Assembly (NCBI GenBank): GCA_018266755.1
Contig: JAFDZW010000001.1
Coordinates: 1 to 64,000, forward strand
Length of the DNA stretch: 64,000 nt
From: Bacteroidota bacterium
GTDB taxonomy: Bacteria > Bacteroidota > Ignavibacteria > Palsa-1295
Reading direction: 5' to 3'
Shown here: in pieces, positions 1-64,000 of the stretch
Layout of the letters: every line of letters begins with the position of its first letter
Position numbering within the stretch: the first letter of the stretch is position 1
Notes under the pieces: model-generated
What the model was told of the DNA's origin: nothing
The model's database searches: none
The model's input: the letters and a program-made list of their open reading frames with translations, nothing else
Program-made: the position numbers and the translations under genes

Positions 1-1
1 C

Positions 2-3000
2 GATCTGGTGATCGATCCGTCTCGCACATGGGGCACGTATTTCGGGGGCAGTGGGACGGACGTGTCATTCGATCTGACGGTCGATCCGTGGGATAACATC
101 CTTGTCGCTGGGCACACCACCAGTACCACTGGGGTTGCGACATCTGGTGCATATCAGACCACGTTTGCAGGGAATATAGACACGTACGTTGCAAAGTTCG
201 ATAGTGCGGGCATTCGCAAATGGGCTTCATATTTCGGCGGTTCCGCACAAGATTCCCCGAACGGCATTGCGTGCGATTCCACCGGCCATCCGATCGTGTT
301 CGGATACACGACGAGCAATGCCGGTATTGCAACGAATGGTGCATACCAGACAACGTTGCAGGGTGGAGGAGACTTTTTTGCCGCAAAATTCGATTCAAGC
401 GGAAGCCTGCAGTGGGCAACATACTATGGAGGCGAGACCAACGAAGCCAATCCAACGCAGTTGCACGGTGTAGCGTGCGATACTGCTGGAAACATATTCC
501 TAGCGCTTGTGACCTCCAGTACGACTGGGATCGCTACGACAGGTACATATCAAACCTCGCTTGGCGGAGGTCTTGACGCTGCGCTCGTCAAGTTGAGCCC
601 GTCAGGGGCGCGACTGTGGGGGACCTATTACGGCGGCTCGTCGGGCGACGGAGCGCTTGCTGTAGCGACCGACCGAGCCGGGAACGCCTACCTCGCCGGC
701 AGCACGCAGAGCAGTGGTTCGATTGCGACGCCTGGTGCAGTGCAAACCAGTTACGGTGGGGGAACGAACGATGGTTTCCTCGCCAAATTTTCTCCCGGTG
801 GCGCTCTCACTTGGGCAACGTATTATGGAGGAAGTCTCGGCGATTATATCGCAGCGGTGACGACCGATTCTGCCGGAGATCCGTTCGTGATCGGCTATAC
901 ACGTAGTACTTCCGGAATCGCCACATCCGGTGCTGCGGTCACGACCGCTCCCGGCGGCGACGATTGCTTCCTTGCACGGTTCGATCCGAACGGCGCTCTG
1001 CAATGGTGTACGTACTTCGGCGCATCGAGTAATGAAGCGCCTTTCTCTATCGCCTGTCGCGGAACAAGTATTTCATTCGGCGGACAAACCTTCAGTCATA
1101 GTGGCATCGCGACATCGAACGGATTTCAAACGACATTTGGAGGTGGATCGTACGATGCATTCCTCGGGAAGATCAGCGGCTCCGGCAGCTTGATCTGGAC
1201 ATCATATTTCGGTGGCGGCGGAAGCGAGTATGCATCTGGAAGCGTAATCGATCATATGGGTAGCCTGATCTTTTGCGGATTCACTACCAGTACGTCGGGG
1301 ATATCGACATCGGGCGCATTCCAGTCTACCTACGGGGGCGGGACGACAGACGGGTTCATCGTCAAGCTCTGCGACGTCATCACGCCGATACTCTCAGCTA
1401 CATTCGATACGATCTGTGCCGGTACGTTCGACATCATCGCACTAAGCATGAGTTATTCTTCCGTTCGATGGTACGACGATTCCGTGCAGATATCACGGCT
1501 CGACGATTCGCTTCGCTTTGTGCGGTGCGATACGCTTTCGCCAGGGTTGCATCGCATCAGCGTTTCGGTAACGAACCCCACCGGGTGTTCCGGCTCCAGC
1601 GATACGATCTTTCTGTTGATTCATGCTTCACCGGTGGTCGATGCGGGTCGCGACACCGTGGTGTGCGGCGGGACACCCGTTGTTCTCTCGCCAACAATCA
1701 CCGGGGGAACGAAGCCGTATAGCTATGCTTGGTCACCGTCGGCAGGCTTGAGCAGCACCACGATCGAAAATCCGGTGGCAAACCCTTCGTCCACCACGAG
1801 ATATTATCTCATCGTTACCGATAGTAATGGCTGTCAATCGCAAGATTCGGTCTTGGTGTCGGTCTATCCCAAGCCTTTGCTTTCGATTACACGAGTAGTG
1901 ACGCTTTGCGGGGGAGATACGGCGACGATCGGCGACAGCGCGAGCGGCGGAACGCCGCCGTATGCGTACTCATGGATCCCTGGCGTTGCGATCAATTCGC
2001 TAATCGCCCCTCGCCCATCCGTACACCCATCCGTGACGACAACCTACTACGAGACCGTGACGGACGTGCATGGTTGCTCGTCGTATGATTCGGTTACAGT
2101 GATCGTTAATCCTACTCCGCATCCGATCATTACTCCATCCGGAATGGTCGCTCGCTGCGGGAGCGACAGCATCGTCCTCCACGCAGAACGCGGGTATTTC
2201 TCGTATCGCTGGAGCACTGGATCCACAAGTGATAGTATTATTGTCGGTTCGAGCGGGACCTTCGCGGTTCGGGTAACCGATGCGCTCGGTTGTCACGGCA
2301 CGAGTGACAGTGTAACGGTTATAAGCCGACCGCTGCCGATGGTGACGATTGCGGGGCCAAATTCGGTGTGCCCGAATTCTACGGTTCAGTATAGCGTCGC
2401 TTCGCTTGCGGGTGAACGATATGTATGGAGTGTGAACGGGGGAGGCTCGGTGGTATCCGGCGGAGGCACAAACACGGTGACGGTCCAATGGACGACGCCG
2501 GGTACATGGATGCTTTCGCTGCGCGATACATCTGCTTTCGGGTGTGTCAACGATACAACCATTGCGGTCTCCGTGACTTCTACGCTGACTCCGTCCGTTC
2601 TGCCTGCCGGCCCGCTAGCGCTGTGTAACGGGGACACGGTTGTGCTCCGCGCTTCGAGAGGGTACACAAGTTATCACTGGAACACTGGCAGCACTGGCGA
2701 CTCGATCATTGTCACTGCAACAGGGAGTTACTCAGTAACGGTTACTGCTTCCGGAGGATGTCAGGGGACTTCCGTGCCGGTGAATGTGACGGTCAGACCT
2801 TCCCCAAAACCCCGTCCGATTCTACAACCGGCGACAACAGAGTTGTGCGCCGGAGATTCGCTTGTCCTCACACCGACGAGATCCTACACTACATATCGGT
2901 GGAGCACCGGGGCGACCACGCCGTCGATCGTTGTTGCTCAATCGGGTACATATAGCGTTGCTGTTACCGATAGTGTCGGGTGTGATGGACTGTCGAACAC

Positions 3001-4612
3001 TGTCAAAGTCACTGTCCATCCGCGTCCGGCACTGACGGTCACCCCAAGCGGCCCGACGACTTTGTGCGAAGGAGATAGCGTCGTGCTGTCTGCGAGTACA
3101 ATTCCGGTGTCGGGTTTCGTTTGGAGCACCGGCGACTCCACTACTTCGATTATCGTTCGAACGAGTGGTGATTACACTGTGACCGCCACAGACAGTGCGG
3201 GATGTTCGAGTCTGCAATCGGTCCATGTCGAGGTGAACCCGCTCCCGCATCGCCAGATCGGTGGACCTGCATCGGTGTGTCAGGGCGAGACGGCTGGATA
3301 TTCAGTCGTACCCGATGCAGGCGCATCGTACTTGTGGTCGGTCGTTCCGGCGAACATGGCAACCTTGAACGGAACTGCATCAGCATCGACGACTGCCGTG
3401 TGGAGCACCGTCAATGGTTCTGCCACTGTCTATGTGCGCATTACTACCTCCGCAGGATGTACTGAACTCGATTCGCTTGTCGTGACCGTTGGCTCCACGC
3501 TTTCGCCGAGCATTCAACCTGCAGGGCCGCTGATGCTCTGTGAGGGCGATAGCGCAACGCTTACCGCCGGTTCGGGATACGCTTGGTATCAATGGAAGCT
3601 CGATGGTGCTGACCTAGCACAGGACACCGGCAATACGACTATCGTCACTAAACCTGGCTCGTATTCGGTGTTCGTATCGAACACAAGCGGATGTTCGGGA
3701 TCTTCTGCACCGGTTACGGTCATCGTACATCCGCGGCCTGTGCCGGTGATCCGTTTCGTCGGCGGCGTGCTCGTGACCGATTCGTTCTCGAGCTATCAGT
3801 GGAGCAAGAATGGGTCTGCGATCCCCGGGGCGAACAGTGGAACACTCGCTTCTTCGGGTGGTGGCATTTATTCCGTCGCGGTGACGGACTCCAATGGATG
3901 TGAGGGCACATCGGCTCCGTTTGATCTTGGCTCGAACCCAACTGCAATTGTTGCGATCGGTCTGGTCGCCGGTGCATCGCCCGGTAGTACCATTGCTGTG
4001 CCGATCGAGCTTGAAAACGGCACGAATATCGTCGAAAGTGGCGCACGGCATTTCGTTGGTGTGCTCCGTTTCAACGGCTCGATGCTCGTCCCGATCGGGA
4101 CGACCCCACTCGGCGTTGCAAGTGGCTCCGACCGGCTCGTCACGATCGACGGAGATACCTCGATCGCAAGCGGCACGCTCACGAGGGTGATGTTTCTTGC
4201 TGCGCTCGGAACCGACAGTTGTACTGAGATCGCACTGGATACATTCTATTGGACGGATGCGAATGTCGCGGTGACACGTGTGAACAATGAGTTTTGTGAA
4301 ACGGGGATCTGCACGTCCGGCGGACATATCAGGCTCGTCGATGCAAGCGGCACGATTGCACTTGGTGAAAGTCGGCCGAATCCAGCCTCGCAGATTGCGC
4401 ATATCGAGTTCAGTGTCAGTGAACCAGGAGTGACACGGCTCCTCATTTCCAATGTACTTGGTTCGCATGTACGAACGGTGCTCGAAGGAGAGTTACGACC
4501 CGGTCACTATGATACAGAGGTGGATGTCAGTACGCTTGCGTCGGGTACGTATCTCTACACGCTCCAAACGCCGACAGTCGTTCTCACGAAGGTGATGCAG
4601 GTGTCACACTGA
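2..4612 (+). CDS. Giant secreted SBBP beta-propeller / Ig-like repeat protein with T9SS sorting domain (5' partial)
   Basis: The frame is open from base 2, so the true start and signal peptide lie upstream; GTG at 8 is only the first start-like codon. Counting from that GTG, residues 1-460 hold seven SBBP-type propeller repeats of about 65 residues, each with a W-x-(T/S)-Y-(F/Y)-G-G motif followed by GIATSGAYQTT-like stretches. Residues about 465-1310 are tandem Ig/PKD-like domains with paired Cys and VTDSxGC motifs. A cohesin-like beta domain follows at about 1310-1440. The last 80 residues (SRPNPAS... then SGTYLYTLQT) form a type A T9SS C-terminal sorting domain. The protein is therefore probably exported and surface-attached or released. 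Its partner is unknown. The stop overlaps the next start by one base (TGATG), implying translational coupling to the OmpA-family gene. Confidence 0.85.
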   Translation, partial: DLVIDPSRTWGTYFGGSGTDVSFDLTVDPWDNILVAGHTTSTTGVATSGAYQTTFAGNIDTYVAKFDSAGIRKWASYFGGSAQDSPNGIACDSTGHPIVFGYTTSNAGIATNGAYQTTLQGGGDFFAAKFDSSGSLQWATYYGGETNEANPTQLHGVACDTAGNIFLALVTSSTTGIATTGTYQTSLGGGLDAALVKLSPSGARLWGTYYGGSSGDGALAVATDRAGNAYLAGSTQSSGSIATPGAVQTSYGGGTNDGFLAKFSPGGALTWATYYGGSLGDYIAAVTTDSAGDPFVIGYTRSTSGIATSGAAVTTAPGGDDCFLARFDPNGALQWCTYFGASSNEAPFSIACRGTSISFGGQTFSHSGIATSNGFQTTFGGGSYDAFLGKISGSGSLIWTSYFGGGGSEYASGSVIDHMGSLIFCGFTTSTSGISTSGAFQSTYGGGTTDGFIVKLCDVITPILSATFDTICAGTFDIIALSMSYSSVRWYDDSVQISRLDDSLRFVRCDTLSPGLHRISVSVTNPTGCSGSSDTIFLLIHASPVVDAGRDTVVCGGTPVVLSPTITGGTKPYSYAWSPSAGLSSTTIENPVANPSSTTRYYLIVTDSNGCQSQDSVLVSVYPKPLLSITRVVTLCGGDTATIGDSASGGTPPYAYSWIPGVAINSLIAPRPSVHPSVTTTYYETVTDVHGCSSYDSVTVIVNPTPHPIITPSGMVARCGSDSIVLHAERGYFSYRWSTGSTSDSIIVGSSGTFAVRVTDALGCHGTSDSVTVISRPLPMVTIAGPNSVCPNSTVQYSVASLAGERYVWSVNGGGSVVSGGGTNTVTVQWTTPGTWMLSLRDTSAFGCVNDTTIAVSVTSTLTPSVLPAGPLALCNGDTVVLRASRGYTSYHWNTGSTGDSIIVTATGSYSVTVTASGGCQGTSVPVNVTVRPSPKPRPILQPATTELCAGDSLVLTPTRSYTTYRWSTGATTPSIVVAQSGTYSVAVTDSVGCDGLSNTVKVTVHPRPALTVTPSGPTTLCEGDSVVLSASTIPVSGFVWSTGDSTTSIIVRTSGDYTVTATDSAGCSSLQSVHVEVNPLPHRQIGGPASVCQGETAGYSVVPDAGASYLWSVVPANMATLNGTASASTTAVWSTVNGSATVYVRITTSAGCTELDSLVVTVGSTLSPSIQPAGPLMLCEGDSATLTAGSGYAWYQWKLDGADLAQDTGNTTIVTKPGSYSVFVSNTSGCSGSSAPVTVIVHPRPVPVIRFVGGVLVTDSFSSYQWSKNGSAIPGANSGTLASSGGGIYSVAVTDSNGCEGTSAPFDLGSNPTAIVAIGLVAGASPGSTIAVPIELENGTNIVESGARHFVGVLRFNGSMLVPIGTTPLGVASGSDRLVTIDGDTSIASGTLTRVMFLAALGTDSCTEIALDTFYWTDANVAVTRVNNEFCETGICTSGGHIRLVDASGTIALGESRPNPASQIAHIEFSVSEPGVTRLLISNVLGSHVRTVLEGELRPGHYDTEVDVSTLASGTYLYTLQTPTVVLTKVMQVSH

Positions 4613-6633
4613 TGAAGACTCATACCACATATCGAGCCATTCTCTTGTTGCTGACGCTTGCCGTTCTCACGCCGGATGCACACGGACAGGATTCGGTGCA
4701 GTACCAGCGACGTGCGGCGTTTGGTGTATTCGGCGGATTATCTCTCGACCAGCAATATGCGAACGTTGTATCGTTGCCCGGTACCGAGAATTGCGGTTCT
4801 GTCTTTACGCATGGGTTTGGTACCGGGCCCGATCTTGGGCTCTCCTACCGCATGCCGCTCGGATCCGAGTTCTGGCTCGATCTTCGCGGCGCATTCCGAA
4901 GCCAACACACGACGTTCAATGCGGATGAATTCTTCCCGTTAGCGGTCAACGGGACGACCGTGCAGGCAACCGACCGGCATTCGCTTCAAGCGACGCTCTC
5001 GCGCGTCGCACTGCAGCCCGTCGTTGAGTATCCTGTGTTCGGATCGCTTAGTGTCATTGCGGGCGTGGAGATCGCGTATGCACTGAGCGGTAGCTTCTCA
5101 CAAACGGAGACGTTGACCCAGCCACTCGGGAGTTTGTTCGTTGAGAATAACAGCCGGAGTCGCAATGCGCAGTCCGGGCAAATCGCACAACTCTCCAAAG
5201 TCGGTGTATCAGCTATCCTCGGCTCGCAATTGCGGCTGCCACTCAATCGCGACCGAACACTGCACGCCGTTCCGACTGCATCTTTTTCTATCGGTCTGAC
5301 CCCGATTGTACGAGATGTCTCATGGTCAAGCTCCTCGTTCGCTATCGGTGTGGGGATCGAGTATGCACCGCTCCATGTAACTGCGGCACCGCCGCCTCCT
5401 CCGCCACCGCCTCCTCCTCCGCCGCCTGCGGCACCTCGTATTACTGCGGCAGTATCGGTATCGGGACTGGACTCGGCGGGTCAAGAGTCCGCCATCGTAG
5501 AACTACGTGTGGAAGAAATATCTCAAACAGAAACAGCGCCCATTGTGCCGTATCTGTTCTTCGACGCAAACTCCGCACATTTTCCGCCGCGCTATGCAGT
5601 GTCGGCCGATAGTCTGCATCGTGCCGATCCTACTCAGGCTCGCTGGCCGGACCGTCTGCAACTTTATGCTCATGTCCTTGACGTTCTGGGGGCCAGACTT
5701 CGAGCGCATCCCGATGCAGAACTTACAATTGCGGGATATACCGACGGCAACGAATCGAAGGGATCGCCGACACTTGCAATCGCTCGAGCCGAAACGGTTG
5801 CCGACTATCTTCACACTATTTGGGGCATCTCGAATGATCGGCTCCATCGATCGGGAGGTGGGTTGCCGTCTCATCCCTCGCCTGTGCAGGATACCGATGG
5901 AATGGCCGAGAACCGACGCGTCGAGTTCGCAAGCGATGACCCGGCGATCCTCGGGCCGATCGTGATCGTTGATACCATGCGCTCTGCAACCCCCCCAGCG
6001 ATTCGCATCAGGCCGAATGTCACTGCCGAAGCGGGCTTGCGCGACTGGCATATCGATGCAATACAGAACGGGACACAACTTGCCCACTATGAAGGCACGG
6101 CGGCAATGCCGAGCATGATTGAATGGGATCTTGCCGCCGACCAGCAGCATATCCCAAGGGCGCCGGGGCGATTAGACTTCGAGCTGCATGCGATCGATCG
6201 TCTTGGGACTATCGCGCATGGCTCCGTGTCGATCCCGGTCGAACAACGGACGCTTCGCAAGAAACGCGAAGAGATGGCCGGCGACTATCGTTTCGAGCGG
6301 TTCAGCCTGATACTTTTCGATTTCAATTCTTCGGAGATGACATCTGCGAACGAGACGATCGTGCGGTTTATCCGGTCGCACATTACGCCCACGACACAAG
6401 TGTCGATCACGGGGTATTGCGATCGTATCGGTGACGCTTCGCTCAATCAAGTGCTTTCCTTGCAGCGCGCACGTGCAGCGGCGCTACGTTTGGGCACAAC
6501 GAATGCCGTCATCGTCGGGAAGGGGAGCGCATCCCCGCTCTTCGATAATAACCTTCCCGAAGGTCGCATCTATAACCGAACCGTGGAAGTTGTGCTTCGA
6601 ACGCCGCTCACGATTGCACCCCACCGGCCGTGA
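4612..6633 (+). CDS. OmpA-family outer-membrane/periplasmic protein with two OmpA-like domains
   Basis: It is 673 residues with a signal peptide ending near DAHG-Q (about residue 25). Residues 30-255 look like an outer-membrane beta-barrel with alternating polar/apolar strands. A proline-rich linker (about 14 prolines) lies near residues 263-277. Two OmpA-like peptidoglycan-binding domains follow. The first is at about 305-445 (FFDANSAHF, then TIAGYTDGNES and ENRRVEF). The second is at about 565-665 (ILFDFNSSEM, then SITGYCDRIGD and NRTVEVVL). OmpA domains anchor the outer membrane to peptidoglycan. The ATG overlaps the stop of the preceding T9SS-exported protein, so the two probably form an operon, and this protein may be its anchor or partner (inference). 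The duplicated OmpA domain is less common than a single one. Confidence 0.85.
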   Translation: MKTHTTYRAILLLLTLAVLTPDAHGQDSVQYQRRAAFGVFGGLSLDQQYANVVSLPGTENCGSVFTHGFGTGPDLGLSYRMPLGSEFWLDLRGAFRSQHTTFNADEFFPLAVNGTTVQATDRHSLQATLSRVALQPVVEYPVFGSLSVIAGVEIAYALSGSFSQTETLTQPLGSLFVENNSRSRNAQSGQIAQLSKVGVSAILGSQLRLPLNRDRTLHAVPTASFSIGLTPIVRDVSWSSSSFAIGVGIEYAPLHVTAAPPPPPPPPPPPPPAAPRITAAVSVSGLDSAGQESAIVELRVEEISQTETAPIVPYLFFDANSAHFPPRYAVSADSLHRADPTQARWPDRLQLYAHVLDVLGARLRAHPDAELTIAGYTDGNESKGSPTLAIARAETVADYLHTIWGISNDRLHRSGGGLPSHPSPVQDTDGMAENRRVEFASDDPAILGPIVIVDTMRSATPPAIRIRPNVTAEAGLRDWHIDAIQNGTQLAHYEGTAAMPSMIEWDLAADQQHIPRAPGRLDFELHAIDRLGTIAHGSVSIPVEQRTLRKKREEMAGDYRFERFSLILFDFNSSEMTSANETIVRFIRSHITPTTQVSITGYCDRIGDASLNQVLSLQRARAAALRLGTTNAVIVGKGSASPLFDNNLPEGRIYNRTVEVVLRTPLTIAPHRP

Positions 6634-6640
6634 ACGAGCG

Positions 6641-6663
6641 ATAGAATCTCTTTAGAATTCTAT
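6641..6663. terminator. Weak hairpin between convergent genes
   Basis: ATAGAAT and ATTCTAT arms with a 9-nt loop lie between the convergent OmpA-family gene and the TonB receptor gene and run into the latter's stop codon. There is no clear T-run, so the terminator call is tentative. Confidence 0.25.
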
Positions 6664-9024
6664 TCGAAACCCGCCGTATGGGAAGATGCCGAGTTGGTTG
6701 ATTGCGACGATCTGGTTCTTGCGTGCATCCCAGGCGTATTGGAGAATATTCTTTGCGTTCAGAGCATTCTCCGCGGTCACGAAGCCGACGATCGATACTG
6801 AGCCGAGGTTCTGTCGGAATTCAATCTTGACGTCGAGGCGCTTATAGTCCGGGTATCGCACGGCGTAGGCGCGGCTCTCGTCGAGATACTGCGGTCCGAA
6901 CTCACCCGATGCATTAAACATCCGCGAGCGCACGGTGTCAACCGACGTGTACGGTGCGCCTCCTGCAAGTGTCAGTTTCCCCGAGAACTCGATGGAGAAC
7001 GTCGGGCTGAGCTTCCATTCATAACCCGCGAGCAGGTTTATGATGTAGCGGTTATCGAACGCGCCGTCGCGCCAGACACGGTCGGAGCCTGTGAATCGTT
7101 GCTTGAAGAGCGATGTCGTGGCGGTGAAGTAGTAGCCGTCTTCGAAGTGCTTCATTAGTGTAAGCTCGAGTCCGTAGGTTCGGCCGAGGCCAGTACTGAC
7201 GAGCGGGTGATTGCTCGATACGTTGCCGAACGTGCTGCCCGAGTTCAACAGACTGACGGGCGAAAGGGTATCTCGCTCCACCGGTGCATGCGAGATGTCT
7301 TTGTAGTAAGCCTCCGCCTTGAAGAGTAGATCGCTTGCCAAACGATTTGTGTATCCGAGGACGTAGTGCAGGCTTTGGGTGAAGTCGAGCGATTCGTTCG
7401 CACTCGTGCCGAAATACACCACCAGCGGTTGGGACTGTCGATGCACGCCGAAACCGAACGTGAGATCCTGTCCGTCGGCAACATTCCATTGTGCACCAAA
7501 GCGCGGTTCGATCGACGTTTGTTTGCTGATCGCGAGGTATTGTGTATGGACGCCGGTGTTGAACGTGAGGGCGTCGTTCGGGCGCCATTGCCAATTAATG
7601 TAGCCAAGCGCATGGAAGCTGCTGCCGTCTGCGCTGATCGAGAATGGCACACCGCTCGGCTCGTCGCGCACCGTGGTGCGGTGTTCGTCGATCGTATAGT
7701 ACGGTAATCGTGCTTCGATGCCGGCAGTAAAGAAGTTCGAGACGTCGAGCGAGTAATTCAATTTGTACTTCGCCGAGTAGAATCCCTCGATCGAATTCGC
7801 AACGTAGAACAAGTCTTTGCTCGTGACCGTGTTGTTCAGCACAGTGAGCGAGTCGACGGTGGTGTGATATTTTTGATACACGTCGCTGAGTGAGAAGTCG
7901 CCGACCGTCTTGCTGCCGAACGTATGCTTCCACGTTGCACCGAGAACACCGATGTCGGAACCGCTTGTGATATCGAAGTTGCCGGTAAAGACGGAGTCTT
8001 TCTTGCTGTCGAAGAGGTCGATGGTGCCGGTGCCGCCAAGCGCGACCACGCTCAGTGCGTCGTTCGCACCGAGTGGGATATCCGCTTTTGCGGTGATGTC
8101 TTCATATTTCGGAATACCGGCGAAGCCGAAGTCGATGCCAAGCGCATCCATAATCTGAAGCGTCGATTTGCGATAGCTGACAATAAACGAGGAGCCGTTT
8201 CCGAAGAGCGGACCTTCGGCCATCGCCTCGACGCCTGCGAAGCCGAGCTGGCCGACGAATTCGAACCGTTCGGTATTGCCTTTTCGCGTGCGAAGGTCGA
8301 ACACGCCGGATATCTTATCGCCGTACTCGGCAGGGAAGGCGCCGGTAAGGAAATCGCTGTTCGAGAGCAGATTCATATTGATCGCATTCACCGGTCCGCC
8401 CGTTGCACCTTGCGTGGCGAAGTGGTTCGGGTTCGGAATGTCGATCCCGTCAAGCCGCCACAGCAGTTCGATCGGCGAGCCGCCACGAATGATGATGTCG
8501 TTGCGTTGATCGTTGACGCCGACGACACCTGCGAACGTTTGGGCCATGCGCGCGGGATCTTCGCGGCTTCCGGCAAAACGCTTCGCTTCGTCAACCGTGA
8601 ATGTTGTCGCGCTCGAGAGTGCTGCCTCGTTGATCGGTTTGAAATTATCGTTGGCCTGTACGACGACCTGTTCGCCCTGATACACTTTTGTTTTCATCTC
8701 GATCGTCACGACAACCTGCTTGCCGCTCGTGACGAGGATATCCTGCACCATTGTTTCATAGCCGCCGCAGACAATTTTGAGTTCGTGACGACCGACCGGG
8801 ACTTTTTCAATGCGGAAATTACCGTCGGCCTTCGTGCGGGTACCCAGTTTTGTATCGACGACGAAGACAGTGGCGCCGATCACAGGTTGGCCTGTGCCTT
8901 GTTCGCTGATCGTCCCTTTGACGGTTTGCGTAGGGACAGACTCTTGCGCAATCGCATTCGGTCCCGATAGGTGCAGAAGAACTTGAGTCAGAATGAGAAC
9001 AAGGATGAGGTGGATGGAGCGCAT
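6652..9024 (-). CDS. TonB-dependent outer-membrane receptor with carboxypeptidase-regulatory-like N-terminal domain
   Basis: The ATG at 9024 begins a good signal peptide (MRSIHLILVLILTQ... ending in IAQ). The frame opens a little earlier with TTG. Residues about 35-115 are a CarboxypepD_reg-like beta-sandwich (GTISEQGTGQPVIGA, DGNFRIEKVPVG). A plug domain follows (IIIRGGSPIELLWRLDGIDI, then LTGAFPAEYGDKISGVFDL). The rest, to a C-terminal Phe (GGFRIEF), is a beta-barrel. The family imports large ligands through the outer membrane with TonB/ExbBD energy; the substrate cannot be read from sequence. No SusD-like partner is adjacent. The TetR gene lies 50 bp upstream on the same strand, and a TetR-type operator-like site sits in that gap, so repression by this regulator is likely. 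Length (790 residues) is normal. Confidence 0.88.
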   Translation of the reverse strand: MRSIHLILVLILTQVLLHLSGPNAIAQESVPTQTVKGTISEQGTGQPVIGATVFVVDTKLGTRTKADGNFRIEKVPVGRHELKIVCGGYETMVQDILVTSGKQVVVTIEMKTKVYQGEQVVVQANDNFKPINEAALSSATTFTVDEAKRFAGSREDPARMAQTFAGVVGVNDQRNDIIIRGGSPIELLWRLDGIDIPNPNHFATQGATGGPVNAINMNLLSNSDFLTGAFPAEYGDKISGVFDLRTRKGNTERFEFVGQLGFAGVEAMAEGPLFGNGSSFIVSYRKSTLQIMDALGIDFGFAGIPKYEDITAKADIPLGANDALSVVALGGTGTIDLFDSKKDSVFTGNFDITSGSDIGVLGATWKHTFGSKTVGDFSLSDVYQKYHTTVDSLTVLNNTVTSKDLFYVANSIEGFYSAKYKLNYSLDVSNFFTAGIEARLPYYTIDEHRTTVRDEPSGVPFSISADGSSFHALGYINWQWRPNDALTFNTGVHTQYLAISKQTSIEPRFGAQWNVADGQDLTFGFGVHRQSQPLVVYFGTSANESLDFTQSLHYVLGYTNRLASDLLFKAEAYYKDISHAPVERDTLSPVSLLNSGSTFGNVSSNHPLVSTGLGRTYGLELTLMKHFEDGYYFTATTSLFKQRFTGSDRVWRDGAFDNRYIINLLAGYEWKLSPTFSIEFSGKLTLAGGAPYTSVDTVRSRMFNASGEFGPQYLDESRAYAVRYPDYKRLDVKIEFRQNLGSVSIVGFVTAENALNAKNILQYAWDARKNQIVAINQLGIFPYGGFRIEF

Positions 9025-9042
9025 ATTTATCAAAGACTATTT

Positions 9043-9059
9043 AATGAACATTGTTTAGT
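9043..9059. promoter_or_regulatory. Second operator-like site upstream of the TonB receptor gene
   Basis: AATGAACATTGTTTAGT matches the palindrome in front of the TetR gene (9695-9711) at 13 of 17 positions. The half-site GTTTAGT is exact. It lies 19-35 bp upstream of the receptor ATG, where bound repressor would block RNA polymerase. The operator role is inferred. Confidence 0.5.
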
Positions 9060-9074
9060 AAACCAGAAAAAAAA

Positions 9075-9680
9075 TTACTTCCGAATCAGTACCAAGAAGT
9101 TATCGAGCATAGCCTGAACCATCGTCTCTTCCTGCTCGCGCGGGACAAGCACCCGACGTTTGATAATCAGCGAGACAATTCCGTGGAGCATGTTCCAAGT
9201 CATGAACGAAGCCAGTTGGACGTCTTTGATCCTGAGCTGTCCGTGCTCGATACACGCCTGAACTCTCGAAACGAGAATGGCAAAACACTCTGTCCCGAGG
9301 TCTTTGCAGTGCTGCCCGATGATCACGTTCATCGGCATTTCCTGAATGAACATGAGGTCATAGAGTTTGGGGTTCTCGAGTGCCCAATCCACGTATAGCT
9401 TGCAGCCGGCATAGAGAACATCCCACGGATCGTCAGTCTTGGGCTGGGCTTCGAGTGCCGCGATGAACCGTCCGAATGCAAGAGTATAGAGGCCATAGAA
9501 AATGTCCTCTTTGTCGGTATAGTAGAGGTAGATCGTCGCCGGCGAGAACTCGATGCGCTCGGCGATATTGCGGATCGTCACACTTTCGAGGCCGTTCTCG
9601 ATATAGAGCTGCATAGCAGCATCGAGGATCGTTGCCCTCATCGATTCCCGCTCCCGCTCTTTGCGTTCTTGAATTCCCAT
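9075..9680 (-). CDS. TetR/AcrR-family transcriptional regulator
   Basis: This is a 201-residue protein from ATG 9680; a TTG four codons earlier is less likely. The N-terminal helix-turn-helix is clear: ILDAAMQLYIENGLESVTI, then IAERIEFSPATIYLYYTDKE, at residues about 17-63. The C-terminal ligand-binding half is helical and similar to the AcrR-like WHG-type domain. A perfect 7-bp inverted repeat lies 15 bp upstream of the start and a near copy lies before the downstream TonB receptor gene. The simplest model is autoregulation plus repression of receptor synthesis, relieved by a small molecule. The ligand is unknown. Confidence 0.88.
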   Translation of the reverse strand: MGIQERKERERESMRATILDAAMQLYIENGLESVTIRNIAERIEFSPATIYLYYTDKEDIFYGLYTLAFGRFIAALEAQPKTDDPWDVLYAGCKLYVDWALENPKLYDLMFIQEMPMNVIIGQHCKDLGTECFAILVSRVQACIEHGQLRIKDVQLASFMTWNMLHGIVSLIIKRRVLVPREQEETMVQAMLDNFLVLIRK

Positions 9681-9694
9681 AACAGTGGTCAATA

Positions 9695-9711
9695 ACTAAA
9701 CGCTGTTTAGT
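9695..9711. promoter_or_regulatory. Palindromic TetR-type operator upstream of the regulator gene
   Basis: ACTAAACGCTGTTTAGT has perfect 7-bp arms (ACTAAAC / GTTTAGT) with a 3-bp centre, the size and form usual for TetR-family operators. It lies 15 bp upstream of the regulator's ATG. Confidence 0.6.
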
Positions 9712-9905
9712 ATGATTCCAAGAAAAATTGTATTTCTCGTACCCCACCCTTTGGAAGCACTACCACACATGTTGATATAGAATTCATACGGGCATTGTCA
9801 CATGCCTCGGAAGAGACACGTTAAACCGGTAAGACACATGATGCTCTAATCGGTGTCGACGCCCCCGCTCATTACCAAACGATGAATTTTCAGTCACTTT
9901 GGCCC

Positions 9906-9922
9906 CCAAGTGAAACACTTGG
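9906..9922 (+). promoter_or_regulatory. Hairpin just upstream of a ribosome binding site
   Basis: CCAAGTG-AAA-CACTTGG is a perfect 7-bp inverted repeat. It is followed by GAGGG at 9930-9934 and the ATG at 9940. It could be a 5' UTR hairpin or a protein site; the function is unknown. Confidence 0.35.
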
Positions 9923-9939
9923 ACCCTTCGAGGGTTATT

Positions 9940-10353
9940 ATGCCAAATAGTATGAAGTACGCATTAGTCATAACGCTTATAATGTCGCTCGGTCTCTCGG
10001 CCAAAGCCCAGCTGGTCGCGCGAAACGATCTGCCGAGTCCCGAACCACGATCCACGGTGACCCCGTCCGCGATTCCCGGCACCATCGAACATGCAAGCTA
10101 TTCGGTGATCCTGGTACAGAACAAGAATAATACCGCATTCGAAGTGATCTCGCCCCGCGCAACCAAGGCGGATGTGAAGCTCGTCACGCCGGACGGCAAC
10201 GACGTCTGCACCATTCACAAAGGCGCGATCCACATCGGCCGCAACCGCTTCTCGCTTGCCAAGAGCCGCAAACTCGGCAAAGGCATCTACTACGCGATCT
10301 CCAAACTCTCGAACGGCGAGCAGTTCGCCGATCGGATCGTGGTGGAAAAATAA
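9940..10353 (+). CDS. Small secreted protein with T9SS-like C-terminal tail
   Basis: The start at ATG 9940 is chosen because GAGGG lies 5 nt upstream; ATG 9952 (MKYALVITL) is an alternative. The product is 137 residues with a signal peptide (MKYALVITLIMSLGLSAKA-Q). The C-terminal half (VISPRATKADVKLVTPDG, then GKGIYYAISKLSNGEQFADR and IVVEK) has the strand pattern of a T9SS type A sorting domain, but the protein has almost no other domain. It may be a very short T9SS cargo or a freestanding sorting-like fold. I recognise no specific family. It is convergent with the next gene, 20 bp away. Confidence 0.6.
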   Translation: MPNSMKYALVITLIMSLGLSAKAQLVARNDLPSPEPRSTVTPSAIPGTIEHASYSVILVQNKNNTAFEVISPRATKADVKLVTPDGNDVCTIHKGAIHIGRNRFSLAKSRKLGKGIYYAISKLSNGEQFADRIVVEK

Positions 10354-10373
10354 CCCACTCGCTTCTTCCGGTC

Positions 10374-12185
10374 TTACCGCTTGACGATCACACTGGTTGC
10401 CACTGTCCCTTGCTTCGTCTTCGCTACCAGTTGATAGCTCCCCTCCTCCACTTCTTGTAGCGGGAAGTACATCGTCGTGAGATTCGGGTCGGTGTCTACG
10501 GCGACGGACATCACTACGTGACCTAGAAGATCAACAAGACTTACCGTTACCCGCTCGCCGCTCGAGCGGAAGGTGACGGTCGTGCCGCGAGTTGCGGGGT
10601 TTGGGTATGCGCCGAGCTCTTCGCGGCTCTCGAGTTTGACTGGCACCGCATACTTCTGGTTCAAGTGGATCGGGATCTTCGGTGAGCCGTGCAACAGCAG
10701 CAACCCACTCGAGTCGGGCGTAAGGCTTCCGTTGGAGTAGGTCGAGTAGGCCTGAAAGAGTACATCGGCGAATTTGTCATTGTCAGCATTCACATCAACT
10801 GCTTCGACCGTTGCGCCTTGTTCGTAGCCGATCGCAATATCGGCCTTGTCGTCGATTGCGTCGCCAAGCACGTAGTAGTAGTCAGTGCCGGGCGAAAATG
10901 CTCCGCCTTCCCCGTTCGTCTTGATCACCGGGCGACCGGTGCCCGTAATATCACCACACTGCGTGATGAAGCCACCCCAATGATAGTTCTTGTATGCCGG
11001 ATCGATCACTCCCGGATGCCGCAGGATGAACTCAGCCTGCTGGAATTCCCCTGAAACCGACGCACCGGTATCGACGGTCAATCGCTTCGTGCCAAACTCC
11101 ACTCCGCCACGGAAAATCCAGATCGAGTTCTGCATGAAACCGTCGGTCTGGAGCGGAATTAGGAGATCGACCGAGTGGTCGTCCGGTTTGCGTGGAAGTG
11201 CCTGCATTGGTGGGTACTCGAACGAAGGAGGGAGTTGCGGAAGAAGGTGAAGATTCTGGGACACCGATATCAGAGTATCGAATTCGGATGCTTGATAGTA
11301 CTTCGCAAGCGAGAATGCTCGAGAGGACTGGCAGTAGAAACAATTTCCATACGCATCAAAGTAAACGACATCAATTCGACCGTCACCGTTGAAATCGCCG
11401 ATGAAGCCGTCACGAGTTGGATCGCGTTTCACCGTATCACGTGGCTTCCAATCAGGAAATTCGTATACAGAATCTGATAGTACCGGAGATACAGACTCAT
11501 ACAATTGTTCGCCACCGTGGAAGAAAGCAAATCCGTAGCGAGAGCTGTCCAAATCAACTTGATACGGTGTCCAATTGGTGTATAACTCCATTAGGATGTC
11601 GTCAACCGTGTCGTTGTCCATCGGACCAATAACTAAGGGGGCAGCCAGACTGAACCCGTATCCCCCTTCGGGATGATCGTTTCCCTGTAAAGAAGACCAG
11701 AGAAACGTCACATGGCTCGTATCATACCGCCCCAGCGAGTCTGCCCAGTAAATGGAGGGGCGCCCGTGATTCCTAACGTCAACAGGAATAAGCATATCGA
11801 GATCAACAGCATCATGAAAGTGACCAAACCGAACGCCATATTGTGGGCTGCCTCCGTCGTTCTTGATTCGTAGAACGCTCACGAACTCCAGTTTCGAAAG
11901 ATCGAATGGCTTCGGGGACCGGTAGATCAGTGGGTAGTAGGGTTCAGTCTTTTCGTCGTTTATCGTGAAATACAGGTGATCCGTGTCATCCTTCGGCGCA
12001 GGAAACCACGCAATGTCGGCACCGAAGTATGGAATCTGTTTCATCGAGACCATTTTCTCGTCGATGCCATTTCCGATTCGCGGTTTCCAGCAGCTGGGGT
12101 CAAGAACGGTCTGGGCGTGTGCCAGAGTCGCCACCATTGTCAGGAGGATCAGGCTGACGAAGACAATTCTTCCGTAACGTTTCAT
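10374..12185 (-). CDS. Secreted FG-GAP/VCBS-like repeat protein with T9SS sorting domain
   Basis: The start is ATG 12185 (MKRYGRIVFVSLILL, signal peptide ending AHA-Q). The open frame continues 47 codons upstream without signal-like sequence. It has 603 residues. Several Asp-rich segments resemble FG-GAP/VCBS calcium-binding propeller repeats: DFNGDGRIDVVYFD, GDITGTGRPVIKTNG and DVNADNDKFADVLFQA. The C-terminus (YPNPATRGTTVTF, then LVDLLGHVV and GSYQLVAKTKQG) is a type A T9SS sorting domain. It is probably an exported surface propeller protein with unknown ligand. It is transcribed divergently from mpl, with 170 bp between them. Confidence 0.75.
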   Translation of the reverse strand: MKRYGRIVFVSLILLTMVATLAHAQTVLDPSCWKPRIGNGIDEKMVSMKQIPYFGADIAWFPAPKDDTDHLYFTINDEKTEPYYPLIYRSPKPFDLSKLEFVSVLRIKNDGGSPQYGVRFGHFHDAVDLDMLIPVDVRNHGRPSIYWADSLGRYDTSHVTFLWSSLQGNDHPEGGYGFSLAAPLVIGPMDNDTVDDILMELYTNWTPYQVDLDSSRYGFAFFHGGEQLYESVSPVLSDSVYEFPDWKPRDTVKRDPTRDGFIGDFNGDGRIDVVYFDAYGNCFYCQSSRAFSLAKYYQASEFDTLISVSQNLHLLPQLPPSFEYPPMQALPRKPDDHSVDLLIPLQTDGFMQNSIWIFRGGVEFGTKRLTVDTGASVSGEFQQAEFILRHPGVIDPAYKNYHWGGFITQCGDITGTGRPVIKTNGEGGAFSPGTDYYYVLGDAIDDKADIAIGYEQGATVEAVDVNADNDKFADVLFQAYSTYSNGSLTPDSSGLLLLHGSPKIPIHLNQKYAVPVKLESREELGAYPNPATRGTTVTFRSSGERVTVSLVDLLGHVVMSVAVDTDPNLTTMYFPLQEVEEGSYQLVAKTKQGTVATSVIVKR

Positions 12186-12355
12186 AGAGAAAGGCCGGAG
12201 CGGGAAGCGATGCGTCTCGCGCTCATGAATTCCAACCGTCGACGAGGCACAATGTTTCCATTTCATGCGTTGGGGACGAACATTTCCCCACGCTCGGCAC
12301 GGAGCGTCTGCACCCCACGAATACATTCATGTGCACCGGTGTTAACCACACTCGT

Positions 12356-13753
12356 ATGCGAATCTATTTTATCGGGATCTGCGGGACGGCGATGGGGAAC
12401 GGTGCACTCCTCATGCGCGAGATGGGCTATGAGGTGGTCGGTTCGGACGAGAACGTCTATCCGCCGATGTCGGACCTGCTGGCCGCGAGCGGCATCACGG
12501 TCTATTCCGGCTACTCGAGCGACCATTTTGCGCATAAGCCCGATCTCGTCGTGATCGGTAATGCGATGAGCCGCGGCAACGCGGAGGTGGAGTTCGTGCT
12601 GAACGAACGTCTGCGATATACATCGCTCGCGGAATTACTGAAGCATCACGTCATTCAAGGGCGCGAGTCGGTCGTTGTCAGCGGCACCCACGGCAAGACG
12701 ACGACATCGGCGCTGGCGTCATGGACGTTCGAGTGCGCCGGCCTGAAGCCGAATTTCCTCGTCGGCGGAGTGCTTGAGAATTTCGGACGTGGATATCAGG
12801 CCAATCCCGAGAGCAACTACGTCATCCTCGAAGGCGACGAGTACGACACCGCGTTCTTCGACAAGCGCTCGAAGTTTTTGCACTACCTCCCGACGACGCT
12901 CATCGTCAATAACATCGAGTTCGATCATGCCGATATTTTCTCATCGCTCGACGAGATCAAGCTCTCGTTCCGTCGCCTCGTTGGGCTCGTGCCGCAGAAT
13001 GGCGTCGTGATCGCCAACGGCGACGATGCGAATGTGATCGATGTCATCGCGAACTCGCTCGCACCTATCGAGACCTTCGGGATCACTGCGGGCTGTGCGT
13101 GGCGTGCCGAGAACATCGTCTATGGCGAGAGTTCGTCCACGTTCGATGTCGTCCACAATGGCAAGGTCGAATCGCGGTTGAAAGTGAACTTGCTCGGCGA
13201 GTTCAACGTCCGCAATGCGCTGGCGGTGACGATCTCAGCACGGCATCACAACATTCCCTACGACGAGATCGCCGTCGCGTTCTCGACGTTCGAAAATGTG
13301 AAGCGACGTCTTGAGTTCAAAGGAGAGTTCGGCGGAGTGAAGGTGTACGATGATTTCGCGCATCACCCAACCGCCATCCGCGAGACGCTCAAAGCCTTCC
13401 GAAATAAGTATCCCACCGAGCGCATCATCGCAGTCTTCGAGCCCCGCTCGAACACCACGCGCCGCAACATCTTTCAGAAAGAGCTCGCCGAGTGTTTCGC
13501 CGATGCGAACGTCGTCTTCATCTCACAGATCGCGCGGCTGCATCTTCTGAGCGAATCGGAACGCCTGAACCCCGAGCAAGTGATGAGCGACCTGCGCACG
13601 GCAGGGAAGGAAGCATACTATTTGCCGGATGCCGATACCATCAGCACAAAGGTAGCGGAAGTCGCAAAGGGCGGTAATGTCGTGATCGTGATGTCGAACG
13701 GCGGGTTCGGGGGGATACATGGGATGCTGAAGGAAAAGCTAAGCTCGAAGTGA
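12356..13753 (+). CDS. mpl: UDP-N-acetylmuramate:L-alanyl-gamma-D-glutamyl-meso-diaminopimelate ligase
   Basis: This Mur-ligase family enzyme of 465 residues attaches the recovered tripeptide L-Ala-gamma-D-Glu-meso-Dap to UDP-MurNAc in cytoplasmic peptidoglycan recycling. The N-terminal Rossmann segment is FIGICGTAMGNGALLMREMG, which has the Mpl-type GTAMGN in place of the MurC form. The ATP P-loop GTHGKTTT is at about residue 105. Further motifs are LEGDEYDTAFFDKRSKF, NIEFDHADIF and the C-terminal DDFAHHPTAI and FEPRSNTTRRN. The start at ATG 12356 is chosen because homologues begin MxIxFIGICG; the upstream in-frame ATG adds nine unrelated residues. MurC is the alternative, but GDEYDTAFFDKRSKF favours Mpl. 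Confidence 0.88.
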   Translation: MRIYFIGICGTAMGNGALLMREMGYEVVGSDENVYPPMSDLLAASGITVYSGYSSDHFAHKPDLVVIGNAMSRGNAEVEFVLNERLRYTSLAELLKHHVIQGRESVVVSGTHGKTTTSALASWTFECAGLKPNFLVGGVLENFGRGYQANPESNYVILEGDEYDTAFFDKRSKFLHYLPTTLIVNNIEFDHADIFSSLDEIKLSFRRLVGLVPQNGVVIANGDDANVIDVIANSLAPIETFGITAGCAWRAENIVYGESSSTFDVVHNGKVESRLKVNLLGEFNVRNALAVTISARHHNIPYDEIAVAFSTFENVKRRLEFKGEFGGVKVYDDFAHHPTAIRETLKAFRNKYPTERIIAVFEPRSNTTRRNIFQKELAECFADANVVFISQIARLHLLSESERLNPEQVMSDLRTAGKEAYYLPDADTISTKVAEVAKGGNVVIVMSNGGFGGIHGMLKEKLSSK

Positions 13754-13764
13754 TCTGTCCTTAG

Positions 13765-13868
13765 CTGTCATTCTGAGGAGTGGCTTTAGCCCGACGAAGA
13801 ATCCCTTTAGGATTGCCGAGAGAGTCGTCCATACCGAGAGAGATTCTTCGCTCTGCTCAGAATGACAG
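13765..13868. repeat. Intergenic palindromic repeat, TCATTCTGAG type (copy 1)
   Basis: The ends are exact 13-bp inverted repeats (CTGTCATTCTGAG / CTCAGAATGACAG), with inner arms CGAAGAATC / GATTCTTCG and the block GGCTTTAGCCCGACGAAG. It fills the gap between convergent mpl and the glycosyltransferase gene. A second copy lies at 14861-14962, and a sister family (TCATTGCGAG) at 20200 and 20857. It is probably a REP/MITE-like non-coding element that may also act as a transcription barrier. Confidence 0.8.
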
Positions 13869-13873
13869 AGGGA

Positions 13874-14842
13874 TCACGCGTTCTCTATCGCCACCATCAC
13901 CTGCTCCGGTTCGATCTCGCGCATGCACCGGAAATGACCCTTCGGGCAGCGCGACATGCCGATCGTTGTGCATGGTCTGCATCGCAGCTTCTCTACCTCT
14001 AATACGATTGATGACTTCGCACGCGGGAAGAATCCGAGCGAGCGCACCGTCGGTCCGAACATCGAAACAGTCGGCACTCCGGCTGCAGCCGCGATGTGCA
14101 TTAGTGCCGAGTCGTTCGTGACGGCGACATGCGCACGGGCGAATTCCTCGGGCAATGCTTCGAGCGGGACTTCGCCGCAGCGGATGCGAAATGAGTCCTT
14201 CGGCAAGTCCTCTGAGATGTACTGCGCTAACTCGCGCTCGTCCGCAGAACCGAAGCATTCGATGGTATATCCCTTCTCCACTAACTCTTTCGCAAGCGCC
14301 CGGTAGTATGGCGGCGGCCATTGCTTGTTGTAATGCTTCGCGCCAGGGCAGAATGCGATAAGTTTGTCGTCGGGCGTGATCGGCGCGAGATCGAACGTCG
14401 GCGCTTCGCCGGTGTCCTTCACGTCGAGCGCGGCTGCGGTCTCGAAGTAGCGGCCGATGGCGTCGGGATCGTGGCGGAGGAAATCAAACTTCAGATCGAC
14501 GAGAAACCAGCGCTTGATAGGACGTTTGCGAATAATAGCAATCTTCGCGCCACTCAACTTGCGTAATACCCGAGAGCGCAGACTTCCGTGCAGATCGAGG
14601 ACGTGGGTGTAGTTCTTCGCTTGCAGCTCAGCGCGCATAGCGCTGAGCTTCGTCGCTTTGGTATCGAAGGCGATGATGTTCGTCAGCCCCGGAAATCTGC
14701 GGGCGAGCGGCTCAAACTGACTCTTGACGATCAGATCGATCTCGGCATCCGGATATTTCCGACGCAGCGCGCGAATAAGCGGCATCATCAGTACGATGTC
14801 GCCAAGCGAACTGAGGCGGATCAGTAGGATGCGTGGGGTCAT
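13874..14842 (-). CDS. Glycosyltransferase family 9 (ADP-heptose:LPS heptosyltransferase-like)
   Basis: It has 322 residues. It starts MTPRILLIRLSSLGDIVLMM, the N-terminal signature of GT9 heptosyltransferases, with a second Rossmann half near residue 165 (LIAFCPGAKHYNKQWPPPYY). The ADP-heptose-site motif is VAVTNDSALMHIAAAAGVP followed by TVSMFGPT. The C-terminus carries several Cys (LRCRPC, then MSRCPKGHFRCM), a pattern seen in many GT9 members. Family members transfer heptose to lipid A/core acceptors at the inner face of the inner membrane. The exact acceptor and sugar cannot be told. The gene is flanked on both sides by TCATTCTGAG-type palindromic repeats. Confidence 0.85.
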   Translation of the reverse strand: MTPRILLIRLSSLGDIVLMMPLIRALRRKYPDAEIDLIVKSQFEPLARRFPGLTNIIAFDTKATKLSAMRAELQAKNYTHVLDLHGSLRSRVLRKLSGAKIAIIRKRPIKRWFLVDLKFDFLRHDPDAIGRYFETAAALDVKDTGEAPTFDLAPITPDDKLIAFCPGAKHYNKQWPPPYYRALAKELVEKGYTIECFGSADERELAQYISEDLPKDSFRIRCGEVPLEALPEEFARAHVAVTNDSALMHIAAAAGVPTVSMFGPTVRSLGFFPRAKSSIVLEVEKLRCRPCTTIGMSRCPKGHFRCMREIEPEQVMVAIENA

Positions 14843-14860
14843 GAATAGTTATAACAGCCT

Positions 14861-14962
14861 CTCATTCTGAGTGAAGCGAAGAATCCCTTCAGGTCTGGCG
14901 AAACGATCCGTACACGCCTCAAGGGATTATTCGTTCGGGCTGAAGCCCTCCTCAGAATGACA
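14861..14962. repeat. Intergenic palindromic repeat, TCATTCTGAG type (copy 2)
   Basis: It has inverted ends TCATTCTGAG / CTCAGAATGA and inner blocks GCGAAGAATCCCTT and AAGGGATTATTCG. The GGGCTGAAGCCCTCCTCAG segment is the reverse complement of the block in copy 1. It lies between the divergent glycosyltransferase and AAA+ ATPase genes, so it does not serve as a terminator for either. Confidence 0.75.
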
Positions 14963-15037
14963 TGTGTGCACGAGTTGCATTCATTCGCAACCCGCACGTG
15001 TTTTATCGTATAATCATTCCTAACAACGCAGGCAACA

Positions 15038-16576
15038 ATGAAAAAAGCACAAACGCTCGGCGAGCTTCGGGCCTCGGGCTACCACGTGCAGAGCATCAAG
15101 GATGAGGTTCGAAAGAATCTGGTCGAGAAACTTCGCGCTAAAGAGACGCTCTTTCCGGGCGTGATCGGCTACGAAGAGACCGTCATCCCCCAGATCGTGA
15201 ACGCGCTGCTGGCTAAGCATGACATCATCCTGCTCGGCCTGCGCGGACAAGCCAAGACGCGCCTTGCGCGCAGCCTTGTGAATCTGCTCGACGAGTGGAC
15301 GCCCATCATCGCGGGCTCCGAGGTCATGGATAATCCGTACGACCCCATCTCGTTCTACGGTCGTTCGCGCGTTGCCGAACTTGGCGACGACACGCCGATC
15401 GACTGGATCCACCGCTCCGAACGCTACGGAGAGAAGCTCGCGACGCCTGATGTCACGATCGCCGACCTCATCGGCGACATCGATCCGCTCAAAGCCGCCG
15501 CGCAGCGTTTGCATTATTCGCACGAAGGCGCGATCCATTTCGGCATCATCCCACGCACGAACCGCGGCATCTTTACGATCAACGAATTGCCCGATCTGCA
15601 GCCGCGCATTCAGGTGGGCTTGTTCAATATCCTCGAAGAGCGCGATATCCAGATCCGCGGATTCAAAGTTCGCATCCCGCTCGATTCGATGATGATCTTC
15701 ACGGCGAACCCGGAAGATTATACGAACCGCGGCAATATCATCACGCCGCTCAAGGACCGCATCGCGGCGCAGATCATCACGCACTATCCGCTCGATCTCG
15801 ACCACGCCATCGCCATCACCGAGCAGGAAGCATGGACGAAGCGCTGGGGCGAGGAAGGACTCGTCGTGCCATACTACTTCCGCGAGATTATCGAACAAAT
15901 CGCGGTCGAAGCGCGCGCATCGGATTGGGTCGATCAGAAGTCGGGTGTCTCGGCACGTCTGAGCACCAGCGCGATGGAGACGCTCATCTCGAACGCCGAA
16001 CGCCGCGCGCTCTCGAACGGCGATACCATCATCGCGCCGCGCATCACCGATCTTGCCGCAGTGGTGACGGGCATCACGGGCAAGGTCGAGTTGGTATTCG
16101 AAGGCGAAGAGGAAGGTATCTCGACCGTTGCGAAGGCGCTTATCGGTCGCGCGGTCAAGACGATCTTCAAAAAGTATTTCCCCGACCCGATGGCCAAAGC
16201 CAAGCGTAAGCCGGGCAACGAGCCGCCTGAGAAATCCGACTACGATGAGATCCTCTCGTGGTTCGCCAAAGGCAACAACCTTGCCATCAGCGACACGATG
16301 ACCTTCGATGCATACTCGCACGAGCTTTCGCGTGTGCCGCGCTTGAAAGAACTTGCAGCAAAGAATATCAGCGTGCCGGAAGCCGACCGCTTCTCGCTCG
16401 CATCGGCGATGGAGTTCATCCTCGAGGGCTTGCACCAACACTCGAAGATCGCGAAGGCCGATTCGTTCGGCGATCCGAAGGTGAGCTACGGCGATATGGT
16501 CGGCGCTCTCTTTACCGGCGGCTTCGCGACCGATGACGAAGACGACGACAGCGAGGAGGAGATCGACGACCTGTGA
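15038..16576 (+). CDS. Mg-chelatase (ChlI/BchI)-type AAA+ ATPase
   Basis: It has 512 residues. The Walker A region is LLGLRGQAKTRLAR (about 67-80), a GxxGxxKT variant. The Walker B region is GIFTINELPDLQPRIQVGLF, followed by LEERDIQIRG and sensor-like TANPEDYTNRGNIITPLKDR. This layout is typical of the MoxR/Mg-chelatase clade, whose members usually work with a VWA-domain partner to insert metals or remodel complexes. No VWA gene follows here; instead the next start overlaps the stop (GTGA). The C-terminal tail is very acidic (DDEDDDSEEEIDDL). No chlorophyll genes are nearby, so a chelatase reaction is not implied. A TATAAT-like box is at 15010-15015. Confidence 0.8.
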   Translation: MKKAQTLGELRASGYHVQSIKDEVRKNLVEKLRAKETLFPGVIGYEETVIPQIVNALLAKHDIILLGLRGQAKTRLARSLVNLLDEWTPIIAGSEVMDNPYDPISFYGRSRVAELGDDTPIDWIHRSERYGEKLATPDVTIADLIGDIDPLKAAAQRLHYSHEGAIHFGIIPRTNRGIFTINELPDLQPRIQVGLFNILEERDIQIRGFKVRIPLDSMMIFTANPEDYTNRGNIITPLKDRIAAQIITHYPLDLDHAIAITEQEAWTKRWGEEGLVVPYYFREIIEQIAVEARASDWVDQKSGVSARLSTSAMETLISNAERRALSNGDTIIAPRITDLAAVVTGITGKVELVFEGEEEGISTVAKALIGRAVKTIFKKYFPDPMAKAKRKPGNEPPEKSDYDEILSWFAKGNNLAISDTMTFDAYSHELSRVPRLKELAAKNISVPEADRFSLASAMEFILEGLHQHSKIAKADSFGDPKVSYGDMVGALFTGGFATDDEDDDSEEEIDDL

Positions 16577-16971
16577 GCCAACACGTCATCCTCTTCGATG
16601 GCGTCTGTAACCTCTGTAACTGGTGGGTCGATTTCCTGCTGCCGCGCGACAAACACAAGCGCTTCCTCTTCGGCGCGCTGCAATCGGAAAGCGGCGAAGC
16701 GCTCGTCAGTCGGTTTGGCACAAGTGACAAACGTCTTCGGTCGGTGGTCCTGATCGAAGACGAGCACAACGTCTATACCCGCTCGACCGCGATTCTGCAC
16801 ATCCTGAAGATCCTCGGCGGCCCGTGGAAATTGCTCTACGCCTTCATCATCGTCCCCCGCCCGATCCGCGATGCGGTGTACGACTTCATTGCCCTCAACC
16901 GCTACTCATGGTTCGGCAAACGAATAGTCTGCCGCGTCCCAACGGAGGGAGAGCGGGAGAGGTTTGTGTGA
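16573..16971 (+). CDS. DCC-family thiol-disulfide oxidoreductase (DUF393)
   Basis: It has 132 residues and starts at GTG 16573, overlapping the upstream stop by four bases. The N-terminus VILFDGVCNLCNWWVDFLL carries the D-x-x-C-x-x-C motif that defines the family, followed by R-F-L-F-G-A-L-Q-S and a C-terminal YSWFGKR segment, both typical. The family is predicted to have a thioredoxin-like fold and redox function, but substrates are largely unknown. Overlap with the AAA+ ATPase gene predicts coupled translation; whether they work together is unknown. Confidence 0.88.
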   Translation: MSQHVILFDGVCNLCNWWVDFLLPRDKHKRFLFGALQSESGEALVSRFGTSDKRLRSVVLIEDEHNVYTRSTAILHILKILGGPWKLLYAFIIVPRPIRDAVYDFIALNRYSWFGKRIVCRVPTEGERERFV

Positions 16972-16990
16972 GGGATAGGCTGATCTAAGA

Positions 16991-17614
16991 GTGATCGCGA
17001 TGACGATACTTGAGTCTCAGATCATTGATTGTGCCCGCGAGGACGAGCGCGTCCGCGCAGAGCTTGCTCAGAGCGAAGAGCTCTTTGGCGCTTACGCTCC
17101 GCGAATGGAAGAAGTGCATGTTCGAAATGCGACGGTTCTTGAGGCGGTGATCGCACAAATGGGTTGGCCAGTCTCGCAGAACGAAGAAGTGATGAATGCG
17201 GCGAAGCTCATCATTTTGCACGCGATCTCGCTGCCGTCGTTCCAAAAACGCATGCTTGAACTCCTCAAGTCAAGCGAGCACGGATACCCCGATCAATTTT
17301 CCGCATACCTTGAGGATAGGATACTTGTGTTCTCCGGCAAGCAACAGAAGTACGGTACGCAGTTCGACTGGAACGCGAACGGGATGCTGAGCCCGTACCC
17401 GATCGCCGACGCCGAACATGTTAATGAACGCAGAGCCGCGGTCGGCCTCGATTCGCTCGAAGCCGCCACCCAACGCATGCGTCGCCGCGCAGCGGAAGAA
17501 GGAGAATTGCCGCCCGCAGATATGAACGCATACACAATCAGACGGTTGGAATGGATGATGCGGGTGGGGTGGACGGGTGATACATCCGACAACCGCTTAT
17601 GCGCAGTGTCGTGA
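16991..17614 (+). CDS. DUF6624-like protein
   Basis: It has 207 residues; the ATG at 17000 would remove three. The central part (KLIILHAISLPSFQKRMLEL) is followed by AYLEDRILVFSGKQQKYGTQ, PYPIADAEHVNERRAAVGLD and a final EEGELPP region. These match the pattern I know for DUF6624, in which a region of the form H-x-x-D-x-x-F-Q precedes L-x-D-R-v-l-x-x-x-G-k-x-Q-x-Y-G-T-Q. The function of the family is unknown. There is no signal peptide, so it is probably cytoplasmic. It stands alone 19 bp after the DCC gene and may be in the same transcript. Confidence 0.6.
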   Translation: MIAMTILESQIIDCAREDERVRAELAQSEELFGAYAPRMEEVHVRNATVLEAVIAQMGWPVSQNEEVMNAAKLIILHAISLPSFQKRMLELLKSSEHGYPDQFSAYLEDRILVFSGKQQKYGTQFDWNANGMLSPYPIADAEHVNERRAAVGLDSLEAATQRMRRRAAEEGELPPADMNAYTIRRLEWMMRVGWTGDTSDNRLCAVS

Positions 17615-17792
17615 TCCGACAAGAGGAGTCGTGCGGTGAGAGGTTGAGAAGATTGGACGATGTTCCTGGGACAACTGCTGGGTGAAAAGGTCCTTTTAAT
17701 CGTGACAATCGCTGCAAAAACCATAGGTAAAATCTCGGAGTTCATATTAGTTAGATAAACGGCACGCAATGTAACAACCGAACAACATCAAT

Positions 17793-18728
17793 ATGCAACC
17801 AGTTAGGTACAACCAGATTCTCCGACAGATTGCGAACAGACTTGAATTTCCGCGTTTGTCTGAGACTATTCATGAGATAGTTCTCTCGAATTTCGGCACA
17901 AATCGTGCATTGCCCGACACCGTTCGGACAGGCGCAATTGGACTCCTCCAGCGGCTTCTCGTCGAGCTTGATTCCGTCCAGAAGGATTCCGATATGAGTG
18001 CTGTTTGGAATTTGTGGTCAGGGAACGACTTTGTTAGCGTGGATTTTTTGGCTCAGTTTCTTGCCAATCTTAGGGTTCATGGCCACACGGGCCCGTTCAA
18101 CTCACCCGCCGAAACAGCCAAGTATGCCACTGTTCATACGTTCATTCAAGCATTCAACACTAACATTCGCGTGAACGATGAGGTGCTTCACGTTGGACGG
18201 TTGAGGCGACTCGATGAGGAAGTGATAGTTTTTCAACTCTTGAGCGAAGATGAAGACCCACCGTCCTTGGAGCACGTAACGGAGACTCTTACCGAGATCC
18301 GGCGACTTATTGGATATGTTCAACAGCTCTACCAGCTCGCACAAGAGTCGGTTGATATCGTCTATCTTGAAACGGGGAGCGACATCGCACTTAGAGTCAA
18401 AGTCGGTGCGGCAGTAACGGCTTTTTTGCTCGGAGTTGCAACACTTATTTCTGAGAATATTCATTATGCAGCTTTGCAAACAGCAGATAGGCCACATCAA
18501 CTTGCCACTCTCCTGGCCGTTAATCGTGAACTAGACCTCCAAGTTCAGAAGGGTGATCTAGACGAAGAACGCGTGAAGCTTCTTAGAGGCAAAGTGATTG
18601 AAGAGATCGATAAGTTGTATTCATTGAACGTTGTGATTGATGACAAAAGGTCAACTCCAACCTCACTTCGTAGACTGCTCCAATATAAGAAGGCGCATGA
18701 GTTGCCGCCGGGAGCCACTGAGAACTGA
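17793..18728 (+). CDS. Hypothetical protein, mostly helical, unrecognised
   Basis: It has 311 residues and I recognise no family. There is no signal peptide. The sequence is predominantly helical, and one hydrophobic stretch (VGAAVTAFLLGVATLI) near residue 210 could be a single membrane-associated helix. The C-terminal third is charged (EERVKLLRGKVIEEIDKL). Third-position composition is visibly more AT-rich than in neighbours (many TTT, ATT, GAT), as are the flanks 17615-17792 and 18729-18960, which hints at acquisition by transfer. There is no neighbour that tells its function. Confidence 0.6.
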   Translation: MQPVRYNQILRQIANRLEFPRLSETIHEIVLSNFGTNRALPDTVRTGAIGLLQRLLVELDSVQKDSDMSAVWNLWSGNDFVSVDFLAQFLANLRVHGHTGPFNSPAETAKYATVHTFIQAFNTNIRVNDEVLHVGRLRRLDEEVIVFQLLSEDEDPPSLEHVTETLTEIRRLIGYVQQLYQLAQESVDIVYLETGSDIALRVKVGAAVTAFLLGVATLISENIHYAALQTADRPHQLATLLAVNRELDLQVQKGDLDEERVKLLRGKVIEEIDKLYSLNVVIDDKRSTPTSLRRLLQYKKAHELPPGATEN

Positions 18729-19034
18729 TTGATGAATGCTTCAAACCAATGTGTGATCCAAGATGCTTCTTCGACACGAGTGAAAGGCCGAACTGCCCGG
18801 AGTGTCTCCTGCATAGTATCCTTCTATGCAAAAGAGCGCGCTTGTTCTCATCTCACCGTTGCACCCTGTTCGGCACTACTCCCGGTACATCTCTGCACAG
18901 TTAGTTATGTGTTAGGAAATGAGTTGCGGGACGAATTCTTCGGGCGGGCACTACTCAGGGTGGTGGTTGGTGGCTGGTTGTTTGTGGTTGGTAAACGGTT
19001 GCTTCGGGGGCGGTGTTCTGAGCTGCCGAAAACT
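18729..19034. other. Gene-free stretch upstream of the PQQ-propeller gene
   Basis: The frame of the next gene is open here but has no start giving a sensible leader. The sequence shows GT-rich runs (GGTTGGTGGCTGGTTGTTTG at 18965-18984). No promoter consensus or hairpin was confidently seen. Confidence 0.4.
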
Positions 19035-20108
19035 ATGAAGCCTTTACTTCTGACCCTCTTCTCCTGTCTCGCCGCGGTTTCGGCGGTGGGGCAGACGAAC
19101 GATAGTGTGACGCTCCTGCGGCATTCGCGCTGCTATGCGGGTGCGCCGATCCGAAAGTTCTCGGATATGACCGATCTGGTGCGCTTGAAGGATGCGACCT
19201 TCATGCCCGCTTCGCCTGCAGTATATGACGGCAAGCCCTATTCGGCGACCTCGAAAGGCCAGGTGCTCGTGACCAGCTCGATGAGCATTGACGGCGGCTT
19301 CGAGGTCAAGGGCTCGATCGAAGCGACGCCCGCGGTGAGCGCGACGATGGTGGTCGTCGGCTCGACGGCGAAGTTCGTCACCGCGCACGACCGCGTGACG
19401 GGTAACGTTCGGTGGTATCACAAAACGAAGTCGGCGGTACGCACGTCGCCTATCATCGCTGGTGGGTTTGTGTATGCATCGTGCGAGGACGGGACGGTCG
19501 TCGCGCTCGATACGCTTGGGAAGCTGAAGTGGTCTGCAAAGCTTAAAGGTAAGCCGGGCTCGCCGGCCTTCGACGACGGCCTTGTCTTTGTAGGGACCTC
19601 CGAAGGCAAGTGCGTGGCGCTCGATGCCATCACGGGCAAGCAAGTCTGGACGAGCGATGCCGGTGGCCGAACGCCTGCGGTTGCGAACGCGATGGTGTAC
19701 GTCATCAATCGCAACGGCGCGGTGATCGCACTCGACGAAAAGACGGGCGCCGAGAAGTGGCGCTACGATGCCGACGCCGAGCCGAAGTGCTTCGAGATCG
19801 CGGTGTCGAACGAGTATCTGGCGTATGCTGAAGGCGTCTCGCTTATCGTGCTGAATGCGAAGACGGGGAAGAAGGAATGGGCGATAGGCTTTGACCGCCC
19901 CGTCTGCGGCGCACCGATGATCGTCGGCGATGTCGTGTATCTGCCAATCTCGAACTGGAAGCTCAACGGCTACGATCTGAACACGAGCATCAAGCTCTGC
20001 TCAGCCGACATCGGCTTCGCGCCGTGGGGTTCGCCATCGTACGGCGGCGGGAAGATATTCTATCCGAACAAGGAGACGTTGTACACGTTTTCGGGGGAGG
20101 AGCAGTAG
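19035..20108 (+). CDS. Secreted PQQ-binding-like beta-propeller repeat protein
   Basis: The start is ATG 19035 (MKPLLLTLFSCLAAVSAVGQ), which gives a signal peptide; the longer open frame does not. The product has 357 residues. From about residue 95 there are repeated motifs: DRVTGNVRWYHKTKSAVRTS, DTLGKLKWSAKLKGKPG, DAITGKQVWTSDAGG, DEKTGAEKWRYDADAE and NAKTGKKEWAIGFDR. Each is a D-x-x-T-G-x-x-x-W repeat of the PQQ/BamB-like propeller type. It lies in the periplasm or outside. The usual quinoprotein dehydrogenase active-site residues are not evident, so it is more likely a structural or binding propeller than an enzyme. It is single-gene in its context. Confidence 0.78.
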   Translation: MKPLLLTLFSCLAAVSAVGQTNDSVTLLRHSRCYAGAPIRKFSDMTDLVRLKDATFMPASPAVYDGKPYSATSKGQVLVTSSMSIDGGFEVKGSIEATPAVSATMVVVGSTAKFVTAHDRVTGNVRWYHKTKSAVRTSPIIAGGFVYASCEDGTVVALDTLGKLKWSAKLKGKPGSPAFDDGLVFVGTSEGKCVALDAITGKQVWTSDAGGRTPAVANAMVYVINRNGAVIALDEKTGAEKWRYDADAEPKCFEIAVSNEYLAYAEGVSLIVLNAKTGKKEWAIGFDRPVCGAPMIVGDVVYLPISNWKLNGYDLNTSIKLCSADIGFAPWGSPSYGGGKIFYPNKETLYTFSGEEQ

Positions 20109-20113
20109 AGGTT

Positions 20114-20188
20114 CGTAGGGGCGACGCACGCGTCGCCCGTCGGCGCATGGCGGCCGAACGTGCGGGCGAGGCATGCCTCGCCCCTACG
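20114..20188. repeat. Intergenic palindromic repeat, GTAGGGGCGA type
   Basis: CGTAGGGGCGACGCACGCGT at the left and GAGGCATGCCTCGCCCCTAC at the right form an inverted pair (CGTAGGGGCGA / TCGCCCCTACG), each arm itself palindromic (GCGACGCACGCGTCGC and GGCGAGGCATGCCTCGCC). It starts 5 bp after the PQQ-propeller stop, so it may form its transcript end. Repeats of this form are scattered in many bacterial genomes. Confidence 0.75.
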
Positions 20189-20199
20189 GGAGATTCAGG

Positions 20200-20316
20200 T
20201 TGTCATTGCGAGGAGGGCTTCAGCCCGACGAAGCAACCTAGAATATTTCAGCAGCTCACTGGCTCCGGATTTGAGATTGCTTCGTCGGTCGCTACGCGCC
20301 CCTCTCGCAATGACAA
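20200..20316. repeat. Intergenic palindromic repeat, TCATTGCGAG type (copy 1)
   Basis: The ends are exact inverted repeats (TTGTCATTGCGAG / CTCGCAATGACAA), with inner blocks GGGCTTCAGCCCGACGAAGC and GATTGCTTCGTCGG. It is a sister of the TCATTCTGAG elements at 13765 and 14861: the same architecture and the same GGCTTTAGCCCGACGAAG block, with different outer bases. Confidence 0.8.
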
Positions 20317-20327
20317 GTTAAAGTATA

Positions 20328-20879
20328 ATGGACACACTCGACATCACCATACTCCACACCATCAACGCCGGACGGCCGGTGATGATGGACGGGTTCTTCC
20401 GCCTCGTCAGCGATACGACGGGGTGGATCGCGGCGCTCGTGCCGCTGGTGATGATCGTTGTGGGGTTCGTACGCAAAGACCGGGCAACGAATCTTGTCGG
20501 CTACAAAGTAGCGGCGGCGTATCTGCTCTCGGTCATCGTTGCGAATTCGCTGAAGTATATCATCGCCAGGCCTCGGCCGTTCGTGACGTATGCTTTCATC
20601 CAGAAGCTTTCAAGCGGCGGCAGCGGGTCGTTTCCGTCGGGGCATACCTCCGATGCGTTCGCCCTGGCGACGGCGCTGACGCTCTTCGTGCCGACGAAGA
20701 GGCTCTGGATACCTGCGTTTCTCTGGGGGTTGACGGTCGCCTACTCGCGGATGGACCTCGGGGTTCATTATCCGAGCGACGTTCTCGGCGGGATGATCGT
20801 CGGGGCAGGGAGTGCGGCGGTGTGCTGGTGGTGGGCGAAGACGAAGGCGCCCGGAATGTCATTGCGAGGAGGGCTTTAG
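20328..20879 (+). CDS. PAP2-family membrane phosphatase
   Basis: It has 183 residues with about five hydrophobic segments and no cleaved signal. All three PAP2 signature motifs are present: K-x6-R-P as KYIIARPRP (about 83-91), PSGHT (about 105-109), and S-R-x5-H-x3-D as SRMDLGVHYPSD (about 140-151) with the catalytic His. Family members dephosphorylate lipid phosphates such as undecaprenyl pyrophosphate or phosphatidate at the outer face of the inner membrane. The last seven codons (MSLRGGL-stop) lie inside a TCATTGCGAG-type repeat, which supplies the stop codon TAG, so the natural C-terminus has been replaced or extended by the repeat insertion. Confidence 0.88.
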   Translation: MDTLDITILHTINAGRPVMMDGFFRLVSDTTGWIAALVPLVMIVVGFVRKDRATNLVGYKVAAAYLLSVIVANSLKYIIARPRPFVTYAFIQKLSSGGSGSFPSGHTSDAFALATALTLFVPTKRLWIPAFLWGLTVAYSRMDLGVHYPSDVLGGMIVGAGSAAVCWWWAKTKAPGMSLRGGL

Positions 20880-20973
20880 CCCGAACGAAGCAATCTAGAA
20901 TGCGGAGGTTGGTATCTTACTTCAGGTTCTCAGATTGCTTCGTCATCCGCTGCGCGGAATCCTCGCAATGACA
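20857..20973. repeat. Intergenic palindromic repeat, TCATTGCGAG type (copy 2), overlapping the PAP2 gene end
   Basis: Its ends are TGTCATTGCGAGGA / TCCTCGCAATGACA, with inner GGGCTTTAGCCCGAACGAAG and GATTGCTTCGTC. Its left 23 bp encode the end of the PAP2 protein and carry its stop. The right end lies about 40 bp before the nuoA promoter. Confidence 0.8.
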
Positions 20974-20986
20974 CGTTGAAGATCGA

Positions 20987-21021
20987 TTTGGGGCCCCAAT
21001 CCCCCCGAAACCGTATTTTTG
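20987..21021 (+). promoter_or_regulatory. Bacteroidota-type promoter for nuoAB
   Basis: TTTG at 20987-20990 and TATTTTTG at 21014-21021 fit the -33 TTTG / -7 TAnnTTTG consensus known for Bacteroidota, with a 23-nt spacer. The nuoA ATG is 25 nt further on. Confidence 0.65.
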
Positions 21022-21045
21022 TAGGACGTATAAGAAGAATAGAGA

Positions 21046-21399
21046 ATGTCGAATTACATTCCAATAGTGCTCATGATCGGGATTGCCGTAATATTCGGCA
21101 CGATCATGGCGAATTTGTCGAAGTGGATCGGTCCGAAGCGGCCGAACCGCGAGAAGCTGTCGGTCTATGAATCGGGCATGAAGCCGATCGGTTCGACGCG
21201 CGAGCGGGTCTCGGTGAAGTATTATATCGTCGCGATGCTCTTCATCATCTTCGACATCGAAATCGTCTTTTTGTATCCGTGGGCAGTGACCTTCGGGAAG
21301 CTCGGAGCATTCGCCCTGTGGGAGATGTTCCTCTTCATCGCACTGCTGTTCATCGGCTACATATACATTGTGAAGAAGGGAGCCCTCGAATGGGATTAA
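21046..21399 (+). CDS. nuoA: NADH-quinone oxidoreductase subunit A
   Basis: It has 117 residues, the normal length, with three membrane helices (about 5-23, 62-82, 90-110). The family signature is present: [20 protein letters not shown], then [17 protein letters not shown], whose acidic residues in helix 2 are conserved. It is an inner-membrane subunit of complex I, at the junction between the peripheral and membrane arms. nuoB overlaps it by 10 bases, showing a coupled operon. The other complex I subunits are not contiguous: nuoCD lie 2.5 kb away and the rest are outside the window. Confidence 0.95.
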
Positions 21400-21941
21400 A
21401 TGACATGGTTCAGGAGCAGGGGTTCGTTACCTCGCAGCTCGATGCGCTCATCAACTGGGCGCGGAAGAACTCGGCATGGCCGATGCCGCTCGGCATTTCC
21501 TGTTGCGCCATCGAGATGATGGCGTTCGCCGGTCCGCGCTACGACGTCTCGCGTTTCGGCAGCGAAGTGTTTCGCTTTTCACCGCGCCAGTCTGATATCT
21601 TGATCGTCGCCGGTACGGTGACGTATAAGATGGCGAAGGTCGTCAAAAAGATCTACGACCAGATGCCGGACCCGAAGTATGTGATCGCAATGGGCGCCTG
21701 CTCGTCGAGCGGCGGTATCTACCGTACGTATTCGGTGGTGCAGGGCATCAACCAGTTTATTCCGGTGGATGTGTATGTGGCCGGGTGTCCGCCGCGTCCG
21801 GATAGCGTCATTAAGGCGCTCATGGAAGTGCAGGCGATGATCTCGGGCGACAAGCCCTTCCAGCGCGGGACGGTCATCGGTAACGAAGAGAAGATCTACG
21901 AGATCGGTCTGCCGGAACACGGCGAGCTCGTGAGCGCCTGA
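21390..21941 (+). CDS. nuoB: NADH-quinone oxidoreductase subunit B
   Basis: It has 183 residues from ATG 21390, which overlaps nuoA by 10 bases. It carries the cysteines that ligate iron-sulfur cluster N2, the last cluster before quinone: [10 protein letters not shown] (tandem Cys), GACSSSGG and VAGCPPRPD. Other family motifs are [11 protein letters not shown] and [13 protein letters not shown]. It sits in the peripheral arm with NuoD, forming the quinone site. It is followed by a strong terminator, so nuoAB is a two-gene transcript. Confidence 0.96.
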
Positions 21942-21969
21942 TCTCGTTCTTTGAAAACTGTGAGTAAAG

Positions 21970-21996
21970 AAAAACCCCGGCACTGCCGGGGTTTTT
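21970..21996. terminator. Bidirectional intrinsic terminator after nuoB and the cytochrome c peroxidase gene
   Basis: AAAAACCCCGGC-ACT-GCCGGGGTTTTT: an 8-bp GC stem (CCCCGGCA-type) flanked by A and T runs. It serves nuoAB on the plus strand and the peroxidase on the minus strand. Confidence 0.9.
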
Positions 21997-22027
21997 CGAT
22001 CTTACGGGCTGTCGTGGTGTGTGTGCG

Positions 22028-23254
22028 TTACTTCACCCACGGATTGCTGAAGGATGCGTCGGTCGTGAACTGCGTATCGGTCAGCGTCTCGAGGAATGCC
22101 TTCAAATCCGAAAGCTCCTGCTGGCTGAGTCCGAGTGGCTTCACTGCGGGGTCTTTATAGTATGTTTGGTTCGAACCGCCGCTGTTATAATGCTGCAGCA
22201 CATCGTCGAGGGTTGCGAAGCGGCCGTCGTGCATGTACGGAGCGGTCAGCGCGATATTGCGAAGCGTCGGCACCTTGAACTTGTTGATGTCCGCCACGGC
22301 CTTGGTGATCTTGAAGCGTCCGAGATCCTTGTCGCTCGGCACCAAACCGTTGTTACGGAATTCGGAGTTCGAGAAGTTGTAGCCGTTATGGCAGGCGATA
22401 CAATTCGCCTTGGCCGGATTGATGAAAAGCTGGAAGCCACGCTTTGCCGCGTCGCCGATGGCCGTCTTGTTACCTGAGTTGTACTGGTCGAACGGGCTCG
22501 AATGGCTGATCATCGTACGCTCGAAGGACGTGATCGCTTTGACCATCCGATCAAGCGTGATGTCCGACGTACCATACGCATCCTTGAACATCCCGGAGTA
22601 ACCCGGCATACCTTGCGGGGTGGAGTTCAAGCGGTGGAAGAGGAACATGGTGTCATTCGACCCCGGATCGGAGCCATAGCCGTTGGCGGTGCTGTCGTTC
22701 TGGAATCGCGAAAGATTGTTGCCCATCTCGATCGGGCTGAACATCGGTCCCGGCGTATGTTTCTCGAGCGTCGCAAACTTGCCGTCCCACGTGAACGACG
22801 TATTGAATGCGACATTCGTCAGCGTCGGAGCATTGCGAACGCCCTGTGCATTCTCGACGCCGACACTGAAGCTGCGGTGGTTCGGGTCAGTGAACGCATA
22901 TTGCGGGTCGTGGCACGACGCGCAGGCGATGCCGCTCGACGGCGAGAACTTCACGCCGAAGCTGTCACGAGGGTTCATGGACTTGAGCACACTGATACGT
23001 CCGTCGTAGAAGAGATGCCGACCGAGATCGATCTTCGCGGCTGTCATCGGATTGTCATCCGGTGCAACGACATTAGGAGCAGTCGTTGGGATCGGCGACG
23101 GAAGATCCGTCGGATTGGACGGCTGGTTATTCGTCGAGTTCGGATCCACGATAGGGTCATCTTTTTTACAAGACGAAAGGAACAGCATTCCGCCGAGAGC
23201 CAATAACAGTGATGTGAACCGGACTCTACGGTTCAGGGAGAAGGCGATTTTCAT
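22028..23254 (-). CDS. Dihaem cytochrome c peroxidase family lipoprotein
   Basis: It has 408 residues from ATG 23254 (MKIAFSLNRRVRF). The open frame extends 46 codons further without signal features. A lipoprotein signal is clear: LALGGMLFLSSCKKDD, with the lipobox Cys at about residue 29. Two c-type haem motifs are present, CASCH (high-potential or peroxidatic domain) and CIACH, with MHDGRFATLDDVLQHY near the C-terminus. This is the CCP/MauG family, which reduces peroxide with electrons from cytochrome c in the periplasm or oxidises other substrates. The linker PSNPTDLPSPIPTTAPN suggests a tether from the membrane. It interrupts the nuo genes and is convergent with nuoAB. Confidence 0.9.
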   Translation of the reverse strand: MKIAFSLNRRVRFTSLLLALGGMLFLSSCKKDDPIVDPNSTNNQPSNPTDLPSPIPTTAPNVVAPDDNPMTAAKIDLGRHLFYDGRISVLKSMNPRDSFGVKFSPSSGIACASCHDPQYAFTDPNHRSFSVGVENAQGVRNAPTLTNVAFNTSFTWDGKFATLEKHTPGPMFSPIEMGNNLSRFQNDSTANGYGSDPGSNDTMFLFHRLNSTPQGMPGYSGMFKDAYGTSDITLDRMVKAITSFERTMISHSSPFDQYNSGNKTAIGDAAKRGFQLFINPAKANCIACHNGYNFSNSEFRNNGLVPSDKDLGRFKITKAVADINKFKVPTLRNIALTAPYMHDGRFATLDDVLQHYNSGGSNQTYYKDPAVKPLGLSQQELSDLKAFLETLTDTQFTTDASFSNPWVK

Positions 23255-23449
23255 ACGAGTACTTATGAAGGAGATGATGAACGATGCGACCGCGAGAACT
23301 CCATCGCGACGGTTTCGGGGATACAACGTTGTACCCGAATTCGTCTGAATCCTCACTTCAAATAACACCCTGACCCCATAAAAGTTACGCATGGTGCAAG
23401 GATTTTACCCTGTAGTCGTTTCATGAATAACGACCCCCCAAAAAAACAA

Positions 23450-23488
23450 AAAGAGAACCGCTGTGCCACTCACACGACGGTTCTCTTT
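23450..23488. terminator. Long hairpin with A/T flanks
   Basis: AAAGAGAACCG / CGGTTCTCTTT is an 11-bp perfect stem with a 17-nt loop containing TGTG..CACA. It is preceded by an A-run (23440-23450). It may be a terminator or an RNA structure; no gene obviously ends here. Confidence 0.4.
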
Positions 23489-23611
23489 ACCAAGGTTTCC
23501 TGTTAAGGCATTCGATTGGCTCTAAGCGCAACAGGATATGTGTCGCTCATTGTGCCGTCGTTCATGCGGTAACATATTCAAACTTCTTAGTTAAGCCATT
23601 CAATGAGCGTA

Positions 23612-23654
23612 GATGAATATTTATTCATCGTAAATCTATAATTGATTGATTTAC
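23612..23654. promoter_or_regulatory. Paired palindromes, candidate operator
   Basis: GATGAATA-TT-TATTCATC is an 18-bp perfect palindrome (23612-23629). It is followed directly by GTAAATC...GATTTAC, a second inverted repeat with a 10-11 nt centre. They lie about 260-300 bp upstream of nuoC in AT-rich DNA. A regulator-binding role is inferred only. Confidence 0.35.
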
Positions 23655-23910
23655 AACACTTTCCATGACATTTGACGTGGATCCTCTGTGGTTCGCAAAA
23701 ATGGCAAAATCTTACTCGTCAGCAAAACGAGACTAAAATGAACAGATTTACCAAAAAATTCAGTCAGTAGCGGAATCCTGTTAGTATAGATTTTTGAGAA
23801 TGTCGAATCAGACTTGGGGTGGAGTTCATATGGGCCCTCACGAACCCACGGTCTATAAGTTATTCTATTTTCTCGCACAATCTCGAATTGCAGATTGTTA
23901 TTATTGCACT

Positions 23911-24405
23911 ATGTTCAGCTTCGACCAGATCACAGCGGCCTTTCCGGGATTCCGGTATGAGGCGATCGATATCAACGGCACTCCGGGAGCGATCGTTGAC
24001 CGCGATCAGATACTCAGCGTTGCGCAGATGCTGCGCGACGAATTTGGTTTTCGTCACATCGTCGATGGTCTCGGCATCGATCGTTTCGAGCGGAAGATGC
24101 GCTTCGAGATGACCTATAATCTCCGCAACCTCGACACGAAGGAACGTGTGTTCCTAAAAGTACGATGTGACGAGCGCGATCCGCACCTTCCGTCGCTTAC
24201 CAAGATCTGGGGCGGTACTGGCTGGCATGAGCGCGAAGCGTACGATATGTATGGCATCGTCTTTGACGGCCATGCCGATTTGCGCCGGATGTATATGCCG
24301 GAGGAATACGAGCATCACCCGTTGCGCAAAGACTTTCCGCTGACCGGTGTGCCGGGCTCGATCCCGTTGCCGGTCGATACGACCTTTACCGACCGCTTGA
24401 ATTAA
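23911..24405 (+). CDS. nuoC: NADH-quinone oxidoreductase subunit C
   Basis: It has 164 residues from ATG 23911 (MFSFDQITAAFPG). This start gives the usual length; the in-frame TTG at 23794 would add 39 atypical residues. The C-terminal 30-kDa subunit signature is complete: WHEREAYDMYGIVFDGHADL, then RRMYMPEEYEHHPLRKDFPL. It is a peripheral-arm subunit that packs against NuoD. It is a standalone subunit, not fused to NuoD. nuoD follows after 25 bp. The distance from nuoAB, with a peroxidase gene in between, is unusual because nuoABCD are normally contiguous. Confidence 0.95.
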   Translation: MFSFDQITAAFPGFRYEAIDINGTPGAIVDRDQILSVAQMLRDEFGFRHIVDGLGIDRFERKMRFEMTYNLRNLDTKERVFLKVRCDERDPHLPSLTKIWGGTGWHEREAYDMYGIVFDGHADLRRMYMPEEYEHHPLRKDFPLTGVPGSIPLPVDTTFTDRLN

Positions 24406-24430
24406 GATCCACCACGATCCGCCTGACGTC

Positions 24431-25699
24431 ATGGAAGAACGTTTCACTCGCGAGAATGCGCCGAACGAGAAGATCATCGAGGCTTTGCTGTCAAAGGACA
24501 CGAGCGTGGTCATGGAGGAGGATGCACTCGAGCACGAGATGATCCTGAATATGGGTCCGCAGCATCCGGCGACACACGGCGTGTTGCGTGTGGTGCTCCG
24601 CCTCGACGGCGAACTGGTGCTCAGCGCGAAATGCGAACTCGGGTATCTGCACCGCGGCTACGAGAAGCTGGCGGAGAATATGACCTATCACGAGTTCATT
24701 CCGCATACCGATCGTCTCGACTATATCTCGCCGATCGCCAACAACGTTGCATACGTGATGGCAGTCGAGAAGCTCATGAAGATCGAAGTGCCGCGTCGCG
24801 CACAGATCATTCGGACGTTAGCATGTGAGCTGGCTCGCATCAGTTCGCACCTCATGGCCGCGGGTGCGATGTCGATGGATGTGGGTGCACTCACGGTATT
24901 CGTCTGGGCCCTGCGCGAACGCGAAAAGATCTACGATATTTACGACGTGTTGACCGGCGTTCGGTTTACCGTCAGCTATATGCGCATCGGTGGTGTGGCT
25001 CAAGACATCACGCCCGAGTGCATCAAGATGATCCGTGACTTCCTCAACGGTCTGCCGGAAACCACCATCGAGATCGGTAAGATGCTTCATAAAAACCGCA
25101 TCTTCCTCGAACGATGCGAAAACATCGGCATTATGTCGGCCGAAGAGGCAATCGATATCGGTTGGACCGGTCCGAACCTTCGGGCCTCGGGCGTTGCGTA
25201 CGATCTGCGCCGCGACGAGCCATATCTGATCTATCCGGAGCTTGACTTTAAGGTTATCACGCGTACGGAAGGCGATGCGTTGGCACGCTATTTTGTCCGC
25301 TTCGATGAAGTTGCCGAGAGCGTAAAGATCTGTAAGCAGTGTCTCGATCTGCTCGAGCGCGAACCCGGTCCGGTGCTTGCCGACGATGCAAAGCATGTGC
25401 TTCCGCATAAGGATGAGGTCTATACCTCGATGGAAGATCTCATCAACGACTTCATGCTTGTCAACTTCGGCCAGCAACCTCCGAAGGGCGAGAGCTATGC
25501 AGGCATCGAAGCGTCGAAAGGCGAACTGGGTTGGTATTTGGTTTCCGATGGCACGGGGCAGCCGTGGAGATCGAAGATTCGCAGTCCAAGTTTTGTAAAT
25601 CTTCAGGGACTTTCTCGTATGCTCGAAGGGGCGATGATCTCCGACGTTGTCGCGATCATCGGATCGATCGATCCGATCATGGGCGAAGCGGATAAGTGA
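24431..25699 (+). CDS. nuoD: NADH-quinone oxidoreductase subunit D
   Basis: It has 422 residues. The N-terminal part (about 40-60) shows ILNMGPQHPATHGVLRVVLR with the quinone-site His of the GPQHPATHG motif. Further signatures are LGYLHRGYEKLAE, FIPHTDRLDYISPIANN, the ELARISSHLMAAG region and a C-terminal DVVAIIGSIDPIMGEADK; the final IDPIMGEADR/K motif is diagnostic. With NuoB it forms the quinone-reduction cavity. Complex I genes stop here: the next gene is a copper chaperone, so nuoE-N must be elsewhere. Confidence 0.96.
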   Translation: MEERFTRENAPNEKIIEALLSKDTSVVMEEDALEHEMILNMGPQHPATHGVLRVVLRLDGELVLSAKCELGYLHRGYEKLAENMTYHEFIPHTDRLDYISPIANNVAYVMAVEKLMKIEVPRRAQIIRTLACELARISSHLMAAGAMSMDVGALTVFVWALREREKIYDIYDVLTGVRFTVSYMRIGGVAQDITPECIKMIRDFLNGLPETTIEIGKMLHKNRIFLERCENIGIMSAEEAIDIGWTGPNLRASGVAYDLRRDEPYLIYPELDFKVITRTEGDALARYFVRFDEVAESVKICKQCLDLLEREPGPVLADDAKHVLPHKDEVYTSMEDLINDFMLVNFGQQPPKGESYAGIEASKGELGWYLVSDGTGQPWRSKIRSPSFVNLQGLSRMLEGAMISDVVAIIGSIDPIMGEADK

Positions 25700-25763
25700 T
25701 CGGCGGCGTGTAACGCAGGCAGCAATAGATCGTACATGAGTTAGATAGAATCGAAGGATACGT

Positions 25764-25985
25764 ATGAAACAGGAAACGATCGCAATTGAAGGAATGCATT
25801 GCAATGGCTGTGTCCGTAGTGTTACCAATGCATTGAAACAGGTTCAGGGTGTTGCGGACGTCGAAGTCTCCTTGCAAGAGCAGCGTGCGCGGGTGACGTA
25901 CGATGAAGTAAACGTCGCGTTCGCCGATCTGCGCCATGCCGTAGAAGAAGCCGGTTATTCGGCGAGCGAATATGTCGCTGCCTGA
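25764..25985 (+). CDS. Heavy-metal-associated (CopZ-like) copper chaperone
   Basis: It is a 73-residue single HMA domain. The metal-binding loop GMHCNGCVRSV (CxxC at residues 13 and 16) and the core pattern VADVEVSLQEQRARVTYD are typical of CopZ. It binds Cu(I) in the cytoplasm and passes it to the P-type ATPase encoded immediately downstream. Translation is coupled to that gene: the ATPase start lies 14 bases before this gene's stop. GAAGGA 5 nt upstream is a good ribosome binding site. Confidence 0.9.
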   Translation: MKQETIAIEGMHCNGCVRSVTNALKQVQGVADVEVSLQEQRARVTYDEVNVAFADLRHAVEEAGYSASEYVAA

Positions 25986-28191
25986 ATCCGCACCGGCCAC
26001 GAAGACACTCCCGACACGAGAAGAGCGGTTCCTTGTTGAGGGGATGGATTGCGCGGCGTGTGTCACGCGCATCGAGACCGCCATCAAAAAACTTCCCGGT
26101 ATCGAGAATGCGTCGGTAAACCTTGCTACCGGCGAGGCCAGTGTACGCTATCGTCCCGATCTCGTCGCAGCGATCGAACTGAAAAAAACGGTCGATAAGG
26201 TTGGCTACCATGCTGTCGATCTGCCCGAATCGGACCTCCACGAGCATCACGTTGCAGAAGCAGCAGCCATTTATCGAACCCGCAAAGTAAAGTTTATTGT
26301 CGCCGCCTCGCTGACTTTGCCAATCCTCGTGATCAGCATGTTCATGCTTGATTTTGCAGGAAGCGATTGGGTACAGTTCGTGCTTGCAACTCCGGTGGTT
26401 CTTTGGAGCGGCTCGCACTTTTATATCGGCGGCTTCAAGTCGGCGCGTGCAAAGGCGCCGGATATGAACACACTGGTTGGTCTGAGCGTGGCCACTGCCT
26501 ATCTGTACAGCACCGTTGTTATTGTGTTCCCGCATCTACTCGCGCACACGACCGGTCACCATGTGTACTTCGAATCTGCGGCGACGATCGTTAGTTTGAT
26601 TTTGCTTGGCGGTCTGATGGAAATGCGAGCGTCGCGAAAAGCAGGCGCTGCGATGCGCACGTTGCTCGGACAACAGGCGAAGATGGCCACGATCGTTCGC
26701 AACGGGAGCGACACGACGATCCCGGTCGAAGACGTTCGCACAGGCGATGTGCTTCTGGTCCGTGCCGGCGAGAAGATCCCCGTTGATGGGCGAATCACCA
26801 ACGGGGCAGGCCTTCTTGACGAAGCGATGATGACCGGGGAATCGAAACCTGTGCGTCGTTCGCTCGGCGAAGAGGTGATCGGTTCGACGGTATTGCAGGA
26901 AGGAGTTATTCAGATCGAAGCGGTTCGCGTCGGAAAGGCGACGATCCTTCAACAGATCGTCCGGCTGGTCGAGCGTGCACAAGAGACCAAAGCGCCGATC
27001 GCACGACTTGCAGATACCGTGAGCGGATATTTCGTACAAGGGGTGATCCTTGTCGCACTTCTGACGTTTGTCGTGTGGTTCGTACTCTCACCGGCCGATA
27101 AATTTTCTTCGGCGCTGGTGCCGTTCATTTCTGTGCTGATCATCGCATGCCCGTGTGCCCTCGGACTTGCGACACCAACCGCCATCATGGTTGCAACAGG
27201 CAGGGCATCCGAGCTCGGGATCCTCATTCGCAAGGGGGATGCGCTGGAGAAAGCATCAAAACTCGATACAATCATTCTTGATAAGACAGGGACGCTGACT
27301 CTGTCGGAACCGACGGTCACCTCGTTTACTATAGTTGGCGGAGCATCGCGCGAACGAGTTCTTTCGTATGCACTCTCACTCGAACGCAACTCGTCCCATC
27401 CGATCGCCAAAGCGATCGTCCGCTATGCAGAAGCGAACGGCGCGTCGGTTGCCTCAACCTCCCATTTCGAAGCGGTCGAGAGCAAAGGCGTGATCGGTAC
27501 AGTGGATGGCTCGAACGTTCTGATCGGCAATGCAGCGTTCTTAGCCGCGCATGGTGTACCGCTACAGACAGATACAGACGACAAGATATGCGTGGGCATG
27601 GATGATACGCTATGTGCCACCATCGCCATCGGCCAGGGATTGAAACCCGGTACTTCAGAAGGTGTCGCGCGGTTGCGGGCATTCGGAATCGACGTCGTGA
27701 TGATGACGGGGGATACGGAGTCTGCCGCACGCGAGATTGCAACGCAGGCTGGTATCGCGAACGTCATGTCGCAGGTGCTCCCGTATCAAAAAGCGGAGAT
27801 GGTGCGGCAATTGCAAGCCGAAGGCAAGAAAGTCGGCATGGTTGGCGATGGGATCAACGACGCCCCCGCACTTGCGCAGGCCGACGTCGGCTTTGCAATC
27901 GGTTCGGGGACGGACGTCGCAATGGAGGCTGCCGATATTACACTGATGCGTGACGATCTCGGTGCCGTAGCGGACTCACTCGTTCTCTCGCAACAGACAC
28001 TTCGCGTGATCAAACAGAATCTGTTCTTCAGCTTTGTCTATAACAGTCTCGGTATCCCGATCGCCGCGGGGGTACTCTATCCTGCCTTTGGTCTCTTACT
28101 TAATCCCATGATCGGCTCGTTGGCGATGGCGTTTAGCGACGTGAGCGTGATTGCGAACAGTCTGCGACTTCGCCGGGCAGCCGCTCGCTGA
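25972..28191 (+). CDS. copA: Cu(I)-exporting P1B-type ATPase
   Basis: It has 739 residues. The N-terminal HMA domain is FLVEGMDCAACVTRIETAIK (CxxC at about 25 and 28). It has eight predicted membrane segments. The membrane metal site IACPCALGLATP (CPC) marks the copper/silver type. The actuator loop has MMTGESKPV. The phosphorylation motif is LDKTGTLT, with Asp near residue 441. An SHPIAKAIV segment supplies the ATP-binding HP, and MVGDGINDAPALAQADVGFA is the hinge. It pumps Cu(I) out of the cytoplasm. The single N-terminal HMA domain is complemented by the CopZ-like chaperone overlapping upstream. No CueR or CsoR regulator gene is adjacent. Confidence 0.95.
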   Translation: MSLPESAPATKTLPTREERFLVEGMDCAACVTRIETAIKKLPGIENASVNLATGEASVRYRPDLVAAIELKKTVDKVGYHAVDLPESDLHEHHVAEAAAIYRTRKVKFIVAASLTLPILVISMFMLDFAGSDWVQFVLATPVVLWSGSHFYIGGFKSARAKAPDMNTLVGLSVATAYLYSTVVIVFPHLLAHTTGHHVYFESAATIVSLILLGGLMEMRASRKAGAAMRTLLGQQAKMATIVRNGSDTTIPVEDVRTGDVLLVRAGEKIPVDGRITNGAGLLDEAMMTGESKPVRRSLGEEVIGSTVLQEGVIQIEAVRVGKATILQQIVRLVERAQETKAPIARLADTVSGYFVQGVILVALLTFVVWFVLSPADKFSSALVPFISVLIIACPCALGLATPTAIMVATGRASELGILIRKGDALEKASKLDTIILDKTGTLTLSEPTVTSFTIVGGASRERVLSYALSLERNSSHPIAKAIVRYAEANGASVASTSHFEAVESKGVIGTVDGSNVLIGNAAFLAAHGVPLQTDTDDKICVGMDDTLCATIAIGQGLKPGTSEGVARLRAFGIDVVMMTGDTESAAREIATQAGIANVMSQVLPYQKAEMVRQLQAEGKKVGMVGDGINDAPALAQADVGFAIGSGTDVAMEAADITLMRDDLGAVADSLVLSQQTLRVIKQNLFFSFVYNSLGIPIAAGVLYPAFGLLLNPMIGSLAMAFSDVSVIANSLRLRRAAAR

Positions 28192-28278
28192 GAAAAAATT
28201 TCGTATTTCTCCTTGCGCGCGATACATTCCTTTTGATACACCGTAGGTGGGCATAATTCACTGTTTGAGAAGAGAAGC

Positions 28279-28722
28279 ATGAATAGGATTAGCATCAAAA
28301 CATTAGAACCGAAAGCATACGAAGCAATGCTTGGCCTCGAACGATATCTTCGAGAGTCGCCACTGAAGAAACCGCACATCGAGCTTATCAAAATCAGAGC
28401 ATCGCAGATCAACGGTTGCGCATTCTGTCTTGGGATGCACACCTACGACGCGAGGAAAGCGGGCGAAACAGAGCAACGTATTTATGCGCTCAACGCATGG
28501 GAGGAATCGCCGCTGTACACGGAAGAGGAACGTGCAATTCTTGCGCTGACAGATGCCGTAACACTGATCGCCGATACCCGCCTACCCGACGAGGTATATG
28601 CCAAAGTCGCTGCCGTGCTTGACGAGCACTACCTTGCCGCCGCGATTATGGCGATCGTGACAATCAATGCCTGGAATCGCATCGCGATCTCGACACGGAT
28701 GGTCTGGCAGGATCCGCAATAA
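28279..28722 (+). CDS. Carboxymuconolactone decarboxylase / AhpD-like peroxidase family protein
   Basis: It has 147 residues, all helical. The AhpD core ELIKIRASQINGCAFCLGMH is present, with the redox pair CxxC (CAFC) and the following H in the right place, and then DARKAGETEQRIYALNAW. The family uses the CxxC pair for alkylhydroperoxide reduction. The close relative group (YciW/Atu0492-like) fits this length and the EERAILALTDAVTLIAD region. The gene is alone and convergent with the DUF5916 gene. A role in handling peroxide next to copper export is plausible but inferred. Confidence 0.85.
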   Translation: MNRISIKTLEPKAYEAMLGLERYLRESPLKKPHIELIKIRASQINGCAFCLGMHTYDARKAGETEQRIYALNAWEESPLYTEEERAILALTDAVTLIADTRLPDEVYAKVAAVLDEHYLAAAIMAIVTINAWNRIAISTRMVWQDPQ

Positions 28723-28735
28723 CGATGAGAGCGCC

Positions 28736-31006
28736 TTACCCTTGGATGAGGTACTGAATCTTGGCAAAGAAGTGACGCTCGGATGGTTGTAGTGTCGTCA
28801 TGTTCGGGTCGAAGCTGCGATAGTCGTGCGACGAACCGAGGTAGATACTACTGAATGGGTTGAGCTGATATGTCAATAGCGGATCGATTTCCAACGCCCG
28901 GCCGAAGCCGTCGTATTGTACGATCGTCCGGGCGCTGAATTCGCGTGAAAATTGGTACGTAACCTTCGCCCGGTAAATAGCGCCGCTGACAAGCGTCGAG
29001 CTTCCATCTTCCGATCGGAGTTGCTCATATGCATAATTCGGTTCGATCGTTAAACCGGCGACCGGTTTGATCTTTGCTGAAAACGAGAGATCGAGCGTAC
29101 GCGCAAGAACCGGAATATCGAGAAATCGAGCGATGTTCGTGCCGCTGCTGACATCCCACGAGAACGATAACCATTCTGCCGGACGTGTGTCCCCATACAC
29201 ATCGAAGAAACCGAGGCGATTGAACTGGACACTGTGAAACCGCTCGGACCAAAGCCGATAATAGAGGTGGAGGTTCGATTGTCCGATGAAACCGAGATCG
29301 ATCTCCGGCTTGATTGCGAAGAGTTTTCGGGCCCCGTTATATTCGAACTGCGAGTTTGTACTGAAGCTGATATCGAACTCGGACAACAGCCGCATCAGGC
29401 CGTGGTCTTCTTGCACGTACCACTTGTAGCCAAAGAAATCCGAGAAGTAGACAACGTCGGTTGTGGTGACGAAGCCGTTTGGGGTGCGAAAGGTCGGGCT
29501 CATGTTTCCGGCATTGAGCTGTATGTCGAGTGTGGGGGTGAACCGTTGAATGGTATACGATTGCGCAAACCCGTTGTATCGCTCGCCGTCGAGAGCATCG
29601 CTAAACTTGCCGTGATCGAACGATGTGTCGAGCCCTGCGATCGTGAGCGATTGTTCCTTTGTATCGCTATAGAGTACTTGCCCCGAGACCTCGATATTCT
29701 CGACAAGCTGCGCATGCCCGTCAAATCCGAATACCCCGGAGATCCCGCCGTGTTCGTAGTTGCGGACATTCGCAAGCATCCCGAGCACGCGGTTGTCGCC
29801 GAACGAATGTTGCACACGAAGAATATTCGAGAGACTCCGGCCCACATCGGGCAGGACGACGGTGTTCTCCGTCAACGGTATGAGCATCGGAGAATGCTCG
29901 TCAACTGCTCCGATATATGAGATGCTCGTTGCCTCGTTTCGTATGATTGCCTTCGCAGCAACGATCGGAGAGTTGATCGAGCGGGTATAGACGGCAAAGA
30001 TGTTTGTATTGAATAGGTCCGCACCGTCTTGGAAGAACGGTCGGCGCTCGGGGTAGAACAATGCCAGCGTGGTGTTCGCGCTGATCTGTGCGGCATCGGA
30101 CTCGACCTGACTGAAATCCGGATTAATCGATGCTTCGAGCGCCGTCGCTGTACCGAGCGCATATCGTGCACCGAACGAAGGATTCACCTCGACCTTCTCG
30201 TTGACCAGCGAAGCAACGCCATCATGTCGCAACGCTTGTTGAGAACCAACGATAGAAGGAAGCAATTCGAGCGAGCCGGACGGATGGATGTTCTCGATAC
30301 CCGTAAGTGTGCCGAACTGACAAAACGGACATGGCACTTGAAAATTAATCGCTGCCCAGCTCATCTTATATGTTTTTTCCCGCGGATAGCTTCGCCAGAA
30401 TGTTGCGTGGAAATGTTGTTGCGACAGATCAGGGAAGCGTAGCGAACGGAAGGGAATTTTCATCTCCATCTGCCAGCCGGTCGCAGTGATCTTCGCCTCA
30501 CTCTGGTAAACAATATCGTACGATCCGTCCTCATTGTTCTGGGTCCAGAACAAGTCTTCCTGAATGCCGAGCGGATTACAGTAGATCTCGAATGCACGTG
30601 TACCATCTCCATAGGTGTCGAGGATAATCCCCATGAAATCGTTATCTCCGCCATTATCTCTGACCGTGCGCGAGGCACGAATGCTTGAGGGGTCCGGGTC
30701 GTCGGCGATCATGGCGATGTACAAGTTGTCATCGTCGTACGTGATGAGCGCACGTGTAGAAACCGGGGGCTTCATATTCGGCAGCGGAAACGACTGCGTG
30801 AAATCAGTAGCAATCGCAGCATTCGCCCACCCCGGATCCGAGACGTCGCCGTCGATCGTAATCTCGCCGGCACGCCTCGAGACGGCAAGCGACGGCTTGA
30901 TCTGCGGTCTGAATTCCGTTTGCGCGGTGATCGGCTGCACATGCAACAGGAGGAGCAACGAGTAGAAAGCGGCCAGGAGAACGCCGCGGAGTAGTGAACG
31001 ATACAT
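28736..31006 (-). CDS. Outer-membrane DUF5916 protein with family-9-like carbohydrate-binding domain
   Basis: It has 756 residues and a signal peptide (MYRSLLRGVLLAAFYSLLLL ... ITA-Q). Residues about 45-240 form a CBM9-like domain: EITIDGDVSDPGWANAA, then TYDDDNLYIAMIADDPDPS and FMGIILDTYGDGTRAFEIYC. From about 245 the DUF5916 region begins (PFRSLRFPDLSQQHFHATFW, then FYPERRPFFQDGADLF) and continues as an outer-membrane beta-barrel, ending aromatic-rich. Function is unproven; many members sit beside peptidases or TonB systems. It is monocistronic here and convergent with the AhpD-like gene. Confidence 0.82.
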   Translation of the reverse strand: MYRSLLRGVLLAAFYSLLLLLHVQPITAQTEFRPQIKPSLAVSRRAGEITIDGDVSDPGWANAAIATDFTQSFPLPNMKPPVSTRALITYDDDNLYIAMIADDPDPSSIRASRTVRDNGGDNDFMGIILDTYGDGTRAFEIYCNPLGIQEDLFWTQNNEDGSYDIVYQSEAKITATGWQMEMKIPFRSLRFPDLSQQHFHATFWRSYPREKTYKMSWAAINFQVPCPFCQFGTLTGIENIHPSGSLELLPSIVGSQQALRHDGVASLVNEKVEVNPSFGARYALGTATALEASINPDFSQVESDAAQISANTTLALFYPERRPFFQDGADLFNTNIFAVYTRSINSPIVAAKAIIRNEATSISYIGAVDEHSPMLIPLTENTVVLPDVGRSLSNILRVQHSFGDNRVLGMLANVRNYEHGGISGVFGFDGHAQLVENIEVSGQVLYSDTKEQSLTIAGLDTSFDHGKFSDALDGERYNGFAQSYTIQRFTPTLDIQLNAGNMSPTFRTPNGFVTTTDVVYFSDFFGYKWYVQEDHGLMRLLSEFDISFSTNSQFEYNGARKLFAIKPEIDLGFIGQSNLHLYYRLWSERFHSVQFNRLGFFDVYGDTRPAEWLSFSWDVSSGTNIARFLDIPVLARTLDLSFSAKIKPVAGLTIEPNYAYEQLRSEDGSSTLVSGAIYRAKVTYQFSREFSARTIVQYDGFGRALEIDPLLTYQLNPFSSIYLGSSHDYRSFDPNMTTLQPSERHFFAKIQYLIQG

Positions 31007-31078
31007 TCTTCGGGGTGAAAGCGATGATAATAACCATTACCCCTACGACCGGATATTCCGTTAGGTTACGTTCATGAA

Positions 31079-31109
31079 ACACAAAAGCCCCGTGATGGGG
31101 CTTTTGTGT
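31079..31109. terminator. Strong terminator after sdhD (minus strand)
   Basis: ACACAAAAGCCCC-GTGAT-GGGGCTTTTGTGT is a 13-bp perfect stem. Read on the minus strand it ends the sdhCD transcript just after sdhD. It also insulates the divergently placed neighbour. Confidence 0.85.
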
Positions 31110-31132
31110 ACGATTGGTTGTCACTACAAATA

Positions 31133-31516
31133 TTACGGCTTGTTCGGATCGAACGTGAGCATCGTATTCCATCCCATGCCGAGGAAGATCAGGGCGAACA
31201 CCACGAGACAGCCGAGGATCGTGTATGTGTACGATGGCTTGAGCTTGAAATCACGCACGATATTCCAGAGCCCTTGCACGCCGTGATACATGCCGATCGT
31301 GATGAACGCAAGATAGAGCCCCTTATAAATAGGCTGTGCGAGGCGGTCGGCGGTCGAACCGAAATCGTGGCCGCTCTTCGCTGCATAATGCATCATGAAG
31401 TAGTGGCCGACAGTCAGCACGACGAGCGCGACGCCCGAAATACGCTGGAACATCCAGGCGCTTGCGCCGCTCTTGCCTTTCGCGTAGGTTCGTAAATGTT
31501 TGACGGATTGATCCAT
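31133..31516 (-). CDS. sdhD: Succinate dehydrogenase membrane subunit (SdhD-like)
   Basis: It has 127 residues with three membrane helices (about 24-45, 68-87, 95-115). The motif ASAWMFQRISGVALVVLTVG near the N-terminus has the conserved S-x-x-R-x-S-G pattern of cytochrome b subunits and quinone anchors, and HYFMMHY and GMYHGVQGLWNIVRDF carry candidate haem-ligand His. It anchors the flavoprotein and iron-sulfur subunits to the inner membrane and binds quinone. It lies 12 bp after sdhC in the same operon. The terminator follows directly, so sdhA and sdhB are not in this transcript. Confidence 0.82.
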   Translation of the reverse strand: MDQSVKHLRTYAKGKSGASAWMFQRISGVALVVLTVGHYFMMHYAAKSGHDFGSTADRLAQPIYKGLYLAFITIGMYHGVQGLWNIVRDFKLKPSYTYTILGCLVVFALIFLGMGWNTMLTFDPNKP

Positions 31517-31528
31517 GGTCGAAGCTCC

Positions 31529-31936
31529 TTATTTGGCGAACAGGTCGTCGTGGAAAATGAGGAAGAACATGATGGCGACGACGATGATCGTCAGCGAGTA
31601 TGCCAGACGAAGCAGCGACTTCTGCTTCTTTGCACCGGCGCCGAAATCAACGAGGGCGATACGAACACCGTTGAAGGCATGGAACATCACGAGGATGCCG
31701 AGTGCCCATTCGAGAAACTTGAATGGCGGCGACGAGAACGTTTGCATCTCTTCGTTAAATGCGGCTCGGCCCTTGGTCAGCGAGCTGAGTGCCCAGATGT
31801 GTACGAAAAGATAGGTTGTAAGTCCGATACCGCTGATGCGGTGCAGAACGTATGCCCAAGAGCCGCCGTGGCGACGATATGCCATCATGATCTTCGACCA
31901 TGATCCGACAGGCTCTCTATTTGGAATATATGCCAT
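31529..31936 (-). CDS. sdhC: Succinate dehydrogenase cytochrome b556 subunit (SdhC-like)
   Basis: It has 135 residues from ATG 31936 (MAYIPNREPVG). A TTG eight codons earlier overlaps the promoter's TAnnTTTG box, so it is unlikely. Three membrane helices are predicted. SWAYVLHRISGIGLTTYLFV is the SdhC signature (H-R-x-S/T-G), and LGILVMFHAFNGVRIALVDF provides the second conserved His. It binds haem b and quinone with SdhD. It is the first gene of a two-gene transcript. Confidence 0.85.
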   Translation of the reverse strand: MAYIPNREPVGSWSKIMMAYRRHGGSWAYVLHRISGIGLTTYLFVHIWALSSLTKGRAAFNEEMQTFSSPPFKFLEWALGILVMFHAFNGVRIALVDFGAGAKKQKSLLRLAYSLTIIVVAIMFFLIFHDDLFAK

Positions 31937-31957
31937 TTCGACAGGTTCTATTTCATA

Positions 31958-31965
31958 CAAATTTA
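31958..31965 (-). promoter_or_regulatory. -7 element of the sdhCD promoter
   Basis: On the minus strand TAAATTTG (31965-31958) fits TAnnTTTG and lies 21 nt upstream of the sdhC ATG. No good TTTG was seen at the expected -33 distance. Confidence 0.45.
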
Positions 31966-32000
31966 CGACAATTCCGCCCCTTGCTCCGGCAGAACCGACC

Positions 32001-32864
32001 TCAGGCCATTCGCAGTCGCAACGAGCTGAGCACCGAACCGATCAGGCCGAGAACGCCGCCGAGGGCAACGATCGCCGCGATGATCATGCCGATCTCCTGC
32101 GATGTAGCGGTGGTGATGGCAAGATCCGGCGCGATACGCGGAATTGCGAATTGGTGCAGCGCAGCAAGCGCACCGACGGCCAGCGTGCCGCCGGCAATAC
32201 CCGCCGCCGTCGCCTCGAACGCATACGGCAACACAATCGTCGAACGGCCTGCGCCCAGGAGTAACATTGTCCGGATCGCTTCGCGGCGTGCCAGCATCGC
32301 AAGACGCGCCAGGCTCGCTGCCAATGCGATCGAGACCAATAAAAGAAATCCTCCGACGGCGTAGGTGAGTGTATAGAGTGTCTGTCTGCGCTCTTCGAGC
32401 GAGCGAAGCGTCTTGCCATCGAAGAGGACTTCTCGAATCCCCTGTGATGCACGGAGCGTCGAAATGATCTGAGCGGCCCGTGCAGTCGAGAGATCGGAGA
32501 ATGTCAGTCGAAGACCGGCCGGCAATGGGTTATATCCGATTACACGCTCGACATCTTCCCCGGAAGCTTGGGTGTACTCATGTAGTGCATCTTCTTTCGA
32601 GACGAAGACCGAGGTTCTGACATTCTTTAGTTGTGAGGTGATCTGTGCAGCGATGGTCTGTGCCGCAGGGGAAGAAAGTTGCGGTTCGAAGAACGCCTCG
32701 ATTTGCAGCTTCGAACGGTAGTCGTCGAGTGTTTGCGACGCACGTAACGATACGAGCGCAAAGACGCCAACCACCGCAAGCGAAATGGCGATCACAAATG
32801 CTGTCAGCGTACTCAGCAGCGGAGTACGTCGGATGGCGGCAATCGCTTCGCGTAAGATCAGCAT
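32001..32864 (-). CDS. ftsX: Cell-division ABC-transporter permease FtsX
   Basis: It has 287 residues with four membrane helices: near 20-42, and three in the C-terminal half (about 163-185, 210-235, 257-278). The large periplasmic loop after helix 1 (about 45-155) includes KLQIEAFFEPQLSSPAAQTI and FVSKEDALHEY, matching the FtsX extracellular domain that controls peptidoglycan hydrolases. The partner ATPase gene ftsE is not adjacent, which is common in Bacteroidota. The start lies 5 nt after the surE stop, so both are probably cotranscribed. Confidence 0.85.
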   Translation of the reverse strand: MLILREAIAAIRRTPLLSTLTAFVIAISLAVVGVFALVSLRASQTLDDYRSKLQIEAFFEPQLSSPAAQTIAAQITSQLKNVRTSVFVSKEDALHEYTQASGEDVERVIGYNPLPAGLRLTFSDLSTARAAQIISTLRASQGIREVLFDGKTLRSLEERRQTLYTLTYAVGGFLLLVSIALAASLARLAMLARREAIRTMLLLGAGRSTIVLPYAFEATAAGIAGGTLAVGALAALHQFAIPRIAPDLAITTATSQEIGMIIAAIVALGGVLGLIGSVLSSLRLRMA

Positions 32865-32868
32865 GCGC

Positions 32869-33666
32869 TCAGATCAACTCCTTCCACTGCTTGCGCATGT
32901 GATCGAGAAAGATGTGATTCGTCAGATCGTAATGCAACGGGCTGACGGTAATCTTGTCGTTGGCTAGGGCAACATCGTCGGCCTCTTCGTGGGTATCGAC
33001 AAGGTGATACGTGCCGCGCAGCCAGTAGTACGGGCGTTCCTGCGGATCGAGTCGACGTTCGAATGTGTCGTCCCAGTATGAGTTTCCTTGCCGCGTATAA
33101 ACCATACCTTTGATCTTCTCAGGGGGCAGTGCCGGGACGTTCACGTTCAGGAGCGTCCCCTTCGGCAGCCCTTGTTCGGCGACGTACGGGGCGAACTGCT
33201 TGATGAAGTGCATCGCTCCGCTGAAGTCGGGCGAATGACGATAGCTTGCGAGCGAGACGGCAATCCCAGGCACATCGAGCACGGTCGCTTCCGTTGCTGC
33301 ACTCACGGTGCCGGAATAGATGATATTGACAGCCGTGTTGCGGCCATGATTGATACCACTGACGACAAGATCGGGGTAGGGAAGTTCGCGTTCGCGCAAG
33401 AAGGTGCGAAGTGCAAGCTTGACACAATCGGCAGGTGTGCCGTCCACGGCAAAGCCGAAGAACGCGTCGTTCTTGTGATACTCCGTCACCCGCAGCGGCA
33501 TGGCCACCGTCAGCGCGTGCCCGACGGCCGATTGTTCGCCGAGGGGCGCCATCACACTGACGTTCGCAATGTCGCGCAACGCCGTTACCAGCGCCGCGAT
33601 CCCCTGTGAATTAATGCCGTCGTCGTTGGTGACGAGAATATTCAGTCGCTTTGATGATGCGCTCAT
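32869..33666 (-). CDS. surE: 5'/3'-nucleotidase SurE
   Basis: It has 265 residues from ATG 33666 (MSASSKRLNILVTNDDG). The metal-binding NDDG motif at about residues 14-17, the SAVGHALT segment, VDGTPADCVKLAL and the PDLVVSGINHGRN loop (Asn of the metal site) are all intact. The enzyme removes phosphate from nucleoside monophosphates and is linked to stationary-phase survival. The start fits a promoter 7-37 bp upstream. An in-frame upstream ATG (33687) lies at the -7 box and is unlikely to be used. Confidence 0.93.
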   Translation of the reverse strand: MSASSKRLNILVTNDDGINSQGIAALVTALRDIANVSVMAPLGEQSAVGHALTVAMPLRVTEYHKNDAFFGFAVDGTPADCVKLALRTFLRERELPYPDLVVSGINHGRNTAVNIIYSGTVSAATEATVLDVPGIAVSLASYRHSPDFSGAMHFIKQFAPYVAEQGLPKGTLLNVNVPALPPEKIKGMVYTRQGNSYWDDTFERRLDPQERPYYWLRGTYHLVDTHEEADDVALANDKITVSPLHYDLTNHIFLDHMRKQWKELI

Positions 33667-33672
33667 GGAATA

Positions 33673-33701
33673 CAAAAATACGCCCATGTACGCAATGACA
33701 A
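33673..33701 (-). promoter_or_regulatory. Promoter for surE-ftsX
   Basis: On the minus strand TTG (33701-33699), an 18-nt spacer and TATTTTTG (33680-33673) fit the Bacteroidota consensus. The ATG at 33666 is only 6 nt past the -7 box, so the transcript may be nearly leaderless. Confidence 0.55.
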
Positions 33702-33708
33702 GTCAGGA

Positions 33709-34710
33709 TTAGCTTGTCTGCAGCGCGGTGACCGCGATCATCGTCACGATATCGTCTACACTCGCGCCGCGCGAGAGGTCGTTCATCGGTTTTGCAAGAC
33801 CTTGCAGGATAGGACCGATGGCCTGAGCACCGCCGAGTCGTTCGGCGATTTTATAGCCGAGGTTCCCTGCGTCGAGATTCGGGAAGATGAAGACGTTCGC
33901 ATCTCCCCCAAGCGGACTTCCGGGCGCTTTACGCTGCGCGACAGCCGGAACGAAGGCCGCATCGAATTGGAGTTCGCCGTCGAGGGTGAGTGTACGGTCG
34001 CGCTCTTTGGCGATTTCGGTGGCGAGCCGCACGATCTTCGTCGAATCGCTTTCGGCAGAACCCTTTGTCGAGAACGAAAGCATTGCGACACGCGGAGCCT
34101 GACCGGTAAGCGCCGCATAAGTACTTGCGGTCGAGAGTGCGATGTCAGCAAGTTGATGCGCGTCGGGATTCGGAAGGACGGCGCAGTCTGCAAACGCGAG
34201 CGTGCACGGCTCCGCACGCAGACCGCCGATCGCCGGAAAATCCAGCAGGAACATGCTCGAAAGCGACCGGACACCTTGCGCGAGGCCGATGCCGCGTAAC
34301 CCTGCGCGAATCACGGAAGCCGTTGTCGAAAGCGAACCGGCAACGACACCGTCGGCAACAGCGCTGTTCGTCAGCAGGGCAGCGAACAAGAGCGGGTCGC
34401 CGAGCACTTCGCTTTTCGCAGTCTCGATGTCCGAGATCTTGCTGCGGCGCGATTCGTAATACGATACGATCAGTTGCTCGGTTGCGGGATACTCGGTCGC
34501 AGACCAGATCTGTATATCGCGGAGAGACGGTGCATGGACGTCAATCGCCGATCGGATTGCTGCGGCATCTCCGACGAACGCGACGGTCGCAAGCTTCGTC
34601 TGACGGGCGATCTCGGCAGCACGAAGGACGCGTTCGTCGGTTGCATCGCCGAGAAGGATGGTTCTTCCAAGTGTCGCCGCCCGTGCTTTGATCGACTCGA
34701 TCGTAGTCAT
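33709..34710 (-). CDS. pta: Phosphate acetyltransferase
   Basis: It has 333 residues, the length of the short Pta form that consists of the catalytic PTA/PTB domain only. Motifs include DPLLFAALLTNSAVADGVVA (family D-P-x-x-F-A), SMFLLDFPAIGGLRA, FADCAVLPNPDAHQLADIA (the conserved DCAV.P.P..eeLAdIA), MLSFSTKGSAES and VFIFPNLDAGNLGYKIAERL. It interconverts acetyl-CoA and acetyl-phosphate in the cytoplasm. Acetate kinase (ackA), its usual partner, is not next to it. It lies 12 bp after the HEAT/cyclophilin gene and so is probably in its transcript. Confidence 0.93.
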   Translation of the reverse strand: MTTIESIKARAATLGRTILLGDATDERVLRAAEIARQTKLATVAFVGDAAAIRSAIDVHAPSLRDIQIWSATEYPATEQLIVSYYESRRSKISDIETAKSEVLGDPLLFAALLTNSAVADGVVAGSLSTTASVIRAGLRGIGLAQGVRSLSSMFLLDFPAIGGLRAEPCTLAFADCAVLPNPDAHQLADIALSTASTYAALTGQAPRVAMLSFSTKGSAESDSTKIVRLATEIAKERDRTLTLDGELQFDAAFVPAVAQRKAPGSPLGGDANVFIFPNLDAGNLGYKIAERLGGAQAIGPILQGLAKPMNDLSRGASVDDIVTMIAVTALQTS

Positions 34711-34722
34711 ACGAGGGTATAG

Positions 34723-36861
34723 TTACTTATAGGGAATAACGTTCTCGACCTGATCGTCGAGTTGGATCTTGTCGATATTTTCAAGATTCCGGACGACCTT
34801 TCCCCAGATCGTGTATCGCGTATCGAGATGCGGTGTCGGGCAGTGCGTAATGAACCACTGCGAGCCCTCGGTGTCTTTTCCGTCTGACGCCATGCCGACC
34901 ATCCCTTCCTCATCGTAGCGAGTCGGCGAGATCTCGGTGCGGATCGCATAGCCTGGTCCGCCGAAGCCGGTTCCGGTTGGGTCACCGGTCTGAATGACGA
35001 AGTTCGGTACGATGCGGTGGAAGTAGTTATTGACGAACAGATATGTACGTGCAAGTTTGAGCATGTTGAGGCATGTCAGTGGCGCGTCGTACGGTAGAAG
35101 CTTCACGAACAGGAAGCCGAACCGCGTCGGCACGAGTAATGTGTCCGGGGCTACTTCGAGAGCTTTCCAGTCGATGGAGTCGTGCGGGATCGTTATCTTG
35201 AGCGTTGGAATGTTCGTTGCTCCGAGCGAGTCGAGTGCCGCGCGTGCGAGTGACGCGATGTGAGCATTACCCCACTTTGTCGCCGCATTAGTATAGACCG
35301 AGCGAACTGCATCGATGAACTCCTTACCCGGTGGCCGCAACGCAGCAACGGCTCCTAACACTGCCGAGATGTGCTCACCATGACTGGCATCGTTGAATTT
35401 CGAGAGGTAATTCAATAGATATGTACTCGCTTCCGTTTTGAACGAATCCACGACGACACGAGGGTCGGCCACCATATCCATCGTTGTCCCGACGATGGCG
35501 GCCATATCTGTTTGGTCGGCAAAACGGATGACGAGATGCCGGTAGGCCGGCACATACTTAAAGCTGTCGAGAAGTTTCCAGTATCCGCTGTCGCGTAGTG
35601 CCAACTGCCACTGTTCATGGAGGCCATCGAGCAAGTAGGGAACATCGACGGCTTCGCTTGCGAACAACCGGCGAAGCAGTACATACATGGCCGCTGTGTC
35701 TCGGTAGTTGCCGACGGCCTTGCTGATGATCGTGCTTACAGCGCGGTTATGGCGCGCGTATTCGTCGGTGATGTCCCGCAGGGCCATACACGAAGTACCG
35801 AAGCGAGCGGCGGTCACGAGCGCGGTTGCGCGGACGATCAGCGGTTTGTCCTCGTAATTGTTTGCACTTGGATTGAAAGTAGCGAACCACTCGATCAGCG
35901 TGACGGAATCGGCCGAAGATACCCTTCCTTCGATGAGCATCCGATCGATTGCATTGAGAGCGGCGATCGCAGCATGCATTGTCACGGTTGTATCATTCGA
36001 CGATTCGGCAACGGCTTTCTTCGCAAGATCGAGCAACCCCGACGGATAATAGGGGAGGCGGGCAATGGCATTCAGTAGGTTCACCTGTACTCGCCACTCG
36101 CTCTCGCTTCGTGCCGCAGTGAGCAGGATCTGTGCAACTTCAGTATTATGAATATTCCCGAGGGCAGTGGCGGCGAACATGCGGCATTCCGGCGACCCGA
36201 CATCACTGAGATATTCTTTGATCACATCAAGATGACGTGCAAGCATTGCCGAGTCGCCACCTCGGACGAGCGAGTAGATGGCATGCCAGCGCGTAGCGGG
36301 ATCCGCTTCGCCGTCGAGCACATGCAGAAGACCGATCGCTTCGTCGGTCATGAGCTTCCGTAACCCGATCTGCGAAAGCCCAAGCGAGACGGAACGGGCA
36401 CGCTCGGGTGATTTCTGTTGCAGTTCGGTCGTGAACAAATTAACGAGCGCCGGGACGGATTCTTTTGTCACCGTGCGACCCAATGCCACCGCAATCTCAT
36501 CGCTGAAGCGCATCGAAGCTACGTCGACGAGCGCCTCATGCGACTTTGCATTGGCCCCAAGCACACCAAGCGCGAATGCGAACGCATCGGTGACGACTGG
36601 TCGGGTCTCCTTTTCGATGCGGGCGATGAGCGCGCCCCGTGCGGAAGAATCACCGATATTCGCGAGGGCGATCGCGGCGCGCGAGGCGGTGTGTTCGTTT
36701 GGAGATTTCAGATACTTGACGATCTCGTCGATGCCCGTACGGCGATCGGCGAGCTCGATAATCTTCTTTTCGTCAGCATTGAACTTCGCACCTTGCGCAA
36801 AGAGCGTTTCGGCGAAGAACATCAGAGCGAATATGAGAACGATACGAGTTGTAACTGTCAT
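34723..36861 (-). CDS. Secreted HEAT-repeat protein with C-terminal cyclophilin-type peptidyl-prolyl isomerase
   Basis: It has 712 residues with a signal peptide (MTVTTRIVLIFALMFFAETLFA-Q). Residues about 35-540 are alpha-solenoid HEAT-like repeats: TASRAAIALANIGDSSARGA, AFAFALGVLGANAKSHEAL, CRMFAATALGNIHNTEVAQI. Residues about 560-712 are a cyclophilin domain, with the catalytic FHRIVPNFVIQTGDPTGTG (Arg of FHR), then GMASDGKDTEGSQWFITHCP and HLDTRYTIWGKVV. This is a periplasmic or outer-membrane-associated foldase in which the solenoid may hold client proteins (inference). The fusion occurs in Bacteroidota and relatives but is not well studied. It is the first gene of a likely unit with pta. 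Confidence 0.85.
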   Translation of the reverse strand: MTVTTRIVLIFALMFFAETLFAQGAKFNADEKKIIELADRRTGIDEIVKYLKSPNEHTASRAAIALANIGDSSARGALIARIEKETRPVVTDAFAFALGVLGANAKSHEALVDVASMRFSDEIAVALGRTVTKESVPALVNLFTTELQQKSPERARSVSLGLSQIGLRKLMTDEAIGLLHVLDGEADPATRWHAIYSLVRGGDSAMLARHLDVIKEYLSDVGSPECRMFAATALGNIHNTEVAQILLTAARSESEWRVQVNLLNAIARLPYYPSGLLDLAKKAVAESSNDTTVTMHAAIAALNAIDRMLIEGRVSSADSVTLIEWFATFNPSANNYEDKPLIVRATALVTAARFGTSCMALRDITDEYARHNRAVSTIISKAVGNYRDTAAMYVLLRRLFASEAVDVPYLLDGLHEQWQLALRDSGYWKLLDSFKYVPAYRHLVIRFADQTDMAAIVGTTMDMVADPRVVVDSFKTEASTYLLNYLSKFNDASHGEHISAVLGAVAALRPPGKEFIDAVRSVYTNAATKWGNAHIASLARAALDSLGATNIPTLKITIPHDSIDWKALEVAPDTLLVPTRFGFLFVKLLPYDAPLTCLNMLKLARTYLFVNNYFHRIVPNFVIQTGDPTGTGFGGPGYAIRTEISPTRYDEEGMVGMASDGKDTEGSQWFITHCPTPHLDTRYTIWGKVVRNLENIDKIQLDDQVENVIPYK

Positions 36862-37028
36862 GGGTCGTTGGTTGTCTGCTGAGAGTCTCGAGTGTCAATT
36901 AATAACAGACACGCAGTTCTCTCCGGCGCAGGTGGTTTATCAACATTTTTTTCAAAATAGTTGATATTCTTTTTTAAAATGTGTTATTTCGCTCGCTTGC
37001 TTCACAAGTGCACCAACAATACGAACGC

Positions 37029-38099
37029 ATGCGCGTCGCGTTACTCGCAAATATCAAACCGCAAGGGCTCGACCTCTGGAATCGTACCGCCGACGGCGGA
37101 GTAGACGATACCTACGCCGAGTGGGATACCTTCGAGACCGTCGATGCCGTTCGCGCAGCGCTGGCAAGCCATCCGGATGTCGAGTGTGAGATCGTCGAGG
37201 CAGTGCCCGAGATCGCGTTGCCACGCCTGATGGTCCGGGCATACGATATCGTCTTTAATATTGCCGAAGGGTTGCATGGCGCCGACCGCGAAGCACAATT
37301 CCCGGCAGTGCTCGAGATGCTTCGCATTCCGTATACCGGCTCCGGTCCGTGGACGCTTGCCACGGCGCTCGATAAGTACCGCACCAAGGAGATCCTTGCG
37401 CAGGGCGGTGTGCCATGCGGACGATTCGCCGTAACGACCGACCGGGCGGCGTCGCTTGCGAATTTGCTCCCGGGGTTAGAGTATCCGGTGGTCGTAAAGC
37501 CGACATCGGAAGGTTCGTCAAAGGGAGTGAAGAATTCGTCGTTCGTCAATACCGACACTGAACTTCGCCGCGAGATCGCCCGCATCATCGCAGAATATGG
37601 CCAGCATGCGATCGTAGAAGAATTTCTTCCCGGCCGCGAGTTCACGGTTGCCGTAATCGGCAACGGACGGGAAGCGCGGGTGCTGCCGATCGTTGAGATT
37701 AAGCTCGGCGAACTTCCGCCCGAGGCGAATGGCATTTATTCGTACGAGGCGAAATGGGTGTACGATACGGCCGAGCATCCGCTCGACATCTTTTCCTGCC
37801 CGGCAGAGACGACGCCAGAACTCACGAAGGAGATATCGGATGTCGTGCTGGCGGCCTACAATACGCTCGGCTGCCGTGACTGGTCGCGGCTCGACGTTCG
37901 TCTTGACCGTCACGGGCATCCGAATATTATTGAAGTCAACCCGCTTCCCGGCATTCTACCCAACCCGGAGGATAACTCCTGCTTCCCGAAGGCCGCGCGT
38001 ACTGCAGGAATGAGTTATAACGAGACGATGCTCGCGGTACTGCGGGCAGGATGTACACGTTACGGTATTGAACTTTCCGTTACCCCGAAAGGCTCTTAG
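37029..38099 (+). CDS. D-alanine-D-alanine ligase-like ATP-grasp enzyme (first copy)
   Basis: It has 356 residues from ATG 37029 (MRVALLANIKPQ). ATP-grasp motifs in order are MLRIPYTGSGPWTLATALDK, YPVVVKPTSEGSSKGV (the Ddl-like KP..EGSS.GV), IVEEFLPGREFTVAVIG, and the Mg-binding tail SRLDVRLDRHGHPNIIEVNP with LPGILPNPEDNSCFP. It is probably a carboxylate-amine ligase that forms a dipeptide-like bond. Bona fide Ddl is possible, but the paired copy 17 bp downstream and the GNAT/KamA neighbours point to a special product. It belongs to a four-gene same-strand cluster. Confidence 0.82.
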   Translation: MRVALLANIKPQGLDLWNRTADGGVDDTYAEWDTFETVDAVRAALASHPDVECEIVEAVPEIALPRLMVRAYDIVFNIAEGLHGADREAQFPAVLEMLRIPYTGSGPWTLATALDKYRTKEILAQGGVPCGRFAVTTDRAASLANLLPGLEYPVVVKPTSEGSSKGVKNSSFVNTDTELRREIARIIAEYGQHAIVEEFLPGREFTVAVIGNGREARVLPIVEIKLGELPPEANGIYSYEAKWVYDTAEHPLDIFSCPAETTPELTKEISDVVLAAYNTLGCRDWSRLDVRLDRHGHPNIIEVNPLPGILPNPEDNSCFPKAARTAGMSYNETMLAVLRAGCTRYGIELSVTPKGS

Positions 38100-38116
38100 T
38101 TTCGATCATACGCCTC

Positions 38117-39178
38117 ATGCGATTCGCCCTTATTTATAATGAGCCGAAGCACACCGAGCCCGAGCAACACTGGCTCTCGAAGTCGGGCACGCAGCTTTCG
38201 GAGGATTTCCGCGATGCATCCGAGTTTGGCGTGCTCGAAGAGATCGAGGGGATCGCAGCCGCGCTTCGCGAAGGCGGTCACACGGTGACGATCTTCTCCG
38301 TGGATGACGACGTCGAGCGGCTTGTGTCATTCCTCGAGAACGAACGGCCGGAGGCGATCTTCAATTTGTGCGAATCGGTACTCGGTCGTGCCGATCTGGA
38401 GATGTGCATTGCGGGTGTCTATGATCTGTTCGGCATTCCGTATACCGGCGCCGGTACGATGGCGCTTGGCATCGCGCTCAACAAAGCAGTATCGAAAGCG
38501 ATCTTCGAAGCCAACGGCATCCCGACGCCGAGATTCCGGGCCTTTGAACCCGGAGAATTGCCCGCCGATGACAATGTCCTTACCTTCCCGCTGATCGTAA
38601 AGCCGTTGCGCGAAGATGCGAGCATCGGCATCGATAATAACTCGATCGTGAACGATCATCCGTCGCTTCGCGAGCGTGTCGGATTCGTTCATCGTGAGTT
38701 CGTGCAGCCCGCACTCGTCGAAGAATATATCGACGGACGAGAGTTGAATGTCGCTGTGCTTGCCGACGAGCACGGTGTGTTCAAGGCGCTTCCGATCTCC
38801 GAGATCACCTTCGACGCACTCCCGCCCGGCAACCCGCGCATCGTGAGTTACGAAGCGAAGTGGGTCGAAGAGTCGCCATTGTATAAAACAACGATCCCGC
38901 AATGTCCGGCAAATGTGAGCGACGATGTCGCGACACGCGCACGCTTGATCGCCCTGAAGGCCGCGCAGGCCGTGGGGTTGCGCGACTATGGCCGCATCGA
39001 CATGCGCTTACGCGATGACGGAGCGCTCTTCGTGCTCGAAGCGAATCCGAACCCGGACATCTCACTCGACGCAGGGTTCATGCGCGCATGTCAGACAAGC
39101 GGACTCACGCACACGGATGCGATCAATCGAATCGCATCGCAGGCCGTCGCACGCTTCGCCGCTTCGAGGAGGTTATGA
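38117..39178 (+). CDS. D-alanine-D-alanine ligase-like ATP-grasp enzyme (second copy)
   Basis: It has 353 residues and lies 17 bp after the first copy. Motifs are FGIPYTGAGTMALGIALNKA, FPLIVKPLREDASIGIDNNS (KP..ED.S.GI), LVEEYIDGRELNVAVLADE, and the Mg-binding YGRIDMRLRDDGALFVLEAN followed by PNPDIS. It shares the fold and overall order with copy 1, but its N-terminal part and motif details differ strongly (EDASIGI versus EGSSKGV, and LEANPNPDIS versus IEVNPLPGIL). The two probably catalyse successive or different ligations rather than being redundant. The substrate is unknown. Confidence 0.8.
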   Translation: MRFALIYNEPKHTEPEQHWLSKSGTQLSEDFRDASEFGVLEEIEGIAAALREGGHTVTIFSVDDDVERLVSFLENERPEAIFNLCESVLGRADLEMCIAGVYDLFGIPYTGAGTMALGIALNKAVSKAIFEANGIPTPRFRAFEPGELPADDNVLTFPLIVKPLREDASIGIDNNSIVNDHPSLRERVGFVHREFVQPALVEEYIDGRELNVAVLADEHGVFKALPISEITFDALPPGNPRIVSYEAKWVEESPLYKTTIPQCPANVSDDVATRARLIALKAAQAVGLRDYGRIDMRLRDDGALFVLEANPNPDISLDAGFMRACQTSGLTHTDAINRIASQAVARFAASRRL

Positions 39179-39208
39179 TCGACTGCGCGAAAAAAAGTCG
39201 CGCTCGGA

Positions 39209-39240
39209 TTTGCATTCCAAAATTTGTTTTCGTATTTTTG
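39209..39240 (+). promoter_or_regulatory. Promoter inside the ATP-grasp/GNAT gap
   Basis: TTTG (39209-39212), 20-nt spacer, TATTTTTG (39233-39240): a full match to the Bacteroidota consensus. Transcription would start close to the ATG of a 25-codon frame at 39246. Confidence 0.7.
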
Positions 39241-39245
39241 TAACA

Positions 39246-39323
39246 ATGAAGAACAATTCACGAATTATTCTTCGTGACGAGTTCTTTAAACTGTTGCGTT
39301 CATTCCGTCATCGAACAAGTTGA
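39246..39323 (+). CDS. Possible 25-residue leader peptide
   Basis: ATG 39246 begins a frame of 25 codons (MKNNSRIILRDEFFKLLRS, then FRHRTS, stop at 39321). It starts 5 nt past a strong promoter -7 box, so it would be at the very 5' end of the transcript for the GNAT and KamA genes. It is Arg- and Phe-rich. It is in a different frame from the GNAT gene, which begins 33 nt after its stop. It may be a leader peptide or chance. Confidence 0.3.
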   Translation: MKNNSRIILRDEFFKLLRSFRHRTS

Positions 39324-39356
39324 TCGTCTGACGAGAAGCGCGAATCTCTTTCGACG

Positions 39357-39845
39357 ATGATCCGACCAGCCACTACTCACGATCGAAGCGCAGTGACCGA
39401 GATCGTGAAGGCGACCGGAAATTTCAGCGATGACGAGATCGCGATCGCAAACGAGCTCATTGATATCTTTCTGACGCAACCCGAGCAGCGCGATTACTTC
39501 GCGTACGTCTTCGATGAGAACGGCCGAGCGGCCGGTTTCCTGATCGTCGGACCGACGCCAGCGACGACCGGTACGTACGATATGTACTGGATTGCCGTGC
39601 ATCCGGACTTCCACGGACGAGGCATCGCTCAGGCGCTCGATCGGTTTGCGGAAGATTTCGTGAAAGAACGTGGCGGCTATTGGCTCATTGCCGAAACAAG
39701 CGGCCAACCGTCGTACGAACGAACCCGGGGCTTTTATCAGAAGCAAGGATACCGGACGATCTCACGAATTGCAGATTATTATAAACCTGGGGACGACCTC
39801 ATCGTCTTTGGGAAGCGGCTCGACGGAGGAAAATACGAGCGATGA
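39357..39845 (+). CDS. GNAT-family N-acetyltransferase
   Basis: It has 162 residues. The acetyl-CoA loop is in YWIAVHPDFHGRGIAQALDR (motif A, with the H-x-x-x-x-G-R-G-I-A form of Q/R-x-x-G-x-G/A). Motif B is TSGQPSYERTRGFYQKQGYR. The neighbours suggest an amine substrate; KamA next to it makes a beta-amino acid, so acetylation of a beta-lysine or of the ATP-grasp product is likely (inference). It is shorter than the archaeal beta-lysine acetyltransferase AblB as I recall it (about 270 residues), so it is not called AblB. A plausible promoter is 117-148 bp upstream. Confidence 0.85.
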   Translation: MIRPATTHDRSAVTEIVKATGNFSDDEIAIANELIDIFLTQPEQRDYFAYVFDENGRAAGFLIVGPTPATTGTYDMYWIAVHPDFHGRGIAQALDRFAEDFVKERGGYWLIAETSGQPSYERTRGFYQKQGYRTISRIADYYKPGDDLIVFGKRLDGGKYER

Positions 39846-39848
39846 GAT

Positions 39849-39887
39849 ATGAACTATGAAGGTTCACGTAGTGCATTCATAGTTCAT
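39849..39887. repeat. Inverted repeat hairpin between GNAT and KamA genes
   Basis: ATGAACTATGAA / TTCATAGTTCAT is a 12-bp perfect inverted repeat with a 15-nt loop. A second GTTCATAGTTC follows (39889-39899). This looks like a tandem-plus-inverted ACTATGAA motif. It may be an attenuating hairpin, but there is no T-run. Confidence 0.5.
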
Positions 39888-39932
39888 CGTTCATAGTTCT
39901 TATTTTCACAACCACCCGCCGTGCTCTCCGAG

Positions 39933-41096
39933 ATGTCGGAAGCAATGGCACGAAAAGGATACGACATGGAATACTGGCAACAGCTGTTGCGTGACAGCGT
40001 CGAAACAAAAGAACAGTTGGTAGAACGCTTCGGCATCAAAGCCGAAGTAGCCGATTCGCTCAACGAGTTCTTCCAAACACGCATCAATCCCTACTACCTA
40101 TCACTCATTCGCCACAAAGGCGACCCGATCTGGCTCCAGAGCGTGCCGGACGAGGCGGAGCTTGCGGATATTGACGCACCTGACGATCCGCTGAATGAGG
40201 ATGGGATGAGTCCGGTGCCCTCGATTACGCATCGCTACCCCGACCGCGTACTCTTCCTTGTCACGAGCCAATGCTCGATGTACTGTCGTTTTTGCACGCG
40301 CAAGCGAAAAGTCGGCGATTCATCGAAGATATCGATGAAGTATATCCAAGAGGGGCTCGACTACATCGCCGCACATCCCGAGGTCCGCGACGTCATCCTC
40401 TCGGGCGGCGATCCGCTGACGCTCACAGACTTTATGCTCGAGAAAGTCCTGAAAGGACTTCGCGAGATCCCACATGTCGAGATCATCCGGCTCGGAACGA
40501 AGATTCCGTGCGTGTTGCCACAGCGCGTTACGCCGAAGCTCTGCGACATGATCAAGAAATATCACCCGATCTACGTCAATACCCACTTCAATCATCCGTG
40601 GGAATGCACTCCGGAAGCCAAGCAAGCCTGTGAAATGCTTGCTGATGCGGGGTGTCCGGTTGGCAACCAGATGGTGCTCATGAAGGGTGTGAACGACGAC
40701 CCAATGGTGGTTCGCGAGCTGATGCAAAAGCTGCTGGCTATGCGAGTTCGCCCCTACTATATATATCAGGCTGATATCACGAAGGGCGCGAATCATTTTC
40801 GTACCCCCGTGCGCGTGGGGCTGGAGATTATGGACAAGCTGCGCGGCTGGACAAGCGGCCTTGCCATTCCGCACTATGTCATCGACGCTCCGGGCGGCGG
40901 TGGCAAGATTCCAATCCTACCCAACTATGTCGTCAGTCACGACGAAAATACATGGGTATTGCGAAATTATAAGTACGACATCTATTCATATCCTGACGTC
41001 CCCGAGGACAAGCCCAAGCCGCCGGTGCGGCGCAAGCCGATCCGGGCACCACGGAAAAAGAAGGTGTTCGCACAGAAGAAAGCTTCAAACGATTGA
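39933..41096 (+). CDS. kamA: KamA-family radical-SAM aminomutase (lysine 2,3-aminomutase-like)
   Basis: It has 387 residues from ATG 39933; a GTG at 39921 and ATG 39945 are alternatives. The radical-SAM cluster motif is QCSMYCRFCTRKRKVG (CxxxCxxC). Other family signatures are DVILSGGDPLTLTD, RLGTKIPCVLPQRVTPKL, YVNTHFNHPWECTPEA and YYIYQADITKGANHFRT, with VIDAPGGGGKIPILPNYV (PLP-binding Lys). The Asp in QAD and in VIDAPGGGGK match those that bind the side-chain amino group in lysine 2,3-aminomutase, as I recall, whereas glutamate 2,3-aminomutase has Lys and Asn there. This favours L-lysine to L-beta-lysine. The C-terminal tail is basic (KPIRAPRKKKVFAQKK). Confidence 0.85.
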   Translation: MSEAMARKGYDMEYWQQLLRDSVETKEQLVERFGIKAEVADSLNEFFQTRINPYYLSLIRHKGDPIWLQSVPDEAELADIDAPDDPLNEDGMSPVPSITHRYPDRVLFLVTSQCSMYCRFCTRKRKVGDSSKISMKYIQEGLDYIAAHPEVRDVILSGGDPLTLTDFMLEKVLKGLREIPHVEIIRLGTKIPCVLPQRVTPKLCDMIKKYHPIYVNTHFNHPWECTPEAKQACEMLADAGCPVGNQMVLMKGVNDDPMVVRELMQKLLAMRVRPYYIYQADITKGANHFRTPVRVGLEIMDKLRGWTSGLAIPHYVIDAPGGGGKIPILPNYVVSHDENTWVLRNYKYDIYSYPDVPEDKPKPPVRRKPIRAPRKKKVFAQKKASND

Positions 41097-41103
41097 TCGG
41101 CAC

Positions 41104-41138
41104 GGCCGCCTCGGGAACGGGGCGGCCTGTGTTTTTTT
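41104..41138 (+). terminator. Intrinsic terminator after kamA
   Basis: GGCCGCC-tcgggaacgg-GGCGGCC forms a 7-bp GC stem followed by TGTG and a T-run ending at 41138. It ends the ligase/GNAT/KamA cluster. Confidence 0.88.
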
Positions 41139-41535
41139 ATGTAGCCTTTGGAAGATACGCTAGTGTTAATCGTGCAAATCTATGTCTCCGAAGGTGTAAC
41201 TATTGGGAAGTCCCGAAGTTAGTAATGGAGTCTTAAAGCATTTGCGCGAACGCGTACATGCCGCCCCAAAACCGAGCGACGTCGTTAAAGAATGTTTGGT
41301 GTGGTAATTAGTTGTAATATATGAGCTTGGGCTGCGTCGACCGTTTCGGTGTTGTTAATTTTTTGTGATTTCCTTGGAGTCAGGAAAAAATTGTGGTATA
41401 TTTACACTTTAGAATTCCCTACGTGGAATCCTGCGCTTTACTTGTGCTCGGTTATGGGCGCACTTCAGCACGATCCACGTCCCCTGGACCCAGGAATTAA
41501 AAAAGTTTGAGTACAACAATACAACTGTGATAAAT
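41139..41535. other. Gene-free 5' region of the first fibre-like gene
   Basis: About 400 bp without a gene. It holds a promoter at 41374-41404 and a transcribed leader with two short hairpins: ATTCC-ctacgt-GGAAT and CCTGG-ac-CCAGG near 41490. The sequence upstream of 41370 shows nothing I can name. Confidence 0.5.
41374..41404 (+). promoter_or_regulatory. Promoter of the first fibre-like gene
   Basis: TTG (41374-41376), a 20-nt spacer and TATATTTA (41397-41404) differ from the TAnnTTTG consensus only in the last base. The spacing equals that of the promoters before the genes at 54755 and 57718. Confidence 0.55.
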
Positions 41536-44500
41536 ATGAGACGTATCAACAAAATCGCGCTTGCATTGCTAGGCCTAGCAATCGCATCCTCGAGTTCGTT
41601 CGCTCAGACCAGCCCGCGCGTTTTCGGCGCAGGCGAGCTGAAGTTGGACGATGGTAGCGGTAATAACGTTTACCTTTCGACGAAGACCGGTACCCTCGGT
41701 ATCGACGCGTCGGGTAACGTGATCCCCGGTGTGCAGACCTTCCCAAGCAACTGCGCATTGTTGGACCTGACCTCCACAACGAAAGGCTTCTTGACGCCCC
41801 GCATGACGACGGCGCAGGAGCTCGCAATTTGTGGCGGCACTCCGAACGAAGGTTTGATCGTCTATAATACGACGACCCACACCCTCGATATCTATAATGG
41901 TATCAGCTGGGGCGCGGTCAGCGGTTGGAATCTTACCGGTAATACGCTTCCCGCAGCGGGCGGCGGCACCGGTGTCGGCCAGAATTTTATCGGTACACTC
42001 AACGGACAGGACTTCGTCATCGCGACGAACGTCGGTGTTGCAGGTTCGGGTGCCGGTGAGCGCATTCGCGTAACGAGCAGTGGTAATGTCGGTATCAGCG
42101 CTACGGGTAGCGCCTTCACGCCGGCGAAGCTTTTCAACGTTGACGGTACGGCTGGAACGGCAAACGTTCGCCTCGCTTCGTTGAGCGGCGCTCCGCTTCT
42201 TGTGCCGGCGCTGAATCTTGCAAACGACGGTATCACGATCGCGGGCATCAATGGTGACCTGTTGAAGTACGATGCCGCAACGGTCGTCGGTACGGTAGCG
42301 TGGCTCCGCACGGGCAACACGGTGCTCGATGGTAACAATACGCTTGGTACGATCAACGATATCACGATCAATATCAAGACAAACAATACCACTCGCGTCA
42401 CGATCGGCAATAGTGCTTCGGCAAATGCAGTAACGATCACCGGTAACGAAACCATCAATGGTAACGATCAGGTGAACGGTACGCTCTCGAGCACAGGCAA
42501 CACAACGCTCGGCACGAACGCTGCTACGACGAACAGCCTCGGTAATACCGGCGCTTCGACGAACAACATCGGTAACGGTGCTGGCGCGACGAACAACATC
42601 GGTAACGGCGGCGGCGCAACGAGCAACACCTTCGGTGCAACCGCGAACCTCAATAACTTTGGTAACGGCGCGGTGAACAACCAGTACGGTAATGCCGCTG
42701 GTACGAACCTCTTCGGTACGAATGCGACGACCAATAACATGGGAACGTCGGGTACGTCGACGAACAATATCCTCGGTGCAACGAACATCAACGTGACGGG
42801 CGGCAATGCGACGAACATCGCAACGACGGCCGCTGCGACGACGAGCATCGGTGTGACTGCCGGTACGAACAATATTGCTGGCGCAACCAATATCAACACC
42901 GGTGGCGCAGCAACGACCAACATCAACACCTTTGCAGGTGGCGGCGCAGTCAATATCGGTGGTACGACCCACACAGGTGCCATCTCGATCGCTGCAAACA
43001 CGGGTTCGGCAATCACTCTCGATGTTGCGAATACGGCAAACAATCTTATCGCGAACAACATCAACCAGGATAACAGCACGGTTAACCTCTTGACCCTCAC
43101 GGGCGTCAATAGCGGTAACGTCCGCACCCGTACCCTCAGCGGTATCATCACGGGTTCGAACGGCGTGGATGTGACCTGGAATGGCACGACCTTCGATGCG
43201 CATCTTGCTCCGGATAATGCAACGGTGCTCTTCGCAAATAACCGTTTCATCAACACGAACGCAAGCACGCTTTCGATCACGAGCGGTAATCCGGGCACAA
43301 CGGTGCTCTTCACGGCTGCTGGTAACACCGTCAATGTGAATAACGCCGTTGCCGGTACGACCAACATCGGAAACGTTGCTGGTTCGACCAACCAGATCGG
43401 TAGTTCGGCAACGTTGAACCAGGTCGGCAATTCCGCGGCAACGAACCAGTTCGGCAACAACGCGACGAGCAACAATTTCGGTAACGTTGCCAATACGAAC
43501 CAGTTCGGTGAAAACGCAACCGGCAACGAATTCGGCGTTTCTAATTCGGCCGCTAACGTCACCAACGCGATCGGTTCGAACACCAACACGGGTAATGTGA
43601 CCAACAATATCGGCAATCGTGCCGGTGCTGGCGCAGTTACGACCAATATCGGTACTGTGGGTACCACCGCGATTAACATCGGTAGCACCGGTGCCGGTGG
43701 AAATGTTTCGATCTCTGCATCGAACGGTCACCCCATCACGATCGACGTTGCAAATACAGCGAATAACCTCGTCGCGAACAATATCAATCAGGACAATACG
43801 ACGGTTAACCTGCTCACGCTTACGGGCGTTAATAGCGGCAATGTCCGTACCCGCTCGCTCAGCGGCATCATTACCGGTTCGAACGGTGTGGATGTGTCCT
43901 GGAACGGTGTTACGTTCGATGCGCACCTCGCTGCGAACAACTCGACGGTACTCTTCGCGAGCGATCGTTTCATCAATACCAATGCTAGCACGCTGCACAT
44001 CACGAGCGGCGGCCCGGCCGGTACAGATTTCGCTACGTTCGCAGGCACGACCATCGGCCTCAACAATACGGCTGTTGGTACCAACAATATCGGTTTCACT
44101 GGCGGTACGAACACCATCGCCGGTAACACGACGATCAATAACAACGTCAACAATACGACGCAGATCAATACCGGTACCAGCACGGGTGCTGTGACGATCG
44201 GTGCAGATAATGTCGGCGCTACGACGAATATTCAGTCGCGCACGACGAGCATCGGCACGAACTCTGCTTCGCAGACGGTCAATGTTGGCACGAGTGGCAT
44301 TGTCAATGTGCAGGGCGCTCCGGTTAATATTAACCAGGCCGGCGCAGGTGCAACGAACATCAACCGCACGGGTACGGGTGCTACGAGCATCGGTAATACG
44401 ACGGGTGGTTCGAACTTCACTGGTCGCGTCACGCTCAACGCTTCGACACCGATCAATGACGGTGCTTCGGACGGTACAAGCAATCAGGTGCTCCACTCGA

Positions 44501-46599
44501 ATGGCGCAGGTAATACGCCGACCTGGATCACCCTCCAGACCGACGCTGCAACACTTATTGCCAGCAACGGTATTGGAACTCCGTTCGCAATCGATCTGAC
44601 CCATGCTAACACGTGGACTGGTAACCAGACCTTTGGTACGGGCGCAAGCAATAATACCACAACGATCGATGTCGGTGCAGCCGGCCAGTTTGTGATCAAC
44701 AACTTGCTCACTGACGCAAGTCCGACCAACTGGCTCTCGATCAATGGTGCAAACCAAGTTCGCATGACCCCGATCGCCGGCACGGCGCTCGAAGGTATCG
44801 TCTACTCGACCGGTGCGTATCGCCTCGGTTCGACGACGGCCGGTAACGGCGCGGGTACGAACCCGTTCCTCGCGAACCGTCACGTCAATCTTGACAACTT
44901 CTCGCTCGATTTCACGGTCGGCAACAACACGTCGCAGCTCTTGACGCTCAATGCAAACACGAACGCTGTGACGGTCAGCGGCGCAACGAATAACGTTAAC
45001 GGCACTACGCTCATCAATAACAACGTCAATAGCAACACGTCGATCAACACCGGCGCCAGCACAGGTGCGGTTACGGTCGGTAATGCTGCTGCAGGTGCAA
45101 TCGCAATGACGACTGCAACAACGTTGAACATGACAAGCGGCACGACCACGACCATTGCATCGGCAACGACGAACGTCAATACGGTCTCCGGTAATGTCGG
45201 AGTCGGCAATGCCGCCGGTACGGTCGGTATCGCCGGTACCACGTCGATCAACGCAAGCGTCAATGATGCTACGAATGTCAACACCGGAACCAGCACCGGT
45301 GCGGTGAACATCGGCAACAATACCGCAGGTAGCGGTGTGGTGACAATCACCTCAAACAAGGGTGGTAATGCTAACTCAATCGTTCTCGATGTGACGAACT
45401 CGGCAACGAACAACCTTCAGTTGCTCAACATCGCAGCGGACGCCGCTCCGACGCAGGTCTTGACGCTCAACGGCACGAACCAGGTTCGCGTCACGTCGAT
45501 GGCCGGTACGGCACTCGAAGGCGTCGTGTACACTGGTGGTGCATACCGCCTCGGTTCGACGCTCACGAGCGGTGCAGGTTCGAATCCGTTCCTCGCAACA
45601 CGTAACGTCAACCTCGATGCTTCAAACTTGAACTTCACGTCCAACAACGGCGCACTCACCCCGGTACAGATCGTCGGTGGTGCAACTCCGCAGTTCAACG
45701 TTGCGGCGACAACCAACATCAATACGGGTACGTATGCATTGACGAAGATCGGCAACGGATCGTCGAACCACCAGTTGGAAATCAACGGTGTAGTTGATGC
45801 AGTCTCGGGTGATGCTCTTGCTAGCGGTCACTGGGATCTCGCAGTAACGGGCGATATCGCAGCTTCTGGGATCATTAAGTCCGGTGCTTCGATCATCATC
45901 GATGGTGTTGCAGCAACCCGCCAGGTATTGTCGGATGCCGCAATGAACATCGTAACGAATGCCGGTCAGTTGACCCTTATCCCGGGGTCGGGTACCGCCC
46001 AGGTCACTGGTAACCTCATCGTCACAAACGGTGAGACGGTACAGAACGGCGGTCTTACCGTCTCCAATGGTGGTATCGTCGCTTCGACGGGCAACATTAC
46101 GGCAACGACCGGTGACATCGCCGCTCCGGCAGGTAACTTGAATGCAGGCCAGAATGCTACCATCACCGGTAACATCACCTCGACCACCGGTAACATCACC
46201 GCATCGGCTGGCAACATCGTTGCTACGGCAGGTAACATCAACGCTACGGCTGGCTCGATCCAGACCAATGGCGTCACGCGTATCGCCAACAATGGTGTCG
46301 TAACGGCAACTGGTCTCCGTGGCAACTTCGTCACGAAGGCAGCCAACTACACGGTTGATGCAGGCGGACCGGACTATTTCATCAAGGCTACCGCAGCCGC
46401 AATCACGATCCAGCTCCCGGCTTCGGGTGGTAATACGGGTCGCATTATCGTCATCCGCAATACCGCTGGTGCTGCGATCAACGTCACCAACTCGGGTGCC
46501 GATACGATCGACGGTGCAGCCGCTGTTGCCGGTAATGTCGGTGCTGGCGTAACGCGCACCTTCGTTGCCGATGGTGCTGGCGACTGGGTCAGCTACTAA
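41536..46599 (+). CDS. Giant exported tail-fibre-like repeat protein 1
   Basis: It has 1687 residues from ATG 41536; GTG 41527 would add three. Signal peptide: MRRINKIALALLGLAIASSS...FAQ. Residues about 60-120 hold LLDLTSTTKGFLTPRMTTAQ, a module frequent at the start of tail-fibre-like proteins. The bulk is Gly/Asn/Thr-rich: short NxxGNxTTN repeats consistent with a beta-solenoid, and two long diverged duplications (43000-43290 vs 43727-44020; 44700-44900 vs 45420-45620). Near the end TATTGDIAAPAGNLNAGQNA-type repeats occur. The C-terminal 90 residues (NFVTKAANYTV, then ITIQLPASGGNTGRIIVIRN and GDWVSY) form a small beta domain shared with the last gene of the array. There is no T9SS sorting domain or S74 peptidase. 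It is probably a surface adhesin or fibre; no known function. Confidence 0.75.
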   Translation: MRRINKIALALLGLAIASSSSFAQTSPRVFGAGELKLDDGSGNNVYLSTKTGTLGIDASGNVIPGVQTFPSNCALLDLTSTTKGFLTPRMTTAQELAICGGTPNEGLIVYNTTTHTLDIYNGISWGAVSGWNLTGNTLPAAGGGTGVGQNFIGTLNGQDFVIATNVGVAGSGAGERIRVTSSGNVGISATGSAFTPAKLFNVDGTAGTANVRLASLSGAPLLVPALNLANDGITIAGINGDLLKYDAATVVGTVAWLRTGNTVLDGNNTLGTINDITINIKTNNTTRVTIGNSASANAVTITGNETINGNDQVNGTLSSTGNTTLGTNAATTNSLGNTGASTNNIGNGAGATNNIGNGGGATSNTFGATANLNNFGNGAVNNQYGNAAGTNLFGTNATTNNMGTSGTSTNNILGATNINVTGGNATNIATTAAATTSIGVTAGTNNIAGATNINTGGAATTNINTFAGGGAVNIGGTTHTGAISIAANTGSAITLDVANTANNLIANNINQDNSTVNLLTLTGVNSGNVRTRTLSGIITGSNGVDVTWNGTTFDAHLAPDNATVLFANNRFINTNASTLSITSGNPGTTVLFTAAGNTVNVNNAVAGTTNIGNVAGSTNQIGSSATLNQVGNSAATNQFGNNATSNNFGNVANTNQFGENATGNEFGVSNSAANVTNAIGSNTNTGNVTNNIGNRAGAGAVTTNIGTVGTTAINIGSTGAGGNVSISASNGHPITIDVANTANNLVANNINQDNTTVNLLTLTGVNSGNVRTRSLSGIITGSNGVDVSWNGVTFDAHLAANNSTVLFASDRFINTNASTLHITSGGPAGTDFATFAGTTIGLNNTAVGTNNIGFTGGTNTIAGNTTINNNVNNTTQINTGTSTGAVTIGADNVGATTNIQSRTTSIGTNSASQTVNVGTSGIVNVQGAPVNINQAGAGATNINRTGTGATSIGNTTGGSNFTGRVTLNASTPINDGASDGTSNQVLHSNGAGNTPTWITLQTDAATLIASNGIGTPFAIDLTHANTWTGNQTFGTGASNNTTTIDVGAAGQFVINNLLTDASPTNWLSINGANQVRMTPIAGTALEGIVYSTGAYRLGSTTAGNGAGTNPFLANRHVNLDNFSLDFTVGNNTSQLLTLNANTNAVTVSGATNNVNGTTLINNNVNSNTSINTGASTGAVTVGNAAAGAIAMTTATTLNMTSGTTTTIASATTNVNTVSGNVGVGNAAGTVGIAGTTSINASVNDATNVNTGTSTGAVNIGNNTAGSGVVTITSNKGGNANSIVLDVTNSATNNLQLLNIAADAAPTQVLTLNGTNQVRVTSMAGTALEGVVYTGGAYRLGSTLTSGAGSNPFLATRNVNLDASNLNFTSNNGALTPVQIVGGATPQFNVAATTNINTGTYALTKIGNGSSNHQLEINGVVDAVSGDALASGHWDLAVTGDIAASGIIKSGASIIIDGVAATRQVLSDAAMNIVTNAGQLTLIPGSGTAQVTGNLIVTNGETVQNGGLTVSNGGIVASTGNITATTGDIAAPAGNLNAGQNATITGNITSTTGNITASAGNIVATAGNINATAGSIQTNGVTRIANNGVVTATGLRGNFVTKAANYTVDAGGPDYFIKATAAAITIQLPASGGNTGRIIVIRNTAGAAINVTNSGADTIDGAAAVAGNVGAGVTRTFVADGAGDWVSY

Positions 46600-47042
46600 G
46601 TAACTTTCACCGTAACCCCGCTGCAAATTGTGCAGCGGGGTTACGGTCTTGTTTTCGGTTTTTACACGGGATACGTTCGCTACCGATCCATCGGGTTGGT
46701 ATTGGAGTTGAAAAAAGAGAGAATTGTTCGGTACGATACGGGACGATCAGCGCAGCACGGCAGCACGCGAGACGGTCTCAAACCCATACCCACAGCAACC
46801 GGTAGGCTACCCCTTTTGCGCTATTAGCGCCGCCGGAGCCGGTGCAGAATGTGATGCTACGACTCTATTATATTGAGGGTCGTTCTTCACTCCATACATG
46901 ATACCATATTCGGTTTCATGTCCCGTTCCTAAGCAACGTAGTTCCTTTGGATTGCGCCGTTAATGTGGTGCATCGAGGAATAGGTTGAACACGGAGCTGT
47001 TTTGAGAAACCCAGTGACGATTGTTAACTCATACCCAAGTAC
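46600..47042. other. Gene-free region between fibre-like genes 1 and 2
   Basis: It opens with a strong terminator (46610-46646). The rest, with TATTATATTG near 46869, has promoter-like AT patches but no clear consensus. No gene was recognised. Confidence 0.5.
46610..46646 (+). terminator. Intrinsic terminator after fibre-like gene 1
   Basis: CCGTAACCCCGCTGCA-AATTG-TGCAGCGGGGTTACGG: a 16-bp perfect stem followed by TCTTGTTTTC. Confidence 0.85.
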
Positions 47043-47819
47043 ATGAAGACCACGATTTTTGCTTACCTTGCTCTGTTGCTTTTTGCCAATATCAGTCTTG
47101 CGCAGCACCGGTTGCAGATTGATAATGGACCAAGCAAGATCGGCATCTTAGATGGCTCGCTTCTTCCGGCCGGGACTACCGTCCTTCAATGGCCTGCCAC
47201 AGGCGGAACGATCATGACTCAAAGCGGAGGCATCACTTCATTCAACGGAGTGAGCTACGCGTGGCCTGCGGCAAATGCGGCCGGTGTACTGACCAATGAC
47301 GGTTCTGGAAATTTGTCCTGGTCGCCGGTTGGTGGTAGCACCTGGACCGGCGGCGGTAGCGCCAACACGATTGCATACTGGACCAGCGCAACCAATCTCA
47401 GCTACAACTCAAATCTTACGTACAACGGAACGACGCTTTCGGTATCAAATAATTCGTCTTCGAACGCACTAACCGTTGCAAACGCAGGTACAGCCGGTGT
47501 GGCGCTCGGTATTGCGAGCGGTCTGGTGAAGCTGTCGACTGAGACGATCGCTATGCCCATAGGCGCAGGCGCAGGGAACATCAATATCGTCGGTAATAAT
47601 GTGATCGTCGTGATCACGGATAATGGTGGTACCGGTGGTGACAAGACGATCGTGTTGCCTAGTGGAGTTGATGGTCAGATCTTGATCATTATTAATAATG
47701 ACAACAACCAAAAGGCAAAAGCACCTGCGGGTAGTGGCGCCGGTTCGGATCTTGATACCGCCGCTAAAGATACCGGTATGTGGATCTATTATGCCAGTGC
47801 ATGGCACCGTTTAGACTAA
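47043..47819 (+). CDS. Exported fibre-like protein 2 (short)
   Basis: It has 258 residues, the shortest member of the array. Signal peptide: MKTTIFAYLALLLFANISLA-Q. The N-terminal module HRLQIDNGPSKIGILDG is a reduced form of the H-N-x-Q-x-D-D-G-x-G-H-Y-S-L-I module of later members. The middle has WTGGGSANTIAYWTSATNLS and NGTTLSVSNNSSSNALTVAN. The C-terminal 90 residues (NNVIVVITDNGGTGGDKTIV, then LPSGVDGQILIIINND and the final WHRLD) repeat the same small beta domain as the other members. It may represent the minimal unit: signal, N-module, short stalk, C-domain. Function unknown. Confidence 0.75.
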   Translation: MKTTIFAYLALLLFANISLAQHRLQIDNGPSKIGILDGSLLPAGTTVLQWPATGGTIMTQSGGITSFNGVSYAWPAANAAGVLTNDGSGNLSWSPVGGSTWTGGGSANTIAYWTSATNLSYNSNLTYNGTTLSVSNNSSSNALTVANAGTAGVALGIASGLVKLSTETIAMPIGAGAGNINIVGNNVIVVITDNGGTGGDKTIVLPSGVDGQILIIINNDNNQKAKAPAGSGAGSDLDTAAKDTGMWIYYASAWHRLD

Positions 47820-48145
47820 TGTGCCGATAATTTTTGCCGCTGGCATCAGGCAGGCACAGTTGCCCGATGCGAGTGGTAGTTTCTTGGATTCTTGTGATGA
47901 AAAACCGATCCGCCTTCCCCACAAGCGGCACGGTGTGTGTGTGAAAACCCAGTGAGTTGTCGTATTGTAAGAAGTTACGGGCTTCTCGCAGTACAATACC
48001 CACCTATAGACTTCCTGCGCGTCTGTCCAGAGCGACTAGGAAGAAAAAATTAGTACTCTTGATCTGACGAATACGGGCGTCAAGACAACGAGAGATGCTT
48101 TTTACAGCGCTAGCTGCACCCCCGGGCAGCTTTCGGGATACAACG
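47820..48145. other. Gene-free region between fibre-like genes 2 and 3
   Basis: No gene seen. A loose hairpin CTTCCT (48011-48016) / AGGAAG (48038-48043) is followed by an A-run. No promoter consensus was clear, and no terminator follows gene 2. Confidence 0.4.
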
Positions 48146-49780
48146 ATGAAAAAAGTACACAATCTGATCGCAGGTGCGGCGTTATGCGTTGCATGTCTTT
48201 CTGTGTCATCCGTTCGAGCCCAGCACAATGTGCAGGTCGATGATGGACATGGGCACTATTCGCTCATTACCGGACAGACGGTCAACGCCTCCGACGTATT
48301 TATGCTGCCGACCGGCGGCGGTACGCTCATAACGGCCCCAACTCCAGGAACACCGAGCCTTGTATGGCTGACAGCAGGGAATACGCTGTCGGCTGGACAG
48401 GTCTTCGGATCGCTTAACGCCTTCGATGTCGTCATGAAAGCCAATGGCGCCGAGAAGATGCGCTTGGTCTCCGGCGGTGGCGTGACGGTCGGCTCCTCGC
48501 TGACGATCAGCACCTTCGCAACGGCCGGCATCGTTCATAATGCTGCAGGCGGTCTGCTTTCGTCGGGGCCTGTGAATCTGGCCAGCAATGGCGCCGGCGG
48601 CGATGTGTCCGGCGTGCTTGCTCCCTCAAATGGCGGTACTGGAGTTTCCAACTCCAATTCCAACACGATCACGCTTGGTGGCCCTGTATCCACCGGCGGA
48701 TCCCTGACCTTCTCCGGCGCATTCGCTACGACGATCAACGTCACCGGCGCTACGAACATCACCCTTCCTACCGCAGGGACACTAATGGCATCGGGCGCAA
48801 GCGCCGGCGGTGATCTCTCGGGCACGTATCCGAACCCGACGGTTGCGAAGATAAATGGCGTTACGCTTGGCTCGACGACTGCAACCGCAGGAAATATCCT
48901 GATCGGTTCCGGCAGCCAGTGGGTATCGAACGCAATGAGCGGCGACGTGACGATGAATAGCACTGGTGTCACGGCAATCGGCGCAGGAAAGGTCTTGAAC
49001 TCGATGCTCGCGAATCCGAGCTTGACAGTCACCGCAGGCACCGGTCTTTCGGGTGGCGGTTCGGTTGCGCTTGGTTCGTCGACGACGCTCAATCTTGCGA
49101 ACACGGCAGTAACGGCAGCTCCGTATGGCGATGCGACGCACGTTGCCACGTTCACAGTAGATGCACAGGGCCGCTTGACCGCAGCCGCAAACGCACTCAT
49201 CACCGGCGTCACGCCGGGCGGTGCTGCCGGCGGCGATCTCTCGGGCACGTATCCGAACCCGACGGTCGCAAAGATCAACGGCAATACCGTGCCGTCGAAT
49301 GCAACAGGCTTCTTGCAGAACAATGGCTCCGGTACGCTTTCGTGGGCCGGTGTCAATCACGATGCGACCCTCGCCGGTAATGGCGTGACGGGCTCGGCCA
49401 TCGGTCTCGATCTTACCCACGGCAACACCTGGACTGGCACACAGACATTCGGTGCTGTTGCCTCCACACCCACCACCCCGTCCGCATTTGCGGCCGGCAA
49501 TAATAATAACGTCGCTCTGAGCGGATCCAACTCGTACTTCCGCGTCTCCGGCGCGTCGGGCGCAGTGCTCACCGGTATTAGCGGCGGTGTTGATGGTCGT
49601 TCCATCACACTGCTCAATGTCGGTGCAAATGCGATCACGCTCAAGAATCAAACGACGTCCACTGTCACGAATCAGTTCGATCTGCCGGGAGGCAGCGATA
49701 TCATCCTCGGGCCCAAGGGTGCGATCACGTTTATCTACGATGGTACACTCGGCTTCTGGGAGGTTACTTCGACGAACTAA
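48146..49780 (+). CDS. Exported tail-fibre-like repeat protein 3
   Basis: It has 544 residues from ATG 48146 (MKKVHNLIAGAALCVACLSV, signal ending RA-Q); the open frame begins 17 codons earlier. The N-terminal module is HNVQVDDGHGHYSLITGQ, then LPTGGGTLITAPTPGTPSLV and WLTAGN. Two copies of the phage-fibre motif GGDLSGTYPNPTVAKINGV occur (residues about 225 and 365), and the NGGTGVSNSNSNTITLGGP spacer is shared with genes 4 and 5. The C-terminal domain is ITLLNVGANAITLKNQTTST, then NQFDLPGGSDIILGPKGAIT and LGFWEVTSTN. It is monocistronic in layout. Export by Sec is clear; the later step is unknown. Confidence 0.78.
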   Translation: MKKVHNLIAGAALCVACLSVSSVRAQHNVQVDDGHGHYSLITGQTVNASDVFMLPTGGGTLITAPTPGTPSLVWLTAGNTLSAGQVFGSLNAFDVVMKANGAEKMRLVSGGGVTVGSSLTISTFATAGIVHNAAGGLLSSGPVNLASNGAGGDVSGVLAPSNGGTGVSNSNSNTITLGGPVSTGGSLTFSGAFATTINVTGATNITLPTAGTLMASGASAGGDLSGTYPNPTVAKINGVTLGSTTATAGNILIGSGSQWVSNAMSGDVTMNSTGVTAIGAGKVLNSMLANPSLTVTAGTGLSGGGSVALGSSTTLNLANTAVTAAPYGDATHVATFTVDAQGRLTAAANALITGVTPGGAAGGDLSGTYPNPTVAKINGNTVPSNATGFLQNNGSGTLSWAGVNHDATLAGNGVTGSAIGLDLTHGNTWTGTQTFGAVASTPTTPSAFAAGNNNNVALSGSNSYFRVSGASGAVLTGISGGVDGRSITLLNVGANAITLKNQTTSTVTNQFDLPGGSDIILGPKGAITFIYDGTLGFWEVTSTN

Positions 49781-49860
49781 CGATTTCCTTTTTACTTGAA
49801 AGATCCTGGCCACGGGGGTTGGGAATATTCGCAATTACAACACGGGATACAATCGCAATT

Positions 49861-51972
49861 ATGAAAAAGCAACTATTCACCGCGCTCGTAGTCGCGCTTG
49901 GGTTCGCCGGTGCAGCTTCTGCACAGACGTACAAGCCTGACTACGCAACGAAGGTCGTGCTCGCCGGTAGCGGCACTGACCTTACAAAAACCATCAGCCT
50001 CGTTGGAGCTACGCCAGGGACTGCTGTTACATACACCTTGCCTGACAAACCGGCGTCAAGCGGCTACATTCTTGCCTCGACGACCGGCGGCACGATGAGC
50101 TGGGTCGACCCGACCTCCGTTTCCAGCGCATGGAATCTCACCGGTAATGCAAGCGGCGTATCGAATTTCATCGGGACGACCGATGCTACGAATCCGTTCG
50201 TGATCAAGACGAACAGCGCAACCCGCATCTCGATCGGCGGAACGGGTACGATCAATGTCGCCGCATTCGGCACGGGCATCGTTCATTCCAGCTCGACCGG
50301 CGATCTCTCGTCGAGCCCCGTTTCCCTCACCGCCGATGTCAGCGGCATTCTGCCCCCGGCAAACGGCGGTACGGGCGTGAACAACGGCTCGAACACGATC
50401 ACCCTCGGCGGAAATATGTCCACCGGCGGCACGTTCTCGACGACCGGCACATTCTCGTCCGGTGGTAACTTCTCGACGACGGGTACGTTCTCGACCGGTG
50501 GTAACTTCTCCACGTCGAACGCCTTCACGACCACGACCGGCCCGATCACGCTCAACGCATTTGATGCAGGCGGGTCGAACGTCACCCTCCCGGCTTCGGG
50601 CACGCTGCTCGCAGCAGGTGGTGCAGGTTCGTTCTCGACCCTGACCTCGACGGGCAACTCGACGATCGGCACGAGCAGCTCGGCAACCAACAACAGCTTC
50701 GGTACGGGCGCTAACGCAAACAGCGTTATCAACACGATCGGCTCGACCGGTACGGGTTCGATGACCACCATCAACGGAGGCGTCACTCTTGGTGCGCTCA
50801 ACACCGCGGGTGTTGTACACACCGATGCTTCGGGAGTGCTGTCGACCACGTTGATCGTCAACGCCGACATCACCAACGGCACGATCGCCAACGCAAAGCT
50901 CGCTAATTCGTCGATCACGTTCGGCAGCACCGGTTCGACCCTGACCTCGTCGGGTTCGGTCTCGCTCGGTGGTACGGTTAACTACGACATCGACCTCACC
51001 CACGCTAACAACTGGACGGGCAAGCAGACCATCACCGGCGCTGGCAACTTCATGTATGTTGATGGGTTCCAGGCTGCAGGTTATGTCCTGACTTCGGATG
51101 CTTCCGGTAATGCCAAGTGGGCCAGCCTTTCGGGTCTCGGCATCACGTCCGTTGTCGGCACGTCGCCGATCAATGTCAACACGGTTTCCGGCACGGCGAC
51201 CGTCTCGATCACGCATGCCGACCTCACCGCTGACGCAACAACCACCGGCCTCAGTGTCACCGGCGGTACGGGTGCCGTCATCGGCAGCGGCGCTTCAGTC
51301 TCGCTTGCACACGATGCAACCTTGAAGGTAGCCACGAGCCAGCTCGGTATCGACCTCGGCCACTCCAACACCTGGACGGCTGACCAGCTCCTGCCGACCT
51401 CGAGCTCGACGCAGGCTGACAACATCGTTGCTGTGCTTAACAATAGCACCACGGCGCTTGGCGTCACGCATGGCGGTACGGGCACGACGACTGCCCCGAC
51501 GCAGGGCGGTGTCGCATTTGGCGTGTCGACCAGCGCACTCGGGTACACCGCTGCCGGTACGGCAGGGCAGGTGCTCCAGTCGAACGGCACCAGCACACCG
51601 ACGTGGGTCAATGCAGGTGCAACGACGACGTATGCATCGAGCACCACGAACAACATCGCGGGTGCGACGAACAACTTTGCGATCTCTTCGACGCAGACTG
51701 TCTATTACCTGCAGAACTCGACTGCTTCGCCGCAGAACCTGACCGGTGTGGTCGCCGGCGCTTCGGGCCGCTTGATCATCCTGATCAATAACGGACCGGA
51801 CCCGATCGTCCTCAAGGACAAGAACGCGGGCAGCACTGCAGCGAACCAGTTCCATCTCCAGGGCGCTTCGGACATCATCCTTGGCGTCGATGGTACGGTA
51901 ACCCTCGTGTACGATCCGAACGCCAGCAACAGCACCGGCACCGGTGCATGGCGCGTCGTCGCGAACTATTAA
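49861..51972 (+). CDS. Exported tail-fibre-like repeat protein 4
   Basis: It has 703 residues from ATG 49861 (MKKQLFTALVVALGFAGAAS, then AQ). The N-terminal module YATKVVLAGSGTDLTKTISL, with YTLPDKPASSGYILA, is a second module type shared with gene 5. The middle has the tandem GGTFSTTGTFSSGGNFSTTG repeats (residues about 195-225), then GGTGVNNGSNTITLGG and LTHANNWTGKQTITGAGNF. The C-terminal 95 residues (VYYLQNSTASPQNLTGVVAG, then RLIILINNGPDPIVLKDKNA and AWRVVANY) are very close to gene 3's C-domain (NQF.L.G.SDIILG..G..T..YD). The GC-rich stem-loop at 51982 follows. It is likely an extracellular fibre. Confidence 0.78.
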   Translation: MKKQLFTALVVALGFAGAASAQTYKPDYATKVVLAGSGTDLTKTISLVGATPGTAVTYTLPDKPASSGYILASTTGGTMSWVDPTSVSSAWNLTGNASGVSNFIGTTDATNPFVIKTNSATRISIGGTGTINVAAFGTGIVHSSSTGDLSSSPVSLTADVSGILPPANGGTGVNNGSNTITLGGNMSTGGTFSTTGTFSSGGNFSTTGTFSTGGNFSTSNAFTTTTGPITLNAFDAGGSNVTLPASGTLLAAGGAGSFSTLTSTGNSTIGTSSSATNNSFGTGANANSVINTIGSTGTGSMTTINGGVTLGALNTAGVVHTDASGVLSTTLIVNADITNGTIANAKLANSSITFGSTGSTLTSSGSVSLGGTVNYDIDLTHANNWTGKQTITGAGNFMYVDGFQAAGYVLTSDASGNAKWASLSGLGITSVVGTSPINVNTVSGTATVSITHADLTADATTTGLSVTGGTGAVIGSGASVSLAHDATLKVATSQLGIDLGHSNTWTADQLLPTSSSTQADNIVAVLNNSTTALGVTHGGTGTTTAPTQGGVAFGVSTSALGYTAAGTAGQVLQSNGTSTPTWVNAGATTTYASSTTNNIAGATNNFAISSTQTVYYLQNSTASPQNLTGVVAGASGRLIILINNGPDPIVLKDKNAGSTAANQFHLQGASDIILGVDGTVTLVYDPNASNSTGTGAWRVVANY

Positions 51973-51981
51973 TGGATTGTC

Positions 51982-52028
51982 GCGTGGCGCGGAATTGTGT
52001 TCTGCGCCACGCTACCCGCTTGGGTAGC
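51982..52028 (+). terminator. Double stem-loop after fibre-like gene 4
   Basis: GCGTGGCGC ... GCGCCACGC (51983-52012, 9-bp stem) is followed at once by GCTACCC-gctt-GGGTAGC (52011-52028). There is no T-run, so it may be a Rho-limiting or mRNA-stabilising structure rather than an intrinsic terminator. Confidence 0.55.
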
Positions 52029-52136
52029 GAAGGTGGCCGTTGGGGCCTGCCACGAGCTTGCGCTTCGGCTCCTTCGCTAACCGGCCGTTTCTCTTGAATG
52101 CGGTTTTTCGAACAGCTTGTTTTTCGCTATACTACG

Positions 52137-54383
52137 ATGAAACGATTTCTATTCGGACTTGCAGTCTTCTCATTAGCGATACTGGTTGCGACGCAGGCTA
52201 TGGCCCAGACGTACGCAAATCGGTTCGGAAAACTCGTGCTCGGCGGCAACGGCGGCACCGACCTTACGAACACCCTTACGCTCCTGACGAGCGGAAGCGG
52301 CTGGACCACCGGCGCGAAGACCTACGTCTTCCCGCTGCCCGGGACCGGCATCTTCCACTCCGACGGATCCGGCACCCTGACGCTCGGCGCCATCAACCTC
52401 GCTTCCGGCGATGTTACCGGCATCTTACCGCCTGCCAACGGCGGTACGGGCGTCAATAACGGCACCAATACGATCACCATCACCGGCGGCAACGTCTCGA
52501 TCACGGGGCCCTTCAGCGGCACGCCGGTCGCTTCGAGCGGTACGCTCACGGCGAACCGTGTCGTCACGACCGACGGCACCGGCAAGCTCCAGACGACGGA
52601 CCTTGCCAACGGACAACTGCTCATCGGCAACGCCAACTCGTTCACCGCAGCAACGCTCACGGGTACGGCCAACCAGATCACCGTTACCAATGGTACCGGT
52701 ACGATCACGCTTGCGACGCCGCAGAGCATCGGCACTGCTTCCACGCCGACCTTCGGCGGCCTGACGCTTTCCAATCTTACCGCGCAACCGGGCGTCGTGC
52801 ATAATAGCTCGGGCGGTGTGCTTTCATCCGGTGCGGTGGCACTCGGTACGGAAGTGTCCGGTACGCTGCTCCCGACAAACGGCGGTACGGGCGTCTCGAA
52901 CTCCAACTCCAACACGATCACGCTTGGCGGACCGATCGTCACGGCAAATAGCTTTTCGACGGCGGGCAACTTCCCGCTCACGCTCACGACCACTGGCACG
53001 ACGAATATCACGCTCCCGACATCGGGGACGCTTATCGCCAGCGCCGGGGCACTAACGAATAACGGAGTCGTCTCGACCAATGGGTCGGGCAATCTCGTGT
53101 CAACTGCGCTGACCAACGGACAGATCCTCATAGGCAGCACTGGAGCTGCTCCGGTGGCAGCGACGTTGACCGCAGGTTCGAACATCACGATCACCAATGG
53201 CGGTGGCACGATCACGATCGCTTCGACTGCCAGCGGGAGTGGGACAGGTTCCAGCATATACACGGCACCATTCACGGTTGTCGCTGCTACTGGGTCAAGC
53301 GGGACGACTCTTGTTGATGCCGGACTAAACTTCCCGGTAGCGGCGAACGAGGTTTGGGTATTTGAGGCATTTTTATCTTGTAAGGGTGGTGTTGCAGCTC
53401 AAGGTATGAATGTGGCGATTTCGTTCACATCCGGTACGCTTGAAGCAACATCATTTGGGTATAAGGACGGCTCACCGTACCATGCTGGGTCTTTCCGTCA
53501 TACGACCTCAGGGCAGACAAGTAATATTGCATATCTCTCAGATGCTAGCCTTGAGGGAATAATTCGAATCAGCGGTCTAATCGATAACACTGGCGGTAGT
53601 GCAGAAAATGTCAAGATTCAATTCGCATCGGCGGGCACAACAGATGCAACCACGGCAAATGCGTGCCGCGTCTACAAAGGTTCATACTTGGTAGCAACAA
53701 AAACAACCACGCAAGCAGCTGGCAGCACTACAACCTACACTTCAAGCACCACGTGGGTAGTGCCCACAGGTATCTACGCCATCAATGTTGAGGGTATTGG
53801 CGGAGCCGGCGGCGGAGGCGGCGGTGGCGCAGATGCAACGAATGCGGCCAACACCCGTAGTGGTGGTGGTGGTGGTGGTGGTGGTGCCGGTGAGTACATC
53901 GCAGCAAGGACCGTGTCCGTCGTCCCAGGTGAAACGCTAACCATTAGCATCGGGGCTGCCGGGACAGCGGGTGCGGCGGGCGTCGGAAATACCAACACGG
54001 CCGCTACGAACGGTGGCAATGGAGGTACAACAACAGTTGTTGGGTCGACCTCGGGGACGCTATTGAGTGCGAACGGAGGCACAGGCGGGACTGCAGGCAC
54101 CAACGCAGTTGGGGCAAGTGGTACTGGAGGCGCGTTGGGTGCAGGCGGGGTAGTCGCAGGTAGCAGTCCTGCAGGTGGTACCGCGGGTAATTCAGGAACT
54201 GCGGGTGGCAACGGCGCAAATGGCGTCGCTGGAACAGCAGGGAATGGAGGCAGTGGCCCGACGGGTGGCAACGCGAACACTGGTGGTGCGGGCGGTGCAG
54301 GCGCGCTTGGTGTTACCGGCGTGTTTGTCAACGGCAACGCCGGCAATGCCGGCACAGGTGGTTACGTGACGATCTCCTACTAG
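52137..54383 (+). CDS. Exported tail-fibre-like protein 5 with glycine-rich tip domain
   Basis: It has 748 residues from ATG 52137 (MKRFLFGLAVFSLAILVATQ, then AMA-Q). The N-module FGKLVLGGNGGTDLTNTLTL is shared with gene 4. The middle has GGTGVSNSNSNTITLGGPIV and NGQILIGSTGAAPVAATLTA. Residues about 410-540 form a compact domain of ordinary composition (VFEAFLSCKGGVAAQGMNVA, then AGSFRHTTSGQTSNIAYLSD). From about 545 a glycine-rich domain begins: YTSSTTWVVPTGIYAINVEG, a GGGGGGADAT run, then EYIAARTVSVVPGETLTISI and about 140 residues of GG-A-G-T-N-G patches. This is the layout of the Gly-rich tip of Gp38-type phage adhesins, in which glycine strands form a polyglycine sandwich. It ends GGYVTISY. 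Confidence 0.8.
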   Translation: MKRFLFGLAVFSLAILVATQAMAQTYANRFGKLVLGGNGGTDLTNTLTLLTSGSGWTTGAKTYVFPLPGTGIFHSDGSGTLTLGAINLASGDVTGILPPANGGTGVNNGTNTITITGGNVSITGPFSGTPVASSGTLTANRVVTTDGTGKLQTTDLANGQLLIGNANSFTAATLTGTANQITVTNGTGTITLATPQSIGTASTPTFGGLTLSNLTAQPGVVHNSSGGVLSSGAVALGTEVSGTLLPTNGGTGVSNSNSNTITLGGPIVTANSFSTAGNFPLTLTTTGTTNITLPTSGTLIASAGALTNNGVVSTNGSGNLVSTALTNGQILIGSTGAAPVAATLTAGSNITITNGGGTITIASTASGSGTGSSIYTAPFTVVAATGSSGTTLVDAGLNFPVAANEVWVFEAFLSCKGGVAAQGMNVAISFTSGTLEATSFGYKDGSPYHAGSFRHTTSGQTSNIAYLSDASLEGIIRISGLIDNTGGSAENVKIQFASAGTTDATTANACRVYKGSYLVATKTTTQAAGSTTTYTSSTTWVVPTGIYAINVEGIGGAGGGGGGGADATNAANTRSGGGGGGGGAGEYIAARTVSVVPGETLTISIGAAGTAGAAGVGNTNTAATNGGNGGTTTVVGSTSGTLLSANGGTGGTAGTNAVGASGTGGALGAGGVVAGSSPAGGTAGNSGTAGGNGANGVAGTAGNGGSGPTGGNANTGGAGGAGALGVTGVFVNGNAGNAGTGGYVTISY

Positions 54384-54414
54384 TAAGTTGAGGGGTGTTT
54401 GACTCTCCCTAGCA

Positions 54415-54440
54415 CGGCAGGCCTTCGGGCCTGCCGCTTT
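54415..54440 (+). terminator. Intrinsic terminator after fibre-like gene 5
   Basis: CGGCAGGCC-TTCG-GGCCTGCCG with a stable tetraloop, then CTTTTGC. Confidence 0.88.
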
Positions 54441-54541
54441 TGCTTACCTACGTTTTTTGTAAAATTCTTGTTTCTAAAGTTGTTTATTATCAATAGTTTA
54501 CAGAAAAAATCGTGTAGTGTGATTGCGCGAGGTCGTTTCGC

Positions 54542-54572
54542 TTGGAATATGGTCCTTGTCTGCGTATATTTG
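54542..54572 (+). promoter_or_regulatory. Promoter of fibre-like gene 6
   Basis: TTG (54542-54544), a 20-nt spacer, and TATATTTG (54565-54572), a perfect TAnnTTTG. The spacing matches that of the gene 7 promoter exactly. Confidence 0.7.
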
Positions 54573-54754
54573 CCTTAGTTATCAATCGCTTTTGCCCTTT
54601 TACACTGCGGATTGTTGAGAGACTAGCCATAGGAATCCGCACTCCGGCGATCAACTGGATCTACGCTTGCCGTCCAGCACGGTAGGCGTAGTGATGCTCT
54701 GCATGCAGCACCGTGTACTGGATAACGTTGATTTTTTTTTACCCAGAAAAACAA
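54573..54754 (+). ncRNA. Candidate structured 5' leader RNA, copy A
   Basis: CTTTTGCCCTTTTA (54589-54602) is followed by a hairpin with arms TGCGGATT (54606-54613) and AATCCGCA (54634-54641). The loop is GTTGAGAGACTAGCCATAGG. Copy B upstream of gene 7 has the same loop core (GTTGAGAGA..TAGCCAT), the same distance (22 nt) from the -7 box to GCCC, and compensatory stem changes. A second hairpin here is CTACGC (54661-54666) / GCGTAG (54686-54691), with CCGT-ccagc-ACGG inside. GCAGCAC and a T-run (54732-54740) are also shared. It is not matched to any riboswitch I know. Confidence 0.65.
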
Positions 54755-57349
54755 ATGAAAAAACTGATCGCACTTGCCGTGTGCCTGTTGCTCACAGGAC
54801 AAGCCACAGCTCAACGCCATAGCGCACAGATCGATGACGGCGCTGGTCATTATTCACTGATTACCGGCAGTAACCCCGGCGGCACGTTCGTGCTACCTGC
54901 GGGCGGCGGTTCGATCCTCGTCGCAACGACCCCCGGCGTCTCGTCGGCGTGGCTCTTGGGCGGGAATCTCTCATCGAGCCCGAACAACCAGATCGGGACG
55001 CTCGATGCGACAAGCTTCAATATCGTCACCAACGGCGTTGGCAATGTCCGGATGTCGTTCTCCTCAGCCGGTGCAATCACGATGCCTGCGTTGTCCAACG
55101 GCGTGATGCACATCACGGGCGGCACGGGCACGCTTGCGTCGAGCTTGATCGTCGACGCCGATGTCAGCGGCTCGGCATCGATCGGCTACGGAAAGCTGAA
55201 TCTGACGAACTCGATCCAGAACGCGGACATCGTCGCCAATGCCATCACGACTTCGAAGGTCGCGAATGGTACGGTCACGACGAGCAAGTTAGCCGACAGC
55301 GCCGTCACCGGCTTGAAGCTGCTTTCGCACTCCGTCACGCCGAACCACATGGATATGACGGGTTCGAGCAACGGTAATGTTCTGACGAACGTTGGCGGCA
55401 GCGCGACGTGGACAGCACCGAGCGGCACCCCGACCGGCCCCGCCGGTGGTGATCTCGGCGGTACCTATCCGAATCCCACGATCGCCAATAGCGCGGTCAC
55501 GAGTGCGAAGATCTTGGACGGCACGATCGTTGATGCCGATGTGAGCCCGACAGCCAACATCGCATACTCGAAGCTCGCACTGACGAACTCGATCCAAAAC
55601 TCCGATATCGTCGCCAACGCCATTACGACATCGAAAGTCGCCAACGGTACGGTGACGACCAGCAAAATGGCCGATAGCGCGATCACCGGCTTGAAGCTGC
55701 TTTCGCACTCGGTCACGCCGAACCACATGGATATGACGGGTTCGAGCAACGGCGACATCTTGACGAACGTTGGTGGGAGTGCGACGTGGACAGCACCAGC
55801 CTCCGCGACGGTGACAACGAACTCGACGCTCAGCGGTAATGGTACCGTCGGTTCGCCGCTTGGCATCAACCTCGGGAATTCGAATACGTGGACAGCGAAT
55901 CAGACATTCGGCGGCACATTCCTGATCACGGCAAACTCTCGCATTGCGATGACCAACAGCGACAACCAGGCACGCGATATCCGCTTCCAGGAACCGAGCG
56001 GCACGGGTTCGCAGTATGTCGGCTTCCGTTGTCCGTCTGTGTCGAACAATGGCAACTACCTGTTCCCGGCAGCCGTCGGCGCCGTCGGCGATGTTCTGAC
56101 GCTTTCGTATAGCAACGGTGTTGACTCGGCCTACATGGTATGGTCGACGCCCAGCCATTCGCCGACTGGCGCAGCGGGTGGTGATCTGACGGGTACGTAT
56201 CCGAACCCGACGATTGCTGCGAATGCAATCACGAGTGCGAAGATCCTCGACGGTACGATCGTCGATGCCGACGTTTCAGGAACGGCTGCGATTGCATATT
56301 CCAAGCTTTCGCTGACGAACTCGATCCAAAATGCAGATATCGTCGCCAACGCCATCACGACCTCGAAAGTCGCGAATGGTACGGTGACGACGAGCAAGTT
56401 GGCTGACAGCGCCGTCAGCGGGTTGAAGCTGTTGACCAAGGCAGTGACCCCGAACCACATGAATATGACGGGTTCGAACAATGGCGATGTGCTGACGAAT
56501 GTCGGCGGAAACGCCGCATGGACGGCACCGACCGCGACGCCGACCGGCGCTGCAGGTGGCGATCTGACCGGCACGTATCCGAACCCGACGATCGCTGCAG
56601 GTGCAGTGACGAACGCGGATATTGCCGCTGCAGCCGGAATCCCGTACTCGAAGCTTACCCTGACGAACTCGATCCAGAACATCGATATCGTCGCTAATGC
56701 CATCACGACCTCGAAGGTCGCCAACGGTACGGTGACGACGAGCAAGTTGGCTGACAGCTCCGTCAGCGGGTTGAAGCTGCTGACACATGCGGTTACATAC
56801 AACCACATGAGCTCATTTGGCGCGAACTCGGGCGATGTGCTCACGAATGTCGGTGGCACGGTGCAGTGGGCTGCTCCGAGCTCGAGCTCGGGTACGACGA
56901 TCACGAAGGCGAAAGTCAGCGATGAGTCGCGCACGAGCACCACGACCTTGGCCGATGACGGCGCGTTGGCGTCGATCGCTCTAAACGCAAGCTCAACCTA
57001 CACGGTATCCGGCATGTTGAACGTCGAGTGCGCGAACAACGCACCGGATGTGAAGATCGCCTTCAACTTTACGGGTACGACCACAACAATGCGCATTGTC
57101 ACGCATGACATCGGTCGCGGCGCCGGCAATAACCAGGTTAACCAGGAGGTGGTATGGAATACGAGTGGTGGTGCCCAAGCCTTCACGAACGACGGCGGTA
57201 CGAATAAGCACACATGGATCATGTTCAGCGGTGTGATTCAGACGGGTGCCAGCTCCGGCAACCTCAGCGTCCAGTGGGCGCAGAACACCAGCAGTACGAA
57301 CGCAACGACCATGCTCACCGGCTCGAACATCACAGTAGTGAAGCAATAA
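54755..57349 (+). CDS. Exported tail-fibre-like repeat protein 6
   Basis: It has 864 residues from ATG 54755 (MKKLIALAVCLLLTGQATA-Q). The N-module is HSAQIDDGAGHYSLITGSNP, then LPAGGGSILVATTPG. The stalk is built of four near-identical units of about 100 residues: SIQNADIVANAITTSKVANG, TVTTSKLADS, SVTPNHMDMTGSSNG and VLTNVGGSATW (starting near 55198, 55590, 56320, 56665). They are separated by phage-fibre motifs GGDLTGTYPNPTIA. The C-terminal part (ALASIALNASSTYTVSGMLN, then VECANNAPDVKIAFNFTGTT and NITVVKQ) is a different domain from the other members, possibly a jelly-roll head. It is preceded by a structured leader and followed by a strong terminator. Confidence 0.8.
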   Translation: MKKLIALAVCLLLTGQATAQRHSAQIDDGAGHYSLITGSNPGGTFVLPAGGGSILVATTPGVSSAWLLGGNLSSSPNNQIGTLDATSFNIVTNGVGNVRMSFSSAGAITMPALSNGVMHITGGTGTLASSLIVDADVSGSASIGYGKLNLTNSIQNADIVANAITTSKVANGTVTTSKLADSAVTGLKLLSHSVTPNHMDMTGSSNGNVLTNVGGSATWTAPSGTPTGPAGGDLGGTYPNPTIANSAVTSAKILDGTIVDADVSPTANIAYSKLALTNSIQNSDIVANAITTSKVANGTVTTSKMADSAITGLKLLSHSVTPNHMDMTGSSNGDILTNVGGSATWTAPASATVTTNSTLSGNGTVGSPLGINLGNSNTWTANQTFGGTFLITANSRIAMTNSDNQARDIRFQEPSGTGSQYVGFRCPSVSNNGNYLFPAAVGAVGDVLTLSYSNGVDSAYMVWSTPSHSPTGAAGGDLTGTYPNPTIAANAITSAKILDGTIVDADVSGTAAIAYSKLSLTNSIQNADIVANAITTSKVANGTVTTSKLADSAVSGLKLLTKAVTPNHMNMTGSNNGDVLTNVGGNAAWTAPTATPTGAAGGDLTGTYPNPTIAAGAVTNADIAAAAGIPYSKLTLTNSIQNIDIVANAITTSKVANGTVTTSKLADSSVSGLKLLTHAVTYNHMSSFGANSGDVLTNVGGTVQWAAPSSSSGTTITKAKVSDESRTSTTTLADDGALASIALNASSTYTVSGMLNVECANNAPDVKIAFNFTGTTTTMRIVTHDIGRGAGNNQVNQEVVWNTSGGAQAFTNDGGTNKHTWIMFSGVIQTGASSGNLSVQWAQNTSSTNATTMLTGSNITVVKQ

Positions 57350-57380
57350 AGCCGACCTGAGGATCTACATCTTATGAAAA

Positions 57381-57407
57381 AGCAGGCCCATCCGGCCTGC
57401 TTTTTTT
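57381..57407 (+). terminator. Intrinsic terminator after fibre-like gene 6
   Basis: AGCAGGCC-catcc-GGCCTGCT followed by a run of seven T. Confidence 0.92.
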
Positions 57408-57507
57408 GTCCTATATACGAGTCCGTCGTCTCCCAACCTATTAATTTTATTCGAAATAAGCTATTGTGTGTCAAAAAGAGGGCATTATAGGCCTAAAATC
57501 CGAATAA

Positions 57508-57539
57508 TTTGGATTCGATCAAAAACCGTTGTATATTTG
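57508..57539 (+). promoter_or_regulatory. Promoter of fibre-like gene 7
   Basis: TTTG (57508-57511), a 20-nt spacer, TATATTTG (57532-57539): a full match to the Bacteroidota consensus. Confidence 0.72.
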
Positions 57540-57717
57540 TATGGAAGTCAATGGATTTTTGCCCTTTTATTTCGGACTGTTGAGAGAATTAGCCATGTGA
57601 GAGTCCGAGCCCAGATACAAACTGGAATGTCGAAGTAATAGTATAGTGGCGGAGCAATAGTGTTCGCCAGCAGCACATTAGGATTTGCAGTTTTTTTGAT
57701 ACTCAGACATTCGAATT
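57540..57717 (+). ncRNA. Candidate structured 5' leader RNA, copy B
   Basis: TTTTTGCCCTTTTA (57556-57569) is followed by the hairpin TTCGGACT (57571-57578) / AGTCCGAG (57602-57609), with loop GTTGAGAGAATTAGCCATG plus TGAG. Compared with copy A, two stem pairs differ on both strands (G-C to T-A and T-A to C-G), which keeps pairing. A later GGCG...CGCC hairpin lies near 57641-57665. GCAGCAC is followed by a T-run (57692-57698), as in copy A. Confidence 0.65.
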
Positions 57718-60700
57718 ATGAAACAGTCGATCGCATTCCTGCTTTGCGCGTTGTTCGCAACGACGGCGCTTGCCCAGCAGCCTCATAACCTTCAGCTTGA
57801 TGACGGTTTGGGGCATTTCTCCCTAATCCAGGGATCCTTCACTGGTGGAACATATACGCTACCTCCTGGCGGCGGCATGATCCTCACGGCTCCGCAACCC
57901 GGGACGGCCTCGCTTGCGTGGCTTACCCACGGCAACTTGTTGCTTGACAGCGACTGGACCAACAATATCCTCGGCAATCTGGATAACTATCCGTTGCGCA
58001 TCGTTACGAATGCGATGACGCGTATCTATGTCGCGGCTGATGGAACGACCAATATCAATGACAGTGCCTACGCTGTTACGCATATCGGTAACGGTTCGGC
58101 AAATCCGCAGCTCGTTATTCAGGGTTCGCCCGACGCAATTTCTGGCGACTCGTACCCGAGTTCGAAATGGGATCTCGACGTGCAAGGCGATGCAGCCGTG
58201 TCCGGGATCGCGCGTTTCGGGCAGTCCGGCGCCAGCATCTGGATCGACGGATCGAGCTTCCCGAATAATTCGATCGTTTCGGATTTCAACCTTGCGCTCG
58301 AATCGTATCCGAGTTTCTCGGTGCTGATCAACGATGCGAACGGCAACAATACGAATATCAACTCATCGGTATCGGCAACGACGACGATCGGCACGAATTC
58401 CAACGGTTCGACGATCAACCTCAATGCCCCGACGATCTCGGCGCCGAATATTCCCTCGAGCGTGACGGCCACAAATGTGCTCGTGCTCAATAGCGGCAAT
58501 ATCGAGCAATCGTCACTGTCGTTCGTCACCGGCTCCGGCACCGTGAATACGATTCCGAAGTGGACGCCAAGCACGAATACGCTCGGCGATTCGAAGCTGA
58601 CAGACGATGGCACGACCTTGAATTACAACAGCGGCTCGTTCACGGCTGCGGCGACTGGTATTACGATGACAGCCGATGATCCGGGTGCGGGCGTCGGAGA
58701 CGCCGGGCAGATCGTGGTTCGCGGCTCGACCGATAATAACCAGCAGCTGAAGATCGGCTACAATACGAGTGGTGACTATGCGACGATCATGTCCATCCGC
58801 CAGGGGTTCGGCGGTCGCGCACTGTATATCAATCCGCTCGCCGGAAATGTTGGAATCGGATATACCGGCGGCACGTCTCTGACCGCTGCCCTCAACGTCA
58901 ATGGTACCGTCAAGATCGCTTCGCTTCCGGCAAGCGCATCGAGCACGGTCGTGACCTCGAATAGCGGTACACTCGAATCCCGGCCCATTGGCGAAATCGC
59001 CGTTACAGGTACCGGCACGCAGAACTTCATTACAAAGTGGAATAACGCAGGCGGTACGACCATCGGCAATTCGTTGCTCTCCGACGACGGTACAACTTTG
59101 AACTACAACACCGGCATGTTTACGGTCGCATCCGCAACCGGCAACACAGTGACCGGCGGTTCGCTCACAGTTGGTAACTTGACGACCAACGGCGTCGTGC
59201 ACGCAACTGGCGGCACGGGCCTTTTGGCTTCGAGCCTGATTGTCAATGCAGACGTCGATCCGGCGGCTGCGATCGCCTACTCGAAGTTGAACCTCGCATC
59301 GAGCATTGTCAACGGCGACCTCGCCGGTGGCGTGTATGGCGCGATCACGGGTATCGGCACGCAGAGCCAGGCGCTGAACATGAACTCGCACCTGATCAAC
59401 AACGTGACCGACCCGGCTTCTGCACAGGATGCGGCCACGAAGAACTACGTTGATAATTCGATCACGAACGCCGTCACTGCCGGAACAATTGGGCAGCTTG
59501 CGATCTATACAGGCACCAACTCGATCGGTAGCACGAATCTCAGCGGCGATGTGACGACCAGCAACAGCGCGGTCACCACGATCGCGACCGGTGCAGTCAC
59601 GAGCGGTAAGATTCTTGATGGTACGATCGATAATGTCGATGTCAGTGCTACGGCAGCGATCGCCTACTCGAAGTTGAACCTCGCATCGAGCATTGTCAAC
59701 GGCGACCTCGCCGGTGGCGTGTATGGCGCGATCACGGGTATCGGCACGCAGGGCCAGGCACTCGACATGAACTCGCACCTGATCAATAACGTGACCGACC
59801 CGGCTTCCGCCCAGGATGCTGCCACGAAGAACTACGTCGATAACACCATCACCTCGACGGCATGGGTACACACCGGCAACTCAGGGTTGACCGATAACAC
59901 GAATAACTTCCTGGGTACGTCAGATGATGTTCAGTTGCGTATCGTCACCAACGGTACGACACAAATGATCGTAGATAATTCGGTCAATCCGCATACACTT
60001 GACATGGTGGCAGGCGGTACGGTGACAAACGTTGGACACATCAACGCTGGGGGCGGTACGATCAACTTGGACGATAATACGGATCTGAACAACCACGACC
60101 TCAGCAATCTCGGCTATGTGACGATCAATACGGGCGGTGGGGCAACCATCAAGTCGGCTACCGGAACAGACGGTGTGTCGATCAACGACTTCGTGGATAT
60201 GAATAACCATCGGATCGTTAACGTCGTCGATCCGACATCCGCTCAGGATGCTGCGACGAAGAACTACGTGGACAACTCGATCACAACTGGCATCAACGGC
60301 GCAGTCAACGGGACGACGGGCCAGCTCGCAGTCTTCACCGGAACGCATGCAGTCGGTAATGGCGATCTCAGCGGTGATGTGACTACCGCCGGAACAACTG
60401 CGACAACGATCGCGAACGGCGCGGTGACGAGCGCGAAGATTGCAGACGGTACGATTGATAACGTCGATATTAGTAACACGGCAGCAATTGCCTACTCGAA
60501 GTTGAATCTCGCTTCGAGCATCGTCAACGGCGACCTCGCCGGTGGCGTGTACGGCGCGATCACGGGCCTCGGCACACAGAGCCAGGCGCTCGACATGGGT
60601 ACCACCAATAAGATCGTCAACTTGGCCGATCCGACATTGGCCCAGGATGCTGCGACTAAGAACTATGTCGATAACTCGATCACGACGGGCGTCAACGCTG

Positions 60701-62799
60701 CAGTTACCGGCACGACCGGTCAGCTTGCGGTCTTCACCGGAACGCATGCAGTCGGCAACGGTAACCTTACCGGGGATGTGACGACCAGCGGTACGACGGC
60801 GACGACGATTGCGAACAATGCGGTGACTACCGCCAAGATCGCAAACTCGAACGTCACGTACGCAAAGTTGCAGAACGAGTCGCCACTGACGATTCTCGGC
60901 AATGCTTCCGGTAGTGCCGCAGCACCGTCAGAAATCACGCTCGGCACCGGACTGACCTTCCCGACCACGTCGTCGATCGCGTTGGCAAATACGACGGTCT
61001 CGGCAGGTACATACGGCAACGCGACGACTGTCCCGACGATCACCGTCGATGCACAAGGCCGTTTGACATCCGTGGTTAGTACGACGATCTCCGGCGTTAC
61101 GCCGGGCGGCGCGGCAGGCGGCGATCTCACCGGAACGTATCCGAATCCAACTATTGCGAACTCGGCCGTTACGAGCGCAAAAATCTTGGACGGTACTATT
61201 GTTGATGCCGACGTTAGCCCCACAGCGGCGATTGCCTACTCGAAGTTGAATCTGACGGGTAGCATCGTCAATGCGGATGTATCGGCTATTGCCGGGATCG
61301 TGTACTCGAAGCTAAACCTCGCAAGCAGCATCGTCAACACGGACATTGCACCTGCTGCTGCGATCGCATACTCGAAGTTGAACCTGACAAACAGCATCGC
61401 CACTGCCGACCTCACCAATAGCTCGGTTACCTACGCGAAGATCCAGAACGAAACCAATGGAACGTTGCTGGGTAATAACTCTGGCGCTGCAGCGGCTCCG
61501 TCAGAGCTCACGCTGGGTGGCGGGCTTACGTTCGCATCGGCTTCGTCGATCGACCTGTCAAATACTACCGTGTCCGCGGGTTCCTATGGTGACGCGACAC
61601 ATGTAGGTGCGTTCACCGTTGACGCTCAGGGCCGCTTGACGGCAGCCTCCAGTGTCCTGATCTCGGGTACCACACCTGGTGGTGCAGCTGGCGGCGATCT
61701 CACCGGAACGTATCCGAATCCGACAATTGCGAATGGTGCAGTGACGAGTGCGAAGATTGCAGACGGTACGATCGATAATGTCGATATTAGCAACACGGCA
61801 GCGATTGCCTACTCGAAGTTGAATCTCGCTTCGAGCATCGTCAACGGCGACCTCGCCGGCGGTGTCTATGGTGCGATCACGGGCCTCGGCACGCAGAGCC
61901 AGGCACTGGATATGGGTACCACGAACAAGATCATCAACTTGGCCGATCCCACGTTGGCCCAGGATGCTGCCACAAAGAACTATGTTGATAACGCCGTGAC
62001 AAATGGCGCCCTTGGCGGTGATCTGAGTGGTACGGTTGGTAATGCAACGGTTGCAAAGATCAACGGCGCAACGCTCGGTACGACGACGGCAACGGATGGT
62101 AATATCCTTGTCGCCGATGCCACAAACCTGTGGCAGTCCGTTCCGATGTCGGGTGATGTTACAATCGTGAATACCGGAGCCACGACGATCGGAACGGGTG
62201 CTGTGACTACCACAAAGATCGCCGATGCAAACGTTACCTACGCAAAGATCCAGAACGTAGCGGATGCAAGGCTGCTGGGTAATAACTCGGGTGCTGCTGC
62301 GGCTCCGTCCGAGATCTCGCTCGGTACCAGCCTCGCATTCACCGGCTCGACGCTGAACACGATCCAGGACATCCGCACGACGGCTACGCCGACGTTTAGC
62401 AGTGTCACCGCGACGAACAATGTGAATGCAAGTTCGGGCTCGTTGCAGACCGCCGGGACGACCCGTATCAATAACTCTGGTACGGCGACACTGACGGGTA
62501 TCGCGGGTAGCTTTGTTACAAAGACTGCAAACTACACCGCAACCGCGACAGACCGTTTCGTGCTCGCCGATGCTGGTACTGCAGCAGCAGCGCTCACGAT
62601 TACGTTGCCCGCAGCAACCAATGCCGGACTGATGATCACGGTCATTGCAAAGGGTACGACCGGTGCGAACACTGTTAGTGTCGTTGCGGCCGGAACCGAT
62701 GTCATTGTTGGCGCAATCCCGGCCTTCAATGGAATTGACGGAGCAGTATCGCTGGTGGCGGATGGATCTGGTACATGGTACGTCTACTCACATGAGTAA
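57718..62799 (+). CDS. Giant exported tail-fibre-like repeat protein 7
   Basis: It has 1693 residues. Signal: MKQSIAFLLCALFATTALA-Q. N-module: HNLQLDDGLGHFSLIQGSFT, then LPPGGGMILTAPQPGTASLA and WLTHGN. The stalk contains five copies of the phage tail-fibre motif DP(A/T)xAQDAATKNYVDN (near 59407, 59795, 60228, 60627, 61943), four copies of a SKLNLASSIVNGDLAGGVYG block, and GGDLTGTYPNPTIANSAVTS. The first two blocks share identical 96-bp DNA (59269-59364 and 59656-59751). The C-terminal domain (SFVTKTANYTATATDRFVLA, then LTITLPAATNAGLMITVIAK and TWYVYSHE) matches that of gene 1. It is the largest member with gene 1; the two bracket the array. No sorting domain for T9SS is present. Confidence 0.8.
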   Translation: MKQSIAFLLCALFATTALAQQPHNLQLDDGLGHFSLIQGSFTGGTYTLPPGGGMILTAPQPGTASLAWLTHGNLLLDSDWTNNILGNLDNYPLRIVTNAMTRIYVAADGTTNINDSAYAVTHIGNGSANPQLVIQGSPDAISGDSYPSSKWDLDVQGDAAVSGIARFGQSGASIWIDGSSFPNNSIVSDFNLALESYPSFSVLINDANGNNTNINSSVSATTTIGTNSNGSTINLNAPTISAPNIPSSVTATNVLVLNSGNIEQSSLSFVTGSGTVNTIPKWTPSTNTLGDSKLTDDGTTLNYNSGSFTAAATGITMTADDPGAGVGDAGQIVVRGSTDNNQQLKIGYNTSGDYATIMSIRQGFGGRALYINPLAGNVGIGYTGGTSLTAALNVNGTVKIASLPASASSTVVTSNSGTLESRPIGEIAVTGTGTQNFITKWNNAGGTTIGNSLLSDDGTTLNYNTGMFTVASATGNTVTGGSLTVGNLTTNGVVHATGGTGLLASSLIVNADVDPAAAIAYSKLNLASSIVNGDLAGGVYGAITGIGTQSQALNMNSHLINNVTDPASAQDAATKNYVDNSITNAVTAGTIGQLAIYTGTNSIGSTNLSGDVTTSNSAVTTIATGAVTSGKILDGTIDNVDVSATAAIAYSKLNLASSIVNGDLAGGVYGAITGIGTQGQALDMNSHLINNVTDPASAQDAATKNYVDNTITSTAWVHTGNSGLTDNTNNFLGTSDDVQLRIVTNGTTQMIVDNSVNPHTLDMVAGGTVTNVGHINAGGGTINLDDNTDLNNHDLSNLGYVTINTGGGATIKSATGTDGVSINDFVDMNNHRIVNVVDPTSAQDAATKNYVDNSITTGINGAVNGTTGQLAVFTGTHAVGNGDLSGDVTTAGTTATTIANGAVTSAKIADGTIDNVDISNTAAIAYSKLNLASSIVNGDLAGGVYGAITGLGTQSQALDMGTTNKIVNLADPTLAQDAATKNYVDNSITTGVNAAVTGTTGQLAVFTGTHAVGNGNLTGDVTTSGTTATTIANNAVTTAKIANSNVTYAKLQNESPLTILGNASGSAAAPSEITLGTGLTFPTTSSIALANTTVSAGTYGNATTVPTITVDAQGRLTSVVSTTISGVTPGGAAGGDLTGTYPNPTIANSAVTSAKILDGTIVDADVSPTAAIAYSKLNLTGSIVNADVSAIAGIVYSKLNLASSIVNTDIAPAAAIAYSKLNLTNSIATADLTNSSVTYAKIQNETNGTLLGNNSGAAAAPSELTLGGGLTFASASSIDLSNTTVSAGSYGDATHVGAFTVDAQGRLTAASSVLISGTTPGGAAGGDLTGTYPNPTIANGAVTSAKIADGTIDNVDISNTAAIAYSKLNLASSIVNGDLAGGVYGAITGLGTQSQALDMGTTNKIINLADPTLAQDAATKNYVDNAVTNGALGGDLSGTVGNATVAKINGATLGTTTATDGNILVADATNLWQSVPMSGDVTIVNTGATTIGTGAVTTTKIADANVTYAKIQNVADARLLGNNSGAAAAPSEISLGTSLAFTGSTLNTIQDIRTTATPTFSSVTATNNVNASSGSLQTAGTTRINNSGTATLTGIAGSFVTKTANYTATATDRFVLADAGTAAAALTITLPAATNAGLMITVIAKGTTGANTVSVVAAGTDVIVGAIPAFNGIDGAVSLVADGSGTWYVYSHE
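59269..59364 (+). repeat. Direct repeat inside fibre-like gene 7, copy 1
   Basis: These 96 bp are identical to 59656-59751. The unit encodes the IAYSKLNLASSIVNGDLAGG block. Less similar copies lie near 60487 and 61801. Confidence 0.85.
59656..59751 (+). repeat. Direct repeat inside fibre-like gene 7, copy 2
   Basis: Identical to 59269-59364, 387 bp away. Identity at synonymous sites points to recent duplication or gene conversion. Confidence 0.85.
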
Positions 62800-62830
62800 G
62801 CACTAGCGACTGGCTAATTAGTCATGATAG

Positions 62831-62856
62831 AAAGCGGGCCCTTGTGGCCCGCTTTT
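62831..62856 (+). terminator. Intrinsic terminator after fibre-like gene 7
   Basis: AAAGCGGGCC-cttgt-GGCCCGCTTT followed by TGTTTT. It ends the array. Confidence 0.9.
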
Positions 62857-63083
62857 GTTTTCTGGGAGAACTGTTGTATATTGATTTACCCCATGACAGG
62901 CACCACTTGTAAGTCAGAATGACGAGGTCAGAAATCAGCATCGAATGGTCGCACAGAAATTCAGGGCACAAGTTCTCCGTCCCAGGACTGATCGACCAGC
63001 GTGCGTTCAGGTCAGTGGGAGAACGTGCGATTGTGTAAAATTAGAACGTTAAAATACAAGGAGTTACGTAGTGCCCGAGGAGG

Positions 63084-64000
63084 TCAGTTGCGGGGCTTTT
63101 TCGGTAGCGTGACCGAGAAGCTGGAGCCTTCGCCGCGAGTGCTTTTGACCGAGATCGTGCCGTGGTGGGCCTCAACAATATGTTTGCAGATGGCGAGTCC
63201 GAGCCCGGTTCCGCCGGGCGACATTCTGGAGCGGTCCTTGTCGACACGGTAGAAGCGCTCGAAGAGTCTGGGCAGATGTTCGGCCGCAATGCCGATGCCG
63301 GTGTCGTGGACGACGATCGTGACCTGGTTTTCCCCTGGCTGCTTGTCGTAGAGCTCGACTTTGACTGCTCCCCCTTGTTCGGTGTATTTGATCGCATTAT
63401 CGATCAGATTCACCATGACTTGTTTGAGGCGGTCTTTGTCGCCGAAGACTTCGACTTCGTGGTGGGGCAGAACGTTGCCGGTAAAGTAGAGCTCGATCTG
63501 TTTTTGTGCAGCGATGGCGCTCATTTCGTGGACCAGATCGCGAAGGAACGGCTGGATGTCAAAGAGCCGAAAGCTCATGCGCATCTCGCCGGACTCGATG
63601 CGGCTAATGTCGATCAAGTCATTGAGCAGGGCATTGAGACGTTCCGACTGACCATGAGCTCGTTGCAGAAAGTCGCGATTGACGTTCGGGTCGTCCACCG
63701 CTCCGTCGAGCAATGTCTCGAGAAAGCCCTGAACGGCGAAGATCGGAGTACGTAGTTCGTGGCTGACATTCGCAAGGAATTCGCTCCGGACTCGTTCGAG
63801 CTTCTGCATGGCTGCGTAATCGAGTGCCTGCTTTTCGGCGATGGCGTTAATGGCGGTGGCCAGCGAACGCAGCTCATCGGGGACTTCGGTCGGGCCGAAG
63901 TTCGAGACTTCGAGGCGCCCTTTGGCAACTTCCGCAGCCTGCGGCGCAAGGTCGGCGATCGGCCGGACGAGTCTTGCACTGTGCAGCCAAAAGAAAATGA
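63084..64000 (-). CDS. Sensor histidine kinase, PhoR-like (5' partial)
   Basis: The frame stays open to the window edge, so the N-terminal sensor is missing; 305 complete codons are visible. After a short hydrophobic end (FFWLH) comes a HAMP-like linker (SARLVRPIADLAPQAAEVAK). Next is the HisKA domain with the phospho-acceptor His in EFLANVSHELRTPIFAVQGF. The ATPase core follows: N-box MVNLIDNAIKYTEQGG, G1 HDTGIGIAAEHLPRLFERFY and G2 GGTGLGLAICKHIVEAHHGT. It autophosphorylates on His in response to an unknown signal and passes phosphate to a response regulator, presumably encoded nearby outside the window. The gene's 3' end faces the fibre array. VQGFLETLLDG is typical of PhoR-type kinases. 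Confidence 0.92.
   Translation of the reverse strand, partial: IFFWLHSARLVRPIADLAPQAAEVAKGRLEVSNFGPTEVPDELRSLATAINAIAEKQALDYAAMQKLERVRSEFLANVSHELRTPIFAVQGFLETLLDGAVDDPNVNRDFLQRAHGQSERLNALLNDLIDISRIESGEMRMSFRLFDIQPFLRDLVHEMSAIAAQKQIELYFTGNVLPHHEVEVFGDKDRLKQVMVNLIDNAIKYTEQGGAVKVELYDKQPGENQVTIVVHDTGIGIAAEHLPRLFERFYRVDKDRSRMSPGGTGLGLAICKHIVEAHHGTISVKSTRGEGSSFSVTLPKKPRN

Follow-up and report, generated by a model that had tools for sequence, protein, structure and literature searches.

Seven tandem Sec-exported, tail-fibre-like proteins of a Bacteroidota genome as candidate mosaic surface adhesins comparable to Bdellovibrio MAT fibres

Why would a bacterium encode, in one row, seven proteins that are built like phage tail fibres and that each start with an export signal, and would such proteins serve the cell or a phage? 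The question is raised by a 64,000-nucleotide stretch of contig JAFDZW010000001.1 of a Bacteroidota bacterium (Ignavibacteria, Palsa-1295), hereafter the window. The ORF list of the window contains seven consecutive plus-strand ORFs, F1–F7, that together span positions 41536–62799 and for several of which the likely ATG lies downstream of the listed ORF start. Their translations confirmed the common architecture described in an earlier, sequence-only reading, namely a signal peptide ending in AQ, an N-terminal module (N-module) and a Gly/Asn/Thr-rich stalk. The Sec signal ending in ...AQ was recognised by eye at the start of all seven proteins; a crude signal rule also called 7/7, but as it called 9/27 of the other window ORFs as well, the rule alone is not specific. 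The mature proteins consist of approximately 55–67% G+N+T+A+S, are almost devoid of Cys and Glu, and contain few charged residues.

F1 (41536..46599, 1687 aa) combines its Sec signal with a class-A N-module (about 41608-42030; '...CALLDLTSTTKGFLTPRMTTAQ...EGLIVYNTTTHTLDIYNG..W...GN...NFIGT'), which carries the TSTTKGFLTPRM motif, a long Asn/Gly/Thr stalk, and a beta domain of ~90 aa as tip (46330-46596), and is followed by a strong intrinsic-terminator-like hairpin with 17 perfect pairs (46609..46647). The smallest member, F2 (47043..47819, 258 aa), has a class-B N-module, a short stalk and a beta tip. F3 (48146..49780, 544 aa) is composed of a Sec signal, a class-B N-module (48218-48490), a stalk with GGDLSGTYPNPTVA and a beta-sandwich tip (49451-49777), while F4 (49861..51972, 703 aa) shows the same order of Sec signal, N-module, stalk and beta-sandwich tip (51640-51969). 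In F5 (52137..54383, 748 aa), Sec signal, N-module and stalk lead into two C-terminal domains, an F6-type domain (about 53310-53740) and a Gly-rich tip of ~215 aa (about 53733-54380), with a terminator-like hairpin at 54415..54436. F6 (54755..57349, 864 aa) carries a Sec signal, a class-B N-module and DUF5907/tail-fibre repeats, and ends in a ~145-aa domain ('...VQWAQNTSS...') that is common to relatives; a perfect 12-bp stem-loop behind it (57377..57405) is a possible terminator, and F4 is likewise followed by a stem-loop, both being shorter than the hairpins of F1, F5 and F7. Finally, F7 (57718..62799, 1693 aa) features a Sec signal, a class-B N-module (57775-58053), a long stalk with GGDLTGTYPNPTIA and AQDAATKNYVDN repeats and a ~95-aa beta tip of the F1 type (62500-62796), with a terminator-like hairpin downstream (62830..62856); all of these features lie on the plus strand. 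The earlier description of a small C-terminal beta domain thus holds for F1/F7 and F3/F4 (~90 aa), but not for the whole array, as the C-termini are not of one kind (~145 aa in F6, two domains in F5).

The intergenic spacers of 80–443 bp, together with the hairpins and stem-loops between the genes, suggest that F1–F7 are probably transcribed as several units and not as a single late operon. The GC content of the array (54–59%) equals that of its flanks. All 20 window genes scanned outside the array were of host type, including lysine aminomutase, SurE, phosphate acetyltransferase and NADH dehydrogenase, and none was a phage gene, in line with the initial observation that the array has no head, tail or lysis genes as neighbours. 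Two of the host genes encode proteins with a type IX secretion system (T9SS) tail. At window positions 8-6633, a large Ig/PKD protein with a T9SS tail is directly followed by an OmpA-family protein, perhaps as cargo and partner.

The class-B N-module (HxxQxDDGxGHYSLI...LPxGGG) is common to F2, F3, F6 and F7, with divergent versions in F4 and F5, and inspection revealed that classes A and B in most cases share its second half (W-x-L-x-GN ... N-x-x-G-T-x-D ... TN). In 69 of 75 complete host proteins for which a signal was predicted, the module followed the cleavage site within 20 residues, and its median start over the 75 was 5 residues behind that site. A structural model of the N-module was partly confident (pLDDT 71), with a core (61-100) at about 90; the nearest solved structures to this core were parts of phage Mtd, CBA120 TSP3 and the trimerisation domains of collagen XV/XVIII (Z 3.6-5.2), a suggestive resemblance of the modelled core to trimerising domains.

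Domain searches of the full proteins supported the view that the stalks contain repeats of phage long tail fibres: Pfam matched DUF5907 in F6 and F7 and Phage_T7_tail in F7, and F5, F6 and F7 matched tail-fibre families in PHROGs, while Gly_rich_2 was found in F5 as a sub-threshold match. At E<=1, F1–F7 matched neither peptidase S74 nor the YadA membrane anchor in Pfam, nor the T9SS sorting domain Por_Secre_tail (PF18962 or TIGR04183), which bears out what had been read from the sequence on S74 and T9SS. Domain scans found no catalytic domain or known anchor in the seven proteins, and no C-terminal end common to all of them was found. The F4 tip, modelled with fair quality from four sequences (pLDDT 77.6, pTM 0.74), aligned at Z 6.8-11.6 with ten chains comprising phage tailspikes, spikes, baseplates as well as 6o38 and 4dny, compared with Z<=3.2 for other folds, and retrieved fifteen predicted viral proteins from BFVD at E<=1e-3, including a named phage tail fibre. 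The F4 tip is therefore predicted to fold like phage tailspike domains. Searches of viral contigs with tip profiles detected a single weak relative for each of the F7, F3/F4 and F1/F7 tips and no relative of the F6 tip, and PDB sequence searches with the tip profiles returned chance-level matches only. A tblastn search of F7 against named phages gave no match, perhaps owing to low-complexity filtering.

The family is widespread. An N-module profile search of Bacteroidota, which had been proposed as a check alongside the sequence-only reading, found the class-A module in 106 genomes of an evenly drawn sample of 395, corresponding to 65 of 170 genera, and a five-row module alignment run against named genomes gave five loci. 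Arrays recur in relatives as well, with five genes in one genome (G003) and three each in two others (G156 and G310). The C-termini of 86 relatives matched S74 (12), FISUMP (4), Collar (3), Phage_depo_C (3), YadA_head (2), BclA_C (2) and Lcl_C (1), with weak T9SS-A tail matches in up to four; as S74 and weak T9SS C-termini occur in these other members, their absence is a property of F1–F7 and not of the family. The stalk of one member of the G003 array matched the solved YadA head of UspA1 (3pr7) at E=8e-23. The UspA1 head is a trimeric beta-roll. By eye, the three-fibre array of G156, which has the same N-module (L168:5415-13283), has ends that look like T9SS-A tails; plausible as this is, scans of the full-length proteins did not confirm it at E<=0.001.

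Within the genome of the window itself, at least 15 fibre genes of this family were found, array included; those outside the array lie on C1 (two, at 519 kb), C5 (952, 961, 967, 1118 and 1354 kb) and C6. Three observations accompany them: two tandem tail-collar-type proteins near a lone fibre gene (L034:11722-12843; C5 about 1357.7-1358.8 kb), a broken remnant on C7 in which a module fragment without signal is followed by a separate tip-like ORF (L035:7904-8883), and a different type of exported protein on C6, starting with '..QIPRQISYQGLIVSPNGNPISDG..', that adjoins fibre genes (L226:11364-12929) and that may resemble the N-domain of Bdellovibrio MATs.

Comparison with related genomes revealed that the array has a stable place. 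In a sister species of the same genus (G001), the F1 orthologue, which exceeds 2300 aa, lies at the same chromosomal position; as in the window, its upstream neighbours are two D-Ala ligase-like genes, one GNAT gene and a lysine aminomutase gene (names assigned by likeness to the window genes). In another genus of the same family (G002), F3, F4 and F5 orthologues stand in a row on a contig (L227) with RuvA, PGK and GAPDH. Together with the arrays in other relatives, these findings support the expectation of conserved arrays. The tips of the F3 orthologue (L227:18064-19485, minus strand) and the F4 orthologue (L227:16324-17985, minus strand) are about 62% and 67% identical, respectively, with changes in the former mostly at third codon positions, whereas the F5 orthologue has kept its N-part and carries a different tip. 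Between F1 and its G001 orthologue, the N-part is 67-78% identical and the ends are conserved, while identity in the stalk falls to 21%. Overall, orthologue ends are conserved, with most changes at third codon positions, and stalks, which are less conserved than ends, and some tips are replaced. The third-position excess at the conserved ends and the different F5 tip thus directly show both protein-level selection on the ends and an exchange of tips.

This combination closely recalls the MAT superfamily of Bdellovibrio bacteriovorus, whose members possess a signal peptide, a conserved, beta-rich N-domain of ~130 aa, a trimeric stalk and swapped tips, S74 or other, and are displayed at the cell surface, with glycan binding by one member, a prey-binding role and an unknown surface partner of the N-domain (PMC10769870). 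The likeness to MATs (8ond, 8oml) lies in the order of signal peptide, conserved domain and long phage-fibre-like stalk, in many paralogues per genome, and in exchangeable C-terminal tips with and without S74, here seen in relatives and orthologues. In contrast, F1–F7 form a tandem seven-gene array in a Bacteroidota genome and lack S74, and surface display is demonstrated only for Bdellovibrio. The capping-loop motif described for the beta-helix stalk of MATs, V-G-x-G/N...P-x-x-x-L (PMC10769870), was absent from F1–F7 (0/7); among 105 wider family members, 34 contain 73 instances, with none in shuffled sequences. The N-module profile marginally matched the MAT chain Bd2133 (8ond) at E=0.006 through an ERMRIxxxGNVGIGTxxP stretch. 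The structures solved for MATs are of C-terminal parts, and a search with one long-repeat relative gave no match to MAT chains. As the capping-loop motif is absent from the seven and the MAT N-domain is available here by description only, membership of the MAT superfamily is not established.

By analogy, our best reading is that the array works like MAT fibres, and we consider it rather likely that F1–F7 are mosaic adhesive fibres of this kind, probably trimeric surface adhesins. Each fibre would be exported by Sec and cross the outer membrane, with the N-module behind the signal peptide holding it near the cell surface. A stiff, probably trimeric beta-helical stalk, as suggested by the phage-fibre and YadA-type repeats, would project outward, so that the N-end would face the cell and the C-end, in an adhesive role, the surroundings. 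Tip diversity, orthologue tip swaps and phage tailspike folds point to an exchangeable binding tip on the stalk, and several paralogues may provide a repertoire of binding specificities.

The similarity to phage fibres and tailspikes extends over stalk repeats, tip folds and the TSTTKGFLxPRM module, including a T7-type N-terminal motif, DUF5907 repeats, a depolymerase C-terminal beta-sandwich and an Mtd-type trimerising motif. Viral contigs contain the module very often, with at least 574 confirmed matches. Viral copies usually end a long ORF without signal, 65 of 102 lying within 15 residues of the C-terminus compared with 0 of 96 host copies, a contrast that is partly by construction as the host set was gathered with the N-terminal module profile. 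The array thus differs from phage fibres in lacking a virion-attachment context and in the N-terminal position of the host module behind a Sec signal, the module being C-terminal in most viral ORFs. However, about 7 of 80 viral loci from IMG/VR contigs encode a fibre with a clear signal peptide (L112:8087-11317, L051:8960-10981, L054:7022-9835, L086:8648-11287, L111:7589-10270, L087:4238-6911 and L047:8245-10932, all within the tail-to-lysis blocks of uncultivated phage contigs). In L112 and L051, the genes around the fibre gene are those for head-tail adaptor, portal, tape measure or endolysin. Signal-peptide fibres in such tail-to-lysis blocks often precede another small signal-peptide protein.

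A comparable arrangement was found in the genome under study, where a prophage-like segment (C5 about 1104.8-1121.7 kb; L235:12269-19269, L225:140-10667) contains an HTH repressor-like gene, terminase, portal, head-tail adaptor, a signal-peptide fibre of the family and a metalloprotease-like gene. The fibre, a class-B member at 1118.6-1121.0 kb whose N-part is 37% identical to F6, lies downstream of the terminase large subunit, the portal (PF04860, E=4e-53) and the head-tail adaptor. The 2.4 kb that separate adaptor and fibre showed no tape measure gene, so that the segment looks like a reduced prophage. The claim that an own export signal sets the array proteins apart from phage proteins therefore falls: such fibres, module and signal peptide included, occur in uncultivated phage contigs, and one member of the family lies in the C5 segment. 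A Sec signal is accordingly no proof of a cellular role, and some family members may serve phages. What remains of the case for cellular surface fibres is the exported, cell-encoded and prophage-free array, its place kept in the sister species, the recurrence of arrays in relatives, and a coherent adhesin-like architecture.

The arrays may plausibly be of phage origin. Their modules also occur in Bacteroidota phages, and the ancestral genes may stem from prophages or have been carried by them for a time. One broader possibility is that phages and Bacteroidota share export-tagged fibres, with Sec-signal phage fibres acting on the infected or lysogenic cell, not or also on the virion, and host arrays as their domesticated descendants; we rate this as somewhat unlikely. 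The proposal that the array grew from prophage signal-peptide fibres and still acts for phages, e.g. through lysogenic-conversion surface proteins that alter adhesion or exclude other phages, and not as an adhesin system of the host, can draw on the fibres in phage tail/lysis blocks, on the C5 member and on the phage-type repeats and tips of the array. It appears improbable given that the 20 scanned window genes include no phage gene, that the array keeps its place in the sister species and an orthologue row lies near housekeeping genes in another genus, and that the array has separate terminators and the GC content of its flanks.

As another alternative, the seven might leave through the T9SS as cryptic cargo, by a signal missed by current CTD models. 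The window's genome has SprA and T9SS-tail proteins, a few relatives show weak T9SS-A tail matches, and all 106 genomes with the class-A module are SprA positive compared with 303 of 395 overall. This seemingly strong co-occurrence was discounted, however, since it is weak by genus: SprA occurs in 164 of 170 sampled genera, and the SprA-negative genomes belong to few genera, those listed being nearly all from one family. Furthermore, F1–F7 have neither a CTD match at E<=1 nor a common C-terminal end, the matches of relatives failed to reach E<=0.001 in full-length scans, and Bdellovibrio MATs are surface displayed without such tails being described (PMC10769870). Given the 164 SprA-positive genera and seven proteins without sorting domain, T9SS export of F1–F7 is possible but unsupported, and we think cryptic cargo quite unlikely. 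Least likely of all, and very improbable, is a role of the proteins as structural filler (matrix or sheath), either secreted or in the periplasm and with no specific binding, which would suit the low-complexity stalks and the lack of a detected catalytic domain or known anchor, but not tips that are better conserved than stalks, exchanged as units and matched by phage receptor-binding folds.

Other known surface systems correspond to F1–F7 in part. Trimeric autotransporters (YadA/UspA1, type Vc) share the YadA-head beta-roll stalks of some relatives (the 3pr7 match), whereas F1–F7 lack the YadA membrane anchor in Pfam. T9SS adhesins (SprB type, with type A/B CTD cargo) are likewise Bacteroidota cell-surface repeat proteins with Sec signals, from which F1–F7 differ by having no type A CTD, and from peptidase S74 fibres the seven differ by having no S74, a domain found in 12 of 86 relatives.

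Taken together, the array most likely represents a known, MAT-like kind of fibre; less expected are how widely this kind occurs in Bacteroidota and that there are phages with export-tagged fibres of comparable make. More than a quarter of the sampled Bacteroidota genomes hold such Sec-exported proteins, mostly without a recognised outer-membrane route, and the papers searched describe no function for them, our search for literature on host-encoded tail-fibre proteins of Bacteroidota having found no paper. These data re-pose the question of how fibres of this kind get through the outer membrane and stay attached to it. The signal-peptide fibres in phage tail/lysis blocks call into question a common assumption on the purpose of phage fibres. 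In bacteria that are not described here as predators, the link to MATs provides a testable role for the family as a whole, namely to recognise other cells, glycans or surfaces.
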